This document shows positions 1 through 64,000 of a stretch of 64,000 nt of DNA, piece after piece. The DNA comes from Bacteroidetes bacterium B1(2017) (GTDB taxonomy: Bacteria > Bacteroidota > Bacteroidia > UKL13-3): the NCBI GenBank assembly GCA_002256395.1, contig NKJG01000005.1, positions 62,001 to 126,000 on the forward strand, in the 5' to 3' direction. Position 1 is the stretch's first letter. Every line of letters begins with the position of its first letter. Both the position numbers and the translations under genes were made by a program. A model generated the notes under the pieces. The model was not told the DNA's origin and ran no database searches. It worked only from the letters and a program-made list of their open reading frames with translations.

Positions 1-1
1 T

Positions 2-268
2 GGGTTATGGGTTTCTAAAACATTTACCCACTCGGTTATTGAACGCAGAAGTTTGGATAATTTATTTGGGTTAGCTCACCGCAAAACAACGGTAGTAAAT
101 GAAATCCCACATTGGCTTCAAACCACTATTTCTATTTTAGTTGGGTATCTTGCGCTAGAAATTGTGCATTTCTTTTTGCAGAGCAAACAAGTTATTGCGG
201 TGTGGAAATGGATACAAAAGAAAGCAACACCTTACCTTACCATGCTAAAAATGCGCGTTAAGTTTTAG
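2..268 (+). CDS. C-terminal fragment of an unidentified membrane protein (5' end outside window)
   Basis: The reading frame is open from base 2 to the TAG at 266-268, so this is the 3' end of a gene that begins before the window. The only internal start is a TTG at 53, which I do not think is real. The visible part has one clear hydrophobic stretch (around TTISILVGYLALEIVHFFL) followed by a basic tail ending KMRVKF, which suggests a C-terminal transmembrane helix with a cytoplasmic basic end. I do not recognise the family. Confidence 0.5.
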   Translation, partial: GLWVSKTFTHSVIERRSLDNLFGLAHRKTTVVNEIPHWLQTTISILVGYLALEIVHFFLQSKQVIAVWKWIQKKATPYLTMLKMRVKF

Positions 269-394
269 AAGAAATATACTATTAACTAAGCCTGCTCCTT
301 AGGTAACTATCCCTTTCAAAAGCAAAGACCTTCAGAGCTCGAAACGCTTTAGGTTATGAATTAATGCTGCTCTAGTATTAAAATAAACCTTTTT

Positions 395-1126
395 TTAAAA
401 TTTCACCTTTAGTAAGAAAACAATGTAATTGAATTTAAAACTTGTGCTTTGGGACAGATAGTAATTGGTAGCATAAATTTCAATTCTTGGGTCGGCTATA
501 TTGCTTAGTAGATAATTGTAGGAAACTGTTGGCTCCAGGATAAGGTGCTTGTTTAACTTTATTTTTTTTGATGCATTGACACTCAGAAAACAATAGGGAT
601 TAAATTTATGTGAGGAGAAAAATTCATGGTAATCATTGGTACTATTTAATTGACCAGAACGTATTATTGGTATATTGCACAAACCCGCACCCAGAGCAAA
701 ACCAAGACTCCCGAATTCTTTATTTTTAGGTTTGATTTGATACGTAATTCCTTGCTGAAGACTTAAATCTCTATGAACTAAAAAATAAAAATTCTGTCTA
801 TCGGCATAAACCAAATTGGTAGGAGTATTTTCTGTTATACTTACCTTGTTTTCATCAAACGCAATTGCTTGAAAGGATGAAAAATAAGAGAATTTTGGTT
901 TAAATATATATTCATACTCCAAACCAATTCCATACACATTGGAGTTGGTATGTGTATGTTCATAAGAAGTATTTATTAAAGTGAATCCCCGGCCATATTG
1001 CAAATTAATTCCAAAGAGATGTTTCTGTTCTTTTTGCGGTATACTATCCAATTTAGATCCACCAAATGCAAAGCATGGAAACAAATAAAAAACTACCAAA
1101 CAAAGTTTTACCTGCACTCCCATCAT
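395..1126 (-). CDS. Hypothetical outer-membrane beta-barrel-like protein
   Basis: This 243-residue protein starts at the first of two adjacent ATG codons (1126); an upstream in-frame extension to 1174 would put 16 polar residues before the signal peptide and is less likely. The N-terminus is a signal peptide (VKLCLVVFYLFPCFAFG). The rest alternates short aromatic and polar strands, with phrases such as GIGLEYEYIF, LGFALGAGL and LEPTVSYNYLL, and ends in a terminal Phe (LLKVKF), as outer-membrane barrels of Bacteroidota do. No family is recognised. The stretch upstream (1180-1258) is a repeat rather than an obvious promoter. Confidence 0.6.
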   Translation of the reverse strand: MMGVQVKLCLVVFYLFPCFAFGGSKLDSIPQKEQKHLFGINLQYGRGFTLINTSYEHTHTNSNVYGIGLEYEYIFKPKFSYFSSFQAIAFDENKVSITENTPTNLVYADRQNFYFLVHRDLSLQQGITYQIKPKNKEFGSLGFALGAGLCNIPIIRSGQLNSTNDYHEFFSSHKFNPYCFLSVNASKKIKLNKHLILEPTVSYNYLLSNIADPRIEIYATNYYLSQSTSFKFNYIVFLLKVKF

Positions 1127-1179
1127 AGAACGAAAATAAGAATCTATGGTGAGATTTTTTTCGGAACCAAACAATTATG

Positions 1180-1258
1180 CCCACCTCCCCACCAGCGACC
1201 AGCCAAGCAGCGACTTTCTTTCCCACACGCGACCAGCTTACCAGCGACCTTCCTCCCC
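1180..1258. repeat. Intergenic GCGACC repeat element (copy A)
   Basis: The spacer between two minus-strand genes carries repeated GCGACC/AGCGAC cores (ACCAGCGACC, AGCAGCGACTTTC, ACGCGACCAG, ACCAGCGACC). It is much richer in G+C than its neighbours. The same words, including AGCGACTTTCTT and ACGCGAC, recur at 5142-5237, so the two are copies of one family. Confidence 0.65.
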
Positions 1259-1259
1259 C

Positions 1260-1577
1260 TTACCTTTTCGGTAAAATAGCACTAACATTACCGTTATAAA
1301 AGCCAAGCGTTGTTCCATCTTTTAAGGCTAAGTAAAAATACTTGGTGCGTTGAGTTCCCGCCTCAAGAAACATAGTACCTGTTTTGCCAATGGTATCTTT
1401 AGCAGTTAGGTTTAACGCTTTCATTACCTCTGGCAAGGTTTTATTTGCTAAATCGCCGTGCTCTAATTTCTCATTGCTTGGTTTAGTAATTTTTGAAGAA
1501 AATGTTTTGGTTTGAGCTTTTGCCGAAAAGGCAAGGAAACAGAAGGCTATTAGGATAATTTTGGCAAGGGATTTCAT
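1260..1577 (-). CDS. Small secreted hypothetical protein
   Basis: This 105-residue protein has a textbook signal peptide (MKSLAKIILIAFCFLAFSAKAQ) and a mature part of about 83 residues. It contains no cysteine after the signal and no membrane segment, so it is probably periplasmic or secreted. The middle (LPEVMKALNLTAKDTIGKTGTMF) looks like a small folded domain, but I recognise no family. It is read away from the gene at 1816, with a 238-bp AT-rich spacer between their starts. Confidence 0.55.
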   Translation of the reverse strand: MKSLAKIILIAFCFLAFSAKAQTKTFSSKITKPSNEKLEHGDLANKTLPEVMKALNLTAKDTIGKTGTMFLEAGTQRTKYFYLALKDGTTLGFYNGNVSAILPKR

Positions 1578-1815
1578 AGGACTATATTTATGCTAAGGTA
1601 TATTTGTAACTGAAAAGTTCCAAATTATAGTTCACTAATAAAACTTACTTAGTAGCGTTTTATGGATTGTAATGGAGTAAGAATGTTCTTTAATACTATT
1701 TAAATTGGTATTGAAATACGTTAAATTGCTTCAAACCAAGCACTATAAAAATCAACGTAGAAAAGATAATTTGTCTTTAATAACTAGCTTTAAAGGTGTT
1801 TAATAGAGAAGAAAT

Positions 1816-2247
1816 ATGAGAACCGTTAATATAGCCATAGGGTTTATTTTGGTGTGTTGTATTCTATGTGGGTGTGCGATTATTAAATCGGAAATGGAGA
1901 TTAAAAAGCAACTGAATGCTAAATTTGTACTTGAACCTACCTTAGATAACAAGTTTAATCTTTATTATCTCAACAGTACAATTGCACCGGACAATTATTT
2001 ATTGGAAGCAGAGCGAAAAATATGGTATCAGGTTAATTCTAATATTACAGATGTTTACTTTAACGATAGCCTTGTTGTTGTTACAAATAAAGAAGTAAAA
2101 AAAACTATCTATTACGTATATTTTTTTGGCAAAGAATCAGAATACTTTACCTACTTTAAAGCCAAGGATTCAATTTTGCTAGGCAAAGGTTTGACTAAAA
2201 TTGGGATTAACTATAAAATAGAATTAAAATCAATTTCTGATTTATAG
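1816..2247 (+). CDS. Hypothetical lipoprotein
   Basis: This 143-residue protein opens with a hydrophobic stretch ending in a lipobox (ILCGC, lipid-attached Cys near residue 20), so it is probably an envelope lipoprotein. The mature part is rich in Asn, Tyr and Lys and shows no motif I recognise. It lies 13 bp upstream of the next secreted protein on the same strand, and the two are likely one transcription unit. Confidence 0.55.
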   Translation: MRTVNIAIGFILVCCILCGCAIIKSEMEIKKQLNAKFVLEPTLDNKFNLYYLNSTIAPDNYLLEAERKIWYQVNSNITDVYFNDSLVVVTNKEVKKTIYYVYFFGKESEYFTYFKAKDSILLGKGLTKIGINYKIELKSISDL

Positions 2248-2260
2248 AATACTTTTGGCC

Positions 2261-3058
2261 ATGAAATTTAAACTAATTATAACCTTCTTATTCCTACCAC
2301 AACTAGCAATTTGCCAGAATATAAATGAAATTGTTCTTAAACACTTTAAAGATGGAAAAGTTATTTCCAATTTGCTTATTGATTCAATTAATTCAGAATT
2401 ACTTATTTCAGAGAACTACTTTTATCATTATATCAGCATCAAAAACCTAAAAATTATTGATTCAATACCAACAAAAATTGATTCAAGTTCTGGTAGTTAT
2501 GCCATTCAAATTTTAAAAATAAAAAACAATAATTACATTAGTATAGATACTTCCTTTAGCTATACCCTAGAAAAGGGCGGCAAAAAGTATTTGCAGGAAA
2601 TAAGGATTTATAATGATTCTGGCTCTTTGAATTATTTAAAACTGTATCTATCAGATAGCAACCCACAACCATTAGGAGATTACGATTCCTTAATTTATAA
2701 ATACAATAATGAAACCAAACTTTTGGATGTAGCCTATTGGGGAAATAATGGCCAATTAAAAGTGAAAGGAACCAGAGATCCATTGTCAAAGGCATATGGT
2801 ACAAAGGAGTGGTATTTTTATAATTTAACTGGTAATTTGGAAGCCATAGGATACATGGATTATGACCAGGGCAGCATAATTATGGATAGCTTAATAGTCA
2901 AAATAAAATTCATAACTAAATTTAAATACCAACTTTCTAATGACAAGGTAAAACTAGAGAATGCAAATCTTATTTTTGATATCCTGACACAAGGACATCC
3001 ATATTTTAAAGTTATGGCATATAAAGACGAAGTAATACGCTTGGTTTTTAAATATTAG
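2261..3058 (+). CDS. Secreted hypothetical protein
   Basis: The start is the ATG at 2261; an in-frame TTG at 2255 only adds two residues. The 265-residue product has a signal peptide (MKFKLIITFLFLPQLAICQ). The mature protein has phrases such as YKYNNETKLLDVAYWGNNGQ and KEWYFYNLTGNLEAIGYMDY that look like short beta-hairpin repeats, perhaps of the MORN-like antitoxin/variant type seen in Bacteroidota, but that is only a resemblance. It follows the lipoprotein gene at 1816 closely and is followed by the 21-bp repeat tract. Confidence 0.55.
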   Translation: MKFKLIITFLFLPQLAICQNINEIVLKHFKDGKVISNLLIDSINSELLISENYFYHYISIKNLKIIDSIPTKIDSSSGSYAIQILKIKNNNYISIDTSFSYTLEKGGKKYLQEIRIYNDSGSLNYLKLYLSDSNPQPLGDYDSLIYKYNNETKLLDVAYWGNNGQLKVKGTRDPLSKAYGTKEWYFYNLTGNLEAIGYMDYDQGSIIMDSLIVKIKFITKFKYQLSNDKVKLENANLIFDILTQGHPYFKVMAYKDEVIRLVFKY

Positions 3059-3166
3059 TTTTTTAGGATACTTCCTCTAGTGAAATGTAACCTACCAGCT
3101 CAGCAATCTGCCTTATCGAACATAAAAATCTCGAAGGATTCTCTAAATCCGACGTTTGAATATGCT

Positions 3167-3523
3167 TTACAAACCTTGGAAATTCAGTTCTTGACGATGG
3201 AAATATCCTTGTCGACATTGGAAAAAGCTCTGCCGAACCTGGAAATTGTCTTGCCGACGATGGAAATTCCCTTGTCGACATTGGAAAAAGCTCTGCCGAA
3301 GCTGGAAATTGCCTTGTCGACCTTGGAAAAAGCCCTGCCGAAGTTGGAAATGGCATTGCCGACGATGGAAATATCCTTGTCGACCTTGGAAAAAGCTCTG
3401 CCGACGATGGAAATCCCCTTGCCGACCTTGGAAATATCCTTGTCGAACTTGGAAGAAGCTTTGCCGAAGCTGGAAATGGTCTTGCCGACGATGGAAATCC
3501 CCTTGCCGACAATGGAAACACCC
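3167..3523. repeat. 21-bp tandem repeat array, 17 units
   Basis: Seventeen consecutive 21-bp units follow the pattern YTGYCGANNNTGGAAANNNYN without a break in register. Two recognisable degenerate units flank them (3146-3166 and 3524-3544). The best-conserved parts are the CGA core and the TGGAAA block. Units tend to alternate between a GAAAAAGC type and a GAAAT type, for example ttgtcgacattggaaaaagc at 3209 and 3272. The array occupies most of the spacer between a secreted protein gene and the WYL regulator. Confidence 0.9.
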
Positions 3524-3545
3524 CTACAGACAACGAAAATGTTCG

Positions 3546-3576
3546 TGGTCCATCGACTATGGACCATGGACCACAA
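3546..3576. repeat. GGACCAT-type hairpin repeat
   Basis: Directly after the 21-bp array lies a palindromic element in which GTGGTCCAT pairs with ATGGACCAC around a short loop; an extra ATGGACC heptamer is inserted in the right half. The same ATGGACCAT words build the hairpin at 37024-37062. It sits upstream of the promoter of the WYL regulator. Confidence 0.6.
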
Positions 3577-3595
3577 GCTTTTGACCTAGGATTTT

Positions 3596-3603
3596 TATCT
3601 TTG
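3596..3603 (+). promoter_or_regulatory. Bacteroidota-type -7 box (TATCTTTG)
   Basis: TATCTTTG matches the TAnnTTTG -7 consensus of the Bacteroidota primary sigma factor. It lies 12 bp before the ATG of the WYL regulator at 3616, so the leader would be only a few bases long. I see no well-spaced -33 TTTG. Confidence 0.55.
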
Positions 3604-3615
3604 GCAAATTAGTGT

Positions 3616-4569
3616 ATGAACAGAATAGATAGAATAGCCGCCATCCTTATTCACCTGCAATCAAAAAAATTGGTTCGAGGCCAGGATATAGCCAATAGGT
3701 TTGGGATAAGCTTACGCACTGTTTATAGAGATATTAAAACTCTGGAAGAAGCAGGTGTGCCCATTATAAGCGATGCCGGAATTGGCTATTCTTTGGTGGA
3801 AGGGTATAGACTCCCTCCTATTATGTTTACGAAAGAAGAAGCAATTGCTTTTTTAACTGCCGAGAAACTGGTAGAAAAACTTACGGATGAAGCTACTGCT
3901 AAATTGTACCAATCTGCCTTGTATAAAATTAAGGCGGTATTGCGTAACGATGAAAAAGAGCATTTGGAAAACATGTATCAACACATTGCAGTTTTAGATA
4001 GCCCATATATACCCAAGCAAGTCGAATGGAACACTCCTATACAAAGTATTCTAAAAAGCATTTCGCTAAAAACTGTTTTAAGTATTGAGTATAGCGCCTT
4101 ACACTCTCAACAAAATACAAGCAGAACTATTGAACCCATTGGTATTTTCTTAAATGGAAACAACTGGTATGTAATTGCCTACTGTTGGCTCAGAAAAGAT
4201 TACCGAACTTTTAGATTAGATAGAATTAGCAAAACACAATTCTTGGATCAAGAATTTAAGAAACAACACCCACCCTTAAATAAGTATTTGAAAGAACTTA
4301 CGAAAGAAAATAGAGAGCTGCAGAAAGTTGTTCTTAGAATAAATAAAAGTGCTCATAAATATCTTGGCGAACAGAAATACTATCATGGTTTTGTATCGGA
4401 AACAGAAGTAAAAGATCAAATTGAAATGACCTTCCTCTGTTCTTCCCTTGAAGGGATGGCGCGTTGGTTTATGATGTTTGGCGATGAAGCCGAAGTTATA
4501 TTACCCAGCAAATTAAAAACGAGAATTATTGACTTAGCCTCTGAAATAAAAAATAAAATGAAAATGTAA
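3616..4569 (+). CDS. WYL-domain transcriptional regulator (YafY/DeoR-like)
   Basis: This 317-residue protein has an N-terminal winged helix-turn-helix (residues about 4-60, with RGQDIANRFGISLRTVYRDI as the recognition region) and a WYL ligand-sensing domain in the middle (NNWYVIAYCWLRKDYRTFRLDRI, around residues 175-200), followed by the usual C-terminal extension. The length and order fit the YafY family, which regulates neighbouring or stress genes in response to small ligands; the ligand is unknown. The DinB-like gene downstream on the same strand, 67 bp away, is a frequent partner of YafY regulators. Confidence 0.85.
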   Translation: MNRIDRIAAILIHLQSKKLVRGQDIANRFGISLRTVYRDIKTLEEAGVPIISDAGIGYSLVEGYRLPPIMFTKEEAIAFLTAEKLVEKLTDEATAKLYQSALYKIKAVLRNDEKEHLENMYQHIAVLDSPYIPKQVEWNTPIQSILKSISLKTVLSIEYSALHSQQNTSRTIEPIGIFLNGNNWYVIAYCWLRKDYRTFRLDRISKTQFLDQEFKKQHPPLNKYLKELTKENRELQKVVLRINKSAHKYLGEQKYYHGFVSETEVKDQIEMTFLCSSLEGMARWFMMFGDEAEVILPSKLKTRIIDLASEIKNKMKM

Positions 4570-4636
4570 TTTCCTACTGACATACTGTTGTCATACCGCC
4601 CTAATAAGTTTGCCTACACAAATTAATAAAAACAGT

Positions 4637-5137
4637 ATGATTACATTTATGCAAGCGTTCTTGCAAGAACTAGAACACGAACGTATTGGCACCCGCAAAA
4701 TGTTGGCCTTAGTGCCTGCCGACAAAGCCACTTTTAAGCCCCACGAAAAGAGCATGGCCTTAAAAGATTTAGCTACCCACATTGCAGATTTGCCAAGTTG
4801 GATTAGCTTGGCTTTGGTTCAAGACGAATTAGACTTTGCCACCAGCCCTTACAACCCACCTAATTGCGCTAACGCAGAAGAATTGCTTGCCTATTTTGAT
4901 AAAAACTATCAAGAAGCACATGCAAATTTAAGCACCTATGATGATTCTGTTTTAGAACAAATTTGGACTCTAAAAAACGGAGACATAATTTATATGCAAG
5001 CGAACAAATTGCAAACCATACGCCATAGCTTCTGTCAATTGGTTCACCACAGAGCACAATTGGGCGTGTATTTAAGATTATTAAACATACCCATCCCCGG
5101 AGTTTACGGCCCTAGCGCAGATGAAAGTGGAATGTAG
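4637..5137 (+). CDS. DinB-like metal-binding four-helix protein
   Basis: The ATG at 4637 is chosen over a TTG at 4610 that would add nine residues. The 166-residue product has the DinB/YfiT layout of a four-helix bundle whose three His ligands bind a divalent metal: His in LATHIADLPSW on helix 2 and His residues in IRHSFCQLVHHRAQLGVYL on helix 3. DinB-like proteins include thiol transferases and many of unknown function; the substrate cannot be read from the sequence. The upstream WYL regulator is the likely controller. Confidence 0.8.
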   Translation: MITFMQAFLQELEHERIGTRKMLALVPADKATFKPHEKSMALKDLATHIADLPSWISLALVQDELDFATSPYNPPNCANAEELLAYFDKNYQEAHANLSTYDDSVLEQIWTLKNGDIIYMQANKLQTIRHSFCQLVHHRAQLGVYLRLLNIPIPGVYGPSADESGM

Positions 5138-5141
5138 GAAG

Positions 5142-5237
5142 AAGGTCGCCGGTCGCGGGTTCCAAGTTACCAGCGACCAGCGACGGCCTTTCCTACCAGC
5201 GACTTTCTTCCCCACCAGCAACACGCGACTTTCTTTT
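5142..5237. repeat. Intergenic GCGACC repeat element with hairpin (copy B)
   Basis: The element begins five bases after the DinB-like stop codon. Its left part (GGTCGCCGGTCGCG) is complementary to a later part (AGCGACCAGCGAC), so it can form a hairpin built from heptamers. Further AGCGAC and ACGCGAC words follow up to a T-rich end. It shares long words with copy A at 1180-1258. Confidence 0.7.
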
Positions 5238-5252
5238 AAAAGGATAAATTCA

Positions 5253-5260
5253 TATACTTG
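5253..5260 (+). promoter_or_regulatory. Probable -7 box (TATACTTG)
   Basis: TATACTTG matches TAnnTTTG at five of the six fixed bases and lies 17 bp before the ATG of the lipoprotein gene at 5278. It starts just beyond the end of repeat element B, so the lipoprotein gene probably has its own promoter. Confidence 0.4.
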
Positions 5261-5277
5261 AGGCACAAACTAAACTT

Positions 5278-5964
5278 ATGAAATTATTCTTTACACTACT
5301 TACGCTTACTCTTATTCTTTCGTGTGGCAATGATGCCAATAAACCGTCAAAACTTAGCACGGGAGATTCTATTGCCGCGGCTTATGGCGATTATGCCAAA
5401 CAAGAATTTACACTTAGCGACGCAACCACTAAATTCCTATGGCGCGATAGGCAGTTTGTGGCTGATTTAGGCGATACCTTTTCGGTACTTGTTTTAAATG
5501 ATGCTTATACGGCAAACATAAACGATGCTGAACGCGCTGCACTTGGCTATGTGGCCACCTTTATTGGAAACGAATGTCAGTGGGACGGCGAAGGAAAAGA
5601 AGATAGAAGCAATTTAAAATGCAAAATATTGAGTCAGCTTAACCTTGGTTATCAATGCTCTGCGCAGCATTTAGACTTCCTTAGATATTGGTTTAGAAAC
5701 GACCCAAAAGCGCTTGAAAGTTTGCAAAATTGCCCTACCACACCTGATGGAGCCACCATACAGGAAACCTTTGACGAAATTACCGTAAGAACAAAAGGCG
5801 ATATTATTTCGGTAAAATATAATGTGAGTGGAATGAATATGCGAGAAGGAGAAGAATGGCATTACACACAAAAAGACCATTTCTCCTTCTCCAAAAATCA
5901 ACTCAAACTCGTTAAACAAGAAAAATCGGATGTGGTGAGCGAAAGTATGGGGGATATGAATTAG
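5278..5964 (+). CDS. Hypothetical lipoprotein
   Basis: This 228-residue protein has a lipoprotein signal (LLTLTLILSC, lipid-attached Cys at residue 16). The mature protein has several cysteines (NECQWD, NLKCKIL, YQCSAQ, QNCPTT) that could form disulphides or a small-metal site in the envelope. The C-terminal half (EITVRTKGDIISVKYNVSGMNMREGEEWHYTQKDHF) looks like beta structure. No family is recognised. It is flanked by GCGACC repeat elements on both sides. Confidence 0.55.
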   Translation: MKLFFTLLTLTLILSCGNDANKPSKLSTGDSIAAAYGDYAKQEFTLSDATTKFLWRDRQFVADLGDTFSVLVLNDAYTANINDAERAALGYVATFIGNECQWDGEGKEDRSNLKCKILSQLNLGYQCSAQHLDFLRYWFRNDPKALESLQNCPTTPDGATIQETFDEITVRTKGDIISVKYNVSGMNMREGEEWHYTQKDHFSFSKNQLKLVKQEKSDVVSESMGDMN

Positions 5965-5996
5965 GTCGCTGGTATAGAAGAAAGTCGCTAGCGACC
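5964..5996. repeat. GCGACC hairpin element (copy C)
   Basis: GGTCGCT at 5964-5970 is the exact reverse complement of AGCGACC at 5990-5996, giving a 7-bp stem. The first base of the element is the last base of the upstream gene's TAG stop codon. A C/T-rich stretch follows up to gatB. Confidence 0.6.
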
Positions 5997-6056
5997 ATTC
6001 CTCACGCTTTTTCCCTCCATGCCTACTTTCCCTTTCCCTTTCTTCTTTTCTTTCCC

Positions 6057-6064
6057 TATTTTCG
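6057..6064 (+). promoter_or_regulatory. Possible -7 box of gatB (TATTTTCG)
   Basis: TATTTTCG differs from TAnnTTTG at one fixed position and lies 10 bp before the gatB ATG, the same short spacing seen at several other genes in the window. Confidence 0.35.
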
Positions 6065-6074
6065 CGCAGCAATC

Positions 6075-7544
6075 ATGAAGATAGAAGAATCAACCATAGA
6101 CTTTGGTAAATACGAAACCGTAATTGGATTAGAAGTTCACGCGCAAATGCTTACGCATAGTAAGGCATATTGCTCTGACCCTTATGAATATGGCGCCGAG
6201 CCAAATACTCAGATTAGTGCTATTAGCTTGGGTCACCCAGGCACCTTGCCAAAACATAATAAGCAAGTAGTAGTTAATGCCATTAAAATGGGCTTGGCCT
6301 GTAATTGCAAAATTGCCGATCACCAATATTATGCGCGCAAGAATTATTTCTACGCCGATTTACCGAAAGGCTATCAAATTACCCAAGATAAAACGCCAAT
6401 TTGTACAGGTGGTGCCATTGAAATTAGACTTAAAGACGGAAGTACTAAAAGCATAGGCTTAACACGTATACATATGGAAGAAGATGCTGGAAAAAGCATG
6501 CACGACCAGGATGTATACGATAGTTTAATTGACCTGAACCGTGCTGGAGTTCCGCTGATTGAAATTGTATCTGAGCCTGAAATAAAAACAGGAGAAGAAG
6601 CCTATCAATACCTTACCGAAGTGCGCAAATTGGTTCGCTACTTAGATATTTGCGATGGAAATATGGAAGAAGGTAGCCTTAGATGTGATGCCAATATTTC
6701 TGTGATGCTAAAGGGTGCCAAGGAATTTGGAACCAAAATAGAAGTGAAGAACATGAACTCGATGCGTAATGTGCAAAGAGCCATAGATTTTGAAGTACAC
6801 CGCCAAATTGTGGCCATAGAAAATGGCGAAAAGCTATATATGGAAACCCGCAACTTTGATGCAATTAAAGGGATAACCTTAGCTATGCGTAGCAAAGAAG
6901 GCGCTGCAGATTACCGCTATTTTCCAGAGCCCGATTTGCCACCTTTGCATGTAACAAATGAGTTTATTGAAGGTGTAAGAGAGCAAATGCCTCAATTGCC
7001 AAAAGCCTTATTTGAAAAGTTTACCAAGAATATTGGACTAAACGAGTACGATGCCCAGGTACTGACCGAAAACAAAGATATTGCAGCCTATTTTGAAGAT
7101 ATGCTAAAGCATACAGGCAATGCAAAAGCGGCCTCGAACTGGCTAACAGGAACCATTAAAGGGTATTTAAACGAACAAGCAATTGATATTAACAACTTTG
7201 TTCTACAGCCTGCAAAAATTGCTGAGATTATTGCCTTAATTGATACAGGTAAAATTAGCAATAGCGCTGCCTCGCAACGCTTATTCCCAGAAATGATTAA
7301 GGAGCACCATAAATCGGCCCTACAAATTGCAGAAGCCCTGAACCTATTGCAGGAAAGCGATAGTGGCGAATTGCAAAAATGGATTGACGAAGCCCTTGCA
7401 AAATACCCAGAGAAAGTGGCTGAATACAAAGCTGGCAAACAAAGTTTAATGGGTTTATTTATGGGCGAAGTGATGAAGTTTAGCAAAGGTAAAGCCGACC
7501 CGAAAGTGACCACCCAAATGCTTAAAAAGAGTTTAGAAAACTAA
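6075..7544 (+). CDS. gatB: Aspartyl/glutamyl-tRNA amidotransferase subunit B
   Basis: This 489-residue protein is full length for GatB, which binds mischarged Glu-tRNA(Gln) or Asp-tRNA(Asn) and transfers ammonia supplied by GatA. The N-terminal catalytic part has the hallmark VIGLEVHAQM near residue 18, AISLGHPGTLP, CDANISV (in the GSLRCDANISV block) and ADYRYFPEPDLPP. The C-terminal GatB/YqeY tRNA-binding domain covers roughly residues 340-485, including LTGTIKGYLNE and LMGLFMGEVMK. GatA and GatC are not in the window, which is common in Bacteroidota. Confidence 0.97.
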   Translation: MKIEESTIDFGKYETVIGLEVHAQMLTHSKAYCSDPYEYGAEPNTQISAISLGHPGTLPKHNKQVVVNAIKMGLACNCKIADHQYYARKNYFYADLPKGYQITQDKTPICTGGAIEIRLKDGSTKSIGLTRIHMEEDAGKSMHDQDVYDSLIDLNRAGVPLIEIVSEPEIKTGEEAYQYLTEVRKLVRYLDICDGNMEEGSLRCDANISVMLKGAKEFGTKIEVKNMNSMRNVQRAIDFEVHRQIVAIENGEKLYMETRNFDAIKGITLAMRSKEGAADYRYFPEPDLPPLHVTNEFIEGVREQMPQLPKALFEKFTKNIGLNEYDAQVLTENKDIAAYFEDMLKHTGNAKAASNWLTGTIKGYLNEQAIDINNFVLQPAKIAEIIALIDTGKISNSAASQRLFPEMIKEHHKSALQIAEALNLLQESDSGELQKWIDEALAKYPEKVAEYKAGKQSLMGLFMGEVMKFSKGKADPKVTTQMLKKSLEN

Positions 7545-7565
7545 GAATAGTAAGTACAATCACAC

Positions 7566-8693
7566 ATGAAAAAACACCTCTCGAAGCTTTTAGGATGCCT
7601 AAGTTTGGCTTTAATATTAGTAAGCGCCTGCTCAAGCAAAAAAGAAGAAATAAAAAAAGGCTTCACTATTACAGGAAAAATTTCGCATGCTAATGACATT
7701 AAAGGAATTAGCATCGAAGAATTAACACCTAGCGGATTAAGTTATTTAGATAGCACGAAATTAGATGCTGCAGGTAACTTTACCCTAACTGGCGAAATTA
7801 GTGAGAAGCTGTTTTGTGTTCTGCGCTTTACCAAAGGCGATATAGTGCTGGTAGTAGATACCAATAGCAATTTGAACCTAAACCTAGATGCGGATGATAT
7901 GACTACCTACACAGTAGAAAACTCAAAAGAAAATGAGGAGCTAAAGCAATTGTATTTATTAAATGATAGCTACCTAAAAAAATCAAATGAGTTGAGCACT
8001 AGGTTCAGCAATAACATACTAATACCTGAAGCTAAAGCTAAAGAATTGCTATTGCTAGCCTTTGATAGCTTGCAAGCCGCTCACCAATTAGCCATTAAAA
8101 CGTATGTAGGTTCGCTAACAAATTCTATGGTACCTTATTTTGCTAGCTCATTTTTATTGCCTACCCCTGATGTAGATTTTCTAGAAGCATTGGATAATAC
8201 CTTGTATCCTAAATTTTCGCACTCTAAATATGCCATTCAATTGCACCAAAAGGTTGCCGACTTAAAGAAAATAGGAATTGGTTCTGTGGCACCAGATATT
8301 GTGTTAAATGATCCTTTTGGCAAAACAGTTTCCTTATCTGGACTTAGAGGAAAAATTGTATTGGTAGATTTTTGGGCAAGTTGGTGTGGCCCCTGCAGAG
8401 AGGAAAACCCAAATAATGTAATTCTTTATAATAAATATAAAACAGCTGGCTTCGATATTTTTGGAGTAAGTTTGGATGAAGATAGAGAAGCATGGATTGA
8501 AGCCATTAATAAAGACAAATTGCTTTGGAGTCATGGTTCGGATCTTCAAAAATGGAACTCGCCATTGGTTGCTTTATATAATTTGGAGGAAATTCCGTTT
8601 ACTGTTTTGGTTGACAAAGAAGGTAAAATTTTGGCACGAGGTTTAAAGGGAAAAGAGTTGGAAGCCAAATTAAAAGAGGTGTTTGGCTTTTAA
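7566..8693 (+). CDS. TlpA/ResA-like thioredoxin lipoprotein with DUF4369 domain
   Basis: The 375-residue protein has a lipoprotein signal (ALILVSAC), a DUF4369-like N-terminal domain (residues about 30-130, GFTITGKISHANDIKGISIEEL) and a C-terminal thioredoxin-fold domain starting at about residue 238 (VAPDIVLNDPFGKTVSLSGLRGK). The redox motif is W-C-G-P-C with cysteines at residues 274 and 277. It probably reduces or exchanges disulphides of periplasmic proteins while anchored in a membrane. The gene starts 21 bp after gatB and may be read with it. Confidence 0.9.
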   Translation: MKKHLSKLLGCLSLALILVSACSSKKEEIKKGFTITGKISHANDIKGISIEELTPSGLSYLDSTKLDAAGNFTLTGEISEKLFCVLRFTKGDIVLVVDTNSNLNLNLDADDMTTYTVENSKENEELKQLYLLNDSYLKKSNELSTRFSNNILIPEAKAKELLLLAFDSLQAAHQLAIKTYVGSLTNSMVPYFASSFLLPTPDVDFLEALDNTLYPKFSHSKYAIQLHQKVADLKKIGIGSVAPDIVLNDPFGKTVSLSGLRGKIVLVDFWASWCGPCREENPNNVILYNKYKTAGFDIFGVSLDEDREAWIEAINKDKLLWSHGSDLQKWNSPLVALYNLEEIPFTVLVDKEGKILARGLKGKELEAKLKEVFGF

Positions 8694-8775
8694 ATAAAGG
8701 GGCTTAACCTTTTGATAACATTAACTTAACACTGCAATAAGGTAGGCAGAGGAATATTACATAAAATTTAACACC

Positions 8776-9453
8776 ATGGAAAGTAACGGTAAAATTCTTG
8801 TAGTAGACGATGAGGCAGATATTATTGAGTTTATTTCGTATAATTTAAAGAAAGAAGGTTACGACGTTTATACGGCAACAAATGGAAAAGAAGCCCTGCC
8901 AATTGCCAAAAAAGTTAAGCCCGATTTAATCCTATTGGATGTAATGATGCCCATAATGGATGGCATTGAAACATGTAAGCAAATTAAGGCAGATCCAGAT
9001 TTTGCAAAAACCTATGTGGTATTCTTAACTGCTAGAGCCGAAGAATACTCGGAAATAGAAGGATTTAATGCTGGAGCCGACGATTATATAGCCAAGCCAA
9101 TTAAACCAAAAGTATTATTAAGTAGATTAAACGCCATACTTAGAAGGAAGGTAAAAGAAATCGTTTCGCCCTCTATTAGGGTAAAGGATTTGTTTATTGA
9201 TAGAGAAACCTTTTTGATACACAGAGGAGAGCAAAAAATACAACTGGCTAGAAAAGAATTTGAACTCTTGTTTTTATTAGCATCAAAGCCTGGTAAAGTA
9301 TTTACCCGCGAGTATATTTTAGAAAAAGTATGGGGCGAAGAAGTATTGGTAGTGGACCGAACCATTGATGTACACATCAGAAAAATTAGAGAAAAATTAG
9401 GCGATGAATATATAGGCACTGTAAAAGGTGTTGGATACAAATTTGAAATATGA
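8776..9453 (+). CDS. PhoB-like response regulator (OmpR/PhoB family)
   Basis: The protein has 225 residues. A receiver domain (residues 1-120) shows the acidic pair in VVDDEAD, the phospho-acceptor Asp55 in DLILLDVMMP, Thr in FLTARAEE and Lys in DYIAKPIKP. A winged-helix DNA-binding domain (about 130-225) ends in the usual VDVHIRKIREKLG...TVKGVGYKFEI-type region (here VDRTIDVHIRKIREKLG). The TGA stop overlaps the ATG of the kinase gene by four bases, so the two are co-translated. The kinase is its partner; the stimulus is not evident, though phosphate limitation is the classical one for this pair. Confidence 0.93.
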   Translation: MESNGKILVVDDEADIIEFISYNLKKEGYDVYTATNGKEALPIAKKVKPDLILLDVMMPIMDGIETCKQIKADPDFAKTYVVFLTARAEEYSEIEGFNAGADDYIAKPIKPKVLLSRLNAILRRKVKEIVSPSIRVKDLFIDRETFLIHRGEQKIQLARKEFELLFLLASKPGKVFTREYILEKVWGEEVLVVDRTIDVHIRKIREKLGDEYIGTVKGVGYKFEI

Positions 9454-10487
9454 TTAGAAACCCTAAACCTACCAGCTTAGCTCTATTTATTTCGTTATTA
9501 CTATCTGTTATACTGGGTACGGTTACCTTTTTTATAGAAGATTCGCATATACTTAGTGCTGTTATTATTTTTACCCTAAGCTTTGGTCTCTCTTTTTTCT
9601 TATTCTTTTACACGCTTGAGTTTTTTATTTACCGCAAAATAAAACTCATTTATAAAACCATTCATAGCCTTAAAACTCAGCGCTACGATGCGGTGATAAG
9701 CAATTTTAATTGGGACAAAGACCCCATTTATGAAATGAACAAGGAGGTTATTAAGTGGGCAAGGGATAACAAATTTGAAATTGAGCAACTTAAAAAACTA
9801 GCCGATTTTAGGAAAGAGTTTTTGGGCAACGTATCTCATGAATTAAAGACTCCTATTTTTAATATTCAAGGGTATATACACACCTTAATTGATGGGGCTA
9901 TTGATGATCCAAATGTAAATGGCCGTTTTTTGGAAAAAGCTGCAAAAAGTGCGGATAGATTGAGCGATTTAGTGGCCGATTTATTAGCCATTTCGCAATT
10001 AGAAAGCGGAGAGCTGACCATGGAATTGGAACGCTTTGATATTGCTTCCTTAATACGCGATGTATATGAACAATTAGGAAACTCTAAAGTTCAATTATTA
10101 ATTAAAGAAGGTTGTAATGGCCCCTTTTATGTATTTGCAGATAGGTATAGAATACGCCAAGTCCTAGTTAATCTTATTTCGAACAGTGTTAAATACGGTA
10201 AACAAAACGGCACCACCACCGCAGGAATTTATGATATGGATGAAAATCTATTGATTGAAATTGCAGATAATGGTCAGGGTATTGCCCAAGAACATTTGGC
10301 CAGAATATTTGAACGTTTTTATAGAATTGATAAAAGTAGAAGCAGAGAAGGCCAAGATGGTGGAACAGGATTAGGCTTAGCAATTGTTAAACATATTATT
10401 GAAGCACACAGGCAAACCATTAATGTAAGAAGTGCTATTGATATTGGCACTACCTTTGGGTTCACCCTTAAAAAAGCAGATAGCTAA
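9450..10487 (+). CDS. PhoR-like sensor histidine kinase
   Basis: This 345-residue membrane kinase has two N-terminal transmembrane helices (about residues 8-30 and 34-57) with almost no periplasmic loop, a linker, a HisKA domain with phospho-acceptor His130 in NVSHELKTP, and a HATPase domain with N box (LVNLISNSVKYG), G1 (DNGQGIA) and G2 (GGTGLGLAIVKHI). The very short external region suggests it senses within the membrane or through partners, as PhoR does. It overlaps the response-regulator gene by four bases. Confidence 0.93.
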   Translation: MIRNPKPTSLALFISLLLSVILGTVTFFIEDSHILSAVIIFTLSFGLSFFLFFYTLEFFIYRKIKLIYKTIHSLKTQRYDAVISNFNWDKDPIYEMNKEVIKWARDNKFEIEQLKKLADFRKEFLGNVSHELKTPIFNIQGYIHTLIDGAIDDPNVNGRFLEKAAKSADRLSDLVADLLAISQLESGELTMELERFDIASLIRDVYEQLGNSKVQLLIKEGCNGPFYVFADRYRIRQVLVNLISNSVKYGKQNGTTTAGIYDMDENLLIEIADNGQGIAQEHLARIFERFYRIDKSRSREGQDGGTGLGLAIVKHIIEAHRQTINVRSAIDIGTTFGFTLKKADS

Positions 10488-10615
10488 GGTCGGAAACGGC
10501 TATTTTGGGAAAATATTACCCACAATTCCAAAAATTATCGCGCCTATTCAATAAAAATATTGGCAGTGTGCTCAAAAAAGATATATTTGCCTACGACCTA
10601 AAAAATTTTACACTA

Positions 10616-11002
10616 ATGGTTAAGAGTACTAAGAAAAAGATCCGCATGGAGTTTGAAATAAAAGCATCGCCTTCTATGCTTTTTAATTATATCAGCTCAC
10701 CATCGGGTTTATCGCAATGGTTTTGCAACGACGTAGACATTTATAATAATTTCTATAAGTTTAAATGGGATGGCGATGAAAACATTGCCGAATTATTAAA
10801 AAAGACTCCTTTAAAGGGAGTTAAGTTCCGTTGGAAAGACACTCACCCAGATGAGTTTTTTGAATTTGAAATTCAACAAGATGAGTTAACCGATGATGTT
10901 GCCCTTGTGGTTACAGATTACGTAGAGCCAATTGACGAAAAGAATGCCATTTTACTTTGGGAAAACCAAGTACATGAATTAAGAACATTACTAGGCGGAT
11001 AA
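10616..11002 (+). CDS. START/SRPBCC-like domain protein
   Basis: The start at 10616 is preferred because it gives the 128-residue length usual for this Bacteroidota family and begins just before the conserved KIRMEFEIKASPSMLFNYISSPSGLSQWFCNDV. An in-frame TTG at 10505 would add 37 residues of unlike composition. The sequence fits the AHSA1/SRPBCC helix-grip fold, which binds hydrophobic ligands or partner proteins in a central cavity. It follows the kinase gene on the same strand. Its stop codon lies inside the 3' end of the convergent gene, overlapping it by 12 bp. Confidence 0.75.
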   Translation: MVKSTKKKIRMEFEIKASPSMLFNYISSPSGLSQWFCNDVDIYNNFYKFKWDGDENIAELLKKTPLKGVKFRWKDTHPDEFFEFEIQQDELTDDVALVVTDYVEPIDEKNAILLWENQVHELRTLLGG

Positions 11003-11560
11003 TACCACTTCTATAAACTTTTTATAAAACCCGATTGCCTCTTCAAAAAGGTTTTCGGGTTTTTTTGTGCCCGATACCCAAACAAATTTCAACATATCTT
11101 GCTTCAACACCTGTACTTTTTGTGCCTCACTTAATTTGGCTATAGCTACAAATTCGCTCGCTTCAAAATTGTTTTCCCAAAGGTTGTCTCCCACGTAAAT
11201 TAAGGTTTGGTCCTCGCAAATTTCTACTAGTTTTTCGCACAAATCAGGTCTGTCCTTGGTTCGAACCAACACTTGAAAGGAGGCTGCATGCCCCCACCAG
11301 AAAAGGGTTCTAAAGAGGAAGGGGAAATTATTTCCAGAAATTTTAGGATAATCTAGCACCATATAAGGTAGGTTCAGAAAGTTTTCTCCTGAACTTATTT
11401 TAGAACCGAAACCAGGCAAAAGCAGCTCTAAATCTTGGCCCAAAGACGCTAGTTGTGCCTTTATTTTAAGGGTGGCATTTTTTTTGAGTAAAGGGTACCA
11501 CGTGTCTGTAATTAAATTGAATTCGTCATTATTCAATTTATTTGCCCATTTTTGTTCCAT
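10991..11560 (-). CDS. Conserved hypothetical protein
   Basis: The ATG at 11560 is chosen; a TTG at 11578 adds six residues. The 189-residue soluble protein has a distinctive core (LPYMVLDYPKISGNNFPFLFRTLFWWGHAASFQVLVRT, around residues 65-105) that I recall from uncharacterised Bacteroidota proteins. There is no signal peptide or clear catalytic motif. It is divergent from lptG, with only 20 bp between the start codons, and convergent with the START-domain gene, which it overlaps. Confidence 0.6.
   Translation of the reverse strand: MEQKWANKLNNDEFNLITDTWYPLLKKNATLKIKAQLASLGQDLELLLPGFGSKISSGENFLNLPYMVLDYPKISGNNFPFLFRTLFWWGHAASFQVLVRTKDRPDLCEKLVEICEDQTLIYVGDNLWENNFEASEFVAIAKLSEAQKVQVLKQDMLKFVWVSGTKKPENLFEEAIGFYKKFIEVVLSA
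11026..11066 (+). terminator. Intrinsic terminator inside the opposing gene
   Basis: AAAACCCGA at 11026-11034 pairs with TCGGGTTTT at 11055-11063, and the right arm runs into a tract of seven T. It is placed to end the + strand two-component/START operon, 24 bp after its last stop codon. It lies within the coding region of the minus-strand gene, where it encodes part of the C-terminus (KKPENLFEEAIGF). Confidence 0.7.
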
Positions 11561-11580
11561 TCTGTCAAATATAATCAAGC

Positions 11581-13041
11581 GTGAAGAAGTTTTATCTATT
11601 CATTATAAAGAGTTATCTTAAAGCATTTCTACCAACCTTTATCATAGTTATGATGATTTTGCTGATGCAAGTTATCTGGCTCTATGTAGATGAACTCATT
11701 GGCAAAGGATTAGATTGGTTAATTATTGGCGAATTATTATTCTACTTCTCGGCTAGTTTAATACCGCAGGCCTTACCCCTATCTGTACTCTTGGCAAGTA
11801 TTATGACCTTTGGTAACCTAGGCGAAAGTTATGAATTGGTTGCCGCCAAAGCCTCTGGTATTTCTATTTGGCGTATGTTTAGGCCCATGTTTATGGTTAT
11901 GATGGTGGTGGCTACCTTTGGATTCTTCGTATCCAATGTATTGATCCCTCAGGCCAATTTAAAAAAGGGGTCCTTGCTTTACGATGTTCGTCAGCAAAAA
12001 CCCTCCCTGGCCATTAAACCCGGCGTATTTAGTCAAGATATACCAGGCATTACCCTACGAGTTGGAAAAAAAGACAGGGTTACCCAAGAACTACAAGAAA
12101 TAATTATTTACGACCAAAGAGAAAGTCAGATACACCCCGTAATAATTTATGCTAAACGCGGCACCATGACCATGAGTCCCGATAAGCGCTATTTGTTTTT
12201 AACATTGTTTGAAGGCGGACGATACGAAGAGTTGGAAAAGGTTAAGGGGTATTATTATTCGCAACAACATTCAACCATGACATTTAACCAAGAGCGCATT
12301 GCTTTTGATATGAATAGTTTTAAGTTTAACCGAACCGACGAGAGCTTATTTAAACATCATTGGGAAATGCTAAACGTTTTAGAATTAAGTGCGGCTAGCG
12401 ATTCGCTAGAGGGTGTGGCAGAGAACAAATACAAAGAGTTAAAAGGTTTTATTCAACCATATTATTATTTTTCTAAAGCCAGAGGCGATAGTTCTCAACT
12501 AGTGGCCGATTCGAACAAGATTTTAGTAAAGACCCGTGAGGCAGATATTACCAGTCATTTTCATGATGTATCAAGCCAAACAATTTACGCCAACGCCTTA
12601 AACTCGGCACGCAGCGCTATGAATATTGTTGAGTATAGTATTGGAGAATATAAAGAACTTACAAAACTTAGAACAAGACATACTATTGAATGGCATAGAA
12701 AGTTTATTTTATCTGTTGCTTGTATTGTGATGTTCTTTATAGGTGCACCATTAGGGTCAATCATTCGTAAAGGAGGCTTTGGTTTGCCAATTGTGGTTTC
12801 GGTATTATTATATGTTAGTTACCACATTGTATCGCTCTCGGGGGAGAAGGCTGCAAAAACAGAGGCATGGTCGCCCGGGCAAGGTATGTGGTTAGGCATA
12901 TTTGTATTTATACCCTTAGGATTTTTTATAACCTATCAAGCAGCCACCGATTCGGCACTATTTGATAAGATTATCTTTAGCAAAATTTCGAAACGATTTA
13001 AGAAACTATTTTCTAAGAAAAGCCATACACCACAAACCTAA
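11581..13041 (+). CDS. lptG: LptF/LptG-family lipopolysaccharide export permease
   Basis: This 486-residue protein starts at a GTG. It has the YjgP/YjgQ layout: N-terminal transmembrane helices (about residues 7-130, with IPQALPLSVLLASIMTFGNLGESYELVAAKASGIS as the family signature), a large periplasmic beta-jellyroll-like region in the middle, and C-terminal helices (IEWHRKFILSVACIVMFFIGAPLGSIIRKGGFGLP). These permeases take LPS from the inner membrane and pass it to the LptA bridge. It is longer than the proteobacterial protein because of an insert in the periplasmic part, a common feature in this phylum. Whether it is F or G type cannot be settled here. Confidence 0.88.
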   Translation: MKKFYLFIIKSYLKAFLPTFIIVMMILLMQVIWLYVDELIGKGLDWLIIGELLFYFSASLIPQALPLSVLLASIMTFGNLGESYELVAAKASGISIWRMFRPMFMVMMVVATFGFFVSNVLIPQANLKKGSLLYDVRQQKPSLAIKPGVFSQDIPGITLRVGKKDRVTQELQEIIIYDQRESQIHPVIIYAKRGTMTMSPDKRYLFLTLFEGGRYEELEKVKGYYYSQQHSTMTFNQERIAFDMNSFKFNRTDESLFKHHWEMLNVLELSAASDSLEGVAENKYKELKGFIQPYYYFSKARGDSSQLVADSNKILVKTREADITSHFHDVSSQTIYANALNSARSAMNIVEYSIGEYKELTKLRTRHTIEWHRKFILSVACIVMFFIGAPLGSIIRKGGFGLPIVVSVLLYVSYHIVSLSGEKAAKTEAWSPGQGMWLGIFVFIPLGFFITYQAATDSALFDKIIFSKISKRFKKLFSKKSHTPQT

Positions 13042-13059
13042 GGTAAGTGTGTAAAAAAT

Positions 13060-13067
13060 TATCTTTG
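13060..13067 (+). promoter_or_regulatory. -7 box (TATCTTTG)
   Basis: A perfect TAnnTTTG box ends 8 bp before the ATG at 13076, so transcription would start almost at the start codon and the message would be nearly leaderless. Confidence 0.6.
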
Positions 13068-13075
13068 CGAAGTAC

Positions 13076-13627
13076 ATGAACTGGATAGAACAACTAAAAA
13101 CTAAAATAGGTCGCCTAATCTTGCAACGCAATTTGCCTAAAGCAAAGCAGCAGGTGCATGCTATTCCGCATTTTAGCGATTTACATGAGGTTGGAATTAT
13201 ATATAATGCAAACTCAAAAGAAAACGAGGAGCAAATAAACCAAATAGCTCATTTTTTAAGGGAACAAGGTAAAAAGGTTTGGATGATGGGCTATGTAGAT
13301 GCCAAAACCTTACCAGCAAATAAAAAATTTCATATTAGCTCTGAGTATTTCTGGAAGGAAAAATTAAGCTTTTTTAATCTGCCTGAACCCAGTAAAATTG
13401 GCAACTTCATTACGCACAAATTTGATTTAGTTTTGAACCTATACCTAGAAAGTGAATTGCCTTTGCAGGCTTTAAGTACCTATTGCCAAAGTGCTTATTC
13501 TATGGGAGCGCAACTACCAAATGGATTAAGTTACAACGACAGTATTATTGATATTGGTTCAGACAAAAACATACAAAACCTAGCCGCCCAAATGGTACAT
13601 TATTTAAAAGTAATAAACCAGAAATAG
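13076..13627 (+). CDS. DUF6913-like conserved protein
   Basis: The 183-residue cytoplasmic protein belongs, by its overall look (short amphipathic N-terminus, then HEVGIIYNANSKENEEQINQIAHFLREQGKKVWMMGYVD, FDLVLNLYLESELPLQALS), to a small family of uncharacterised Bacteroidota proteins that I recall as DUF6913. The fold suggested is an alpha/beta domain. It sits between lptG and queE, five bases upstream of queE, so translation of the two is probably linked. Confidence 0.6.
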   Translation: MNWIEQLKTKIGRLILQRNLPKAKQQVHAIPHFSDLHEVGIIYNANSKENEEQINQIAHFLREQGKKVWMMGYVDAKTLPANKKFHISSEYFWKEKLSFFNLPEPSKIGNFITHKFDLVLNLYLESELPLQALSTYCQSAYSMGAQLPNGLSYNDSIIDIGSDKNIQNLAAQMVHYLKVINQK

Positions 13628-13631
13628 ATCC

Positions 13632-14237
13632 ATGGAAAAAATGCACTTACCTTTAATGGAACACTTTTATACGCTGCAAGGCGAAGGCTACCACACAGGC
13701 AGAGCTGCTTATTTCTTGCGCTTAGGAGGCTGTGATGTAGGCTGCGTTTGGTGTGATGTAAAAGAAAGTTGGGACGCCACTAAACATCCACAGGTTTCTA
13801 TTGAGAACATGAGTTTGTGGGCAAAAGAATCGGGTACACCCATGGTGGTAGTTACCGGTGGCGAGCCTTGTATGCATAACTTAGAAGCCTTAACAAAAAG
13901 TATAAAAGACCAAGGTCTTGAAACCAATATAGAAACCTCGGGCTCACACCCTTTAACAGGAACATGGGATTGGATTTGTGTTTCGCCAAAGAAATTTAAA
14001 GCGCCTTTGCCAGAAGTATTAAAACAAGCACACGAACTAAAGGTGGTGGTGTTTAATAAAAGTGATTTTGATTGGGCCCAAAAACATGCCGCCTTAGTTG
14101 GTTCGGCCTGCAAACTATACTTACAACCCGAGTGGGATGAGGCAAACAAAATGTTGCCGCAAATAATTGAATTTGTAAAGCAAAACCCCGCTTGGCGAAT
14201 TAGTTTACAAACCCATAAATTCTTACAAATACCTTAA
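13632..14237 (+). CDS. queE: 7-carboxy-7-deazaguanine synthase
   Basis: The 201-residue radical SAM enzyme converts 6-carboxy-tetrahydropterin to 7-carboxy-7-deazaguanine on the way to preQ0 and queuosine. The iron-sulphur site is C34-x3-C38-x2-C41 in GGCDVGCVWCD, the short QueE variant of the radical SAM motif, preceded by the substrate-binding FYTLQGEG. The SAM-binding GGEP motif is present (VTGGEPCM). Other queuosine genes are not in the window. The gene ends four bases from the convergent YkgJ-like gene. Confidence 0.95.
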   Translation: MEKMHLPLMEHFYTLQGEGYHTGRAAYFLRLGGCDVGCVWCDVKESWDATKHPQVSIENMSLWAKESGTPMVVVTGGEPCMHNLEALTKSIKDQGLETNIETSGSHPLTGTWDWICVSPKKFKAPLPEVLKQAHELKVVVFNKSDFDWAQKHAALVGSACKLYLQPEWDEANKMLPQIIEFVKQNPAWRISLQTHKFLQIP

Positions 14238-14241
14238 ATCT

Positions 14242-14733
14242 TTATTTTAGCTCTTGCTTTAATTGCTCTACTATTTTGGCAACCGCTGGGCAAATTAAAC
14301 TATTTAAATAGGTAATTTTAAGCTTTTGAAATTGATCGCGTTGTTGAGTGTGAGGATATTCTCTACAAGCATTTGGGCGGGCTTGGTATACACTACAATA
14401 ATGGTCTGAACCCAAGAATGGACAAGGCATTTGGGTAAATACATAATCGCCATCTTCATCTGTTTTAAGATAGGTTTCGGCAAAAATGGAGGGGCGTAAT
14501 TTTAATTCCTTAGCTAATCTATCTACATCTTTATTAAGCAAAAGCGGACCTGTAGATTTGCAGCAATTAGCGCAGAGCAAACAATCTATTTGCTCAAAAG
14601 CCTGCTCATGTAAATCTTGAATAAGAGTATCTAAATGAGCAGGTTTTTGTTTCCGCAATTTTTCGAGAAACTTTTTATTTTCGGCCTTATTTTTAGTTGC
14701 CGTATTGAGGTATTTTTTATATTCAGCCTCCAT
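14242..14733 (-). CDS. YkgJ-family cysteine cluster protein
   Basis: This 163-residue protein carries the CxxCxxCC cluster of the YkgJ/zinc-iron chelating family (DCLLCANCCKSTGPLL, near residues 51-66) and the later cysteines in MPCPFLG, HYCSVYQARPNACREYPH. The eight cysteines probably bind zinc or iron-sulphur. It starts 8 bp downstream of ribBA on the same strand and is likely read from the same promoter. The function is not known. Confidence 0.85.
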   Translation of the reverse strand: MEAEYKKYLNTATKNKAENKKFLEKLRKQKPAHLDTLIQDLHEQAFEQIDCLLCANCCKSTGPLLLNKDVDRLAKELKLRPSIFAETYLKTDEDGDYVFTQMPCPFLGSDHYCSVYQARPNACREYPHTQQRDQFQKLKITYLNSLICPAVAKIVEQLKQELK

Positions 14734-14740
14734 GCAAAAC

Positions 14741-15952
14741 CTAGGCTTCTTTTTTTAATTCGTGGCCCATTTTCACACGCTTAGTTTCGAGGTACTTTTG
14801 GTTGTGAGGATTAGATTTTACACTTAATGGCACGTTTTCTACAATCTCTAAACCATACCCAATTAAGCCTGCGCGTTTGGTTGGATTATTGGTCATTAAG
14901 CGCATTTTTTGAACACCCATGCTGCGCAAAATTTGAGCACCAACACCATAATCGCGTTCATCCATTTTAAAGCCTAATTGTAAGTTAGCATCAACGGTAT
15001 CTACCCCTTGTTCTTGCAATTTATAGGCCCTTAATTTATTAACTAAACCAATGCCTCTACCCTCTTGGTTAATATACAAAACCATGCCCTTTCCTTCTTG
15101 CTCAATAAGCTCCATTGCTTTATGAAGTTGATCTCCACAATCGCAGCGCATCGAATGAAAAATATCGCCGGTTATGCAGCTAGAATGCACGCGAACAAGA
15201 ACAGGTTCCTCTTCTGTCCAAGTGCCTTTTTGCAATACCAAATGTTCTTCGCCTGTATCAATTTGTTTAAATGCGGTTAAGATAAAATTGCCATATTCGG
15301 TAGGCATATCCACCGAAATTAGTCGTTGAATTAAAGATTCTTTTTCGAGGCGGTAAGCAATTAAATCTTTAATGGTTACCAATTTCATATCAAACTTTTG
15401 GGCAATCTTAATTAAATCGGGCACACGAGCCATACTGCCATCTTCATTTAATATTTCCACAATACATCCAGCCGGTTCAAAACCTGCCAGACGAGCAAAA
15501 TCTATGGCTGCCTCGGTATGACCCGCTCTGCGTAAAACACCCTCAGGACGTGCTTTTAATGGAAAAATATGGCCTGGTTTACCAAAATCTTCTGGTTTGC
15601 TTGAAGGATCTATAAGAGCTTGAACCGTTTTAGAACGATCTTGGGCAGAAATACCAGTTGTACAACCTTTGCCTAACAAATCAACAGAAACGGTAAAAGG
15701 TGTTTCGTGGCTGGTAGTATTATGGCTTACCATTAAATCAAGCTGGAGTTCAGAACATCTGCTTTCGGTAAGTGGAGCACATATAAGGCCTCTGCCTTCG
15801 CGGGCCATAAAATTAATTACTTCTGGTGTTACATTGCGCGCAGCAGTTAAGAAATCGCCTTCGTTTTCACGATCCTCGTCATCCACAACGATAATCATTT
15901 TACCTAAACGAATATCCTCAATAGCTTCCTCAATGGTATTAAATTTAAACAT
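14741..15952 (-). CDS. ribBA: Bifunctional DHBP synthase / GTP cyclohydrolase II
   Basis: The 403-residue fusion makes both precursors of riboflavin. Residues 1-200 are the 3,4-dihydroxy-2-butanone 4-phosphate synthase ([30 protein letters not shown]). Residues 205-400 are GTP cyclohydrolase II with the zinc cysteines in [17 protein letters not shown], the catalytic loop GRGIG and NPTKRAGL. All these key residues are present in both halves. The 75-bp spacer upstream is too short and shows no FMN riboswitch. Confidence 0.96.
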
Positions 15953-16027
15953 AACCTAAAATTGAGGTGCAAATATAATAGAAAACTTGGCATGGCATTA
16001 CTAGCTTAATGCGCTTAATTATAGAAA

Positions 16028-17368
16028 TTACTTATCGCCGAGGTAATAGTAGTCGCTAATTTTATGTACTATTTCGTGAATAATATCGTCTAAGTCGTTC
16101 GACTCTTCTTCGAGGTGTTTAATATAGAGGTTACGCTCCTCCTTTTCCTCTGTTTCCTTGAGTAAACTAACAAGGCCAAGAATATTTGCTACTGGTTTGC
16201 GCACTTCATGAGATTGTTTCCAAGAGATGGAATTTAGCATTTCATTTTTCTTCTGAAGGTTAATTTCAATGCGTTTCCGTTGGTCAATATCAACACTATC
16301 AAAAGACACTCCCATTAAATTATTTTGATGGTCGTAAACAGGGTAATAAGAAATGCTGAACCAAACGTATTTATTAGATTCAACCTTTAGTTCGCGTTCA
16401 ATCTTAACCACTTGACCATTTAGGGCCATATTAAAGGCTTTGAGAAAGGGTATTTCTGCATCTTCAAAAATATAATCTCTAAAATCATCGCCTTCTTTCA
16501 ACTCTTTATGTGAAAGTTGAAACATGGTTATAGCTGCCTGTTTGTTATAACTAAGCACTTTAAAATCGGGACTAATGAGTACATTACAATCGGAGGTACT
16601 ATCTAATAAAGCGCGCAATTTGCTTTCAGAATGGAGAAGGCTATTGGCAATGGTTCTTTCCTCGGTAACATCTTTAAAGAAAACAGTTAAACCTTCTGGA
16701 GAAGGGTAAACGGTGGCTTTGTAAATAACCTCTTTATTCAAAACTTTTTCTTCAAAACTTATGGATTCATTTTTTTCAAAAGCCCATAAAAGTAATTTGG
16801 GGAATTGATAATGTGCATTTTCAGAAAAAAACTTCCAAAATGAGTTTCCTAATACTTCCTCTTTACGTAGGCCTAACAGCTCCTCTGCAGCATGATTAAA
16901 TTTTAGAAACTCCCAATTTTTATTTAGGACAAAAAAACCCTCTGAAATATTTTCAATAATTGAATCTGCTTTTCTTTCAAATTCAAGAGCTTTCTCGTTA
17001 GCTAATTTCGATTCGGTAATATTATGACCCACACACATAATTCCGAGAGGGAAACCATATTCATCCATTAGCAATGAAAACTCCCAAGTAGTCCAAATAT
17101 ATTCATTTGCAATTGGTGTTCCTTTTCTAATTTGCAGCTCAACTACTTCATGCGGGTTTGCAATGATTTTATTTGTAGCAATTAAGCACTTCTCTTGATC
17201 GTCGGGATGCACTAAATGATACGAATGTAAACCTATCCAATTATCGGAATAAAAAGCAAACTGATTCTGGTAATGCTCGTTAACAAACTTAAAATTACCA
17301 TCCATTCCAACAACAGTTAGATAGTAGTTTTTTGACTTTAATATCCAATTAGGTAGAAGGTGAATCAT
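16028..17368 (-). CDS. Multi-PAS protein with a HisKA-like C-terminus but no ATPase domain
   Basis: This 446-residue soluble protein has three PAS domains (about residues 10-125, 130-240 and 245-365; for example VHPDDQEKCL, FLKFNHAAEELLGLRKEEVLG, VLSYNKQAAITMFQLSHKEL). It ends with a dimerisation helix resembling HisKA (ISWKQSHEVRKPVANILGLV) followed by a second helix, and then stops. The HATPase domain needed for autophosphorylation is missing, and the downstream spacer does not encode one. It may be phosphorylated by, or inhibit, another kinase, or only dimerise. Confidence 0.8.
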   Translation of the reverse strand: MIHLLPNWILKSKNYYLTVVGMDGNFKFVNEHYQNQFAFYSDNWIGLHSYHLVHPDDQEKCLIATNKIIANPHEVVELQIRKGTPIANEYIWTTWEFSLLMDEYGFPLGIMCVGHNITESKLANEKALEFERKADSIIENISEGFFVLNKNWEFLKFNHAAEELLGLRKEEVLGNSFWKFFSENAHYQFPKLLLWAFEKNESISFEEKVLNKEVIYKATVYPSPEGLTVFFKDVTEERTIANSLLHSESKLRALLDSTSDCNVLISPDFKVLSYNKQAAITMFQLSHKELKEGDDFRDYIFEDAEIPFLKAFNMALNGQVVKIERELKVESNKYVWFSISYYPVYDHQNNLMGVSFDSVDIDQRKRIEINLQKKNEMLNSISWKQSHEVRKPVANILGLVSLLKETEEKEERNLYIKHLEEESNDLDDIIHEIVHKISDYYYLGDK

Positions 17369-17456
17369 GGAATAGGTTTCTCAATTTTAAGAAACTAAAC
17401 ACAAAAAACAAAGGACTAATGACCTAATTTGACATTTGGAGGCTAAAAGTGTTGTA

Positions 17457-18038
17457 TCACAACCCTCTTTTTTCATTTAAAATCCAAAACAGCCCCTTAA
17501 CATCGGCTTTTGGTTCCTTAAGTAATATTGTAATGGCAATTCCTTCTAATAGGGTTAAAAAACCTAGAATAATTACACCATAATAAAACCAAGGCATGAA
17601 CCCAATGGTAAAAAGAAGCACAAAAAATATTCCTTTCAAATAGGCACCAATTTTTGCCGAATAAGTATGGTAGCTATTAAACTTGCCAAATTTAAAATAA
17701 GGTAGAACATCCACTAATAAAACACCCCCTAAATAGGTAAATAAAGAAAGATAATAAGGTTCGAAATCAGTTGGTTTAAATGCCACTACACCAGCAATTG
17801 CTAAAATATAGGTACCAGTATCGGCCATAGAATCTAGGGTCGCTCCTATCTCAGTCATTTGATTAAAACGTCTAGCTATCCATCCATCTAAAATATCTGT
17901 GACAAAATGAGCACAAATAAAAAATACAAACCAAGACTCTAAGCCTTCATAAATAAGGATGCCTATAAATGGAAACGAAAATAAACGAAACAAACTAAGG
18001 ATATTGGGAATGGTTAGTGGGAGGTTTATTATTTTCAT
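17457..18038 (-). CDS. CDP-alcohol phosphatidyltransferase family protein
   Basis: The 193-residue membrane enzyme carries the complete family motif DGxxAR-x8-GxxxDxxxD (DGWIARRFNQ...GATLDSMAD), whose Asp residues bind the metal and CDP-alcohol. Several hydrophobic helices follow. It adds a head-group alcohol to a CDP-activated lipid, or the reverse; PgsA- or Pss-like roles are both possible. The start at 18038 is chosen because a TATCTTTG promoter box at 18078-18085 lies between it and an alternative start at 18089, and because MKIINLPLTIPNILSLFR is the usual beginning of the family. Confidence 0.85.
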   Translation of the reverse strand: MKIINLPLTIPNILSLFRLFSFPFIGILIYEGLESWFVFFICAHFVTDILDGWIARRFNQMTEIGATLDSMADTGTYILAIAGVVAFKPTDFEPYYLSLFTYLGGVLLVDVLPYFKFGKFNSYHTYSAKIGAYLKGIFFVLLFTIGFMPWFYYGVIILGFLTLLEGIAITILLKEPKADVKGLFWILNEKRGL

Positions 18039-18077
18039 TTGAAAGGGTTTTGGTTCTAAGAGTAAGTAATTGTTATT

Positions 18078-18085
18078 CAAAGATA
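18078..18085 (-). promoter_or_regulatory. -7 box of the CDP-alcohol transferase gene (TATCTTTG)
   Basis: Read on the minus strand, TATCTTTG is a perfect TAnnTTTG match. It gives a leader of about 30 bases to the ATG at 18038 and excludes the upstream ATG at 18089. Confidence 0.55.
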
Positions 18086-18102
18086 TCATTTCAGTAGAAT
18101 AT

Positions 18103-18158
18103 GTCGCGGGTCGCTGGTCGCGGGTTGCGGGTCGCGGGTTGCTGGTCGCTAGTTGTTG
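18103..18158. repeat. Eight-copy heptamer tandem repeat (copy D of the GCGACC family)
   Basis: Seven consecutive heptamers fit the pattern GTYGCKR and an eighth reads GTTGTTG, all in perfect 7-bp register. The reverse complement is the GCGACC/AGCGACC word found at 1180, 5142 and 5964. The array lies between two divergent genes, immediately upstream of the -7 box of the CDP-alcohol transferase. Confidence 0.85.
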
Positions 18159-18176
18159 TTGTTGGGAGGTAGGGGG

Positions 18177-18206
18177 TTCTGCCAGAAGCTAGAGGCCAGA
18201 AGCCAG
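18177..18206. repeat. CCAGAAG heptamer element
   Basis: GCCAGAAGCTAG is followed by AGGCCAGAAGCCAG. The same CCAGAAGC words make up the inverted repeat between the RluA-like gene and lon (22444-22533). It precedes the promoter region of the ABC-F gene. Confidence 0.6.
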
Positions 18207-18242
18207 TTTCGTACTTCATAGAAATTTAGCTACCTTGCGGGC

Positions 18243-20141
18243 ATGAATTATTTGAGGGCAGAAAACCTGTCGAAACGCTTTGGAGAGAGAATTTTATTCG
18301 AAAACATTTCCTATACCTTGGTTAAAGGTAGTCGAGTTGCATTAATTGCTAAAAATGGAACAGGCAAAACTTCCTTATTAAACATCCTCACACTCAACGA
18401 TGAACCCGATAGCGGCAACATTGTTATTGACAAGAATATTAAATGGGCCTATTTAGAACAAGACCCAAGTTTTAATAAAGTAGATACCGTTTGGCAAGCT
18501 GTTTTTAACTCAGAAAACGAGGTTTTAAAAGCTGTAGCCGAATACGAATGGTGTATAGAAGAATTGGAAACTCAGCCCGATGATGCTGTTTTACAGAGCC
18601 GACTTCAGGCTGCCATGGAACAAATGGATGTATTTCAAGCCTGGGATATTGAGGCTAGGGTGCACACTATTTTAACCCAATTAAACTTACAGCATCATTT
18701 ACATCATACGGCAGATCAATTGAGTGGTGGACAAAAAAAGCGGTTGGCATTGGCTAGGGTTTTAATTCAAACACCCGATATGCTAATTTTAGATGAGCCT
18801 ACCAATCACTTAGATATTCCAATGATTGAGTGGTTAGAGGCCTATTTAAAATCGCAAGACATTACGCTTTTACTAGTTACCCACGATAGATATTTCTTAG
18901 ACAATGTGTGTAATGAAATTATTGAGATGGATTTGGGTCAGCTTTTTACCTATAAAGGCAATTATGCCTATTTTTTAGAGAAGAAAGAACAACGCGAAAC
19001 CTACCAAGCCAAAGAAGCAGATGAGGCGCGTAAATTGGCGCGTAAAGAATTAGAATGGATGCGCAGGCAACCAAAGGCTCGTACTACCAAATCAAAAAGT
19101 AGAATTGACGCCTATTACGAAACCAAAGAAAAAGCATCTTTTAGAAAAGACGATTCGCAAGTAGAAATTCAAATGCAAATGAAACGCATGGGAAATAAAA
19201 TACTTGAGGTTCAGCAATTGCACAAAAGCTATGGAAAATTAAAAATTGCCGAAGACTTTACCTACCTATTTAAACCAGGCGAACGCATTGGGGTTATTGG
19301 TAAAAATGGGGTTGGAAAATCTACTTTCTTAAACATGTTGCAAGGCTTGGAGAAACAAGACTCTGGCAAAATTGTAAAAGGAGAAACTATTAAGTTTGGG
19401 TATTATGGTCAGCAAGGCCTACAGCTAAAAGAAGATAAACGCGTAGTTGAAGTAATAACAGATATAGCAGAATATTTAGAAGTTGGTAAGGGCGTTAAAA
19501 TAACAGCCATTGCTTTGCTGCGCATGTTTTTGTTCGACCCTAAGAAGCAACACAACTATGTAAGCTCATTAAGTGGAGGCGAAAAACGTAGGTTGTATTT
19601 GTTAACGGTGTTGATGGAAAAACCAAACTTCTTAATTTTAGATGAGCCTACCAATGATTTGGATATTGAAACCCTAAATGTGTTGGAAGAGTTTTTAGAA
19701 AGTTATGAAGGGTGTTTGCTTGTGGTTACCCACGACCGTTATTTTATGGATACTTTGGTAGAGAAACTATTTGTTTTTGAAGGCGAAGGACATATTAGAG
19801 ACTTTAATGGCAATTACCAGGACTACCTGAATGAATTGGAAGATAAGAAGCAGGCAGCATACAATGCAAAGCAAGAATTGTTGAAACCAAAAGTAGAACC
19901 TAAAAAAGTAGAAGCTCCAAAACCTGTAGAAAAGAGGAAGCTAACTTTTAAGGAGCAGCGCGAGTTGGAGCAATTAGAAACGGATATGGAAATGCTTTCA
20001 GGCCGCAGAAAAGATTTAGAAAATATGCTGAGCCAAGGAAGTAATAATCATCAAGAATTATTGGAGTGGAGCACAGAAATTGAGACCATTAAAAACGAGC
20101 TAGATGATAAAGAATTGCGTTGGTTGGAATTAACGGAATAG
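18243..20141 (+). CDS. ABC-F family ATPase (Uup-like)
   Basis: This 632-residue protein contains two ABC ATPase domains and no membrane segment, as in ABC-F translation factors. Domain 1 has Walker A (AKNGTGKTS), signature LSGGQKKRLA and Walker B LDEPTNHLD; domain 2 has GKNGVGKST, LSGGEKRRLY and LDEPTNDLD. A charged linker separates them (about residues 245-320), and a C-terminal coiled coil (residues 560-632) rich in Glu, Lys and Leu resembles that of Uup. ABC-F proteins bind the ribosome and resolve stalled states. It is divergent from the CDP-alcohol transferase. Confidence 0.92.
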   Translation: MNYLRAENLSKRFGERILFENISYTLVKGSRVALIAKNGTGKTSLLNILTLNDEPDSGNIVIDKNIKWAYLEQDPSFNKVDTVWQAVFNSENEVLKAVAEYEWCIEELETQPDDAVLQSRLQAAMEQMDVFQAWDIEARVHTILTQLNLQHHLHHTADQLSGGQKKRLALARVLIQTPDMLILDEPTNHLDIPMIEWLEAYLKSQDITLLLVTHDRYFLDNVCNEIIEMDLGQLFTYKGNYAYFLEKKEQRETYQAKEADEARKLARKELEWMRRQPKARTTKSKSRIDAYYETKEKASFRKDDSQVEIQMQMKRMGNKILEVQQLHKSYGKLKIAEDFTYLFKPGERIGVIGKNGVGKSTFLNMLQGLEKQDSGKIVKGETIKFGYYGQQGLQLKEDKRVVEVITDIAEYLEVGKGVKITAIALLRMFLFDPKKQHNYVSSLSGGEKRRLYLLTVLMEKPNFLILDEPTNDLDIETLNVLEEFLESYEGCLLVVTHDRYFMDTLVEKLFVFEGEGHIRDFNGNYQDYLNELEDKKQAAYNAKQELLKPKVEPKKVEAPKPVEKRKLTFKEQRELEQLETDMEMLSGRRKDLENMLSQGSNNHQELLEWSTEIETIKNELDDKELRWLELTE

Positions 20142-20216
20142 CCATTCGATAAACTCAGGCTGACAATGCTATAGGAGAAGAAGCGAGAGACGAGAAGCGA
20201 GATGCGAGAAAAAAGT

Positions 20217-20267
20217 GTACAGAATACAGAGTTCAGATAGGAATTTTCTGAAATCTGTATTCTGTAC
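20217..20267. repeat. Long hairpin between convergent genes
   Basis: GTACAGAATACAGA at 20217-20230 is the exact reverse complement of 20254-20267, and inside it TTCAGA (20232-20237) pairs with TCTGAA (20247-20252), leaving one mismatch and a 9-base loop. It lies between the convergent ABC-F gene and the outer-membrane gene and could serve as a bidirectional terminator, though without a long T tract. A GCGAGAA/GCGAGAC heptamer run (20172-20209) precedes it. Confidence 0.75.
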
Positions 20268-20273
20268 TCTCAC

Positions 20274-20981
20274 TTAGCTACCAGCAGGTTTGGTCATTAC
20301 TAATTTAACACCAAAATTTAAATAATTAAGTGATTGAAAAGCTTCGGTGCTTGAGCTCTGTGAAGAAATATCTGTTTTCTGTTTAGCGCCTGTATAATCT
20401 CCGTATAGAGAGATTGCAAATACATCTGGAATGACAACAAATTTAACTTGAGCTCCAAAAGAATAAGCAAAAGCAATATTGCCATCAAAATTAAACAGCT
20501 CCTTTACTAGTACAACATTATTATTATCATAAACAGTTACCGAAAATGCTTTGGTGTTATTAAAAATAATCCCTGCTGTTCCATTCACCCCAAAAGATAC
20601 TTTATCGCTTACTGGAAAATCGTAAGAAGGACCAACAGTGGTAAGAATAGGGCTATATTTACTGTCAGAAATTTCTGTTCTATATCCTAATTCTTTCGTA
20701 AATTTTTCTTCCATAGTTTTAGTATCCATGGCATTCCATTGAAAGGTTGAGTGCGAATAAAACGAAAGTCCTTTTGGAAAATTCTTTAATGGACTTTTAG
20801 TATCTAACACAATACCCCAACCATTTTTGGCAAAACCGCCCTCTTTTAAATCTGTTGATTTAAATTTACCAACCGGCATGGCCATAAATGCGCCCACACT
20901 GGTTTGATTTTGTGCAAAGATGTTTTGAGAAGCAAGACTTAAAAATAGGGCAAAAAAAGGAAATAGGAGTTTTCTTTTCAT
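20274..20981 (-). CDS. Outer-membrane beta-barrel protein
   Basis: The ATG at 20981 is chosen because it is directly followed by a signal peptide (MKRKLLFPFFALFLSLASQNIFAQ); an upstream in-frame extension to 21095 adds 38 implausible residues. The 235-residue product has repeated amphipathic strands such as VSFGVNGTAGIIF, IAFAYSFGAQVKFVV and YLNFGVKLVMT. It fits the small PorT/OmpX-like barrel group of Bacteroidota in a general way. It has no partner gene nearby. Confidence 0.65.
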   Translation of the reverse strand: MKRKLLFPFFALFLSLASQNIFAQNQTSVGAFMAMPVGKFKSTDLKEGGFAKNGWGIVLDTKSPLKNFPKGLSFYSHSTFQWNAMDTKTMEEKFTKELGYRTEISDSKYSPILTTVGPSYDFPVSDKVSFGVNGTAGIIFNNTKAFSVTVYDNNNVVLVKELFNFDGNIAFAYSFGAQVKFVVIPDVFAISLYGDYTGAKQKTDISSQSSSTEAFQSLNYLNFGVKLVMTKPAGS

Positions 20982-21230
20982 AGTAGTAATTGTTGCAATA
21001 GGTAAAAAGTTAATAAATATTTCAATTAAACAAATGTGTTTATTATTGGTTTTATTATCAAGTAATTTTAATAAAAAGACAAAAATTAAGAGCAATACTC
21101 CTTGTTTGTGGCAGATTTATATTCATATTAGTTCAAATAAAAATCGTAAGTTTATTTATCTTTCATGGATTGGTTTGGCCATTTTGTTATATAAAAATTA
21201 AGGCGCAATCTAAAAACATCTATAAAACTA

Positions 21231-21587
21231 ATGACACAAAAATCTGCATTTTCTGAAACCATAGCTTGGGGCGATTTTGAGAAAGTTGAACTACGTGTTG
21301 GCACTATTATTAAAGCCGAAGAATTTGCTAAAGCGCGCAAACCTGCCTATAAGGTTTGGGCCGATTTTGGTGAGTTTGGTATAAAAAAAACGAGTGCTCA
21401 AATTACACATCATTATACCTGCGAAGGGCTTATTGGGCAACAAATAATTGGCGTATTAAATTTTGAACCCAAGCAAATTGCCGACTTTATTTCGGAATTT
21501 CTATTAACTGGTTTTGCCGACGAGCAAGGGAATATTATACTATCGCAACCTAAGAATGTGGTGCCTAATGGGAGTAGGCTTGTGTAG
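21231..21587 (+). CDS. csaA: CsaA-like tRNA-binding domain protein
   Basis: The 118-residue protein is a single EMAP/tRNA-binding OB fold, the whole length of CsaA. The typical beginning FEKVELRVGTIIKAEEFAKARKPAYKVWADFG and the sequence QIIGVLNFEPKQI match the family, which binds tRNA as a dimer and has been linked to chaperone activity. The RluA-like gene lies 126 bp downstream on the same strand but has its own promoter box. Confidence 0.88.
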   Translation: MTQKSAFSETIAWGDFEKVELRVGTIIKAEEFAKARKPAYKVWADFGEFGIKKTSAQITHHYTCEGLIGQQIIGVLNFEPKQIADFISEFLLTGFADEQGNIILSQPKNVVPNGSRLV

Positions 21588-21700
21588 AAAAGTGTGAAGA
21601 AAGGGAAAGAGAAAGAAATGTGCCTCTTTCTCTATCTCTTTCTCTCTTTCTCCTTCTCTTTCTCTTCCTTCTGCACCATGCCTTTTCTCAATTATTCCCT

Positions 21701-21708
21701 TACATTTG
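21701..21708 (+). promoter_or_regulatory. -7 box of the RluA-like gene (TACATTTG)
   Basis: TACATTTG is a perfect TAnnTTTG box that ends 5 bp before the ATG at 21714. It decides the start of the downstream gene and implies an essentially leaderless message. The stretch before it (21594-21675) is a purine/pyrimidine-rich low-complexity region with GAGAAA/TTTCTC words. Confidence 0.6.
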
Positions 21709-21713
21709 CGGCT

Positions 21714-22439
21714 ATGGAAAATCCGAAGGTAATTCCCTTTAAACAAATGATACTTGAGGAGGATGAGCATTTTGTGTTTATTAATAAACCCGCGCTTTAT
21801 TCTTCATTAGACGATAGACATGGCGATGTATTCTCTATTATTCGTCAGGCCAAGAAACACGATGAAAACCTACAACTTTGCCACAGATTGGATAAAGAAA
21901 CAAGTGGTATTTTGGTGATTGCGAAAAACGAAATGGTTTACCGAGAGATGGCTATGTTATTTGAAAAACGTGAGGTTAAGAAAGTATACCACGCAGTAGC
22001 AGAAGGCGTTTTAAACGTTCAAGAGCAAAAAATCGTTTTACCTTTGGGTCAAACCGCTAAGGGCGTTGCCAAAATTGATAAAATAGACGGAAAGCCATCT
22101 GAAACAATTGTAAGTACTCTCAAAAATTACCGCCATTATACTTTATTAGCATGTATGCCTGTTACCGGTAGATTGCACCAAATTAGAATTCACTTAGCAT
22201 CCCAAAATTTCCCATTGGTTGCAGATGTAACGTATGGTGGTAAAATGCCTTTTCTATCAAAAATAAAGGCCAAATACAAAGAGGGCAAATGGGAAAACGA
22301 AGAGCCAATGATGAAACGCGTAGCACTTCACTCCTACTCGATTCACTTTAACTTATTTGAAAAGGAATACAATATTGTAGCTCCGTATCCAAAAGACTTT
22401 GCCGTTTTGGTGAAGCTGTTGGAAAAGAATGATGCTTAA
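21714..22439 (+). CDS. RluA-family RNA pseudouridine synthase
   Basis: The start at 21714 is set by the promoter box just before it; a longer frame from 21594 would add 40 residues of low-complexity sequence. The 241-residue enzyme has the catalytic motif HRLDKETSGILV (catalytic Asp in RLD), and the later GRLHQIRIHLA motif of the RluA/RluC/RluD group. The family turns specific uridines of rRNA or tRNA into pseudouridine; there is no S4 domain, so the TruC/RluA-like class is most likely. The stop is followed at once by a CTTCTGG repeat. Confidence 0.9.
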   Translation: MENPKVIPFKQMILEEDEHFVFINKPALYSSLDDRHGDVFSIIRQAKKHDENLQLCHRLDKETSGILVIAKNEMVYREMAMLFEKREVKKVYHAVAEGVLNVQEQKIVLPLGQTAKGVAKIDKIDGKPSETIVSTLKNYRHYTLLACMPVTGRLHQIRIHLASQNFPLVADVTYGGKMPFLSKIKAKYKEGKWENEEPMMKRVALHSYSIHFNLFEKEYNIVAPYPKDFAVLVKLLEKNDA

Positions 22440-22443
22440 GAAA

Positions 22444-22533
22444 GCTGCTGGCTTCTGGCAGCTAGCTCCTGGCAATTTTGTAAGTTAAGATAAATAAAAA
22501 AAGGCCAGAAGCCAGAAGCTAGTTGCTAGAGGC
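22444..22533. repeat. CCAGAAG/CTTCTGG inverted repeat overlapping the end of lon
   Basis: The left part (22444-22473) is built of CTTCTGG/CTCCTGG words and the right part (22504-22533) of their complements, for example GCCAGAAGCCAGAAGCTAG. The two can pair imperfectly across an AT-rich centre. The right part includes the lon stop codon (22519-22521) and its last four codons. The position between convergent genes suggests a bidirectional terminator. Confidence 0.75.
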
Positions 22534-24990
22534 TTTTACCTCAGTTACCGACAAATCTAATGGATTAGCAATTTTTTCTGGAAGGAGAGCAAAATCTATT
22601 ACCTCGTGCATTTCTTTTACATAGGTAAAGTGTAGGTCTTTTAAGTACACTTCCTTTATTTCAAGAATGTCTTTTCGGTTGGCTTCGCACAATAAGATAT
22701 CTTTTATACCAGCACGTTTGGCTGCAAGTATTTTTTCTTTCACGCCACCAATTGGCAATACTTTTCCGCGCAGAGTAATCTCACCTGTCATGGCTAAATG
22801 AGGCCTTACTTTGCGTTGAGTAAATACAGAAGCCAATGAGGTAAGCATGGTAACACCAGCAGAGGGACCATCTTTTGGAACGGCACCTGCAGGCACGTGA
22901 ATATGTAAATCAAATTGATCAAATACTCTTGAATCAACACCCAATTTTTCGCAATTAGCTTTTAAATAACTTAAGGCGGTTATAGCCGACTCTTTCATTA
23001 CTTCGCCTAAATGACCAGTAAGAGTAAGTTTGCCTTTACCTTTAGAAAGGATACTTTCTACAAATAATATTTCACCCCCAACGCTTGTCCAAGCTAAGCC
23101 TGTAACAACTCCAGCCACATCGTTTCCTTGGTAAATTTCTTTTTCTCCCCTATCGGCACCTAAGATTTGAATAACCATATCGGCATCAATTTTCTTCACA
23201 TATTTTTTGCTCATTACTTTTTCGCGAGCAATATGACGGGAGATAGATGCGATTTGTTTTTCGAGGCCACGTACACCACTTTCGCGGGTATAGCCATCAA
23301 TTATTTTCTTAAGAATATCTTCACTTAACTCAAAGTCTTTTGGCAATAAGCCATGGTTTTCTTTTTGCTTAGGGATTAGATATTTCTTAGCAATTTGAAC
23401 TTTCTCTTCAAGAGTATAGCCGTTAATTTCTATAATCTCCATTCTATCTAATAAGGCAGGTTGAATGGTATCTAAAGAATTAGCTGTGGCAATAAACATA
23501 ACATGTGAGAGATCGTATTCTATCTCTACATAATTATCATAGAAGGTTCCATTTTGTTCTGGATCCAACACCTCTAACAAAGCCGAGCTAGGATCGCCTC
23601 TAAAGCTATTCCCAATTTTATCAACTTCATCTAAAACAAAAACAGGATTATTAGATTTTATCTTCTTTAAATTTTGGATAATACGGCCAGGCATGGCGCC
23701 AATATAGGTTCTGCGGTGACCACGAATTTCGCTTTCATCGCTTAAGCCACCTAAGGCAATACGTGCATATTTACGACCAACAGCTTTTGCAATAGACTTA
23801 CCCAAAGATGTTTTACCCACCCCTGGAGGTCCGTAAAGACAAAGGATTGGGCTTTTCATATTGTTCTTTAATTTAAGAACAGCCAAATATTCTAGAATAC
23901 GTTGCTTAACTTTTTCTAAACCAAAATGATCTTCGTTTAATATCTTTTCGGCACGGCGCAAATCAAAATTATCTTTGCTGTAATCGCCCCAAGGCAAATC
24001 TAATAGGAGTTGCAAGTAGCTTAATTGAATGCTGTAATCGGGTGCCATTGGATTGGTTCGGCGCAAGCGCTCTACTTCTTTAGCAAAGGACTCGCTTACT
24101 TTTGCATCCCATTTTTTAAGTTTAGAAGCCGACAAAAGCGTTTCAATATCGCGTTCAGGCGAATCGCCACCAAGCTCTTCTTGGATGGCTTTTATTTGTT
24201 GTTGTAAAAAGAAATCGCGTTGTTGTTTATCTAAATCTCCACGAACCTTGCTTTCAATTTGAGCTTTAATTTCGGCAAATTGGTAATCTCTCTTAAGTGC
24301 TTCAAGAATTTTTTGCGCCCTAGATTTATAAGGAAGTTCTTCTAAAATTGCTTGCTTTACTTGAATTTCTGAGTTTAGGTTAGAAGCCACAAAGTTTACC
24401 AAAAAGGTAGGGCTTTTAATTTTACTAATCGCTTGAGCCGCCTCACTAGGCATGTGCGGCGACATATTAATAATACGTTGAGAGAAATCTTTAATAGATT
24501 CTGCCAAAGCTTTTGTTTCTTCATCCTCCACAAAATCGGGTTCATCTAGCGGAAGAATTTGAGCCTTAATATAAGGTTCGTGTTGCAGTACCTCATTAAT
24601 TTTAAATCTACGTTTACCCTGAATAACCGCCATGGTGCTACCATCGGGCATTTTAATCATTCGAAGAATAGAGGCTACTGTACCAATTTCATATAAGTCC
24701 TCAAGAATTGGCTCTTCAATATCGGCCGATTTTTGGGCAACCACACCCACCAATTTATCCTTTGTTTTGTATGCTTCTTTAAGTAATTGAATGCTCTTAT
24801 CGCGCGCTACTGTAATTGGCATAACCACACCTGGAAAAAGAATGGTATTTCTAAGCGGCAAAATTGGCAGACTTTCAGGAAGCTTCTCCTTATTCATTTG
24901 GTCTTCCTCCTCTTGACTAAGCAAGGAAATGAAATCGGTGCTTTCGTTTTCGTCGTTAATTATATTGCTCAAAATCAATCTATCGTGCAT
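22519..24990 (-). CDS. lon: ATP-dependent Lon protease
   Basis: This 823-residue protein is full length for a LonA protease. It has the N-terminal substrate domain (LPILPLRNTILFPGVVMPI), the AAA+ module with Walker A GPPGVGKTS and Walker B VFVLDEVDKIG, and the protease domain with the Ser-Lys dyad: Ser in PKDGPSAG and Lys in PIGGVKEKILAAKRAG. Lon degrades misfolded and regulatory proteins. The ATG at 24990 is used; a TTG at 25005 adds five residues. The C-terminal residues ASSN and the stop lie within a repeat element. Confidence 0.97.
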   Translation of the reverse strand: MHDRLILSNIINDENESTDFISLLSQEEEDQMNKEKLPESLPILPLRNTILFPGVVMPITVARDKSIQLLKEAYKTKDKLVGVVAQKSADIEEPILEDLYEIGTVASILRMIKMPDGSTMAVIQGKRRFKINEVLQHEPYIKAQILPLDEPDFVEDEETKALAESIKDFSQRIINMSPHMPSEAAQAISKIKSPTFLVNFVASNLNSEIQVKQAILEELPYKSRAQKILEALKRDYQFAEIKAQIESKVRGDLDKQQRDFFLQQQIKAIQEELGGDSPERDIETLLSASKLKKWDAKVSESFAKEVERLRRTNPMAPDYSIQLSYLQLLLDLPWGDYSKDNFDLRRAEKILNEDHFGLEKVKQRILEYLAVLKLKNNMKSPILCLYGPPGVGKTSLGKSIAKAVGRKYARIALGGLSDESEIRGHRRTYIGAMPGRIIQNLKKIKSNNPVFVLDEVDKIGNSFRGDPSSALLEVLDPEQNGTFYDNYVEIEYDLSHVMFIATANSLDTIQPALLDRMEIIEINGYTLEEKVQIAKKYLIPKQKENHGLLPKDFELSEDILKKIIDGYTRESGVRGLEKQIASISRHIAREKVMSKKYVKKIDADMVIQILGADRGEKEIYQGNDVAGVVTGLAWTSVGGEILFVESILSKGKGKLTLTGHLGEVMKESAITALSYLKANCEKLGVDSRVFDQFDLHIHVPAGAVPKDGPSAGVTMLTSLASVFTQRKVRPHLAMTGEITLRGKVLPIGGVKEKILAAKRAGIKDILLCEANRKDILEIKEVYLKDLHFTYVKEMHEVIDFALLPEKIANPLDLSVTEVKASSN

Positions 24991-25056
24991 GTTTTTCGTT
25001 TTCAATAGCCATTAAACTCAAATGGCAGCCTTATACTTTATCAATGTTTATGCCAA

Positions 25057-25803
25057 CTAAAATTCAAATTGTCCAAAATACCTATCCACTAAAATTGCGC
25101 CTGCTACGGCTACATTTAAACTTTCGGCTAAGCCTCTTTTTTCAATGCGAATGGTTTTATTAACCATCGCTCTAAGTTGAGGGTTAATGCCTGAGCCCTC
25201 GTTCCCTAGCAGCAAAATCATATCCTGAGGAAAATCAAAAATTCTTGATGCTTGGCCTTCCATGCTTGCAGCAATAATGGGTAAATTAATCGTTTTGAAC
25301 CAATCTGCCAAATCGCCATAGTGAATAGAAACTCTGCCAATTGAACCCATGGTAGATTGAATAACCTTAGAGTTGTAACAATCAACGGTTTGAGGCGAAC
25401 AAAGGATATGTTTTACGCCATACCAATCGGCCAAACGAATGAGGGTACCCAAATTTCCGGGGTCTTGTATGGTATCTAGTGCTAGAATTAAACCGTTTAA
25501 TTCAGAAGGATTAAAGACAGGTTTAGGCATATGAAAAACGCCAATTACTTCGCGAGTACTTTGCAGGCTGCTCATTTGTTCGAGTTCTTTTTGAGAAATT
25601 TCAACAAAAGGCAATTGACTTAAGAAATCTGGTGTTTGTTGGTTCAGCCAGCTAGCAAGAGCGTAAATTTGTTGTGGTTTGATTTTAGAAATTATTAAAT
25701 CCACTACCGATTTGTTACCTTCCGCAACAAATAGAGAATTTGTATTTCGAACATTCTTATCCCCAAGTGATTTAACCAGTTTGATATCGGCTTTTGTTAA
25801 CAT
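25057..25803 (-). CDS. TrmH/SpoU-family RNA methyltransferase
   Basis: The 248-residue protein starts at the ATG at 25803 (MLTKADIKLVKSLGDKNVRNTNSLFVAEG), with an N-terminal substrate-binding domain and a C-terminal SPOUT domain. Motifs 1 to 3 are clear: DTIQDPGNLGTLIRLADWYG, ILLLGNEGSGI and IRIEKRGLAESLNVAVAGAIL. These enzymes 2'-O-methylate ribose in rRNA or tRNA; RlmB-like activity is plausible but not proven. The start codon overlaps the proposed start of the divergent tamL gene. Confidence 0.92.
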   Translation of the reverse strand: MLTKADIKLVKSLGDKNVRNTNSLFVAEGNKSVVDLIISKIKPQQIYALASWLNQQTPDFLSQLPFVEISQKELEQMSSLQSTREVIGVFHMPKPVFNPSELNGLILALDTIQDPGNLGTLIRLADWYGVKHILCSPQTVDCYNSKVIQSTMGSIGRVSIHYGDLADWFKTINLPIIAASMEGQASRIFDFPQDMILLLGNEGSGINPQLRAMVNKTIRIEKRGLAESLNVAVAGAILVDRYFGQFEF

Positions 25804-28105
25804 ACGTACTGCTTTAATTTTAATTATTCTTTTGGGAATGATGCAGGCCTGCAATTTACCAAAACTTGCCAGAAAAGAAGGGCCTATTCTTTATAAAAAT
25901 CAAGTAGATATTTCAGAAAAAAAAGAATCACGCTTATTTACAAGTGATTTAGATGGGTATATAAAGCAACGTCCCAACAAGTCCTTGCTTGGTATTTCTA
26001 GGTTCGGCCTACGTTTTTACAAATTAGGTTCACGCATTCCAAACACTTGGCTTGGAAGGCAATTTCAAAGCAAATTAGGCGAAGCTCCTGTAATTTTAGA
26101 TACAAGTTTAATAGAAGCTTCCGTAAAAGGCATGAGAAGTTTCTTACGAACCGAAGGGTATTACTATCCTAAAATTAGTTATGAGGTAACAGGAAAAATT
26201 CACAAGCAAAAGGTAAAATATATCATTCAAACAGGTTCGGCCTACCATGTGTATAGGATTGAACAGCATATTGCCGACAAAGATTTAGATTCATTAGCAA
26301 GAGCCAATACAGAGTTTAGCCATATTAGATTAGGTAATAGGGCAACCTTTGAGAATATGCTTAAAGAAAAAAACAGGGTTAGTGAATTATTGCGAAACAA
26401 TGGTTATTTCTCATTTAACAAGGATTTGGTAAAATTTGATGTAGACACAAATATGGGCGATTTTCATTCTATGATTGGAACGAACATCTCCAATCCAGAA
26501 GATTTTAAACGCTACCATAAATACTATATTAGAAATGTTTTAATTGATATTGAACCCGATAAAAAAGATTCAACTAAATTGGATAAAGATAGTTTGATCC
26601 TACCCTTTTTCACTTACAAGCCCAATGGATTTCCATTGAACCCAGAGATTTTGAATAGGGTAATTTTGCTTGAAAAAAACCAGCTTTTTAAAACAGAAAA
26701 TTCAAATGTTACCTTTAATAGGCTAAATGAATTACAAATTTTTAGGGCTGTAAATATGTTGGCAACCCCTGTAAATGAAAATACAGATACACCTACGGTT
26801 AATTATCTTATTAAGTTGCAGCCGAGCAAAAAATATGATTACACAATTGAACCACAAGCAATCACTTCCGATCAATCGAATTTGGTAACAGGTTCCTCAG
26901 GTAGAAATTATGGATTTGCTTCACAGATTACCTTGGCCGATAGAAATATTTTTCACAATGCCGAAATACTTCAGGTAACCTATCGCATTTCTGTTGAGGC
27001 ACAGCGAGGAGCAAGTATTCCTAAAAACCCATTTTTCAATAGCTTTGAATCGAACTTAAGTGCAAGTTTAATTATCCCTAAATTATTGTTTTTACCTTCT
27101 ATTGACAGGAGATGGACAAGTTCAACCAACCGAAGTTTAGTATCGGCATCTACCATTTGGGAAAAGAATGTAAACTGGATAAGAAACGTTTATGCAGTTG
27201 GATTTACCTGGCAAAAAAACAAGGCATTTTTTAATCAATATTTTGCACCTGTAGAGATAAGTTATATAAAAACAAGCTTTAGTAGCAAGGAATTGGAAGC
27301 CCAAAGTTTAAACGACCCTTACCTTCAAAGTGTTTTTTCGAACAACTTAGTTACAGCATCTAAATATGGTTTTGTTTATAATAACCAGGCCGATGTGCGC
27401 AAGAAAAACTATACCTATTTTAAATGGGATGTATTAGAGCTTGCAGGGAGTTTAATAGATTTAACGTATAGAGTTTTTAAGATTGCACCATCGGATAGCG
27501 GCTACAATACCTTCTTAGGTGTTCAGTACTTTCAATATGCTAAAACCTTTGCCGATTATCGCTATAATAAATACCTAGATGAAAATAACAGAATTGCCAC
27601 ACGAGCATCTTTAGGTATAGCTTTACCGTTTGGAAACTCACCAAACTATGTTCCATTTGACAAACGTTTTTTTATTGGTGGGGCAAATAGTATTAGAGCT
27701 TTTCTTCCTAGAAGTATAGGACCGGGTTCTTATGATACAACAGGTAATTTAGATAGAAGTGGGGATATTAGAATTGAAACGAGTATTGAATACCGTTTTA
27801 ATATTTTAAACCATTTTATTGAGGGAGCCTTATTTACCGACGTGGGTAATATTTGGCGTATTAAGGATGATGGAAGAAGAGATGCTGTATTTAACTTTAA
27901 CACCTTCTACAAACAATTAGCCGTTGGAACAGGCGTAGGCGTTAGGCTTAACCTCGACTTCCTAATTTTAAGATTAGATGCAGCCTTCCCAATTTTCGAC
28001 CCAAGAAGGTCGGAAGGAAACCATTATGTATTTAGAGAATATAGAGATGTTGGTTTATTATGGACGAATACTATTTTTAATTTTGGAGTAGGATATCCAT
28101 TTTAA
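25802..28105 (+). CDS. tamL: TamL: lipid-anchored TamA/BamA-family outer-membrane protein (ATA start proposed)
   Basis: The 767-residue product has POTRA-like repeats (residues about 50-330, including ASVKGMRSFLRTEGYYYPKISYEV) and an Omp85 barrel ending FNFGVGYPF, with the conserved FFIGGANSIRAFLPRSIGPG in lid strand L6 position. In Bacteroidota the TamA homologue is a lipoprotein, TamL. A matching signal, RTALILIILLGMMQAC, is encoded directly before the mature part, but the codon in the start position is ATA at 25802-25804. The nearest standard starts are a TTG at 25679, far inside the methyltransferase gene, a TTG at 25835, and two ATGs at 25841 and 25844 that cut the signal peptide off. 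TamB is not next to it. Confidence 0.8.
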   Translation: MRTALILIILLGMMQACNLPKLARKEGPILYKNQVDISEKKESRLFTSDLDGYIKQRPNKSLLGISRFGLRFYKLGSRIPNTWLGRQFQSKLGEAPVILDTSLIEASVKGMRSFLRTEGYYYPKISYEVTGKIHKQKVKYIIQTGSAYHVYRIEQHIADKDLDSLARANTEFSHIRLGNRATFENMLKEKNRVSELLRNNGYFSFNKDLVKFDVDTNMGDFHSMIGTNISNPEDFKRYHKYYIRNVLIDIEPDKKDSTKLDKDSLILPFFTYKPNGFPLNPEILNRVILLEKNQLFKTENSNVTFNRLNELQIFRAVNMLATPVNENTDTPTVNYLIKLQPSKKYDYTIEPQAITSDQSNLVTGSSGRNYGFASQITLADRNIFHNAEILQVTYRISVEAQRGASIPKNPFFNSFESNLSASLIIPKLLFLPSIDRRWTSSTNRSLVSASTIWEKNVNWIRNVYAVGFTWQKNKAFFNQYFAPVEISYIKTSFSSKELEAQSLNDPYLQSVFSNNLVTASKYGFVYNNQADVRKKNYTYFKWDVLELAGSLIDLTYRVFKIAPSDSGYNTFLGVQYFQYAKTFADYRYNKYLDENNRIATRASLGIALPFGNSPNYVPFDKRFFIGGANSIRAFLPRSIGPGSYDTTGNLDRSGDIRIETSIEYRFNILNHFIEGALFTDVGNIWRIKDDGRRDAVFNFNTFYKQLAVGTGVGVRLNLDFLILRLDAAFPIFDPRRSEGNHYVFREYRDVGLLWTNTIFNFGVGYPF

Positions 28106-28112
28106 AAACAGA

Positions 28113-31100
28113 TTATTCATCTCTTAATAAAGTAATTGTTCCATGCACTTCTTGCAATGATTTTTGATTGTTCATTTGGTATTTAAACACGAAATAATAC
28201 ACACCTTCTGGACATTCAAATCCGTTATTAAAATTCGTACCATTCCAATTAATATCATCGTGACCTATGCCATCAATAGTGCTTTCATAAACTCTATTAC
28301 CCCATCTATTGTATATATTTAGGTTATACACTTGGTACCCTAAAATATCAATATCATAAGAGTCGTTTTTACCATCTTCATTTGGGGTAAATACATTTGG
28401 AATAATTAAATGCATTTCTGCAGGAATGGTTCTTTTACAAATACTATCCCAACAATCTTGGTTATTGTAGGCAATTAAACATACAACAAATGAACCCGAA
28501 TCGCCAGTATAATAATGAGTTGGATTTTCGAGGGTACTGCTGTTTTTAGAACCACTTTTGGGGTTACCAAAATCCCATGCATAGCGCACCGCATCCTTTG
28601 ATTTATTGGTAAAAGTTACTGTTGGCATTTTAGAATCATCTAGATCAAAGTCGGCTTGAACATTCGCTACAGTAATTGTTTTAACAGCGGTATCGGTGCA
28701 AAGGTTACCCGCTTTTAGGGGATACATTTTTACTTGGTAGGAGCCAAATTGAAAGAAGGTATGCGTTTCTACGGTATCCGGATAAAGTGTTTGTTTGGTT
28801 GGGGTATTATCTCCATACATCCAAGCAAAGCCAGGCACCAGGCCTTCTGGGTGAGCATATAAATCAAATGGCTCGCCAATACAAACAGTGTCTGGTGCTT
28901 CAAGGCCAGCATGAATCGCATCAATAACTCTTATAGTTCGTTTAGGAGAGTTAATATTCATGGAATCGGGGTAGGCCGCTAAACACGTTTTATACTGACC
29001 AGATAGTGGGTTAAAAATGGTATCCTCTCCTACTAAATAAATTTTATAGATGCCTCCTTTGGTGTAAATATGGCTCACATTCGTGTCTAATTGGGTACTT
29101 GCGGTGGCATTGTTTTGATCTCTAAAATACCAAATCCAGTTTACTAAGGGATAACCCGTTGTATTTTTAAGTATTAGTTTAAATGGAGCGCAACCAACCG
29201 TATCAGACAGAATGGTAAATTGTGGTCGTGGTCCATCTATCCAAATTGGGATGGTAGTTGAATCTACGCAACCTGCATAACTTCTAATGACTAGCTTAAC
29301 AGTATAATTTCCATTGGCTGTATAATCGTGTACGGGGTCTTTCAGAAGACTTGATAATTTATTATCGCCAAACGACCATAAGTAGTTTATAATTGAATCG
29401 TAAGGCGTTTGACCATACAATGCACTTGAATCGAAATAGAGAGATTTATCGTTGAAATTTAATATTTGGGGCGCACATAAATAGCGGGCTTGCATGGGCT
29501 TAATTGCGGCTTCTAAATCAACCACTTTTATATTTGGCACATAGGTAAAAGTATCTTTACAACCAAGGCTATCAATAGCCACCATTCGCAACCTATAATT
29601 CCCCACTTTTGAATACTTCCACTTAGGCAATCCGCCAGATTGTACAAAGCCTCGCCCATCGCCAAAATCCCAATAAACTTGCTCCTTTCCAGCCTTGGCT
29701 CTGGTAGAATCTCGCCAATATTGATAGAGGGTATTATAATAGGAAATATCGTCAATGAGTGTGAGAGTATCACTTAAACAGAGTACCTGTTTATCTGGTT
29801 TAAAGCTACGTTGAAAACCAAAATAAATGGTTTGGAAATAGGTTTGAACACAGCCTCGTGTATTGGTAATGGATATACCAATATTTTGTTTAATGCCCGG
29901 GGTTAAATACGTATAATATTGGCTAGGAATAATAGAGTCTGTTGGACCCATGATAATAGTTTTAACACTACTTGGTCCATTTCTAAAATCAAACACCACT
30001 TTGGCAATACTATCTTGAATAGAATCTAAAAGAGTAAGTTTAACAGCCCAAGGTCCGCAGCCAGTATTGGTTCTAACCACTGTAAAAATTGGATTGATAA
30101 GAAAGAACCTAAAATAATGATGGTACCAAGCTGTGTCGTAACAATCTTTACCATTTTTATCTTTACCATTTTTTATAATTAAGCCAACGGTAACATAACC
30201 ACTTGGGTCGCAGGTTGAGGTATAGGTATGTGAGAAGAAGTTTAAACTTGAATCTATGGGTTCCCAATATTTAATAGTACAAGCCGAATCGGCCATAAAC
30301 CAAACTTTTTCGCGCCCACACTTAGGCAAAGTTTCATCGAGGTAAAAGGTAACAGGAGAATTTAGACAGGGTTTTTTAGGATTATAATATAAACCACGTC
30401 GTATAGGAGTTGAGGTACTATCCCAACCAGCATCGGGCTGAGTAAGTTTCATTGGAGAAGAGCTTGTATCGGTGCAACCACTAATGGGGTCGGTAAGAAT
30501 TAACCGAGGGTAATAACATCTGTCTTCGCCAGGTTTATAAGCATGCCGCACATTGCTACTATCCCTGCTATAATTACAATTCAGACCCACATTTTGATTG
30601 GCCTTGGTATCGGTGGTACACTGTGGGGCAAAGGGATCTCCAAAATCCCATATTCGATCAATAGCTCCGTTATTATAGTAACACGAGTGATCGCCAACTG
30701 GAGTTCTAAATAAAACAGTATCATGAACCTCGCACTGAATGCTATTGACAATGGCATCTTCATAAATATCCATGACCGCATGAGGTCCAAATATTTTAAC
30801 CGTTGTATCGGCTCGCACAAAGCAATTACCAAGCTTTACATACATTCTAATTTGGTATACCCCGCAATCGGGAAAATTAAATGTATCTGTATAAAGATTG
30901 CCTAGTACGGTATCAATTCTATTAGGGTTACCAACTTTATAATAGGCCCAAAATACTTGCGAAGCTCCAGGGTAAAAATTATTGGATCGAACCCTAACCC
31001 CATTATGATAAAAACACATGGCATTGCTGCTTAGGTAAATGGTGCTATCTATCGCATAATTTTCACCTGCACGATTTAAGTAAAAGGTATCTCTACACCC

Positions 31101-31913
31101 ATTTTTGTCGATAATACTAAGTCTTGCATCAAAAACACCATTAGCAGTATAGGTATGTGTAAAGCTTGACCAAGGACTTGTTTGTTTGGTACCATCACCA
31201 AAATCCCATTCGTAGCTTGCCACATTTGCCGGCAACATTTTGGAGGTATTGGTAAAAAGAACGGGAGTTTTATTACATTGAGTAACATAGTTTGTTCTAA
31301 AACTAATGTCTTGCATTTTAGAATAAACCGTTACATAATCAATACGTTCTTTGCGCGACATACACATGTTGGCATCTGTAACCTCAAGCACCAACGTATA
31401 CACGCCACCTAGCGGGTTTGAGTAATTATGACAAATTGTATTTCCGGTACCCGGTGCTTGATTACTAAAGCCTCCATCGCCATATAAAAAAGTTCTACTT
31501 GTAATTGGAGCATTATCTAAACCCACGGTTGAGATATCATCCATACACGTGAGATTATTTTTAAAACACTGGGTTAAAGCCGTAGTTACATTAAAATTGG
31601 CCTTGGGATTATCAACTACTTGGATGGTATCTCCAAAAACGGTACAACTGGTAGTATTGGTAAAATTTATGGTTACCCTTGGAACAAATTTACCGCGAGC
31701 TGGATATTGATAAACTGGCCCAGGTTGTGAGCTGGTGGCTGCATTTCCAAAATTCCAACTATAGGAGGAAGCGGTAAGCCCAGCATCAAAAGTGACATTA
31801 AATAAAAGCGTATTTCCCAAACAAACTTTGTTTGTTGCAGTTATTATTTTGCAATTTTGGCCTTGAACCAACAGAGGAAGTAGGAAAATAAAAAACAGTA
31901 AGCGTTGTTTCAT
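28113..31913 (-). CDS. Large secreted PKD-repeat protein with gliding/type IX secretion C-terminal domain
   Basis: The 1266-residue protein starts at the ATG at 31913 (signal peptide MKQRLLFFIFLLPLLVQGQ; a TTG at 31928 adds five residues). It contains many PKD domains, seen from repeats of the YxWDFGDG/FTHTYTANG type (for example SYEWDFGDGTKQT, YLWSFGDNKL, YAWDFGNPK). The last 95 residues are a CHU_C/type B sorting domain (IIPNVFTPNEDGKND, YNRWGNRVYES, NGFECPEGVYYFVFKY), so it should be exported by the type IX system and attached to or released from the surface. It has many Cys pairs, suggesting disulphides. Its role may be adhesion. Confidence 0.9.
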   Translation of the reverse strand: MKQRLLFFIFLLPLLVQGQNCKIITATNKVCLGNTLLFNVTFDAGLTASSYSWNFGNAATSSQPGPVYQYPARGKFVPRVTINFTNTTSCTVFGDTIQVVDNPKANFNVTTALTQCFKNNLTCMDDISTVGLDNAPITSRTFLYGDGGFSNQAPGTGNTICHNYSNPLGGVYTLVLEVTDANMCMSRKERIDYVTVYSKMQDISFRTNYVTQCNKTPVLFTNTSKMLPANVASYEWDFGDGTKQTSPWSSFTHTYTANGVFDARLSIIDKNGCRDTFYLNRAGENYAIDSTIYLSSNAMCFYHNGVRVRSNNFYPGASQVFWAYYKVGNPNRIDTVLGNLYTDTFNFPDCGVYQIRMYVKLGNCFVRADTTVKIFGPHAVMDIYEDAIVNSIQCEVHDTVLFRTPVGDHSCYYNNGAIDRIWDFGDPFAPQCTTDTKANQNVGLNCNYSRDSSNVRHAYKPGEDRCYYPRLILTDPISGCTDTSSSPMKLTQPDAGWDSTSTPIRRGLYYNPKKPCLNSPVTFYLDETLPKCGREKVWFMADSACTIKYWEPIDSSLNFFSHTYTSTCDPSGYVTVGLIIKNGKDKNGKDCYDTAWYHHYFRFFLINPIFTVVRTNTGCGPWAVKLTLLDSIQDSIAKVVFDFRNGPSSVKTIIMGPTDSIIPSQYYTYLTPGIKQNIGISITNTRGCVQTYFQTIYFGFQRSFKPDKQVLCLSDTLTLIDDISYYNTLYQYWRDSTRAKAGKEQVYWDFGDGRGFVQSGGLPKWKYSKVGNYRLRMVAIDSLGCKDTFTYVPNIKVVDLEAAIKPMQARYLCAPQILNFNDKSLYFDSSALYGQTPYDSIINYLWSFGDNKLSSLLKDPVHDYTANGNYTVKLVIRSYAGCVDSTTIPIWIDGPRPQFTILSDTVGCAPFKLILKNTTGYPLVNWIWYFRDQNNATASTQLDTNVSHIYTKGGIYKIYLVGEDTIFNPLSGQYKTCLAAYPDSMNINSPKRTIRVIDAIHAGLEAPDTVCIGEPFDLYAHPEGLVPGFAWMYGDNTPTKQTLYPDTVETHTFFQFGSYQVKMYPLKAGNLCTDTAVKTITVANVQADFDLDDSKMPTVTFTNKSKDAVRYAWDFGNPKSGSKNSSTLENPTHYYTGDSGSFVVCLIAYNNQDCWDSICKRTIPAEMHLIIPNVFTPNEDGKNDSYDIDILGYQVYNLNIYNRWGNRVYESTIDGIGHDDINWNGTNFNNGFECPEGVYYFVFKYQMNNQKSLQEVHGTITLLRDE

Positions 31914-32041
31914 CAAATAGTTATTCAAAAGTGAAGATACACTTTATGGGTTAAAAGGTTGCTTAAATAACTCTTAAAATTAAAAATTATACCTTAATTT
32001 CACTAATTGGGTCGAAATTTTAAAAGAAAAAGCGAAAATAC

Positions 32042-32049
32042 TATTTTTG
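32042..32049 (+). promoter_or_regulatory. -7 box (TATTTTTG)
   Basis: A perfect TAnnTTTG box lies 21 bp before the ATG of the DUF1801 gene at 32071. Confidence 0.5.
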
Positions 32050-32070
32050 GTTTTCTAACTATTACAATCT

Positions 32071-32448
32071 ATGATTACTCAAAAAGCAAGTACTGTTGAC
32101 GAGTACATTTCTAATTTTCCACCAGAAACCCAAGCCTTATTGGAGGAGTTAAGAGCCTGTATAAAAATGGCCGCACCAAAAGCCCAGGAAATAATTAGTT
32201 ATGCTATGCCCGCTTATAAACAAGACGGCATGTTGGTTTATTTTGCTGCCTATGCCAAGCATATTGGCTTTTACCCAACAGGATCGGGCATTGCCAAATT
32301 TGAAAAAGAAATAGCCAAGTATGCCCATTCTAAAGGAGCAGTGCAATTTCCATTAGCCAAACCAATTCCATTAGCGCTGGTTACAAAAATGGTAAAATTT
32401 AAACTCAAGGAAAACGCAGAAAAGGCAGCTGCCAAAAAGAAAAAATAA
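32071..32448 (+). CDS. DUF1801-domain protein
   Basis: This 125-residue protein is one DUF1801/YdhG-like domain: an N-terminal helix (TVDEYISNFPPETQALLEELRACIKMAAPKAQE), the conserved ISYAMPAYKQDGMLVYFAAYAKHIGFYPTGSGI, and FPLAKPIPLALVTKMVKFKLKEN near the end. A Lys-rich tail follows. Related proteins have been proposed to act as iron chaperones or as unknown small-molecule binders; the function here is not known. tex lies 81 bp downstream on the same strand with its own promoter box. Confidence 0.85.
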   Translation: MITQKASTVDEYISNFPPETQALLEELRACIKMAAPKAQEIISYAMPAYKQDGMLVYFAAYAKHIGFYPTGSGIAKFEKEIAKYAHSKGAVQFPLAKPIPLALVTKMVKFKLKENAEKAAAKKKK

Positions 32449-32509
32449 TTAAAAATCCTCTGCGTTAAACGCCTACAAATGGGCAGGAAAAACAGCAAGA
32501 ACTATTTCT

Positions 32510-32517
32510 TATACTTG
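32510..32517 (+). promoter_or_regulatory. Probable -7 box of tex (TATACTTG)
   Basis: TATACTTG matches TAnnTTTG at five of six fixed bases and lies 12 bp before the ATG at 32530. It decides between that ATG and the upstream in-frame ATG at 32479. Confidence 0.45.
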
Positions 32518-32529
32518 CGTTCCTGTTAT

Positions 32530-34662
32530 ATGACACCTACACACTTATTATCGACCATAAGCAGCCAAGTTGCCTGCTCTGCCAAGCAAGTTGCTGCTAC
32601 TATTACCTTATTAGACGAAGGTTCAACCGTTCCATTTATAGCCCGCTATAGAAAGGAAGCAACTGGAGGCCTAGATGAAGTGCTTATTGAAAAAATTAGA
32701 TTAGCTACCCTTAAGTATAGAGAACTTGAAAAACGCAAAGAATATATTTTAGCCAGCATACTTGAACAAGGAAAATTGACTCCTGAATTAGAAGCTAAAA
32801 TAAAAGATTGCACCGATTCCAATTTTTTGGAAGACCTATATTTACCCTTTAAACCTAAACGCAAAACAAAAGCTAGCATAGCTAGAGAAAATGGCTTAGA
32901 ACCCTTGGCTCAATGGCTCATGAAAGAAACCTATCAAGATGTTTTTAAAGAGGCAACACGTTTTGTAAAAAATAAAATTAACACAGAGGAAGAAGCCCTT
33001 CAAGGTGCCAGAGATATTATTGCCGAGTGGATCAATGAGGATGCAAGAGCCAGAGCAAGCATTCGCTTAGAATTTGAACGCCATGCCGAAGTATATTCAA
33101 AAGTGGCAAAAGGCAAAGAGGTAGAAGGACAAAAGTTTCAAGATTATTTTTCGTTTTCTGAACCCTTAAAAAAATGCCCTTCACACAGAATATTAGCCTT
33201 GTTTAGAGGCGAGGAAGAAGGCTTTTTAAAAATTGGCATTGAACCTGAAGAAGAATTTACCCTCGAAAAATTAGAGCGGCAATTTATTACTCGTAAAACA
33301 GATTCGGCTCAGCATATTGCCTTAGCCGTAAAAGACTCTTATAAACGCCTTTTGGCCCCTTCTATTGAAACCGAATTTAGAAATTTGGCCAAGGCAAAAG
33401 CCGATGAGGAAGCGATACATGTATTTGCCGAAAACTTGCGCCAACTATTACTTTCGGCGCCTTTGGGTAGCAAACGCATATTGGCTATCGACCCTGGGTT
33501 TAGATCGGGTTGTAAAGTGGTTTGTTTGAACCAAGAGGGCGATCTAATACACGATACGGTTATCTATCCACACGAACCTCAACGCGAATTAAGCAAAGCT
33601 ATTGACACATTAAAAAAGTTGGTTCAGACCTACCACATACAAGCCATAGCTATTGGAAACGGAACTGCTGGAAGAGAAACAGAAGAAGTTGTTAAGAGCA
33701 TTGATTTTGGAACAAGCCTAGATGTGTTTTTAGTAAACGAAAGTGGTGCTTCCATATACTCTGCATCGGATATTGCAAGAGAAGAATTTCCAGACAAAGA
33801 TTTAACCGTACGCGGCGCAGTTTCTATTGGCCGCAGGCTTGCCGACCCATTAGCAGAGTTAGTTAAGATAGATGCCAAATCTATTGGTGTAGGCCAATAC
33901 CAGCACGATGTGGATCAAAACAAACTTAAACAATCGCTGGATACCGTGGTGCAAAGTTGCGTAAACAAAGTTGGGGTGAACCTAAATACTGCCAGTAAAA
34001 GTTTATTAACGTATGTATCGGGATTAGGGCCTCAAACGGCTCAAAATATCATCGCATTTAGAAATAAAGAAGGTGCTTTTAAAAACAGAACTCAATTAAA
34101 AAAAGTAGCGCGCCTTGGTGATAAGGCATTTGAACAATGTGCCGGTTTTTTACGCATCCCAAATGGTGTTCACCCACTAGATAATAGTGCAGTTCATCCA
34201 GAGAGCTATGCCATTGTGGAAGCTATGGCAAAAGACCAAAATTGCAGTGTAGCCGATTTATTAAACAAAGAAGATATACGCAAAAAAATTGTGGCCGAAA
34301 AATATGTGACGTCGCAAGCAGGTTTACCAACCATACAAGATATTTTAAAAGAATTAGCAAAGCCAGGTCTTGATCCAAGAGAGGCCATACAAGCCTTTAG
34401 TTTTGCCAATGTAAAGAAGCCCGAAGATTTATATGAGGGAATGATAGTGCCAGGCATAGTAACCAATATTACCAAGTTTGGATGCTTTGTAGATATTGGC
34501 GTAAAGCAAGACGGCATGGTTCATATTTCGCAGTTGGCAAATAAGTTTGTGTCCGACCCCAATGAGGTAGTGCGTTTGCAGCAACAAGTACTTGTTAAAG
34601 TAATGGAGGTAGATGTTGTGAGGAAGAGGATTTCTTTGTCGATGAAGCAGGCTGTTTCTTAG
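32530..34662 (+). CDS. tex: Tex-family RNA-binding transcription accessory protein
   Basis: The 710-residue protein matches Tex in full: the N-terminal HTH/coiled region (QVAATITLLDEGSTVPFIARYRKEATGGLDEV), a YqgF-like RNase H fold (ILAIDPGFRSGCKVVCLNQEGDLIHDT), a helix-hairpin-helix region (LLTYVSGLGPQTAQNIIAFRNKEGAF) and a C-terminal S1 RNA-binding domain (GMIVPGIVTNITKFGCFVDIGVKQDGMVHISQL). Tex binds RNA and transcription complexes. The start at 32530 fits the family beginning; the frame from 32479 would add 17 residues upstream of the promoter box. Confidence 0.95.
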   Translation: MTPTHLLSTISSQVACSAKQVAATITLLDEGSTVPFIARYRKEATGGLDEVLIEKIRLATLKYRELEKRKEYILASILEQGKLTPELEAKIKDCTDSNFLEDLYLPFKPKRKTKASIARENGLEPLAQWLMKETYQDVFKEATRFVKNKINTEEEALQGARDIIAEWINEDARARASIRLEFERHAEVYSKVAKGKEVEGQKFQDYFSFSEPLKKCPSHRILALFRGEEEGFLKIGIEPEEEFTLEKLERQFITRKTDSAQHIALAVKDSYKRLLAPSIETEFRNLAKAKADEEAIHVFAENLRQLLLSAPLGSKRILAIDPGFRSGCKVVCLNQEGDLIHDTVIYPHEPQRELSKAIDTLKKLVQTYHIQAIAIGNGTAGRETEEVVKSIDFGTSLDVFLVNESGASIYSASDIAREEFPDKDLTVRGAVSIGRRLADPLAELVKIDAKSIGVGQYQHDVDQNKLKQSLDTVVQSCVNKVGVNLNTASKSLLTYVSGLGPQTAQNIIAFRNKEGAFKNRTQLKKVARLGDKAFEQCAGFLRIPNGVHPLDNSAVHPESYAIVEAMAKDQNCSVADLLNKEDIRKKIVAEKYVTSQAGLPTIQDILKELAKPGLDPREAIQAFSFANVKKPEDLYEGMIVPGIVTNITKFGCFVDIGVKQDGMVHISQLANKFVSDPNEVVRLQQQVLVKVMEVDVVRKRISLSMKQAVS

Positions 34663-34666
34663 GAAG

Positions 34667-34785
34667 GGCATGGTGTGGCATGGCGTTGCATGGACGTGCG
34701 CTGTGCTTACCTGGGCATGGTAAGAACGTGAGGTGGGAAGTGGGCGTTGGGAGCTTGGGAAGATGAGAGGCTGGGAAAATGGTCT
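34667..34785. repeat. G-rich repeat tract containing a 19-bp word shared with 58109-58127
   Basis: The spacer between the convergent tex and DUF3592-like genes begins with short GGCATGG/GCATGG repeats. The 19-bp word GCATGGCGTTGCATGGACG at 34678-34696 occurs again, inverted, at 58109-58127. A run of GTGGGAAG/GTTGGGAG/CTTGGGAAG words follows, again with a period near 8-10 bp. The tract is clearly richer in G than the surrounding genes. Confidence 0.65.
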
Positions 34786-34903
34786 TCTTTTAGATTATCT
34801 AATAATTCTTCTTTTAAATCATTCGTTATATTAGTAGTTTAAATAATTAAAAGGGCAAGTGAATTACAACTATTCCTTTAATTTCTAATATTAAATGTTT
34901 TAA

Positions 34904-35287
34904 TTAAGAAAACACCTTTTTCTTAGGCTTATAAAACATAAAAAAAACACCTACTAGGAAACACAATATGCCTATTACAAATTCAATCCAAACGTTTGAG
35001 TATGGCATTACAAAAATTTCGACTCCATTTTTATGTAGCACCTGAATTGTTTGTCCAACGCCAATATTTTGATAATCTGACTCGGAAACTTTAACGTCGT
35101 ATTGTTTATTATGAAACTGAAAATCAAGAAAACGGGAAGTTGAACGACCACCGCCATTATGTTTATCAGCAACTACTACGGAAACTAGCTTGCCCTCCTT
35201 TTTTACTTGTATTTCTTGATAGCTAGTTTTAATTCCGATAAGAAAAAAGAAGATAAGTACTATTCCTAAGATTTTAAACTTTAGCAT
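34904..35287 (-). CDS. DUF3592-like two-helix membrane protein
   Basis: The 127-residue protein has a transmembrane helix at each end (ILGIVLIFFFLIGI and WIEFVIGILCFLVGVFFMFY) around a small soluble domain in which FLDFQFHNKQYDVKVSESDYQNIGVGQTIQVLH resembles the DUF3592 fold. The C-terminus is basic (KPKKKVFS). The role is unknown. It follows the damaged outer-membrane gene 61 bp upstream on the same strand. Confidence 0.6.
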   Translation of the reverse strand: MLKFKILGIVLIFFFLIGIKTSYQEIQVKKEGKLVSVVVADKHNGGGRSTSRFLDFQFHNKQYDVKVSESDYQNIGVGQTIQVLHKNGVEIFVMPYSNVWIEFVIGILCFLVGVFFMFYKPKKKVFS

Positions 35288-35348
35288 AAATTCATTTATT
35301 GAGTTGCCAAAACTTCTATTGGCATTAATAAAACACTTAGTACCATAC

Positions 35349-36236
35349 TTAATTTATACTCAAGCCTACTTTAATACCAAATCTATTTAAAACAGAATAC
35401 TTTTCCATAAATTCTTTATCTAAAAATTTAGTGATGGAGGCTTGGTAAATATCGCCTTGTATTTTAGTATTTTCGAGCTTATAGCGCTCATAATAAACAC
35501 ATAGAAGGAAATTGCGATTAAAGTAATTTAAATACTTCCTGCTTTGGCTCGACATTGCTACAAAACTTCTTAAAGGGTAAACGGATGCCAAAAATTGAAA
35601 TTTATTGTATTGCATTAAAACTGGAGGAGTATGATTTCCAATGCTATTAAATAAGCCTTTAGGGTTATTTCTGAAAACAAATAAATTGCTTATTCCCTTA
35701 TTCATTTCAAACGTTAAGCTGCCATATTTTTGCGGGAAAGGTGTAAAAAAAATACCATAACTAGTATTTGAAGTTCCTTGAAAAAAGTGATTTGAATTTC
35801 CATTCACACTTTGCCATAAAAGATCAGCTGCCATTGAATCGGCATAATTAGGTTGATTATGAATAAAACTAGAATTGAAATCATTCTTAAAATCACTCGT
35901 AAAATATTGCTTCGTATAGCCCGGAAACCACTTAATATTTAAGCATACTCCCAACACAAATTTATTTGTAAAAAACGTTGATAAATTTAACCTAAAATTC
36001 GATTGAAGTCCGCCTGTTCTAAATGGAGTACTTCATGCCTCATATTGATACGTTAAACTATAAGTAAGATAAGGAATTTGATAGGTAGTATCTTTTGAAA
36101 CAAGGCTTGAATTTGCCCTAGAAACTGCAAAACTTGAGTTGCTAGGAATTGAATTGGCAGATACCTTGCTACAATAAAAAACGATAACCAAAATCGATTT
36201 TAAAATTTGTAATTTAGGGGCAAGCAAATATTTCAT
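35349..36236 (-). pseudogene. Outer-membrane protein gene interrupted by an in-frame TGA
   Basis: Two open pieces are in the same frame: 36236 down to a TGA at 36033-36035 (codon 68), and then an uninterrupted frame to 35349. Without the stop the product would be 295 residues with a signal peptide (ILKSILVIVFYCSKVSANS), strands such as IPYLTYSLTYQYEA continuing as STPFRTGGLQSNFRLNLSTFFTNKF, and a barrel-like C-terminus (NRFGIKVGLSIN). The second piece has no ATG near its beginning. The most direct reading is a nonsense mutation or a sequencing error; TGA is used as a normal stop elsewhere in the window. No family is recognised. Confidence 0.75.
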
Positions 36237-36353
36237 ACCTAGGCTGGAAGGGTTCTATTTCTATTTAAAACAGAATTCAAAATAAACAAAATCGAAGGTC
36301 CTTATTGCCATTAAAGTGCTTTAGATCTATTACAAATAAGATTATAAATGATT

Positions 36354-36647
36354 TTAGAATTTCTTTTTCCGAGGGCTTTTACGAGTATCATAAAATGTGA
36401 TCAAAACAATTCGATCAATATAGATTTTATAAATGAGTAAGTTTTGCGGGGTAATTAATGCCTCATGAATATTCTTCTTATTTGTTTTTCTGAACATCAA
36501 TGGGTATTCAGAAATATAATTTATAACATTTTCAGTTGCAACTAGAAAATTGTCAAGTTCCTTCTCTGTCCAATTGTCCTTTAAATATTCGACTACTTTA
36601 TAAAAGGTTGCCTCTGATTGGGGTGACCAAATTATTTCTTTAGCCAT
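36354..36647 (-). CDS. ParE/RelE-superfamily toxin
   Basis: This 97-residue protein has the RelE/ParE fold pattern: an N-terminal strand (AKEIIWSPQSEATFYKVVEYLKDNW), helices, and strands near the C-terminus (NLLIYKIYIDRIVLITFYDTRKSPRKKK). ParE toxins poison gyrase and RelE toxins cut mRNA; the ParE side looks more likely, but the sequence does not decide it. The start overlaps the antitoxin gene by 16 bp, as expected for a toxin-antitoxin operon. Confidence 0.8.
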   Translation of the reverse strand: MAKEIIWSPQSEATFYKVVEYLKDNWTEKELDNFLVATENVINYISEYPLMFRKTNKKNIHEALITPQNLLIYKIYIDRIVLITFYDTRKSPRKKKF

Positions 36648-36868
36648 TTCTTCACCTTTTTCATAACTACTGTATGCGGTGTACCTTCACCTCTATCGGC
36701 TTCTTTAATGCCCTGCTCTACTGAAGCTTTAACATCATCCGGCAGACTCTCAAACCAGTTTGCTTCGGGGTGTGTATCAAATATAGCTTTGATATGATTG
36801 ATAATTCCTTTGTCTTGGGTATCAATGATTTTCTTGGCTAAATCTAGTTTTAATGTATCGATGCTCAT
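36632..36868 (-). CDS. Antitoxin of the ParE/RelE module
   Basis: The 78-residue acidic protein (MSIDTLKLDLAKKIIDTQDKGIINHIKAIFDTH...) precedes and overlaps the toxin. It belongs to the small Bacteroidota antitoxin type whose C-terminus carries PDDVKASVEQGIKEADRGEGTPHTVVMKKVKKWL, the part that should wrap the toxin. The ATG at 36868 is preferred to one at 36886, because a TAAATTTG promoter box at 36889-36896 lies only 2 bp before the latter. Antitoxins of this kind usually repress their own promoter. Confidence 0.78.
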   Translation of the reverse strand: MSIDTLKLDLAKKIIDTQDKGIINHIKAIFDTHPEANWFESLPDDVKASVEQGIKEADRGEGTPHTVVMKKVKKWLKK

Positions 36869-36888
36869 CAGTTCGTTTTTTACCATTC

Positions 36889-36896
36889 AAATTTAC
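36889..36896 (-). promoter_or_regulatory. -7 box of the toxin-antitoxin operon (TAAATTTG)
   Basis: On the minus strand TAAATTTG is a perfect TAnnTTTG box. Its position sets the antitoxin start at 36868. Confidence 0.5.
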
Positions 36897-37023
36897 AAAA
36901 AAAACCAATAATAAAATAAACCCTATAGATGATCTTTGCTGACCAGTTTGTGCAGAACTTATATTTTGTTATCAAAAAGCGGTTGTAAGGTGCTACTCAT
37001 CCTAAGCAATTTGATAAAACAAA

Positions 37024-37062
37024 AAAAGCCCATGGACCATTGACAATGGACCATGGGCTTTT
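37024..37062. terminator. Perfect palindromic terminator built of GGACCAT units
   Basis: A 19-base arm at 37024-37042 is the exact reverse complement of 37044-37062, with one central base, so the hairpin would have about a 17-bp stem. A-tract and T-tract flank it, so it would work on both strands. It begins 16 bp after the stop codon of the OmpA/TSP3 gene. The words CATGGACCAT repeat those of the element at 3546-3576. Confidence 0.75.
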
Positions 37063-37078
37063 ACTTTAGAAAATTAGT

Positions 37079-38692
37079 TTACTGTAGAAATTCAACTTTA
37101 AATTCTACTCGGCGGTTGCGGGTTCTACCGTTTGTAGAATCGTTGGTATCCACTGGAGAGGTTTCGCCATAACCAGTTGCAACTACTCTTAGTGGATCAA
37201 CACCATGGCTAATTAAATAATTAGATACGGCAGTTGCTCTATCTTGAGAAAGTGTCATGTTCATGGCATCTTCGCCAACATTATCTGTATGGCCACCAAT
37301 TAATAATTTATAGCTAGGATTTTCTTTCATAACCTTTACGATAGAATTTAAGATTGGGTAGGAAACAGGTTTGATTTTGTCTTTTCCAGTTTCGAACTGA
37401 ATACCTTGCAATGCTTTTTGAAACAATTGTTTAGTAGCTGCTTTAATCTCTGGGCAACCTTGATTTTGAGGCACACCCACAATATTTATACATCTGTCAA
37501 CATCATCAAACACACCATCTTTATCGGTATCAGGGCAACCAAAATGGTCGGCGCTTCCTGGGCTATTAGGGCATTTATCAACGCCATCATGAATACCATC
37601 TTTATCGCTATCAGGACAACCTTGAGTTTGAATCGTTCCTGCAACATCTGGACATATATCATCGGCATCTTTAATACCATCATTATCTCTATCTGGGCAA
37701 CCGTTCATAGCAAGTGTACCATAAATATTAGGGCAAGCATCTTTGCTATCCGTTATGCCATCTTCATCGGCATCTGGGCAACCTTTTAATTCTATAGTAC
37801 CAGCTACAGTAGGGCACTGATCGTCTTTATCTGCTACACCATCTTTATCAGAATCGGGGCAACCTTCAGTGCCTGCCATACCAGCTAGGTCTGGACATTT
37901 ATCTTTATAATCGGCCACGCCGTCGCCATCTTTGTCAACAGGGCAACCATCTTCATCAACTGTTACACCAGTAGGCGTATTAGGGCACTTATCTTTTTTA
38001 TCGCTTACGCCATCTTTATCGGCATCTTTACCTCTACCTAGGTTCATACCAACACCAATCATATGAAGCATAAATTGATCGTTACCTGTAGCGGCAACGC
38101 CTAAATTAGTTTCGGGATTATTATGAGCAGTACTCATATATCCAAAAGTTGCTTGATAATTTAAACTGAGGGTATTAGATAGGCGCAAACGAGCGCCTAC
38201 ACCAAGAATTGCTGGATAATCGTAGCCATTAGTAATTCTATCGCCAGTTGTGTTTGCAACACCTCCACCCGCAAAGATATAGGGAGCAATGATGCTATTC
38301 TCGGCCAACATATAACCATTATTAAACTTATATTTAAAATTTAAATTAGATTGAAGCATACTTCCTTTAAAAATGGTGACATCATTTTTATAATAGCCCC
38401 AAGAGCCATATGAACCATTTAAAGAAACATCAAAAGATCTTCCTAAATACCTCGAAAAGGTAATTGCTCCTGTTGGATTTTGGCGGAACACATCGGTGGT
38501 AAAATTGTTCATGCTATTACCCAAGTCTCCAGCATAAACACTAAAGCCTCCCATTAGGCCAATATTCCATTTACGCTCGCTGGTTTGAGCATTTACATTC
38601 AGTATAACTGCGGTTAAAAACAATAAGAGTACTACTTTTTTCAAATTCCTAAACAAAGGAAAATGAGGATTAAATTTGAGATGCATTTTCAT
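37079..38692 (-). CDS. OmpA-family porin-like protein with thrombospondin type-3 repeats
   Basis: The 537-residue protein has a signal peptide (VVLLLFLTAVILNVNAQ), an N-terminal barrel domain (about residues 38-215), a calcium-binding linker of seven TSP3 repeats of the DxDxDGVxDxxDxCP type (residues about 220-390), and an OmpA C-terminal peptidoglycan-binding domain (IGGHTDNVGEDAMN, LSQDRATAVSNYLISHGV, GRTRNRRVEF). It should link the outer membrane to the cell wall. Its 3' end carries a strong palindromic terminator. Confidence 0.93.
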   Translation of the reverse strand: MKMHLKFNPHFPLFRNLKKVVLLLFLTAVILNVNAQTSERKWNIGLMGGFSVYAGDLGNSMNNFTTDVFRQNPTGAITFSRYLGRSFDVSLNGSYGSWGYYKNDVTIFKGSMLQSNLNFKYKFNNGYMLAENSIIAPYIFAGGGVANTTGDRITNGYDYPAILGVGARLRLSNTLSLNYQATFGYMSTAHNNPETNLGVAATGNDQFMLHMIGVGMNLGRGKDADKDGVSDKKDKCPNTPTGVTVDEDGCPVDKDGDGVADYKDKCPDLAGMAGTEGCPDSDKDGVADKDDQCPTVAGTIELKGCPDADEDGITDSKDACPNIYGTLAMNGCPDRDNDGIKDADDICPDVAGTIQTQGCPDSDKDGIHDGVDKCPNSPGSADHFGCPDTDKDGVFDDVDRCINIVGVPQNQGCPEIKAATKQLFQKALQGIQFETGKDKIKPVSYPILNSIVKVMKENPSYKLLIGGHTDNVGEDAMNMTLSQDRATAVSNYLISHGVDPLRVVATGYGETSPVDTNDSTNGRTRNRRVEFKVEFLQ

Positions 38693-38800
38693 GATATAAT
38701 TAGATTAACAGAATCTTTTGATTCCGGTTCAAAACTAAACCTATCCTTTGCGTTAAGCCTTACAGAAATAAGGCATTATCTTACATCAATCCCACTTTAT

Positions 38801-40063
38801 TTAGATATAAAAAAAGGCCCTTTGTTGCATATCCAATTTCTTTATGGTTAACCTAGCTAGTAAATAACTTAAACTAGATTCAGCGCCTTGGTTCAGATTA
38901 ACTTGAGTTTCTTCTAAACCATCATAACACCCACCCGTGCACGGGTTATAAATTATTTGATGTAAGTGATTTTTACCCAAAAACCAATTGAAGGCCACCG
39001 CAACTTTTTCGAGGTATTTTGAATCTTTGAAAACCTCATAAAATCGTTTAAGCGAAAGAATAGTATATGCCACATCAATTGGTTGTTGCCCATGGATAGA
39101 AGATTTACCGCCCTTTAACAACCAAGATTGATTTGAGATAAGGTTAATTTGATCGTGGTAAAACATTTTGCTTATTAAAAAATCGAAACTTGATTTTGCT
39201 ACATCTTTGTATTTAGAGTCACTTGTATCCTGGTAGGCACATAGCATTGCTTCTGGAAGGATACTATTTGCATAAGTTAAATAACATTCAAACCATTCCC
39301 AATTAGGTTCCGATTCATGTTTATACATTTCAAGTAATCGATCTGCTAATTTTATTATTAAGTCGGTTCGAACCGAAGAATTAGTACCAAAATTTGCGTA
39401 GTATAGCCCTTTAATGGCAAAGCCCATAGCCCGTGAAGAAAGTATACTTTCAATTTTTACATAGGCATTCATCAAAATTTCTTCGGCCTGTTGAATAAGT
39501 TCCAGTGGAAACAAATCTGATTTGGATAATAAATACCCAAGTGCCCAAATAGCCCTCCCGTTTGAATCGTCTAGATTCTCTATTTTATTTTGGCTAGTAA
39601 ATTGGCAATTAGCATCTAAATAATTTAGGAATGAGCCATCTATTTGTTGACAGTTTTGAATAAAATTCAGATAAATAAGGATAGGTTCAATGCTACTTTT
39701 TTGATTGGTTAATTCAAAATGCATCACATAGGCAATTAATGCACGAGCGTTATCATCAAGGGTGTAGCCACTTTCCATATCGGGTTGATTAACCTTAGAG
39801 AATTGAATTATTCCAGTATTGGTAGTAAGGTTTTGGATATGGGTTAAATTGATTGGAGGTAATTTAAAACATAATTGTATTTTGGAGTTTGATGCCGTAG
39901 GAATTTTAAGTTTAAACTCTGGATAATTACTAACGAGTTGTTTTCTTGAAATTCGTTGAAACAATTCGGCATAAGAAATGGCAGAATTTCCCCAAGCAGT
40001 GGGAGCCATACGTTGCAGTGTGTTTTGAGTGAAAAGAGTTCGTAAGGTCTCATCAAAAAGCAA
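38801..40063 (-). CDS. C-terminal half of a split glycosyltransferase: six-hairpin glycosidase-like domain
   Basis: This 420-residue frame begins at a TTG, 12 bp after the in-frame TAA that ends the glycosyltransferase half. The first residues (MLFDETLRTLFTQNTLQRMAPTAWGNSAISYAELFQRI) are the end of a GT4 domain, which shows they belong to the gene before. The rest looks like an (alpha/alpha)6-barrel domain (ESGYTLDDNARALIAY, DDSNGRAIWALGY, GQQPIDVAYTILSLKRFYE, CYDGLEETQVNLNQGAESSLSYLLA), as in Bacteroidota proteins where a GT4 is fused to a glycosidase-like domain. It is either the end of a nonsense-damaged gene or a separately reinitiated protein. Confidence 0.65.
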   Translation of the reverse strand: MLFDETLRTLFTQNTLQRMAPTAWGNSAISYAELFQRISRKQLVSNYPEFKLKIPTASNSKIQLCFKLPPINLTHIQNLTTNTGIIQFSKVNQPDMESGYTLDDNARALIAYVMHFELTNQKSSIEPILIYLNFIQNCQQIDGSFLNYLDANCQFTSQNKIENLDDSNGRAIWALGYLLSKSDLFPLELIQQAEEILMNAYVKIESILSSRAMGFAIKGLYYANFGTNSSVRTDLIIKLADRLLEMYKHESEPNWEWFECYLTYANSILPEAMLCAYQDTSDSKYKDVAKSSFDFLISKMFYHDQINLISNQSWLLKGGKSSIHGQQPIDVAYTILSLKRFYEVFKDSKYLEKVAVAFNWFLGKNHLHQIIYNPCTGGCYDGLEETQVNLNQGAESSLSYLLARLTIKKLDMQQRAFFYI

Positions 40064-40075
40064 TTTATTTACCGA

Positions 40076-41191
40076 TTAACTTAACTGCTCCACATTTTCA
40101 AAATCTACTATCATTCCATACCCATCTGCTAACACTTCTTTGGCATGAGGGATAGGGGTAGAAATTATGGGGCAGCCACAACTTAAGGCATAGGCAAATG
40201 TTCCACTAACCGCTTGATTAGGGTCTTTTGAGGTAAACAAATAGATATCTATTAGTTGTAAATAAGAAAGCAATTCATTTAAAGGCAAATATTTATTGCA
40301 AAAAACTACATGATTTTGAAGATTCAATTCCACTATTTTGGCCTCTAACATTTCGCGATAGGCCTCCCCTTCCATTTTAAAAACTACGGGATGTGTTTTT
40401 CCTAAAATTAGAAATACAACATCTGGATTTTGCTTAATAATTTGAGGCAATGATTCAAGAGTAATTTCTATTCCTTTACCAGAGCTTAACAAACCAAATG
40501 TTGCTAAAACCTTTTTACCACTTAGACCAAATTTCTCTTTTAATTCCGTTTTTGAAATATGAGGAACCAAATGGGTGCCATGGGCAATAACTTCAATTTT
40601 TGAGCTTAATACCCCATATTTTTTATGAAGAATTTGTGCGGCGTTATTGGTCATAACAATAATAGAACTGCAGGCCGAAGTAATAATTTTTATCTTAGCT
40701 TGGAGTTCTTTATTGGGCAAAGGTAGCACGGTATGAAAAACGGTGATTATGGGTTTGCGAATTAAGAATAGTAATTCAAAAAAAGCATCCTCCATTTTAC
40801 CTTGATAAAATCCAAATTCGTGTTGAAACACTACCGATTTTATGGCATGATCTGTATTAATAGAATGAGCTAATTCAACATACCCTTTGGCAAAAGTTGT
40901 ATCTAAAACATACTTCACTTCGGGTGGGTAATCATATTTTTTTCGACCATCTTCTAAAGCACAAACGCTCACGTTAAAAGAATCAATAAACTTATTTTGA
41001 ATAGCTGCTATTAAATCTTGCGAATAGGTTGCAATCCCACATTCTCTGGGAGGATACGATGAAACGAAAAGCACTTCGGGCAAATGAGTTGTTGGAGAAA
41101 AAGTAGATTTAAAGGTATTTCCTAAATGAATACTACGCAAAAACGGGCCCAAATGCAGCTCCTCTATTAAATTCATATAATTGGCTTTCAT
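40076..41191 (-). CDS. Glycosyltransferase family 4 protein, truncated by an in-frame TAA
   Basis: The 371-residue product has the GT-B arrangement: an N-terminal domain (VLFVSSYPPRECGIATYSQDLIAAI) and a C-terminal donor-binding domain (KKVLATFGLLSSGKGIEITLESLPQI, FLILGKTHP, SYLQLIDIYLFTSKDPNQAVSGTFAYALSCGCPIISTPI). It ends at DFENVEQLS, which is too early for a GT4; the same frame continues after the TAA at 40076-40078 as SVNKLLFDETLR, the expected last helices. The start overlaps the GH130 stop codon (ATGA), so the two are co-translated. Confidence 0.75.
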   Translation of the reverse strand: MKANYMNLIEELHLGPFLRSIHLGNTFKSTFSPTTHLPEVLFVSSYPPRECGIATYSQDLIAAIQNKFIDSFNVSVCALEDGRKKYDYPPEVKYVLDTTFAKGYVELAHSINTDHAIKSVVFQHEFGFYQGKMEDAFFELLFLIRKPIITVFHTVLPLPNKELQAKIKIITSACSSIIVMTNNAAQILHKKYGVLSSKIEVIAHGTHLVPHISKTELKEKFGLSGKKVLATFGLLSSGKGIEITLESLPQIIKQNPDVVFLILGKTHPVVFKMEGEAYREMLEAKIVELNLQNHVVFCNKYLPLNELLSYLQLIDIYLFTSKDPNQAVSGTFAYALSCGCPIISTPIPHAKEVLADGYGMIVDFENVEQLS

Positions 41192-42225
41192 AATTTTTTA
41201 GCATGAAGTAATAACTCAGAAACAAGGTCTTTTAGGTTCAGGGAGGCAACGGCAATTTGTTCATCTGCTGCTCCATAATAAATAAACAAGCGATCTAATT
41301 CTACGACAGCCCCTGTAGGGAAACAAACATTATTTACATACCCAAGTATTTCATAGGTATACCTTGGCTTAAATAAAGGATAAGGTAACCTAGCAATTTC
41401 TATTTGTGGGTTTTCAAGGTCGAGCAACGCCGCGCAAGCAACATATACGTATCCAGCAACAGTATCGTACACACCATGATATATAAGCAACCAGCCTTCG
41501 CTTGTTTCAATAGGTGGGCAACCCGAACCAATATAACTCACCTCATGTGGGTGTATTGGTGCTAAAACAATGTTTTCTTGAAGATGCAAAAAGTAGTGTT
41601 GCCAAAATTCTGGATTTAAATCGCCAATGTTATCAAAGGCAACAAGTTGGATATCTGGTTTTATTCTATGTAACAAACATAACTTACCATGAATACGACG
41701 AGGAAAAAAGACAACATTTTTATCCCATAGAAATAGAGGCTTACCATTTTTTTCAATTGAACCGCCATGGTCGTTAAATCTTACATATTTTTCATTTAAA
41801 GATTGTTTAGAACTTGCCAAGCGATGAAATTCTTTAAACAAAATTTGGGGCATGATTAATCCTTTTTTCTCAAAATGAATTAAATCTAGGGAGGTGGCTA
41901 AAGCTGCAATGGCATTGTGGCCATCATAGGCTGTATAGGTTAAGTAAAACAGATCGTCTATTTTACAAATTCTTGGGTCCTCCATGCCATGCGACTCATA
42001 CTCAAATTGGGGGAACAAAATGGGTGAATCAAAACGTGTATCAATGGTTAAGGGCGTATTTAAACTACAATATCCAATACTTGAATAATTACCTTTGGCT
42101 ACTGCTCTATAAAACATGTGAATGGTGCTATCTTCTTTAATAACTCCAGGGTTTAGCACACCTTCATTTTCAAAGCCAAAAGTAGTTTTTTGAAGGATAA
42201 CACCTTCGTTTTTAACGTTAATCAT
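41188..42225 (-). CDS. GH130-family phosphorylase/hydrolase
   Basis: The 345-residue protein is a five-bladed beta-propeller typical of GH130: NPGVIKEDSTIHMFYRAV, ESHGMEDPRICKIDDLFYLTYTAYDGH, HGGSIEKNGKPLFLWDKNVVFFPRRIHGKLCLLHRIKPDIQ, IGSGCPPIETSEGWLLIYHGV and NVCFPTGAVVELDRLFIYYGAAD. GH130 enzymes split beta-1,2- or beta-1,4-mannosides, with inorganic phosphate or water; the class cannot be read here. It sits in a tight operon between mlaD and the glycosyltransferase. Confidence 0.87.
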   Translation of the reverse strand: MINVKNEGVILQKTTFGFENEGVLNPGVIKEDSTIHMFYRAVAKGNYSSIGYCSLNTPLTIDTRFDSPILFPQFEYESHGMEDPRICKIDDLFYLTYTAYDGHNAIAALATSLDLIHFEKKGLIMPQILFKEFHRLASSKQSLNEKYVRFNDHGGSIEKNGKPLFLWDKNVVFFPRRIHGKLCLLHRIKPDIQLVAFDNIGDLNPEFWQHYFLHLQENIVLAPIHPHEVSYIGSGCPPIETSEGWLLIYHGVYDTVAGYVYVACAALLDLENPQIEIARLPYPLFKPRYTYEILGYVNNVCFPTGAVVELDRLFIYYGAADEQIAVASLNLKDLVSELLLHAKKL

Positions 42226-42230
42226 GGTAC

Positions 42231-42923
42231 CTATTTCTTAGGAGAATCATTTTTTGATTTATCTTTCTTATTAAAGAAGCCTTTCAATAAAATACTGTTT
42301 TGGGCAGCATCCATATTTTGTTTAAACCCTTTTGTACCCTGTTTAATATTCACAATCGACTTATCTAGGTTCAGGGCAAAAACAGTATCCATAAAAAGCT
42401 TCCCTATGGCACCTTTGCCATTTCGCAAATTCCCAAAAATGGCTGCCAAATCTTTTGAAATCAGTTCGGCATTATCAACCGTAGATTTAAGTTTATGGAG
42501 TACCTCATCAAAATCAACAGGTACTTGAGTTCCAATGGAAGCATTATCAAGAACAGCAGATTTGTTTTTAGAACCAGGCGAAATAATTAAAATTTTGTTG
42601 CCCATAAGTCCATCGGATCCAATTATTGCTTTCGCATCTGTTTTAATAAACTCACGTGTTTTTTCATCTACAACTAAGTTCACAAGTACAGACGTATCGG
42701 CCTGAATGGTAATGGCATCAACGGTTCCCACATTTATGCCAGCAAAGCGAACATTATTACCAACCTGCAATCCATTAACATCTTTAAACTGTGTATTTAA
42801 CGAAAATGTTGTACTAAACAATTTCTTACTTTGCCCGATAAAATAAACACCCAGCAGAAGAATAGCCAAACCAAGTAGCACAAAAACCGCTAGCTTAATT
42901 TTACACGAAATTTCTTTTTCCAT
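42231..42923 (-). CDS. mlaD: MlaD-type MCE-domain lipid transport protein
   Basis: The 230-residue protein has one N-terminal membrane anchor (LAVFVLLGLAILLLGVYFIGQ) and one MCE domain (FSLNTQFKDVNGLQVGNNVRFAGINVGTVDAITIQADTSVLVNLVVDEKTREFIK), followed by a short helical region. MlaD forms the hexameric ring that carries lipids between the membranes. It lies 21 bp after mlaF. No mlaB or mlaC homologue is in the cluster. Confidence 0.88.
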   Translation of the reverse strand: MEKEISCKIKLAVFVLLGLAILLLGVYFIGQSKKLFSTTFSLNTQFKDVNGLQVGNNVRFAGINVGTVDAITIQADTSVLVNLVVDEKTREFIKTDAKAIIGSDGLMGNKILIISPGSKNKSAVLDNASIGTQVPVDFDEVLHKLKSTVDNAELISKDLAAIFGNLRNGKGAIGKLFMDTVFALNLDKSIVNIKQGTKGFKQNMDAAQNSILLKGFFNKKDKSKNDSPKK

Positions 42924-42944
42924 ATGATTTAATTGGCAAAAATG

Positions 42945-43706
42945 TTATTCAAAAAAAGCCTTCACCAAAGCAACTTTAGATGATTCGAGTTCCTTAATTG
43001 TGCCCTCTGCTTGTATTGATCCTGAATCGAGAATTAGGATTCTATTAGCGGTTAAACGAGCACAAGCAATATCATGTGTTATAATTATAGAAGATGTATT
43101 ATACTCCTTTTGAACCTGGAGCATGAGCTCACTTATTTCCTTTGAGGTTATAGGATCAAGACCCGTTGTAGGTTCATCGTATAACATTATTTCAGGCTTT
43201 AGCATTAATGTTCGAGCCAACCCCAGGCGTTTGCGCATACCACCCGAAAGCTCGGAAGGCATTTTACTTAAGGTATCTTCTAAACCAACATTTTTAAGCG
43301 CAATTTTCACCAACTGAATTTTCTTAGCTTGGGTTGTTTTTTTATCTTCTCGGAGGGGAAATAATAAATTCTCCATCACATTCATAGAATCATACAAGGC
43401 GCCACTTTGAAACAAGAATCCTATTTTCTTGCGCAGTTCATTTAGCTCTTTACTCTCTAAATCTTGAATGGTTTTTCCGAGCACTTTAATGGCGCCATTA
43501 TCTGGATAGATAAGACCAACAAGGCATTTTATTAATACAGATTTACCACAGCCAGAGCGACCCATCACAACCAAATTTTCACCCTTTGATAAGCTTAAGC
43601 TTATATCATTTAATACGGTGTTTGAGCCAAAAGATTTTTTAACATGACTCATTTCAAGAATTGAATCCGACTCTTGGGGAATTGGGACTGACGATTTTGA
43701 TTTCAT
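42945..43706 (-). CDS. mlaF: MlaF-type ABC transporter ATPase
   Basis: The 253-residue ATPase has Walker A GRSGCGKSV, Q loop LFQSGALYDSM, signature LSGGMRKRLGLART and Walker B IMLYDEPTTGLDP. The sequence GGMRKR is the MlaF/Ttg2A form. It powers lipid movement through the MlaE permease, whose gene lies 5 bp upstream, and the MlaD ring. Confidence 0.92.
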   Translation of the reverse strand: MKSKSSVPIPQESDSILEMSHVKKSFGSNTVLNDISLSLSKGENLVVMGRSGCGKSVLIKCLVGLIYPDNGAIKVLGKTIQDLESKELNELRKKIGFLFQSGALYDSMNVMENLLFPLREDKKTTQAKKIQLVKIALKNVGLEDTLSKMPSELSGGMRKRLGLARTLMLKPEIMLYDEPTTGLDPITSKEISELMLQVQKEYNTSSIIITHDIACARLTANRILILDSGSIQAEGTIKELESSKVALVKAFFE

Positions 43707-43711
43707 GAATA

Positions 43712-44542
43712 CTAAAGAAATATTGAGGTTACTTGAACCGCCACGATATCAATTATAAAAACCATTAAAGAGCTAATTACTACAGCAGTATTTGCAGCTT
43801 GCCCAACGCCTTCTGTACCTTTATTGGATGTGTACCCTTGGTAGGTAGAAATTAACCCAATAGAGAAGCCAAAAAAGAGCGTTTTAATAAGTGATGGAAT
43901 AACATCCATAAAGCTTATTTCGGCAAATGCTTGAGCAAAGAACAAATGAAAACTACTATCACCTTTAATGTTTACACCTACAAAAGAACCCAGCATAGAA
44001 ATAAAGTCGCTATAAATAGTTAAAAGAGGCAACATAAGCGAGGAAGCTAAAATGCGAGTAAACACAATATACTTAAAGGGGTTAATGCCCGAAACTTCCA
44101 TGGCATCAATTTGCTCAGTAACCTTCATAGAAGCCAATTCGGCACCTATGCCTGAACCTACCTTACCTGCACAAATTAAAGCTGTAATTACAGGACCAAT
44201 TTCGCGAACTATGGAAACAGAAATCATAGCTGGAAGCCATGATTCTGCTCCAAATTCGGCAAGGGTTGGACGGGATTGAATTGTAAGCACTAGGCCCATA
44301 ATAAAACCTGTTATACCAACTAAAAACAAAGATTTATTTCCAATAAAGTAGGCTTGTCTAACAAACTCATTCCACTCAAATGGAGGTATAAATAATTCCT
44401 TAAAAAACCGGGCAGTAAATAATGAAAAATCGGCAACCTTAATCAGAAATTGTTCAATCCAATCAAAACATGTGATTACAACATTTTTAAAGCTAAATTT
44501 CTTGGATTTAAAATTAGCATGAACAGCACTTTTTTTGGGCAT
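43712..44542 (-). CDS. mlaE: MlaE-type ABC transporter permease
   Basis: The 276-residue permease has the MlaE signature (SVSIVREIGPVITALICAGKVGSGIGAELASMKVTEQIDAMEVSGINPFKYIV) and five to six hydrophobic helices, with QGYTSNKGTEGVGQAANTAVVISSLMVFIID near the end. An N-terminal basic extension of about 25 residues precedes the first helix. It forms the inner-membrane core of the lipid transporter with MlaF. The gene starts 6 bp after the dps stop codon. Confidence 0.92.
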   Translation of the reverse strand: MPKKSAVHANFKSKKFSFKNVVITCFDWIEQFLIKVADFSLFTARFFKELFIPPFEWNEFVRQAYFIGNKSLFLVGITGFIMGLVLTIQSRPTLAEFGAESWLPAMISVSIVREIGPVITALICAGKVGSGIGAELASMKVTEQIDAMEVSGINPFKYIVFTRILASSLMLPLLTIYSDFISMLGSFVGVNIKGDSSFHLFFAQAFAEISFMDVIPSLIKTLFFGFSIGLISTYQGYTSNKGTEGVGQAANTAVVISSLMVFIIDIVAVQVTSIFL

Positions 44543-44548
44543 AGGAGC

Positions 44549-45022
44549 CTAATTCAAGTATCTTCTAAGAATCCAGGCAGATGTCTCGTGTTGTTCTAAA
44601 AGACCAGTTAAGAAATCTGCTGTTCCTAAGTCTTTAAATTTATCTGCGGCCTTTTCTATACCTTTCCTAAGTTCAACACACACCATTTCATGATCGCATA
44701 ATAAATCTTTAAGCATCTCTTTTTGTTCTGGGTATTTACCAGCATGCTCTTTGATTCTGCTTAATTCCATAAATTCTTGCATGGTACCAATTGCGTTAGC
44801 ACCCAATTTATTTATTCGCTCTGCAATTAAATCAACGGTTTCTTCCAATTCGGTATATTGCTTCAAGAATAGCTGATGCAACTCCATAAAACTATCGCCA
44901 GACACATTCCAATGATACTTTCTGGTTTTTATGTAAAGGGTCATTTCATCTGCTAAAAACTCTGATAACAATTGAACACTAGATTCTAAATGTTTGTTTG
45001 AAATTCCAATTTCTGGTTTCAT
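44549..45022 (-). CDS. dps: Dps-family mini-ferritin
   Basis: The 157-residue protein is one Dps domain. The ferroxidase ligands are in place with family spacing: His37 and His49 (KYHWNVSGDSFMELH), Asp64 and Glu68 (EETVDLIAERI). The twelve-subunit shell oxidises and stores iron and protects DNA under stress. It is the first gene of the tight operon running on into mlaE, mlaF and mlaD, an odd partner for them. A 200-bp spacer lies upstream. Confidence 0.92.
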   Translation of the reverse strand: MKPEIGISNKHLESSVQLLSEFLADEMTLYIKTRKYHWNVSGDSFMELHQLFLKQYTELEETVDLIAERINKLGANAIGTMQEFMELSRIKEHAGKYPEQKEMLKDLLCDHEMVCVELRKGIEKAADKFKDLGTADFLTGLLEQHETSAWILRRYLN

Positions 45023-45222
45023 GATATTCGGATTAAATTATAAAAAAATGCTCGACATGAGCTAAAAAAGTCTTTAAATACCAACATCTTTAAGTTTAAA
45101 CTTATTCAGGTAATTAAAGGGGTAAAGGTCGAATAGAACTACAAATACTACCTTACAAAAGGAATGAAAAAAGTTACATCATCCACACATTTTATAGGAA
45201 AGCTTTAAGGTTGGACGCGTAT

Positions 45223-46266
45223 TTAATATTGTTTTGATTGATCTACGCCTAACACGTAACCGAACGATTTAAACGAGGTAGATTGATCACAAACAACCTT
45301 TAAAAGTGCCGCACCTGGTATAGAAAGAAACATTCCTGAAACTCCCCAAAGGGCTCCACCTGCTAAAACAATGGCAACAGAAACAAGGCCGTTTATTTGA
45401 ACTTTAGATGCCACAATTTTTGTCATAATGATATTATTATCAACAAATTGAATGAACCCATACAATACCATTACCCAAACAGCCGAGGAGGAAGATTGAG
45501 TAGCAAGTGCTATTATTACTGGCAAGGCAATGGCAACTATGCCTCCTAGATAAGGTATAACATTTAATAAAGCACCAAACACTCCAATTAACACAGCGTA
45601 TTCAAGGCCTAATAATAACAAAGCCACAGAATTTAACACTGCAACTAAGGATGCTTCAATAATTAATCCTACCAAATAGTTTTGAACCACTGCCTTCATA
45701 GAAAGAAGTGTTTTATGTACCCGCAGCTCATGTGCTTTTCCAAAAAGCATAAACACAAAATTCAAAAGCAAACTTTTGTAATACAGTATAAAAAAAATGT
45801 ATACTGGTATTAGAACCAACACAACTAAAACACTGCCAACCCCCATTATGGTAGTGCCAATTAAAGCTCGACCTTCCATAAGGATATCGGCATTGGCATC
45901 TTTTACCCAAGTTTGAATAACCGTTAAATTAATATCAAAATAAGTTGAAACCCACTGTTCGGTTTGAACCATTAAAGAAGTAAGGTTTTGAATAAGTTTG
46001 GGTAGCTCATCAAGTAGACGAGATAGTTGTGCAACTAAAAAAAGCATGGTTAATGCACTTAGCACAATGAGCAAAAAAAGTGTTAGTGAAATGGCCCAAA
46101 TAGTTGAAAATCTAAACCGTTTAAAAAAGCTTACCACCGGATCAAGCAAAACAGAAAATAAGAAGGCAAAAATGATTGGAACAAAAATATCTTTTGCCAA
46201 ATAGAGCAGACATAAAAGCACAAAAAAGCCAATCAGAAAAACGGATATGTTAGTAGTTTTCTTCAT
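45223..46266 (-). CDS. AI-2E family transporter (YdiK/PerM-like)
   Basis: The 347-residue membrane protein starts at the ATG at 46266 (MKKTTNISVFLIGFFVLLCLLYLAKDIFVPIIFAFLFSVLLDPVVSFF). It has the usual eight hydrophobic segments and a conserved C-terminal region (NVIPYLGGIVAIALPVIIALA, FVDNNIIMTKIVASKVQINGLVSVAIVLAGGALWGVSGMFLSIP). Some members export AI-2 and others are Na+/H+ antiporters or unknown. It overlaps the preceding gene's 3' end by 17 bp and is part of the stress block. Confidence 0.88.
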   Translation of the reverse strand: MKKTTNISVFLIGFFVLLCLLYLAKDIFVPIIFAFLFSVLLDPVVSFFKRFRFSTIWAISLTLFLLIVLSALTMLFLVAQLSRLLDELPKLIQNLTSLMVQTEQWVSTYFDINLTVIQTWVKDANADILMEGRALIGTTIMGVGSVLVVLVLIPVYIFFILYYKSLLLNFVFMLFGKAHELRVHKTLLSMKAVVQNYLVGLIIEASLVAVLNSVALLLLGLEYAVLIGVFGALLNVIPYLGGIVAIALPVIIALATQSSSSAVWVMVLYGFIQFVDNNIIMTKIVASKVQINGLVSVAIVLAGGALWGVSGMFLSIPGAALLKVVCDQSTSFKSFGYVLGVDQSKQY

Positions 46267-46663
46267 TCTTTGGCCAATGCCTTTTTGGAGATGTGCTTTT
46301 ATGAAACATGCTTTCAACGCCTGAAATAATCATTTTTGCTAGTTCAGTCTCTTGAGAAACTTCTATAGAAACACCTGTTTGAACCAATGCGGCAAGGACC
46401 TTCTTAATTGGAGAATGCTCGCTAAAAATGGCTTTTCTTGAAACGTATCCTGCAAGTAAACCAATGGCACTTGCCACAAGTTTTTCTTTAATACTAGGAA
46501 TCAACTGGACATTCTTGAGGCTATTTTTAAGTAAACTAAGTGGCATTAGACTATCCACTGCAGCGCTCAATTCAACTTTTACCAAACCCCATTCTTGATC
46601 TTGCTTTAATTCCAATACAATAATAGCAGCTTGTAAATCCATTTCATTTGTAATAGTTCCCAT
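46250..46663 (-). CDS. Hypothetical protein of the stress block
   Basis: The 137-residue protein has one weakly hydrophobic stretch (LVASAIGLLAGYVSRKAIF) preceded by an amphipathic helix, and a basic C-terminus (SPKRHWPKNEENY). An internal ATG at 46642 is an alternative start. It sits between the holin-like and AI-2E-type genes and overlaps the latter, so it is probably translated with them. I recognise no family. Confidence 0.55.
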   Translation of the reverse strand: MGTITNEMDLQAAIIVLELKQDQEWGLVKVELSAAVDSLMPLSLLKNSLKNVQLIPSIKEKLVASAIGLLAGYVSRKAIFSEHSPIKKVLAALVQTGVSIEVSQETELAKMIISGVESMFHKSTSPKRHWPKNEENY

Positions 46664-46668
46664 ATAGC

Positions 46669-47007
46669 TTACATTAGTAAAATTCGGATAAAATAATTTT
46701 TACTTCTCATTCCGAGGTTGGGCATACAAATTATTAACACAACAATAGCTACCAAATAAAAACCTGCCACCCATAAAAATCCTTGATATAATTTACCTAA
46801 AAAATCGCCCAAGTAAATGGCTGCTGCCATACTCAACGATAAAACAAAAAGCATAGCAATAGAAATCAATAGAACTCTTGTAACCATTATAGAAACAAGA
46901 TGTGCCGCAGAATTTAGCGACTTCAATCGAAACAACTCTATGCTAGTTTTACCATATATTTCCATCCGGTCAATTAATGGTTCAAATGTTTTTAAATTTT
47001 CGTCCAT
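46669..47007 (-). CDS. Holin-X/DUF1469-like small membrane protein
   Basis: This 112-residue protein has two long transmembrane helices (VTRVLLISIAMLFVLSLSMAAAIYLGDFLG and FLWVAGFYLVAIVVLIICMP) after an N-terminal amphipathic helix (FEPLIDRMEIYGKTSIELFRLKSL). This is the layout of the phage-holin-like III/DUF1469 family, often found next to YtxH proteins in stress-related gene clusters. Its role there is not known. Confidence 0.65.
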   Translation of the reverse strand: MDENLKTFEPLIDRMEIYGKTSIELFRLKSLNSAAHLVSIMVTRVLLISIAMLFVLSLSMAAAIYLGDFLGKLYQGFLWVAGFYLVAIVVLIICMPNLGMRSKNYFIRILLM

Positions 47008-47082
47008 AATACATTAATAAATGGTTGGAGCGTTGCCACTCCAACCAAATGATTTTGATTTTTTGATTTTAGAAAAAACAGA

Positions 47083-47352
47083 TTAGCCTTTAGCTTTTTC
47101 GGCAATAGCATTTGTAGAAGCCATTAAACCTTTAGCTTTATCTTTTACTGCATCCATTTCTATTTTAACTTCATCTAAGAAATCATTGAATTTTTCTTTC
47201 ATAGCATCGGTTAAATCTTCTCCCTTTGCCGAAATTTTACGGCGTGTTTCACTTCCTTTATCAGGGGCAAATAACACACCTAATGCGCCGCCAATAGCGG
47301 CACCAAGTAATAATGCTCCAAGCATCTTACCTGTATTGTTTGAGTTTTCCAT
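47083..47352 (-). CDS. YtxH-domain protein
   Basis: The 89-residue protein has the glycine-rich N-terminal membrane helix with the YtxH signature ([33 protein letters not shown]) followed by a charged amphipathic helix ([29 protein letters not shown]). YtxH proteins are common in general-stress regulons. It lies 8 bp after the small lmo0937-like gene. Confidence 0.9.
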
Positions 47353-47360
47353 TTGTGATC

Positions 47361-47516
47361 TTAAATTACTTTTTCACCCTTAATAACTCTTAAAATCAAG
47401 GATATGAGGGCCAAGGCAATTAGTAAATGAAACAAGCCACCCATATGAAATCCCAGATAACCAATACACCACACAACGATGGCAATAATTGCAATTGAAT
47501 ATAAAAAATTTGACAT
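47361..47516 (-). CDS. lmo0937-family two-helix membrane protein (51 residues)
   Basis: This is a short gene: ATG at 47514-47516, TAA at 47361-47363, 51 codons. The product ([19 protein letters not shown], then [24 protein letters not shown]) has two transmembrane helices and ends in a basic tail ([10 protein letters not shown]), matching the lmo0937 family of small membrane proteins. It sits between the OmpW-like barrel gene and the YtxH gene, 4 bp after the former and 8 bp before the latter, as expected for a stress block. Confidence 0.85.
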
Positions 47517-47520
47517 GATT

Positions 47521-48090
47521 TTATTTTAAGTGGTGAAAGGCTAAACCAAAAGTTGAAACGCCATTTGACAAATCTAAAAAAGCGCCAATTTTAGGATTGA
47601 AATGATACTCTGCACCTAAATGAAAATTAAGGTACATAGGATCTGCACTTTGATAAACGTGCTTATCCCCAGTATAATCTGCATCCCAATGCGAATTAAC
47701 TAGTGCAAAACCTAAAGATGCACCTAAGTAAAAATCCCAAGGTGAACTTGCTTTTAAAATCTCATCAAAATAATACGTACCCTTTATACCAAGTGGTACA
47801 ACCGTTTCGCGATACGAATAATATTTATATCCATTTGCATTACTTCCATAATAATATTGATTGCTATACGTATAATACGACACAAATGGAGCCAATGTAA
47901 AGTTCTTGGCTACATCAAACTCGTAGTTAAAATCTACAACAGTTGTATTGTGTCCTACATACCTATAGTATCCAGAATATCCACCAACACCTATGCCTAG
48001 GTTAATTGTCTTGCCATATTTTTCCTGTGATTTAGCATCCGAACAAAAAAGTCCAAAAAGACATAAGCTTAAGATTAGTTTGGTTTTCAT
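47521..48090 (-). CDS. Outer-membrane beta-barrel protein
   Basis: The 189-residue protein has a signal peptide (MKTKLILSLCLFGLFCSDAKSQ) and alternating strands rich in Tyr (YSGYYRYVGHNTTVVDFNYEFDVAKNF, VVPLGIKGTYYFDEIL, FYLGASLGFALV, LNFHLGAEYHFNPKIGAFLDLSNGVSTFGLAF). This fits a small eight-stranded barrel. It lies 10 bp after the lipoprotein gene and 4 bp before the lmo0937-like gene. Confidence 0.7.
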   Translation of the reverse strand: MKTKLILSLCLFGLFCSDAKSQEKYGKTINLGIGVGGYSGYYRYVGHNTTVVDFNYEFDVAKNFTLAPFVSYYTYSNQYYYGSNANGYKYYSYRETVVPLGIKGTYYFDEILKASSPWDFYLGASLGFALVNSHWDADYTGDKHVYQSADPMYLNFHLGAEYHFNPKIGAFLDLSNGVSTFGLAFHHLK

Positions 48091-48100
48091 ACGAGTAGTA

Positions 48101-48541
48101 TTAATGTGTATTTTTAACAGTCAAATCTTTTATGGCACTGCCTAATTCGTCCATATCGTGATTAAATTCTATTTTAAAATCTACCCATTTATCTTTGCCA
48201 TCTGTTCTAAACTCTTCAATTTTCTTGCGCATATTTATATTCTTTTGCTCAAGTTCATCCACCATCTTTTGATCGGCTTCTTTCAACTCTTTTTTAGTTT
48301 TCTTCATGCGTTCTTTGTACGCCATTATAAACTCTTCATTTTTTGCTATTCTAAGTTCCGATTCATTTTTAAATGTTTCGTAATCCAAAACAGAATCCTT
48401 TTGAGCCTGGCTCAATTCGGCTTTGGCTTCACTTAAATTCTCTGTTGCGTGTTCCACTTTTTTAGCTGGTGAATCGCAAGCAATAAATGCTGTTGCCGAA
48501 AAAACAGAAAGGGCAAGCAGCTTGGTATATGTATTTTTCAT
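48101..48541 (-). CDS. Coiled-coil lipoprotein
   Basis: The ATG at 48541 is used, giving a lipoprotein signal MKNTYTKLLALSVFSATAFIAC; a frame from 48583 adds 14 residues and is unlikely. The mature protein of about 125 residues is almost all charged helix (ENLSEAKAELSQAQKDSVLDYETFKNESELRIAKNEEFIMAYKERMKKTKKELKEAD). It is probably a periplasmic coiled-coil spacer or stress-induced envelope protein. No close family is recognised. Confidence 0.6.
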   Translation of the reverse strand: MKNTYTKLLALSVFSATAFIACDSPAKKVEHATENLSEAKAELSQAQKDSVLDYETFKNESELRIAKNEEFIMAYKERMKKTKKELKEADQKMVDELEQKNINMRKKIEEFRTDGKDKWVDFKIEFNHDMDELGSAIKDLTVKNTH

Positions 48542-48569
48542 TGGTTTAAATTTGTTTAATTTATTGAGA

Positions 48570-48758
48570 CTATAATTTCTCAATTAGTTTATGTAATTCA
48601 TCTTTAGTTTTACCTAATTTCTTTTGTAAACGACCCAACATTTCGTCTTGTTTGCCTTCTACTAACAACAAATCATCGTCTGTTAAGCTGGCAAATTTTT
48701 GTTTCAATTTACCTTTGGTTTCGTTCCAATTTCCTTTTAATTCTGTTAAATTATCCAT
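48570..48758 (-). CDS. CsbD-family stress protein
   Basis: The 62-residue protein carries the CsbD fold sequence [53 protein letters not shown]. CsbD proteins are general-stress proteins of unknown mechanism. A second copy is encoded at 54240. Confidence 0.9.
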
Positions 48759-49002
48759 ACTAGTTTTAAATTAATTGTGTGAGTTAATTCACTCAACAAA
48801 GGTTGCATTATTCTCTATTTTTAATCTTACACATGTTGCTTCAATTCTTACATGAATCACACATTTAAGGAGAATAGAGAAAGAAAAAAAACACCACAAA
48901 AACCAATGAATAGGTAAGCTAAATAAGTCATTAACTAGGGTACGAATTCAGCAGCCTTTGTGGTATAATAATTTTTAAAAACGAAGAGCTTCGATTTGAA
49001 TT

Positions 49003-51045
49003 TTATTGAGGAATGATATCAATAATAACGGTACGATTATAAAAACGCTCCTCTGCATAATTATTGTCAAATGGAGATGCCTGGGTATCTTCACCAAAAC
49101 CTAACACTTCAAATTTCACATCTGACCTTCCAGCTTTCTTCAAGCCTTTTTCTAATATTCCTTTTACATCATTAGCGCGATCAATCGACAATTGTTTATT
49201 ATGAGTTGCATCCCCAATTATATCTGTATGTCCGTGAATCATAACGGTTCCATTTAAAGGAATTTTAGGCATCACAATTTCAGTTAAATACTTATCATAC
49301 ATTGAAATCGCTTTCGATTCATTAAACTCATAAATAACACTAAAACGCATTACTTCTTGATCATTTGGCGGGGTCCATAATACCATATGAACCATTGTTT
49401 CTTTGCGTTCTTCCTTACCTTTTTTGGTTGTACCAACCATGGTAACAGTATAATCGCCGCTGGCTTTAGTACCCAAAATCTTTTGACCAGGAATACTTAC
49501 ATTGTCCCCTGTATAGGGTCCAAATTTTTGAACCACACCTTTATCATCTTTTACCTCAAGCATCCATGAGCTATATTCATTACCTCCCCCATTTGCGTTA
49601 AAGGTCAAGTAACTTTCAATTGGCGCTTCAACTAATGCCACAACTTCAACTGGCTTCAAAGGAGCATTTGGCCCACTTTGAAATTCCATAAGTAATGCTG
49701 GAGAGGTACTTTCTATAGAAACGCGTCTGTCGCCTTCCTTTAACAAATCTAAGTCATGTGTTGCTCCTGCTTGTTTTGAAGGGATTTTAGGTTTGCTTCT
49801 TCCCTCAATAGCAATTCTAGTAGGACTAATTCCAAACACATCTACCAAATAAGTTTTAATAGATTCCGACATCAATTTAGCATCCTCAGGCCCTTGTTCA
49901 GATGAACCAACCAAGGTGATGGTAGATTCTGGGTGTTTACCCATTCTATCGCCTAAAATGTTTAGTACATTGTAGTAAACAACCATTTGACGTTTGCTTC
50001 TGCCAGATGTATTATTAGGCGAATTAATTGCCACTTGATCTTCCTTAAACGACTTTACTTGGTCTTTTTTTAGCAACACATATCTGTTAGGAATTTCGGT
50101 TGAACCAATATTAAAAAACACATAATTACGTAAAGGAAATGTTTCTCTTACCTTGCGAGCGGCTGGAATGTTTTTAGGCGAGTTAACTACAAACTGAACC
50201 TTGCTAGGAGCTGCCACTAGAGGCACCGGCTTTACAAGGGTATCATTTTCTTTTTCTACTTTTTTACCTGGGCCAAATTTTATGGCGGCGCCAATTCTTA
50301 AGGTATTTATATTCCAACTTTCAATACTTCTTGGATCTTGCCCAAAATATGGATGATAGGAAATAAATGGAGAGATAAAAAACTGAGTCTTTTTGGTTTG
50401 TAGTGAAACAGGCAAATCATACCCCATAACTATTTGCATAGAAACAATAAGGGGATTAATCTTACTAAAATCACCCGTCACATCAGGATTTGCTATTTGA
50501 TCTGGCACATCTGGGTTTACTCCTTGGTGGAATACAAATGACTGGTCAAATATTAATCCAACACGAGGGCCCGCATACATATAAAAATCAGATTTAAAAG
50601 GCGCAAAACGCAAACTTGGTTCAAAACTAACATAGGTAAGGTTAGTAGATAAATCGGCAGGACAATTACATGGAGAAGTTACTCTATCAAATTTACCTTT
50701 TCTATTATCATAACCAGCTTGCATAATAACACCCCAACGTGTATTAGGCTTATGAAACTCTACCAATGGGGCCAAATACAAACCTACACCCTTGCCTGCC
50801 TTAAATGCTGTAGGAACCATAAAACTAGTATTTAATTCCTGCGTGGTTCCATTGTAAAAATTTAAATTGGCACCTGCTGCTAAACCTATATACCAACTAG
50901 GTTTAGTATACTCTTTATCTTGTGCAGTTGCATTCAACACCAACAGCAAAATAACTGTTAAAAATAGGAATCTAATTTTCTGTATCGAAGGTATCAGTAC
51001 TACATATAAATGTAATGCCTGAGAACTATAATTAATTGTTTTCAT
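49003..51045 (-). CDS. OmpA-family protein with two OmpA-like domains
   Basis: The 680-residue protein has an N-terminal region with a hydrophobic segment and signal peptidase site (FLFLTVILLLVLNATAQ), a barrel-like domain (about residues 45-250), and a proximal OmpA-like domain (MSESIKTYLVDVFGISPTRIAIEGRSKP...GDRRVSIES, about residues 390-460). A Big/Ig-like middle follows, and a second OmpA domain ends the protein (IHGHTDIIGDATHNKQLSIDRANDVKGIL...FYNRTVIIDI). The first domain is an unusual doubling. It lies 10 bp after the ice-binding-domain gene. Confidence 0.85.
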   Translation of the reverse strand: MKTINYSSQALHLYVVLIPSIQKIRFLFLTVILLLVLNATAQDKEYTKPSWYIGLAAGANLNFYNGTTQELNTSFMVPTAFKAGKGVGLYLAPLVEFHKPNTRWGVIMQAGYDNRKGKFDRVTSPCNCPADLSTNLTYVSFEPSLRFAPFKSDFYMYAGPRVGLIFDQSFVFHQGVNPDVPDQIANPDVTGDFSKINPLIVSMQIVMGYDLPVSLQTKKTQFFISPFISYHPYFGQDPRSIESWNINTLRIGAAIKFGPGKKVEKENDTLVKPVPLVAAPSKVQFVVNSPKNIPAARKVRETFPLRNYVFFNIGSTEIPNRYVLLKKDQVKSFKEDQVAINSPNNTSGRSKRQMVVYYNVLNILGDRMGKHPESTITLVGSSEQGPEDAKLMSESIKTYLVDVFGISPTRIAIEGRSKPKIPSKQAGATHDLDLLKEGDRRVSIESTSPALLMEFQSGPNAPLKPVEVVALVEAPIESYLTFNANGGGNEYSSWMLEVKDDKGVVQKFGPYTGDNVSIPGQKILGTKASGDYTVTMVGTTKKGKEERKETMVHMVLWTPPNDQEVMRFSVIYEFNESKAISMYDKYLTEIVMPKIPLNGTVMIHGHTDIIGDATHNKQLSIDRANDVKGILEKGLKKAGRSDVKFEVLGFGEDTQASPFDNNYAEERFYNRTVIIDIIPQ

Positions 51046-51055
51046 TTTTGTAGAA

Positions 51056-53710
51056 TTAAGGCTTGTTAATAATATTTGTACTGGTTAAAACTACAGCACC
51101 ATTGCTACATAAAACTCTGCCTTGAAGGGTAGCATTAGAATTTAATGTGATAGAAGTTAACACCAATAAATTTCCTTTAAAGGCTGTATTATCTCCAATG
51201 GTGGCAGAGCTACCAACTTGCCAATAAATATTCTTAGCCTGTGCCCCATTCGTTAAAATTATACTCCCACCTGAACCACCTGTAGTTGTTAATGCCGAAG
51301 CAATTTGAAAAATCCAAACAGCGTTTACATCGCCTTGTGCATCTAAGGTTAAATTGCCACCAAGTACAAGTAAGGATGAGGTTGATTTATAAATACCAGG
51401 TGCAAGGGTTAAGCCACCTTGATCGCCCGCCACCGTAACAGGAGCTGGTGATACAGCGCCTGCAGCATATAAATACGCAGCAGTTAAATCTGCTTTGGCC
51501 TGAACCAACATAGCAGCAGTTCCTACAGGTACTAAATCATCAGATGCATATATTGCTCCACCCACAATGGTTGCTGGAGGAAATCCAGTTACCGAAGAAC
51601 GTGCTCCTGGGCTAATTCCAACATCCATATTATTGATTACACTAAAGCCTGCATTATTACTTACCCCAACACCCGAAATGATTCCGAAGCGTGCTACTGT
51701 TTTTAAATCCGGTGGAATAGGTCCTAGTGGAGCTTTGGTATTAAATGTCCACACATAATTAGAAGCCAATGATGTACCTGCTACATTTTTAGCAAGCGTT
51801 GTAATAGTAGCCGTATAGGTATTACCAGACAACAAATTAGAGCTAGGTGTAAAAGTTGCTGTGCTGCCAGAATAACCTACAGTACCCGCAACTGGAGTTA
51901 CTCCAAGTTTTAACGTAAAACTCAAATTCGTTATGGTTGCAGCATCCATAGGTTCGCTAAAGGTGGCCGATAAAACCTTATTTAAAACTACATTGGAAGC
52001 CAAGTTTAATGGATCAACCAAAATCACAGTTGGAGCCGCTGCGGCTATAGTTGTAAAAGTCCAAACATAATCTGTTGCAATGGCTGTACCTGCTACGTTC
52101 TTAGCAAGCGTAGTAATGGTGGCAGTATACGTGCTACCCGATGTTAAATTAACCGTTGGAGTAAACGTTGCAGTTGTGCCCGAATAGGCCACAACACCTG
52201 TAATTGGCAATGCTCCCAATTTTAAGGTAAAACTTAAATTGTTTATAGTGGCAGCATCCATTGGAGTACTAAAATTAGCCGAAATGACTTTGTTTAATAA
52301 AACATTGGAAGCCAAGTTTAATGGATCAACTAAAATTACTGTTGGAGCAATTGCCGCTGCGGTAGTAAAACTCCACACATAATCAGTAGCAATAGCTGTA
52401 CCTACTACATTTTTAGCAAGAGTTGTTATGGTTGCTGTATAAGTAGTACCCGCGAGCAAATTACTTGAGGGTGTAAAAGATGCTTTTAATCCAGCATAGC
52501 TAACAATACCTGAAACTGGAGTTGCTCCAATTTTCAAGGTAAAACTTGAATTGGTAATTGTAGCTGCATTCATTGGTTCGCTAAAAGTTGCCGAAACAAT
52601 TTTGTTTAAAAGTACATTAGAGGATAGATTTAAAGGATCAACCAAAACTACCGTTGGTGCAATTGAAGGCACAGTTGTAAAGCTCCAAACAAAATCAGAA
52701 ACCAAATGTGTACCCGATTTATCTTTTGCCATTGTGGTAATGGTGGCGGTATAAAGTGTATTAGGCAATAAGGCAATAGTTGGTGTAAAGGTGGCGATAG
52801 TGTCTATATAGGTTATTGTTCCTAATACCACATTGCTCCCTTGCATTAATTTAAAACTAGAATCTTTTATACTTAAATGATCCATTGGAACATTAAAGCT
52901 TGCTGTAACAATTTTATTTAACGGCACATTAATACTTGAACCTACAGGATTTGTTTTAGTAACAAACGGAGCGGGCAATGATAAGGTAGTAAATTGCCAT
53001 ACATAATTATTGGCCAAATTTGTTTTACCTAAAGTTTTGGCCATAGTAGTTATGGTAGCAGTATAAACAGTACTTGGAGCTAAATTACTACTAGGAGTAA
53101 AAACGGCGGTGGTATCTGTATATGTAACCACACCTGCAACAGAAACAGCACCTGCTTTTAAGCTAAAACTAGAATCCTTTATACTTGTTGGATCCATAGG
53201 TAAACTAAAGGTTGCTTTTACAACTTTGTTTAATGGCACATTGGTTTCGGTATTAAAGGGATCGGTTGAGCTTACTATAGGAGCAATAATAACTCCAGTA
53301 CTAAACGACCAAACATATTCGCGCTGTAAAGCATTTCCCCGCATATCACGAATGGATGTTTTAACAATACCTGTATAGGTAGTATTGGCCAACAAAGGAG
53401 CATTAGGCATGAAGTTCATGCTGGCAGTTTGCTGGTTATAGGTTAATACACCCGCAACCGATGTTGCTGCCTTTAATTCAAAACAAGCTGGAATAATTGT
53501 AGCTGGATTTAACTCTTCGTTAAATGTAACAACTATTACTTGGTTAAGGGGTACAGACAAGGCCCCGTTTAATGGGTTAGTTGCAGTAACAACTGGGCAT
53601 ACGCCTGGTGTTTCTACAAAATTGTCTTTCTTACAACTGCCTACCATTAAGGCTATAAAAACAGACACAGCTAGCGCTGGCCAAAGAAATTTTGGAGTAA
53701 TCATTTTCAT
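51056..53710 (-). CDS. Ig-repeat lipoprotein with C-terminal ice-binding (DUF3494) domain
   Basis: The 884-residue protein has a lipoprotein signal (FIALMVGSC, Cys26), six SbsA-type bacterial Ig domains of 103-104 residues, each with PLNKxVxAxFxxPMD-like starts and AxxYVWSFTT-like ends, and a C-terminal DUF3494 ice-binding-like domain (about the last 220 residues: ARFGIISGVGVSNNAGFSVINNMDVGISPGARSSVTGFP, GGLTLAPGIYKSTSSLLVLGGNLTLDAQGDVNAVWIFQI, GNLLVLTSITLNSNATLQGRV). That domain is a beta-solenoid that binds ice, or adheres to other surfaces, in known members. Repeats 4-6 are nearly identical in DNA. Confidence 0.9.
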   Translation of the reverse strand: MKMITPKFLWPALAVSVFIALMVGSCKKDNFVETPGVCPVVTATNPLNGALSVPLNQVIVVTFNEELNPATIIPACFELKAATSVAGVLTYNQQTASMNFMPNAPLLANTTYTGIVKTSIRDMRGNALQREYVWSFSTGVIIAPIVSSTDPFNTETNVPLNKVVKATFSLPMDPTSIKDSSFSLKAGAVSVAGVVTYTDTTAVFTPSSNLAPSTVYTATITTMAKTLGKTNLANNYVWQFTTLSLPAPFVTKTNPVGSSINVPLNKIVTASFNVPMDHLSIKDSSFKLMQGSNVVLGTITYIDTIATFTPTIALLPNTLYTATITTMAKDKSGTHLVSDFVWSFTTVPSIAPTVVLVDPLNLSSNVLLNKIVSATFSEPMNAATITNSSFTLKIGATPVSGIVSYAGLKASFTPSSNLLAGTTYTATITTLAKNVVGTAIATDYVWSFTTAAAIAPTVILVDPLNLASNVLLNKVISANFSTPMDAATINNLSFTLKLGALPITGVVAYSGTTATFTPTVNLTSGSTYTATITTLAKNVAGTAIATDYVWTFTTIAAAAPTVILVDPLNLASNVVLNKVLSATFSEPMDAATITNLSFTLKLGVTPVAGTVGYSGSTATFTPSSNLLSGNTYTATITTLAKNVAGTSLASNYVWTFNTKAPLGPIPPDLKTVARFGIISGVGVSNNAGFSVINNMDVGISPGARSSVTGFPPATIVGGAIYASDDLVPVGTAAMLVQAKADLTAAYLYAAGAVSPAPVTVAGDQGGLTLAPGIYKSTSSLLVLGGNLTLDAQGDVNAVWIFQIASALTTTGGSGGSIILTNGAQAKNIYWQVGSSATIGDNTAFKGNLLVLTSITLNSNATLQGRVLCSNGAVVLTSTNIINKP

Positions 53711-53795
53711 AATAATTTTGTTTGTGGAATTCTACGACGTGTTTAAAAACACATCGAATCCATGAATAAGAAATAGCTAAACGATTTAAAAAGAC

Positions 53796-54065
53796 TTAGT
53801 CTTCGTAACCGCTTTTAATAATTGTGGATAGCATTTTAAAGCGCACATTGGCTCTAATTGAATTATGACTATGAGCCGGAATAATAATAGACTCGCCTGT
53901 TTCTAGGAAGTGAGAAACGCCGGCTATTTCTATTTCAGCCTTGCCGTCAATAACCTGTATAAAGGTATCGTAAGCAGAAATTTTTTCTAATAAACCTTCA
54001 CCAGAATCAAATGAAACAGCACTTACATTGCCTGTTGTTTTGCGAATAATAGTTTTAATAACCAC
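53796..54065 (-). CDS. Cupin-domain protein with damaged N-terminus
   Basis: The 89-residue part that is open from a GTG at 54065 is a cupin domain (VSAVSFDSGEGLLEKISAYDTFIQVIDGKAEIEIAGVSHFLETGESIIIPAHSHNSIRANVRFKMLSTI). The two metal-binding motifs appear reduced, with His in IPAHSHNSI but no typical HxH in the first motif. The same frame continues upstream for 24 codons to an ATG at 54137 and reads NIDFEKGKAFIVVEIIEYIPNS, the usual beginning of this family, but the second codon is TAA. The gene's natural extent is therefore probably 53796-54137. Confidence 0.7.
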   Translation of the reverse strand: MVIKTIIRKTTGNVSAVSFDSGEGLLEKISAYDTFIQVIDGKAEIEIAGVSHFLETGESIIIPAHSHNSIRANVRFKMLSTIIKSGYED

Positions 54066-54239
54066 CGAATTGGGTATATATTCAATAATTTCAACAACAA
54101 TAAAGGCTTTACCTTTTTCAAAATCTATGTTTTACATTTTTTACGGTTTTCTTTTTATTAGAAACGAGTGATCTATATAATCCAAAAACGGAGAGTCTTT
54201 TATAACAAACTCCCAATCTTTGAATTAAATTATTTGCCG

Positions 54240-54464
54240 CTAAAGGTTAGCAGGCATATTCTTTTTAATTAGGTAAATTACATCCTCGCGTTTCATATGC
54301 AGTTTAGTTTCAAGTCGTCTTAATAAATCACTTTCCTTTCCAACTTCAAACTTTACATCGGCATCTGTTAATTGAGAAAATTTACCTTTCAATTTTTTTG
54401 CCTGTTCTTCCCAGTTCCCACTAATCGTAAAGGGATTAGCGGTTTTGTTGTGTGTGGCTTCCAT
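54240..54464 (-). CDS. CsbD-family stress protein (second copy)
   Basis: The ATG at 54464 gives a 74-residue protein with ISGNWEEQAKKLKGKFSQLTDADVKFEVGKESDLLRRLETKLHMKREDVIYLI, a CsbD-like sequence more diverged than the copy at 48570. It lies just downstream of the AraC regulator gene in the same block. Confidence 0.8.
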   Translation of the reverse strand: MEATHNKTANPFTISGNWEEQAKKLKGKFSQLTDADVKFEVGKESDLLRRLETKLHMKREDVIYLIKKNMPANL

Positions 54465-54560
54465 TTTTTTAACATTATGTGATACTAATAAATCACAGCA
54501 CAAAGAACACACATTAATCAATTCAATTACTTACACATCCCTCTATTAAACTTACACAAA

Positions 54561-55121
54561 TCACATGTTTTCAAGGTTTTTCAAACGCTTATTCTTGAGC
54601 TGTTTAAAATATGAAGGAGATAATCCCGTAATTTTTTTAAACTGATTGCTCAAATGCGCAACACTGCTATAATGCATGAGATAGGATATCTCGGTTAAAT
54701 TTAATTCATCGTACAAGAGTAACTCTTTTACGCGTTCTATTTTATGAATTATAATATATTGTTGAATGGTAATTCCTTTTACCTCTGAAAAAATATTGGA
54801 TAAATAGGTATAATCATAACCTAACTTAGCACTTATATAATCAGAGTAGTTAACCTTAGGCACCTCGTCGGTGTAGTGAATCATCTCAGTAATTACATTC
54901 TTTATTTTTTCAATAAGTATTGATTTTTTATTGTCTAATAACTCCAAACCAGAACGCAATAAATTAATTTTTAACTGATCGTGTTGAGCTTGGGTAATAT
55001 CCTCCAAAACCTCTACCATTCCTAATTCTATGACAACATATTTGAGACCAAGTTTAATTAACTCTTCCTTCACTAACATTTTACAACGTAGTGAAACCAT
55101 AAACTTAATATAGAGTTTCAT
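54561..55121 (-). CDS. AraC-family regulator of the stress block
   Basis: The 186-residue protein has a C-terminal AraC DNA-binding domain with both helix-turn-helix motifs (LGYDYTYLSNIFSEVKGITIQQYIIIHKIERVKELL and LTEISYLMHYSSVAHLSNQFKKITGLSPSYFKQL). The N-terminal 80 residues (MVSLRCKMLVKEELIKLGLKYVVIELGMVEVLED) resemble the small domain of a Bacteroidota subfamily in which I recall Cys-x-x-Cys; here only Cys13 remains. It lies upstream of the second CsbD, cupin and ice-binding genes and is the best candidate regulator of the block. Confidence 0.85.
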   Translation of the reverse strand: MKLYIKFMVSLRCKMLVKEELIKLGLKYVVIELGMVEVLEDITQAQHDQLKINLLRSGLELLDNKKSILIEKIKNVITEMIHYTDEVPKVNYSDYISAKLGYDYTYLSNIFSEVKGITIQQYIIIHKIERVKELLLYDELNLTEISYLMHYSSVAHLSNQFKKITGLSPSYFKQLKNKRLKNLENM

Positions 55122-55314
55122 TGAAATAAGGATAAATGTCGAACCAAACCCTCGAAGAAACTTTAGCCAACCTAAAGTTTTTCAATAAAATAATGGGGAG
55201 CAGTAGTGTAGAAAGTCGACATGCAAAGGTTAACCCATTAATTGGACAAACCTAATTAAATTAATTTCAGCGAGTTACAAATCAGTACATGAGCAGCAGG
55301 AGATGGAGTGTGAG

Positions 55315-55698
55315 CTAAGGATATTTTATTTGAAAGGATAATAAATACGCACCAATAGCACCAAATGTATAAGCAAGTATATCGCTCCAAAGAAATCCAA
55401 AACCTAAAACTAAGCCACCTAAAGTAGTATGTCGTATGCCATCTATCCATGGTGCATGATATAGTTGAGATAGTTCAATAAAGAAACAAAAACACATAGT
55501 AAAAAGCAATATCCTATTTCGGTTCGAACCAATAAAAATACTTTGCATTAAAAAGTAAACCATCATTGCCCATATAGCATCGCCTAAATACGTATTTACT
55601 AAATCTGGAAAATAGATGGCATAGCGCCTTGAGGCAAGGCCTACTAGAATGCAAGTAACAAAGGCAAACAAACTTACTATTCGCTTAGGTGGTTTCAT
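55315..55698 (-). CDS. DUF2809 membrane protein
   Basis: The 127-residue protein has four transmembrane helices and the DUF2809 pattern: ASRRYAIYFPDLVNTYLGDAIWAMMVYFLM near the start and FFIELSQLYHAPWIDGIRHTTLGGLVLGFGFLWSDILAYTFGA in the second half. The function is unknown. The 193-bp spacer to the AraC gene (55122-55314) shows nothing recognisable. Confidence 0.85.
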   Translation of the reverse strand: MKPPKRIVSLFAFVTCILVGLASRRYAIYFPDLVNTYLGDAIWAMMVYFLMQSIFIGSNRNRILLFTMCFCFFIELSQLYHAPWIDGIRHTTLGGLVLGFGFLWSDILAYTFGAIGAYLLSFQIKYP

Positions 55699-55795
55699 TT
55701 ATTTTTAATACGGCAACTGAAAAATTTTATTCAATTTTACAATTTAAAGTTCTCTCAAAAAACTTATTTTCGAATCAAAACTAATCTCCTTCAAA

Positions 55796-58006
55796 ATGGA
55801 CTCTATAGCTAGATATAAAATATTATTCTGTCTTTCCCTAATCCTGTCGATACTTAGCACCAGTCTCTTCGCTCAAAAAGTAGATTCAACAAGCAACAAG
55901 ATGGAAGAGCTCGTTATTTCGGCAGATAGGTTTCAAGAAAAAATAAAAGACCTTCCTAGGCAAATAGATGTTCTTTCAAAAAAGCAAATAGAATTATGGA
56001 ATAAACAAAACACAGCCGATTTACTTCAGGAAACAGGAAATGTGTTTATTCAAAAAAGTCAGCAAGGAGGAGGAAGCCCTGTTATGCGAGGATTTGAAGC
56101 GAACAGAATTTTGTTAGTAGTAGATGGAATAAGGTTAAACAACGCCATTTATAGAAGCGGACATTTACAAAACATTTTGCGCATAGATCAAAACATGCTA
56201 CAAAATGTAGAATTAGTTTATGGGCCAGGTGGTCTTGTTTATGGCTCAGATGCAATGGGTGGAGTTATACATTTTTCAACTCAGAAACCTAGTTTTAATA
56301 AAGGAATTACGGGCAATTATTCTGGAAGATTTAGCACGGTAAATTCAGAAATTAACAATTCAATTTCACTTGGATATTCTTCTAATAAAATTTCATTTAG
56401 TGGAAATTTTACTGCAAGTAATTATGGAGATTTAAGGCAAGGCAAAAATAGACCTAGCAGCATGGGAACATTAGGCTTGCGAAATTTCTACCAAGCAAGG
56501 GAAGCGAATAAAGACATTATTAAACAAAATACTTCGCCCGAATTACAAATTGGTTCAGCCTACCAACAAAAAAATGGCATGGCCAAGTTAACATTTAAAC
56601 CAAGCACAAAGCAACAACATACGCTTGAATATATTGGGAGTATTAGCAGCAATGTTCCTAGGTACGACAGACTAAGTGAAAGTAAAAAAGATACTCCAAC
56701 TTATGGCGAATGGTATTATGGACCAGAGAAATTTAATTTAATAAGCTACCAATTTGAGGATACCAAGAGCCGATTAATTTCTAATCAAATCAAACTTACT
56801 TCTTCTTTTCAATCCATTGAAGAAAGTAGAGTTTCTAGAAACTTTGGCAGTAGCAAAAGAACCTTCAGAACAGAAAATGTAAAGGTATATTCATTAAACC
56901 TTGACCTTAGAAAAATTATTGGAATACATGAAATTAAGTATGGATTGGAATATGTATTAAACGATGTTCAATCAAAGGCAAATGCATTAAATATAAACAC
57001 AAATGCTATTAGTAATGCCAGTACACGTTATCCAGATGGCGGATCGACTATGTGGTGGACAGCAGCCTACCTAAACATAAATCAAGAGATTACCCCTAAA
57101 CTAATTTTGAGTGAAGGCCTTAGAGTGTCGCACACCCAATTAAAATCAACCTTTAAGGATAAAACATTTTATGAATTTCTTCCAAATACAATTGAACAAA
57201 AAAACACCTCCCTGTGCGGCAGTTTAGGACTTGTTTATTTAGTTCAAAAAAACTCAAAAGTATATGCAAACATTGGCAATGCATTTAGAACACCAAATGT
57301 GGACGATATGGGTAAAATATTTGATTCTAAATCGGGTTCAGCTATGATTTTACCTAATCCTAACCTTAAGCCAGAACAAAGCGTAAGTGCAGAAATAGGA
57401 ACTCTAATAAAAGCAACAGATAAGTTAAGTATAGAAGCAAATGTGTTTTACACCAAACTATGGAATGCTATCCTAACTCAAAAAACCACCCTAAATGACA
57501 GTGATAGTTTAATCTATGATGGAAAACTAACTCCTGTTTATAGCTTACAAAATTCACAAAATGGATACCAGTACGGACTCAATTTTCAAGTAGCCTATTA
57601 TTTTAGCACGAAGTTAGTTTTGCAAAGTAGTATTAATTATACCTATGGTAGAATTATAGGAGATAGCGTAATGCCAATCGATCACATTGCACCTTTATTT
57701 GGAAAAACTTCCCTCACTTATTCCTATCATAAAATTCAGGCAAGTTTATATTCACTCTATAGCGGCACAAAAAAACTTAAAGATTATTATTTGAATGGGG
57801 AAGACAATTTACAATATGCCACCCCTACTGGCATGCCGTCTTGGTACACACTAAACATTCAAACATCCTATTCATTTCTAAAAAGCAATACGCTTCGTTT
57901 AGGACTTGGTATTGAAAATATTTTAGATAGAAACTACCGCACATTTTCAAGTGGCATTAGCTCTCCGGGGAGAAACTTTTGGATTAATGTTGCACTAAAA
58001 TTTTAG
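55796..58006 (+). CDS. TonB-dependent outer-membrane receptor
   Basis: The 736-residue protein has a signal peptide (ILFCLSLILSILSTSLFAQ), a plug domain (about residues 35-160 with DLLQETGNVFIQKSQQGGGSPVMRGFEANRILLVVDGIRLNNAIYRSGHLQNI and GPGGLVYGSDAMGGVIHF) and a 22-stranded barrel ending in Phe. The plug is like that of haem/haemoglobin receptors in Bacteroidota, so haem or iron uptake is possible. A carboxypeptidase-like N-terminal extension of the SusC type is absent. There is a possible -7 box (TATTTTCG) at 55765. Confidence 0.9.
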   Translation: MDSIARYKILFCLSLILSILSTSLFAQKVDSTSNKMEELVISADRFQEKIKDLPRQIDVLSKKQIELWNKQNTADLLQETGNVFIQKSQQGGGSPVMRGFEANRILLVVDGIRLNNAIYRSGHLQNILRIDQNMLQNVELVYGPGGLVYGSDAMGGVIHFSTQKPSFNKGITGNYSGRFSTVNSEINNSISLGYSSNKISFSGNFTASNYGDLRQGKNRPSSMGTLGLRNFYQAREANKDIIKQNTSPELQIGSAYQQKNGMAKLTFKPSTKQQHTLEYIGSISSNVPRYDRLSESKKDTPTYGEWYYGPEKFNLISYQFEDTKSRLISNQIKLTSSFQSIEESRVSRNFGSSKRTFRTENVKVYSLNLDLRKIIGIHEIKYGLEYVLNDVQSKANALNINTNAISNASTRYPDGGSTMWWTAAYLNINQEITPKLILSEGLRVSHTQLKSTFKDKTFYEFLPNTIEQKNTSLCGSLGLVYLVQKNSKVYANIGNAFRTPNVDDMGKIFDSKSGSAMILPNPNLKPEQSVSAEIGTLIKATDKLSIEANVFYTKLWNAILTQKTTLNDSDSLIYDGKLTPVYSLQNSQNGYQYGLNFQVAYYFSTKLVLQSSINYTYGRIIGDSVMPIDHIAPLFGKTSLTYSYHKIQASLYSLYSGTKKLKDYYLNGEDNLQYATPTGMPSWYTLNIQTSYSFLKSNTLRLGLGIENILDRNYRTFSSGISSPGRNFWINVALKF

Positions 58007-58007
58007 A

Positions 58008-58060
58008 GGGCAAAAGGACATTAAGGACCTTAGGGACAACAGGACTAAAGGGACATAAAT
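58008..58060. repeat. AGGGAC repeat tract
   Basis: Five or six roughly 8-9-bp units of the AAGGACATT / AGGGACAAC type follow the stop codon of the TonB receptor gene. The spacer also carries, at 58109-58127, the inverted copy of the 19-bp word at 34678-34696. The whole spacer (58007-58142) between the convergent genes is therefore repeat-derived. Confidence 0.6.
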
Positions 58061-58108
58061 CTTGGCGCCCTGCCGCAGGTATTAACATGCCTAATGAAGC
58101 AAAGCGAC

Positions 58109-58127
58109 CGTCCATGCAACGCCATGC
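58109..58127. repeat. 19-bp word shared with 34678-34696 (inverted)
   Basis: CGTCCATGCAACGCCATGC is the exact reverse complement of the word at 34678-34696. Both copies lie between convergent genes and both adjoin similar CGCTNTGCTT-like sequence on the outer side. Confidence 0.75.
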
Positions 58128-58142
58128 AATACCCTGCCTTTC

Positions 58143-58874
58143 CTACGAATGCAGGCCAATAGAAATTAAGGCAGCAAGTCCAATTCCTAAAATTACGGCA
58201 AACAACTTGTTCTTACTAAAATGATGTTGCTCACTGTTTTCAAACAAAATGGTGGTAGAAATATGTAAGAAGGTACCAATTACAAAGGCCATAAAATAAT
58301 CAAAAAACTCCTCGTTAATACTTGTTCTTAAATATAAGCTTAGGCAAGCACCTAATAGCGCCATTACACCATAAACTACACTAATAACACGTAATGATTT
58401 TACTTCCAAATGGATGCCCTTTAATATGCTTATCAAGGCAAATGCAGCTGGAACTTCATGAATAATTATACCAAATAACAAAGAATAAAAACTAGTATTT
58501 TCTGCCATCCATAAAGCACCTAAAGGGATGCCTTCTGTAAATGAATGCAAACTCATGGAGGCTACAATGCCAATAGGTATTACCTTATTTTTTAAATGAT
58601 GGTGCACATGCATATGCCCATGCTCAATTCCCTCTGAATACTTCTCTAAAAATATCTGAAAAAAGAAGCCCGCCAAAACTAATAATCCCTTATATGGATT
58701 AAATACCTGAAACACCTCTGGTATTAAATTTAACAAGGTTATACCTAATAAATAGGCGCCTGCAAATGCCAAAAACCAATTTAATTGTGTCTGGTATTTC
58801 TTGGTGGTTTTAATAGCTAAGGCTCCACCTAATAAAGGCCCAAAGGGCAATAAAATAAACCAAAACAAACTCAT
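58143..58874 (-). CDS. ZIP-family metal transporter
   Basis: The 243-residue protein has eight hydrophobic helices and the ZIP metal-site motifs SMSLHSFTEGIPLG (helix 4) and IIHEVPAAFALISILKG (helix 5). A His-rich loop (HGHMHVHHHL) lies in the middle, as in zinc transporters. It should import zinc or iron. The start overlaps the PAP2 gene by 4 bp. Confidence 0.9.
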   Translation of the reverse strand: MSLFWFILLPFGPLLGGALAIKTTKKYQTQLNWFLAFAGAYLLGITLLNLIPEVFQVFNPYKGLLVLAGFFFQIFLEKYSEGIEHGHMHVHHHLKNKVIPIGIVASMSLHSFTEGIPLGALWMAENTSFYSLLFGIIIHEVPAAFALISILKGIHLEVKSLRVISVVYGVMALLGACLSLYLRTSINEEFFDYFMAFVIGTFLHISTTILFENSEQHHFSKNKLFAVILGIGLAALISIGLHS

Positions 58875-59434
58875 GCTTTACTAACTAAAAACTTACTCAC
58901 GTATCTCGAAAATGCAATGCCAAATAAAATTCCACATAGACCGCCCACTATTACATCTAAGGGATAATGAACCCCAACATACACTTGGGAAAAGGATATT
59001 ATTGCAGCCCAAACTAATAAAACAGGTAAAACCCATTTATGTTTTTTAAAGAAAAAAGAAACAAATACGGCAATTGCAAAGTGATTGGTGGCATGAGCAG
59101 ATATAAAACTATATCCATTGCAGGATGCAATTAAATGTCTTGTAATACCTTCTAGACTCGGTTCGGCGCAAGGCCTTAAGCGCATAAAAGTATTCTTTAC
59201 CAAATTTGCACTAAACTGGTCGCTCGCCAAAATCATTAAGCCCAAAGCCAAAAGTATTTTCCAGGTATCTACTTTGTAGGTTCGAACCAACAAATAAATA
59301 ATGCCAGCATACATAGGGTACCAAAATTCTTGCTTACGTAACAATGGACAAAGCATATCTAAAAACGGATTTGCTAAGCCATTATTAATAGATATAAATG
59401 CGCTCTTATCAAATGCCAATAAACTATCCAACAT
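58871..59434 (-). CDS. PAP2-family lipid phosphatase
   Basis: The 187-residue membrane protein carries the three PAP2 motifs: KNTFMRLRPC (motif 1), FISAHATNHF (motif 2, SAHA in place of PSGH) and YVGVHYPLDVIVGG (motif 3, with His and Asp). Several transmembrane helices surround them. It probably removes phosphate from undecaprenyl pyrophosphate or another lipid phosphate. It overlaps the upstream methyltransferase gene by 11 bp and the ZIP gene by 4 bp. Confidence 0.88.
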   Translation of the reverse strand: MLDSLLAFDKSAFISINNGLANPFLDMLCPLLRKQEFWYPMYAGIIYLLVRTYKVDTWKILLALGLMILASDQFSANLVKNTFMRLRPCAEPSLEGITRHLIASCNGYSFISAHATNHFAIAVFVSFFFKKHKWVLPVLLVWAAIISFSQVYVGVHYPLDVIVGGLCGILFGIAFSRYVSKFLVSKA

Positions 59435-60170
59435 AGGTATTTTGGGCTATTAAAATAAGTCTATCGCTAGTAAGTGGTTCGAAGTTATTTAAATCGTAAT
59501 CGCCAAACACCTCTATTAATTGAAAGCCCGTTTTCTTAAGTAAATAAACAAAATCGGATATTTGTAATGCCTGAACCTTTTCTTCAAAGGTATAGTCTTG
59601 TTGTTTGTCGCTAAACGAAATTGTTTTAATAATTTTACCTGCCTCTAATTTCTTATCCAAGGTAAAAACTATACCTTCCTTTTCCTTCACTTCATGTTCA
59701 ACTAGGTTCGAAATAACTTTATGCGCATTAAAAAAATCAATTAACAAAAAGCCACCTGGGTTAAGAACATTTTTAATTTCAAGTAACACTTTTTCATCGG
59801 TCTCTAAATCGTCGAAATAGGCAAAGCTGGTAAACAAGTTTAAGGCTATATCAAATTTCTGATCCAATTTAAGGCTGCGTAAATCGCTAACGGCAAAATG
59901 CAAATGCTCATTTTCAAATGGCTTTGCCAATGAAATGCTATGGCAGGATAAATCTACACCTGTAACATCAAAACCCAATGAATTTAGGTAAATACTATGC
60001 CTCCCCTTTCCACATGCCAAGTCAATAATTTTAGCCTTTTCATGTGGATTAAAACGCAAAATAAGGTTCTTTAAAAAAAACTCAGCCTCCCGCATATCCC
60101 TATTCCCATAAAGGATGTGGTAATATGGCGAATCAAACCATTCTGCAAACCATTCTTTTTTCGTATCCAT
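59424..60170 (-). CDS. Class I SAM-dependent methyltransferase
   Basis: The 248-residue protein has motif I AKIIDLACGKGRHSIYLNSLGFDVTGVDLS (about residues 40-70), an acidic post-I residue, FDIALNLFTSFAYFDD (motif II) and PGGFLLIDFFN (motif III). The N-terminal EWFDSPYYHILYGNRDMREAEFFLKNLI is typical of a Bacteroidota group. The substrate is unknown. It is the first gene of the three-gene overlapping operon with PAP2 and ZIP. Confidence 0.88.
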   Translation of the reverse strand: MDTKKEWFAEWFDSPYYHILYGNRDMREAEFFLKNLILRFNPHEKAKIIDLACGKGRHSIYLNSLGFDVTGVDLSCHSISLAKPFENEHLHFAVSDLRSLKLDQKFDIALNLFTSFAYFDDLETDEKVLLEIKNVLNPGGFLLIDFFNAHKVISNLVEHEVKEKEGIVFTLDKKLEAGKIIKTISFSDKQQDYTFEEKVQALQISDFVYLLKKTGFQLIEVFGDYDLNNFEPLTSDRLILIAQNTYVG

Positions 60171-60308
60171 CTAGCCAACAAAAATAAGGTTTTATGCCCA
60201 ATTGCCAATACCCTCTATTTAGAATATTTTAAGAGTTTCTAAACTGTAATTTTACCTTTTATACAAAATACCTAAAAGTTTCGTTAGGCTTGTGCATTTT
60301 TGAAACAC

Positions 60309-63101
60309 ATGAACAAAAAACTACTCCTACTTGTTTGGACCTTTCTTATCTGCCAAAGCATCTTTGCTCAAGGCGGTAGAATCTTTGGAACACTTACAGA
60401 TACAACAAATTATAGACCAATGGCCTATTCTAGTGTATCCCTTATTAGAAAAGATTCAGTTTTGGTTCGAACCCAATTTGCCAATACCAAAGGTGAGTTT
60501 AACCTTCAACAAATTAAACCCGACACTTACCGTATACTTATTACGAGGCCAGCCTTTGCCGATTATGAAGAAGATATTATCTTAAACGAAAATGAAGAGA
60601 AAAATTTGGGCTCCATTAGCCTAATTACTAGAGAAAATCTTTTAAAAGAAGTATTAATTAAGGATCGATCAGCCATTAAAATAAAAGGTGATACCACAGA
60701 GTTTTTAGTAGACTCCTTTCTTACAAACAAAAATTCAAATGTAGAAGACCTGTTAAAAAAACTACCGGGAATCCAAGTCGACAAGAACGGAAAAATTACC
60801 GCTCAAGGGCAGGAAGTAAAAAAAGTATTAGTGGATGGCGAAGAGTTTTTTGGAAACGACCCAACGGTTGCCACCCGAAATCTGAAAGCTGAAAATGTGG
60901 AAACAGTGCAGGTGTTTGATAAAAAAAGCGACCAAGCGGCCTTTACGGGTATTGACGATGGATCCAAAGAAAAAACTATTAACCTAACCCTAAAAGACGA
61001 AGCAAAAAAAGGATATTTTGGGAAGGTTAAGGGAGGTATTGGAACCAAACTCGACAATAAAATAGATGGCGTAAACACCACCGTTGGACAAGAAAACAGG
61101 TACGAAAATGAATTGATGTTTAATAATTTTAAGGGCAAACGGAAAGTATCTGTATTCTCAACTTTTAGCAATACAAACAAAACCGGTTTAGATTGGGAAG
61201 ACCGCGAAAAATATATGGGTGGCAACAATGTAGAATATGATGAGGCCAGTGGGTATATGTTCTCTTATTTTAACTCCGACCCCAATGATTTTAATGGAAA
61301 TGGAATTCCACAAACAAATTATATCGGAGGTTTTTTTACAAATAAATTTAATAAAGAAAAAGACCAAGTAAACTTTACCGCCACTCGCAAACAATCTATC
61401 GTAAAAGGCATCGACAAAAACTATACACAGTATATTTTGCCCGATACCATGTATTTCAATACACAGTACAATACGGTTAATAGTAATAGAATAAATAACA
61501 CCGCCAATGGGAAATTAGAATTCAAAATAGATTCCCTTTCCACCTTTATTTTTAAAGCCGATTTAAACCAAGGACTATTTGATAAAAGCAGTGAATACAT
61601 TTCAGAAAACTACAATGAAAACGCACAATTAGTCAACAAAAACAAACGAACAAACAGCAGCAAAGGAACAACTCTTAAATTTAGTTACTCGGCCATTTAT
61701 AATAAAAAGTTTTACAAGGCAGGTCGCAGTTTATCCTTACAATGGGATCAACAATTAAACCAAAATAATAGTGATGGATATATTTTGTCTAAAACAAATT
61801 ATGGCGATTCCATTGCAAATGCCGAGCAAAACTTGGATCAGTTTAAACAAATTGAAGAGAATGGAAATAATTTGGGAGGTAAAATTACCTATACTGAACC
61901 CTTAAGTAAAAAATGGTTTTTGGTTACGGATGCAGACGTACATTATACACAAAACAAAAGTGCTATTGGGACTTTTAACAAATCCTTAAGCGGCATATAC
62001 AATCAAAAGGTAGACTCATTAAGCAACAATTTAACCTACGACATTGGCATGCAAAAAGGCGGAGTTGCCTTTAAATATGTTAGTAAGAAAATAAATGGCT
62101 CCATTGGAGGTAGAATATCTCACACAAATCTAACACAGGTAAACCAAACATTAGACACAACGTTTCACCAAGACTTTTTAAACCTTTTCCCTGCGGCAAG
62201 ATTTAACTATAAAATTTCAAATTCTCGTTCCATTGCTGTAAGTTATAATGGCCAAACCCGACAACCTACACTACAACAAATTAACCCTATACAAGACATA
62301 AGCAATCCATTAGTAATTTATAAAGGTAACCCAAATTTAGGGCAAAGTTTTGATAACGATATTAGTGTAAACTATAATAGCTATCAAGCTTTAACCAGTC
62401 GAAGTTTATATTTAAGCTTAAGCTATAGCCATACCTTTAATGATTTTGCCAATTACGATAAGGTTGATAATCTTGGACGAAGAGTTTACGAAACAGTAAA
62501 TGTAAAAGCTAATCAAAGTATAAACAGCTATATGTATTATTACTTTGAAATTAAAAAACTGAACCTTGGCATTAACAATCAAGCAAGTGGATCGTATAAT
62601 AAAAACATGAATTTCATTAATAGTTTGCCAAATACAAATAATAATTACAACCTTAGCTACAACCTAAATTTATCGTATGATATAGAAGAGAAACTTGATA
62701 TAAACATTGGATCAGGAATAGAGTATAACAACAGTAAATCAAGCCTAAGACCAGATGTGGTTACCTCCTATTTCACTTACTCACCAAATGCCTATGTGAA
62801 CGTATTTCTCCCAAAACATTTTGAATGGTTAATAGATGGCACCTACAATATTAGGCAGCAAACGGCCGTATTTAGTAAAAACAATAATACCTTAATTATA
62901 AATGCATCTGTTAGTCGCAAATTCTTAAAATCTGAAAACTTAATTGCAAAAATTGGAGTGGATGATATATTGAACCAAAACATTGGGTTTTACAGAAATG
63001 CAAGCAGCAATTATATAAATGAAAATACCTATTTGGTGCTTAAGAGGTATTTTATGTTTAGCCTTACCTACAATTTTACAAAAGCACCTGGAAGCAAATA
63101 A
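60309..63101 (+). CDS. Outer-membrane beta-barrel family protein (TonB-receptor-like, CarboxypepD_reg-like N-terminus)
   Basis: The ATG at 60309 is chosen over a TTG at 60300. The 930-residue product has a signal peptide (LLLLVWTFLICQSIFAQ), a carboxypeptidase-regulatory-like beta domain (residues about 22-110; GGRIFGTLTDTTNYRPMAYSSVSLIRKDSVLVRTQFANTKGEFNLQQIKP), a plug-like part (VEDLLKKLPGIQVDKNGKITAQGQEVKKVLVDGEEFFGNDPTVATRNL) and a large barrel ending in YNFTKAPGSK. This is the OMP_b-brl_3/TonB-receptor-like group of Bacteroidota. The GLPGLI gene 7 bp downstream is its usual companion. Confidence 0.88.
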   Translation: MNKKLLLLVWTFLICQSIFAQGGRIFGTLTDTTNYRPMAYSSVSLIRKDSVLVRTQFANTKGEFNLQQIKPDTYRILITRPAFADYEEDIILNENEEKNLGSISLITRENLLKEVLIKDRSAIKIKGDTTEFLVDSFLTNKNSNVEDLLKKLPGIQVDKNGKITAQGQEVKKVLVDGEEFFGNDPTVATRNLKAENVETVQVFDKKSDQAAFTGIDDGSKEKTINLTLKDEAKKGYFGKVKGGIGTKLDNKIDGVNTTVGQENRYENELMFNNFKGKRKVSVFSTFSNTNKTGLDWEDREKYMGGNNVEYDEASGYMFSYFNSDPNDFNGNGIPQTNYIGGFFTNKFNKEKDQVNFTATRKQSIVKGIDKNYTQYILPDTMYFNTQYNTVNSNRINNTANGKLEFKIDSLSTFIFKADLNQGLFDKSSEYISENYNENAQLVNKNKRTNSSKGTTLKFSYSAIYNKKFYKAGRSLSLQWDQQLNQNNSDGYILSKTNYGDSIANAEQNLDQFKQIEENGNNLGGKITYTEPLSKKWFLVTDADVHYTQNKSAIGTFNKSLSGIYNQKVDSLSNNLTYDIGMQKGGVAFKYVSKKINGSIGGRISHTNLTQVNQTLDTTFHQDFLNLFPAARFNYKISNSRSIAVSYNGQTRQPTLQQINPIQDISNPLVIYKGNPNLGQSFDNDISVNYNSYQALTSRSLYLSLSYSHTFNDFANYDKVDNLGRRVYETVNVKANQSINSYMYYYFEIKKLNLGINNQASGSYNKNMNFINSLPNTNNNYNLSYNLNLSYDIEEKLDINIGSGIEYNNSKSSLRPDVVTSYFTYSPNAYVNVFLPKHFEWLIDGTYNIRQQTAVFSKNNNTLIINASVSRKFLKSENLIAKIGVDDILNQNIGFYRNASSNYINENTYLVLKRYFMFSLTYNFTKAPGSK

Positions 63102-63108
63102 TACCCTC

Positions 63109-63855
63109 ATGAAAACGCAATTAAAACCTATTCTATTTCTTTTTGCTTTTGTTTGTAATAGCCTGCTTGGCTTGTCGCAAAACCTAGGCTTAAGCGGCGT
63201 AATTAGTTTCGAACGCAAAGAAAATATGCACAAACTTTTTGAAGATAATGATAATAGCTGGTCGGAAGAAAGAATTAAGCATATGCCAAAATATAAAACA
63301 GACCAATTTCAATTAAGCTTTAACACGCACCAAACACTTTACAAAGTAGTACTGGAAGATGAAAACCCAATGTTTCAATGGGTACGTGTAGCGGCGGCAA
63401 ACACCGTAAAAATTGACCTCGACAACAAACATTTAAGTGCCGAAAAAACAATTTACGAAGGCAATTATAGAATTGATGATAGCATACCAACTTACCAATG
63501 GAAAATGATGGGAGAATTTAGAACCATTGCCGGATACACCTGTAGAAAAGCGAGCACCATTCTTATGGATTCTATTTATGTGATAGCTTTTTACACCGAT
63601 GAAATTCCAGTAAGCAGTGGACCCGAATCGTTTACAGGTTTACCAGGAATGATATTAGGAATAGTTTTGCCAAGGTTAAACATGACCTATTTTGCTACTA
63701 AGGTTGAAACACAAACACTCCCAGAAACAGCCTTTGAAATGCCTAAATCTAAATCAAAGAAAACTAATTTAAGTAGCTTCAATACCGAAATAAAGAAGGC
63801 TCTCAAAGATTGGGGTGAATATGGTACGAGAGTTATTTGGAAAGCAAATTTTTAA
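63109..63855 (+). CDS. GLPGLI-family protein
   Basis: The 248-residue secreted protein starts at the ATG at 63109 (signal peptide LKPILFLFAFVCNSLLGLSQ; a longer frame from 63019 lies inside the previous gene). It carries the family motif in FTGLPGMILGI near residue 184, and the middle (WKMMGEFRTIAGYTCRKASTILMDSIYVIAFYTDEIPVSSGPESF) is typical. GLPGLI proteins are often encoded beside outer-membrane barrels; their function is not known. The 145 bp after it are AT-rich, apart from a hairpin. Confidence 0.88.
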   Translation: MKTQLKPILFLFAFVCNSLLGLSQNLGLSGVISFERKENMHKLFEDNDNSWSEERIKHMPKYKTDQFQLSFNTHQTLYKVVLEDENPMFQWVRVAAANTVKIDLDNKHLSAEKTIYEGNYRIDDSIPTYQWKMMGEFRTIAGYTCRKASTILMDSIYVIAFYTDEIPVSSGPESFTGLPGMILGIVLPRLNMTYFATKVETQTLPETAFEMPKSKSKKTNLSSFNTEIKKALKDWGEYGTRVIWKANF

Positions 63856-63867
63856 GCCCTGGGGACC

Positions 63868-63904
63868 TTTGCCAACACTGCTGTGAAAGCAGCATTAAGG
63901 CAAA
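63868..63904 (+). terminator. Possible hairpin after the GLPGLI gene
   Basis: TTTGCC pairs with GGCAAA and, inside, CTGCT pairs with AGCAG around GTGAA. There is no long T tract, so it may be a weak terminator or another small repeat. Confidence 0.35.
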
Positions 63905-64000
63905 AGTGTATCCCAGTTTTATATACCCCACGTATATTTATATTTTAAGTAGAAGCTTATGTTGGCTTCTAGAATTGGTGTGCAAAACAGTTAAAAAATA

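Follow-up and report, generated by a model that had tools for sequence, protein, structure and literature searches.

The window analysed here, a stretch of 64,000 nucleotides from Bacteroidetes bacterium B1(2017), carries small intergenic repeats. Their bodies consist of short words in tandem, most commonly 7 bases long. These are probably dispersed elements that spread as modules and were then reshaped by slippage and drift. As in the published class of heptamer repeats, tandem 7-base units occur beyond chance, lie mostly between genes and differ between close species; the many words per genome are a variant of this published kind. Two other genomes recur below, a sister species (G008) and a distant Bacteroidia genome (G310), and step denotes the distance between successive word starts.

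Repeat families in the window

Repeat clusters were found wherever the original prediction had placed them. It had also assigned its six families a shared period of about 7 bp or a multiple, which held for four, GCGACC only partly. GTCGC at 18103 recurs in steps of 7, 7, 14 and 14, CAGA at 20220 in steps of 7 and 7, and CTGG at 22448 in steps of 7 and 14; period 7 gives the top score for the GGACCAT arrays (3552-3573 and 37030-37056). The GCGAC steps are 15, 19 and 15 at 1195 and 7, 19 and 26 at 5173. The AGGGAC family (GGAC at 58016-58051, steps of 9, 9, 8 and 9) and the GCATGG family (GCATG at 34668, steps of 10 and 10) are not heptamers, and these two of the six are not members of the heptanucleotide SSR/STRR class. 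Near the named families, CTCTTT has period 6. The individual elements are as follows.

1188-1252, no strand: GCGAC(C) cluster with irregular 15/19/15 spacing; fold z +1.36, no better than shuffles
3541-3573, no strand: GGACCAT/GGACTAT heptamers, a 13-pair hairpin where the repeat ORF ends; z -2.97
5144-5235, no strand: GCGACC family at steps 7/19/26, its arms inverted (GGTCGC...GCGACC); hairpin z -4.34
18103-18158, plus: GTCGCTG/GTCGCGG/GTTGCTG heptamers in a divergent spacer, periods 7 and 14
18181-18206, plus: CCAGAAG family heptamers adjoining the GTCGC array
20179-20210, plus: AGAAGCG/AGAGACG heptamers in a convergent spacer
20217-20270, no strand: CAGAATA/CAGAGTT heptamers, two inverted arms between convergent genes; strong hairpin, z -6.93
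21624-21669, plus: CTCTTT array of period 6, upstream of the RluB-like gene or within its unconserved start
22450-22534, no strand: CCAGAAG family, a pair of inverted arms made of heptamers, where the RluB-like and Lon genes converge; z -3.65
34667-34725, plus: GCATGGCGTT family of period 10, part of an element of about 60 bp with 79-88% identity in other spacers
37024-37062, no strand: CCATGGA heptamers, a 17-pair hairpin between A and T runs, intrinsic-terminator-like; z -7.00
58014-58055, plus: AGGGAC family, step 8-9; fold z -0.89, no better than shuffles
58067-58140, minus: GCATGG element, inverted copy of 74 bp, 85% identical to C137:883366-883439

Genes were taken from a home-made ORF caller, so spacer edges are approximate; its 53 genes in the window fall short of the number that the ORF list suggests. 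For the RluB-like gene the caller gave a start at 21747 and the ORF list one at 21594, so the CTCTTT array may sit in the unconserved start of that ORF. The window array, convergent-spacer, folding and module counts exclude the spacer that holds the 21-base repeat ORF (3080-3589). At a score of at least 4.8, the window held 7 arrays of period 7 (mean of 100 shuffles 0.72, maximum 3), 6 of period 14 (0.51, maximum 3), 4 of period 10 (0.51, maximum 3) and 4 of period 6 (0.99, maximum 4).

Second copies elsewhere in the genome were found for 6 of 9 window elements, with match counts inflated by overlapping loci; the 22440 element matches best within a called coding region. The elements at 3540, 20205 and 37030 had no second copy in the sequence of the window's genome that was searched, so dispersal is unsupported for these three. 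Arm pairs of CCAGAAG resembling 22450-22534 lie at C137:242525 and C137:730550, making three loci (by fold and by eye), and the GCATGG element of about 60-74 bp is present in many spacers.

Periods and words across genomes

The genome scan covered 1.66 Mb of the window's genome (assembly estimated at 99.98% completeness and 7.13% contamination), with dinucleotide-preserving shuffles as the null. Arrays exceeded the shuffles at periods 7 (6 arrays vs 0.3), 14 and 21, and likewise at 6, 10, 20, 22 and 23; a coding sample gave only 0-1 arrays per period, in agreement with the predicted position between genes. Bulk autocorrelation of the spacers by gene orientation, the check proposed with the original prediction, gave no clear peak at lag 7 (lags 6/7/8: convergent.288/.281/.266, tandem.298/.290/.286, divergent.299/.290/.288); this bulk measure was judged too diluted, and array counts were used in its place. 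Since the periods of the families differ (6, 7, about 9, 10 and about 20-23), the strict claim of one period fails in this genome, and one 7-base process cannot cover all of its repeats.

A period fixed regardless of the word, also predicted, is found instead in G310. In a 400-kb piece of that genome there were 63 period-7 arrays (0.0 in shuffles) with 40 distinct words. Periods 7/14/21/28, which are overlapping views of the same arrays, gave 63/52/30/19 (0.0/0.0/0.0/0.1 in shuffles), and periods outside the multiples of 7 gave 0-2 arrays each. The step-7 architecture seen in G310 does not depend on the word. Unit similarity falls with distance along the array (match at 1 to 8 units.79,.75,.69,.66,.60,.58,.54 and.53; off-phase.19-.29). 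Duplicated modules differ by gaps of 1, 7 and 7, of 7 and 7, of 7 and 7, and of 7, 7 and 14 bases in four comparisons; 9 of these 10 gaps are 7 or 14, from few related modules and with copies shared among the comparisons. In a further duplicated pair the gaps measure 2 and 6 bases.

The sister species G008 uses words partly different from those of the window's genome, mainly at period 7 (6 arrays vs 0.1 in shuffles). At the RluB-like/Lon junction the window's genome has 79 bp with an array, compared with -32 to 7 bp in 14 relatives whose locus includes Lon, and G008 has a different heptamer array after the stop codon of the same gene. Conversely, the site at window position 28105 measures 7 bp in the window's genome and is a 92 bp heptamer hairpin in G012. 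Array presence at orthologous sites is thus shown to be lineage-specific, and slippage alone hardly accounts for a gain of 79 bp. Arrays of sister species likewise step by 7 with other words, also at matching sites; together with the word-independent step in G310, this indicates that the intuition behind the prediction points at something real.

Period 7 is not universal. In Prevotella sp. oral taxon 299 (200 kb), period 22 gave 11 arrays (0.0 in shuffles) and period 7 none (0.2), and no arrays were found in 50 kb (25 spacers) of E. coli K-12. GTCNTTR in three copies matched 18 of 295 genomes of the class. It was rejected as a special word, the same word read backwards being commoner (29 genomes by count among the matches listed, the window's genome included), although this control is not neutral, since backwards GTCNTTR is also a heptamer.

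A shared word grammar, W-N-N-G-Y-R-G, was likewise rejected. Expectation maximization (EM) on 75 G310 arrays scored 911 against 629 (sd 22), and the signal was lost on thinning: 287 vs 224 (sd 7.6) for the 40 distinct words, 135 vs 122 (sd 5.9) for 19 words at a distance of at least 2, and 65 vs 70.5, no signal, for 10 words at a distance of at least 3. With period-7 arrays, null sets were as good in 12/1000 cases for the window's genome (20 arrays), 46/1000 for G008 (7 arrays), 0/1000 for these two pooled with G012 (28 arrays) and 680/1000 for Trichormus plasmid A (12 arrays); arrays below 15% G+C were left out. Adding arrays of periods 14 and 21, with the same G+C cut-off and the repeat-ORF arrays left out, gave 49/500 for the window's genome and 51/500 for G008. 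We read the pattern as relatedness of words, not as a rule. Replication-strand polarity in G310 was dropped as unproven; the first array per spacer in the 400-kb piece was plus in 30 cases and minus in 9, and the GTRGAC word had 220 and 134 matches by strand, with both strands along the chromosome among the matches listed.

Gene ends, G+C content and hairpins

Each of the four convergent spacers longer than 50 bp that the ORF list gives in the window (20142-20273, 22440-22518, 34663-34903 and 58007-58142) contains a repeat, as predicted, though in two of them the periods are 9-10. For convergent spacers of at least 50 bp, arrays were present in 10/85 (39/622 other spacers) in the window's genome (p 0.07 alone), 4/30 (6/220) in G008 and 12/22 (31/153) in G310. 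Pooled over the three genomes the odds ratio is 3.1 (p 2e-5), which bears out a tie to gene ends as a matter of location. Arrays below 30% G+C were left out of the convergent-spacer, G+C, folding and module counts. The arrays are also richer in G+C, as had been proposed: 0.498 vs 0.326 in the remaining spacer DNA of the window's genome, where the prior removal of arrays below 0.30 G+C favours this result, and 0.540 vs 0.418 in G310 with no G+C filter.

The proposal that the repeats often form hairpins applies to five of eight window stretches (3534, 5120, 20205, 22440 and 37020; fold z < -2) and not to those at 1175, 18100 and 58007, where z is not below -2. By eye and by fold, 37024-37062 has the form of an intrinsic terminator, a G+C-rich hairpin followed by a T run. 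A terminator consensus scan of 20001-40000 gave 15 sites against 15.5 in shuffles, and 37024-37062 was not listed, probably because of the loop limit. Among the GTRGAC matches listed in G310, five plus arrays have a minus array at most 250 bp after them (by eye).

Origin of the arrays

Since 2007, bacterial tandem repeats have been reported to favour a step of 7 (Mrazek et al., as cited in PMC4679880 and PMC4692102), and a unit of 7 is the most abundant class of long SSRs in most genomes (PMC4679880, PMC4692102). Slippage and the polymerase footprint (how much DNA the polymerase covers) have already been proposed, the latter for the number 7; the passages covered in these two papers guess at the cause and describe no test of it (PMC4679880, PMC4692102). 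The repeats described here share with heptanucleotide long SSRs the dominance of unit 7 and the idea of slippage and footprint. They differ in that a single genome has many degenerate words, which in G310 drift while staying in register, and in the additional families of period 6, 9, 10 and about 20 in the window's genome. The TAACTGA repeats of Beggiatoaceae, cyanobacteria and five Bacteroidetes are also intergenic heptamers, patchy across phyla and sometimes missing from a close relative's spacer, but consist of one fixed word, mostly just before start codons in the main species, whereas the repeats here have many words and are enriched at convergent gene ends (PMC4679880). GGGAATC (Xanthomonas) and GGGGA(C/T)T (Nostoc) form degenerate heptamer arrays and inverted pairs with hairpin potential, and their length varies between close species; unlike here, each genome studied has a single G-rich word type (PMC4692102).

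In our preferred reading, preformed modules, some of them hairpins with a word array on each arm, would be copied or inserted into spacers. They would persist best at the 3' ends of genes, particularly in convergent spacers, where they would be least harmful and could act as terminators. Inside the modules, slipped pairing during replication would add or remove whole units, and point mutation would make units drift, so that words diversify along the array with the register of 7 kept; the polymerase footprint may be why 7 is favoured. Another possible reason is that repair acts on loops of 1-3 bases (PMC4060949) and poorly on longer ones; MutS was found in 8 of 8 genomes. This reading brings together the lineage-specific sites, the three CCAGAAG loci, the 7- and 14-base gaps and similarity decay in G310, the convergent enrichment and the arrays in genomes where no reverse transcriptase was detected.

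Selection could instead make and keep the arrays, the words being binding sites or terminator hairpins and a reader of RNA or protein setting the 7. A cold-shock protein, one per heptamer, is a published candidate for TAACTGA (PMC4679880). The pooled convergent enrichment and the strong predicted hairpins at 20217, 22450 and 37024 would suit such a role, as would the better folding of array spacers in the window's genome (mean z -3.85 over 21 array spacers against -1.48 over 84 array-free ones; p 2e-4). However, array-free convergent spacers fold about equally well (-5.01 over 13 spacers against -6.21 over 5 with arrays), the folding difference in G310 is not significant (p 0.14), an inverted 9-mer occurs in the same spacer in 11/39 G310 array spacers against 9.1 expected, an unsupported excess, and sister species carry differing words at the same site. 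We consider selection as the origin unlikely. REPIN/RAYT elements are small dispersed intergenic hairpins, a likeness to the repeats here. A mobile hairpin of this type, moved by a Y1 transposase (IS200/IS605 or RAYT) with the heptamers merely its content, would explain the repeated CCAGAAG arm pairs and the many GCATGG copies, and Y1_Tnp occurs in 15/19 genus genomes, with 6 matches in the window's genome. G008 has arrays but no Y1_Tnp match (draft, 96% complete), the word families are unrelated in sequence, and no terminal sequence common to them was noticed, by inspection rather than by a dedicated search; this origin is improbable.

Less probable still is a templated copying enzyme, a reverse transcriptase or telomerase-like, that adds fixed-length units, one of the mechanisms originally suggested. 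Many words at step 7 in G310 would fit, and RVT_1 (PF00078) is present in G310 and G012 (one each) and in G137 (five). It was not found in the window's genome or G008, both of which carry arrays, so a reverse-transcriptase copier is not needed, nor in G082, G076 and G091, all with GTCNTTR arrays. With 40 of them distinct in the 400-kb piece of G310, the words are too diverse for one template, and drift and similarity decay fit local duplication. Chance low-complexity DNA, to which the lack of a distinct lag-7 peak in the autocorrelation might point, can be practically dismissed: arrays lie far above the shuffles in the window's genome, G008, G310 and Trichormus plasmid A.

The preferred reading of spreading modules leaves room for a tentative, rather unlikely extension. 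In some Bacteroidia, with G310 as the extreme, a word-independent process with a 7-base step might stretch almost any spacer word with the register kept, reaching nearly a fifth of the spacers. The lineage's replication or repair machinery would then set the step; one Prevotella shows 22. The orthologous sites show how sister species come to differ by newly gained spacer DNA, terminator-like hairpins included, where genes converge, and what sets the step length can be asked directly by comparing genomes like G310 with relatives whose steps differ or whose repeats are few.

Spacer repeats in the window and their steps

Repeat clusters of all six families (GCGACC, CCAGAAG, CAGAATA, GGACCAT, AGGGAC and GCATGG) were found in spacers at the positions originally predicted within the window (64 kb of a 5.5 Mb assembly in 225 contigs; ∼ 36% G+C). 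The original prediction gave them a common step near 7 bp or a multiple of it. This applies to CCAGAAG (7/14), CAGAATA (7) and GGACCAT (7), and partly to GCGACC (7/14 at 18103, 15/19 at 1195, 7/19/26 at 5173); AGGGAC (9, 9, 8, 9) and GCATGG (10) do not follow it. Tandem Repeats Finder returned periods of 10 at 34667 and 9 at 58014. Arrays (tandem short-word repeats) in window spacers numbered seven at period 7, against a mean of 0.72 in shuffles (maximum 3, 100 shuffles), and six against 0.51 at period 14. Period 10 was also raised (4 versus 0.51) and period 6 weakly so (4 versus 0.99, maximum 4). The feature is real, yet was overstated, as the six families have no one common period.

Two further tandem repeats were observed in the window:

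3080-3589, + strand, putative coding: ORF of 21-base repeats giving 7-residue units, - strand open too, GGACCAT hairpin at the end
51737-52662, within the long minus-strand ORF 51056-53710: three 312-base tandem repeats, 73% alike

The minus-strand ORF perhaps encodes, at a guess, a surface protein with repeat domains.

Arrays in the genome and its close relatives

Among plasmid-collection records, the genome's Lon protein best matches those of Parabacteroides and Bacteroides (55.5%), which is why we assume a Bacteroidia genome. We analysed 1.664 Mb of it (the window, C137:1-1,200,000 and C113:1-400,000). Its 874 spacers of ≥ 20 bp gave 6/0.3, 12/0.2 and 12/0.2 arrays (observed/shuffled) at periods 7, 14 and 21, the last including the window's repeat ORF, which the gene caller treated as spacer. 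Further periods were raised (6: 6/0.8; 10: 7/0.5; 12: 4/0.0; 15: 4/0.2), as were long ones (20: 7/0.1; 22: 7/0.1; 23: 6/0.2); an equal-size coding sample gave 0 or 1 array per period. About ten word families were represented, including CACAACGGA, a ∼ 20-base TTCGACAAGCTCAGC element and CTCTTT. CAGCGACCAGCGAC matches exactly at 39 sites here and was not found in any of 40 relatives, 18 of them congeners. At C137 940,500-946,500 (L056), ∼ 22-base repeats (TCTTTGCACAATAGGCGAGTA) and CACAACGGA inverted repeats cluster across several adjacent spacers. The TTCGACAAGCTCAGC / GAGCTTGTCGAA repeat (∼ 20-23 bases), distinct from the heptamers, is common to this genome and the sister species G008:

C137 20459, this genome
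C137 499005, this genome
C137 1078950, this genome
C1:61415, G008

The G008 sample (0.59 Mb) gave 6/0.1, 4/0.2 and 3/0.1 arrays at periods 7, 14 and 21, and at most 3 at any other; its words include GTCNTTR, GCYNTTR and CTGAATT, and it has CCAGAAG and a CTTTCT array in common with our genome. In the relative G012 (0.11 Mb), period 7 gave 2/0.0 and the remaining periods 0 or 1. We compared 88 orthologous gene pairs, adjacent in our genome and in G008 (80) or G012 (8). Three were informative; in the rest, G+C-rich arrays were missing from both sides, or there were no arrays at all:

window 21587: CTCTTT array versus CTGAATT heptamers in G008
window 22439: CCAGAAG hairpin versus 3 bp in G012
window 28105: 7 bp versus a 92-bp inverted TTCATAA heptamer pair in G012

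At the convergent RluB-like/Lon junction (17 loci), the gap is 79 bp with an array in our genome and -32 to 7 bp in 14 relatives. G008 has a different heptamer array 3' of the same gene's stop codon, with Lon outside the locus; in G013 this comparison found no array, and no match to Lon. The three pairs and this junction show that arrays are gained and lost at the same sites, with words differing between relatives.

Gene ends, hairpins and dispersal

The predicted link to convergent gene ends was supported as a location, arrays being enriched in convergent spacers (odds ratio 3.1, p 2e-5, pooling our genome, G008 and the distant Bacteroidia genome G310; p 0.07 for our genome alone). In tandem spacers arrays lean weakly towards the upstream stop (22/38 in our genome, 17/27 in G310). 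Hairpins were predicted as well, and five of eight window stretches form them, the other three not. In our genome, spacers with an array have better folds than those lacking one (p 2e-4). Since convergent spacers fold about equally with and without arrays, and G310 array and array-free spacers do not differ significantly, hairpins are common in arrays yet not defining. Window 37024-37062 resembles a two-way intrinsic terminator and is a candidate for one.

BLAST of nine window elements against our sequence sample found further copies of six (10, 15, 34, 63, 29 and 25 matches, counts inflated because L001-L003 and L006-L008 overlap mutually and arrays match in several registers) and no second copy of those at 3540, 20205 and 37030. 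At most one placed match per query fell inside a called coding region, matches in the numbered (L) loci not included. The arm-loop-arm layout of the window's CCAGAAG pair recurs in arm pairs of this family at C137:242525 and at C137:730550, and the window elements at 34667 and 58067 are oppositely oriented copies of a single GCATGG element. A Planctomycetota MAG (maxbin.317) carries arrays of CCAGCGA x3, a word identical to that of the GCGACC family in the window; the matches listed lie on many JALHRW01 contigs, including L090, L099, L100 and L103.

Step length in G310 and other lineages

G310 is a single-contig chromosome (4,097,636 bp) from the same class, less closely related than G008 and G012. 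In the 0.40 Mb sampled (C1:1000001-1400000, L279-L298), 39 of 215 spacers carry period-7 arrays. Counts at periods 7, 14, 21 and 28 were 63, 52, 30 and 19 against 0.0-0.1 in shuffles, one array often being counted at more than one of these periods; other periods gave 0-2. A slightly lower threshold yielded 75 arrays, whose consensus words number 40 distinct ones, and words shift along an array with the register kept (for example, piece positions 16711-16849). Agreement falls steadily from.79 between adjacent units to.53 eight units apart (.19-.29 off-phase). Modules of 99-227 bp are common to spacers a few kb apart; of 10 gaps between copies of a duplicated module, seen in four comparisons that share copies, 9 were 7 or 14 and one was 1, and a second duplicated pair had gaps of 2 and 6. 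The decay and the 7/14 gaps are the outcome expected when whole units are gained and lost locally time and again. Across the class, 18 of 295 genomes (13 of 155 genera) contain GTCNTTR x3, frequently with several occurrences per genome; the reversed control word matched more (29, our count from the printed rows), and therefore GTCNTTR itself is not special.

Reverse transcriptase (RVT_1) was not found in our genome, G008, G082, G076 or G091, and matched once each in G012 and G310 and five times in G137. Y1 transposase is present in 15 of 19 genus genomes checked and was not found in G008. Because of these absences, neither enzyme is required for the arrays seen. We favour a mechanism in which repeat modules would disperse among spacers and slippage within them would add or remove whole units. 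MutS is present in all eight genomes checked, and repair is reported to drop for loops > 1-3 bases (PMC4060949).

Trichormus variabilis plasmid A (350 kb) gave 9/0.1 arrays at period 7, 5/0.0 at 14 and ≤ 3 elsewhere, consistent with the heptamers published for cyanobacteria. Another Bacteroidia lineage, Prevotella sp. oral taxon 299 (200 kb; L309-L312), gave 11/0.0 at period 22, as degenerate spacer repeats, and 0/0.2 at period 7 at the same threshold. No arrays were found in 50 kb of E. coli K-12, where only 25 spacers were counted. The favoured step looks like a lineage trait in this small sample.

TAACTGA heptamers are described in Beggiatoaceae, cyanobacteria and five Bacteroidetes (MacGregor, 2015, citing Mrazek et al.; PMC4679880), heptamers of the words GGGAATC and GGGGA(C/T)T, inverted pairs included, by Rehm et al. 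(2015; PMC4692102), and heptamer-derived satellites are mentioned elsewhere (PMC6749651). A study of bacterial short tandem repeats reports no general enrichment and a high density in Bacteroidota (PMC12699852). Our search, mostly outside subscription papers, found nothing on Bacteroidota genomes with many heptamer words. The repeats are of a known kind, and the relatives give firmer footing than the window sequence alone. The part worth following is the state seen in G310: many words, one step.
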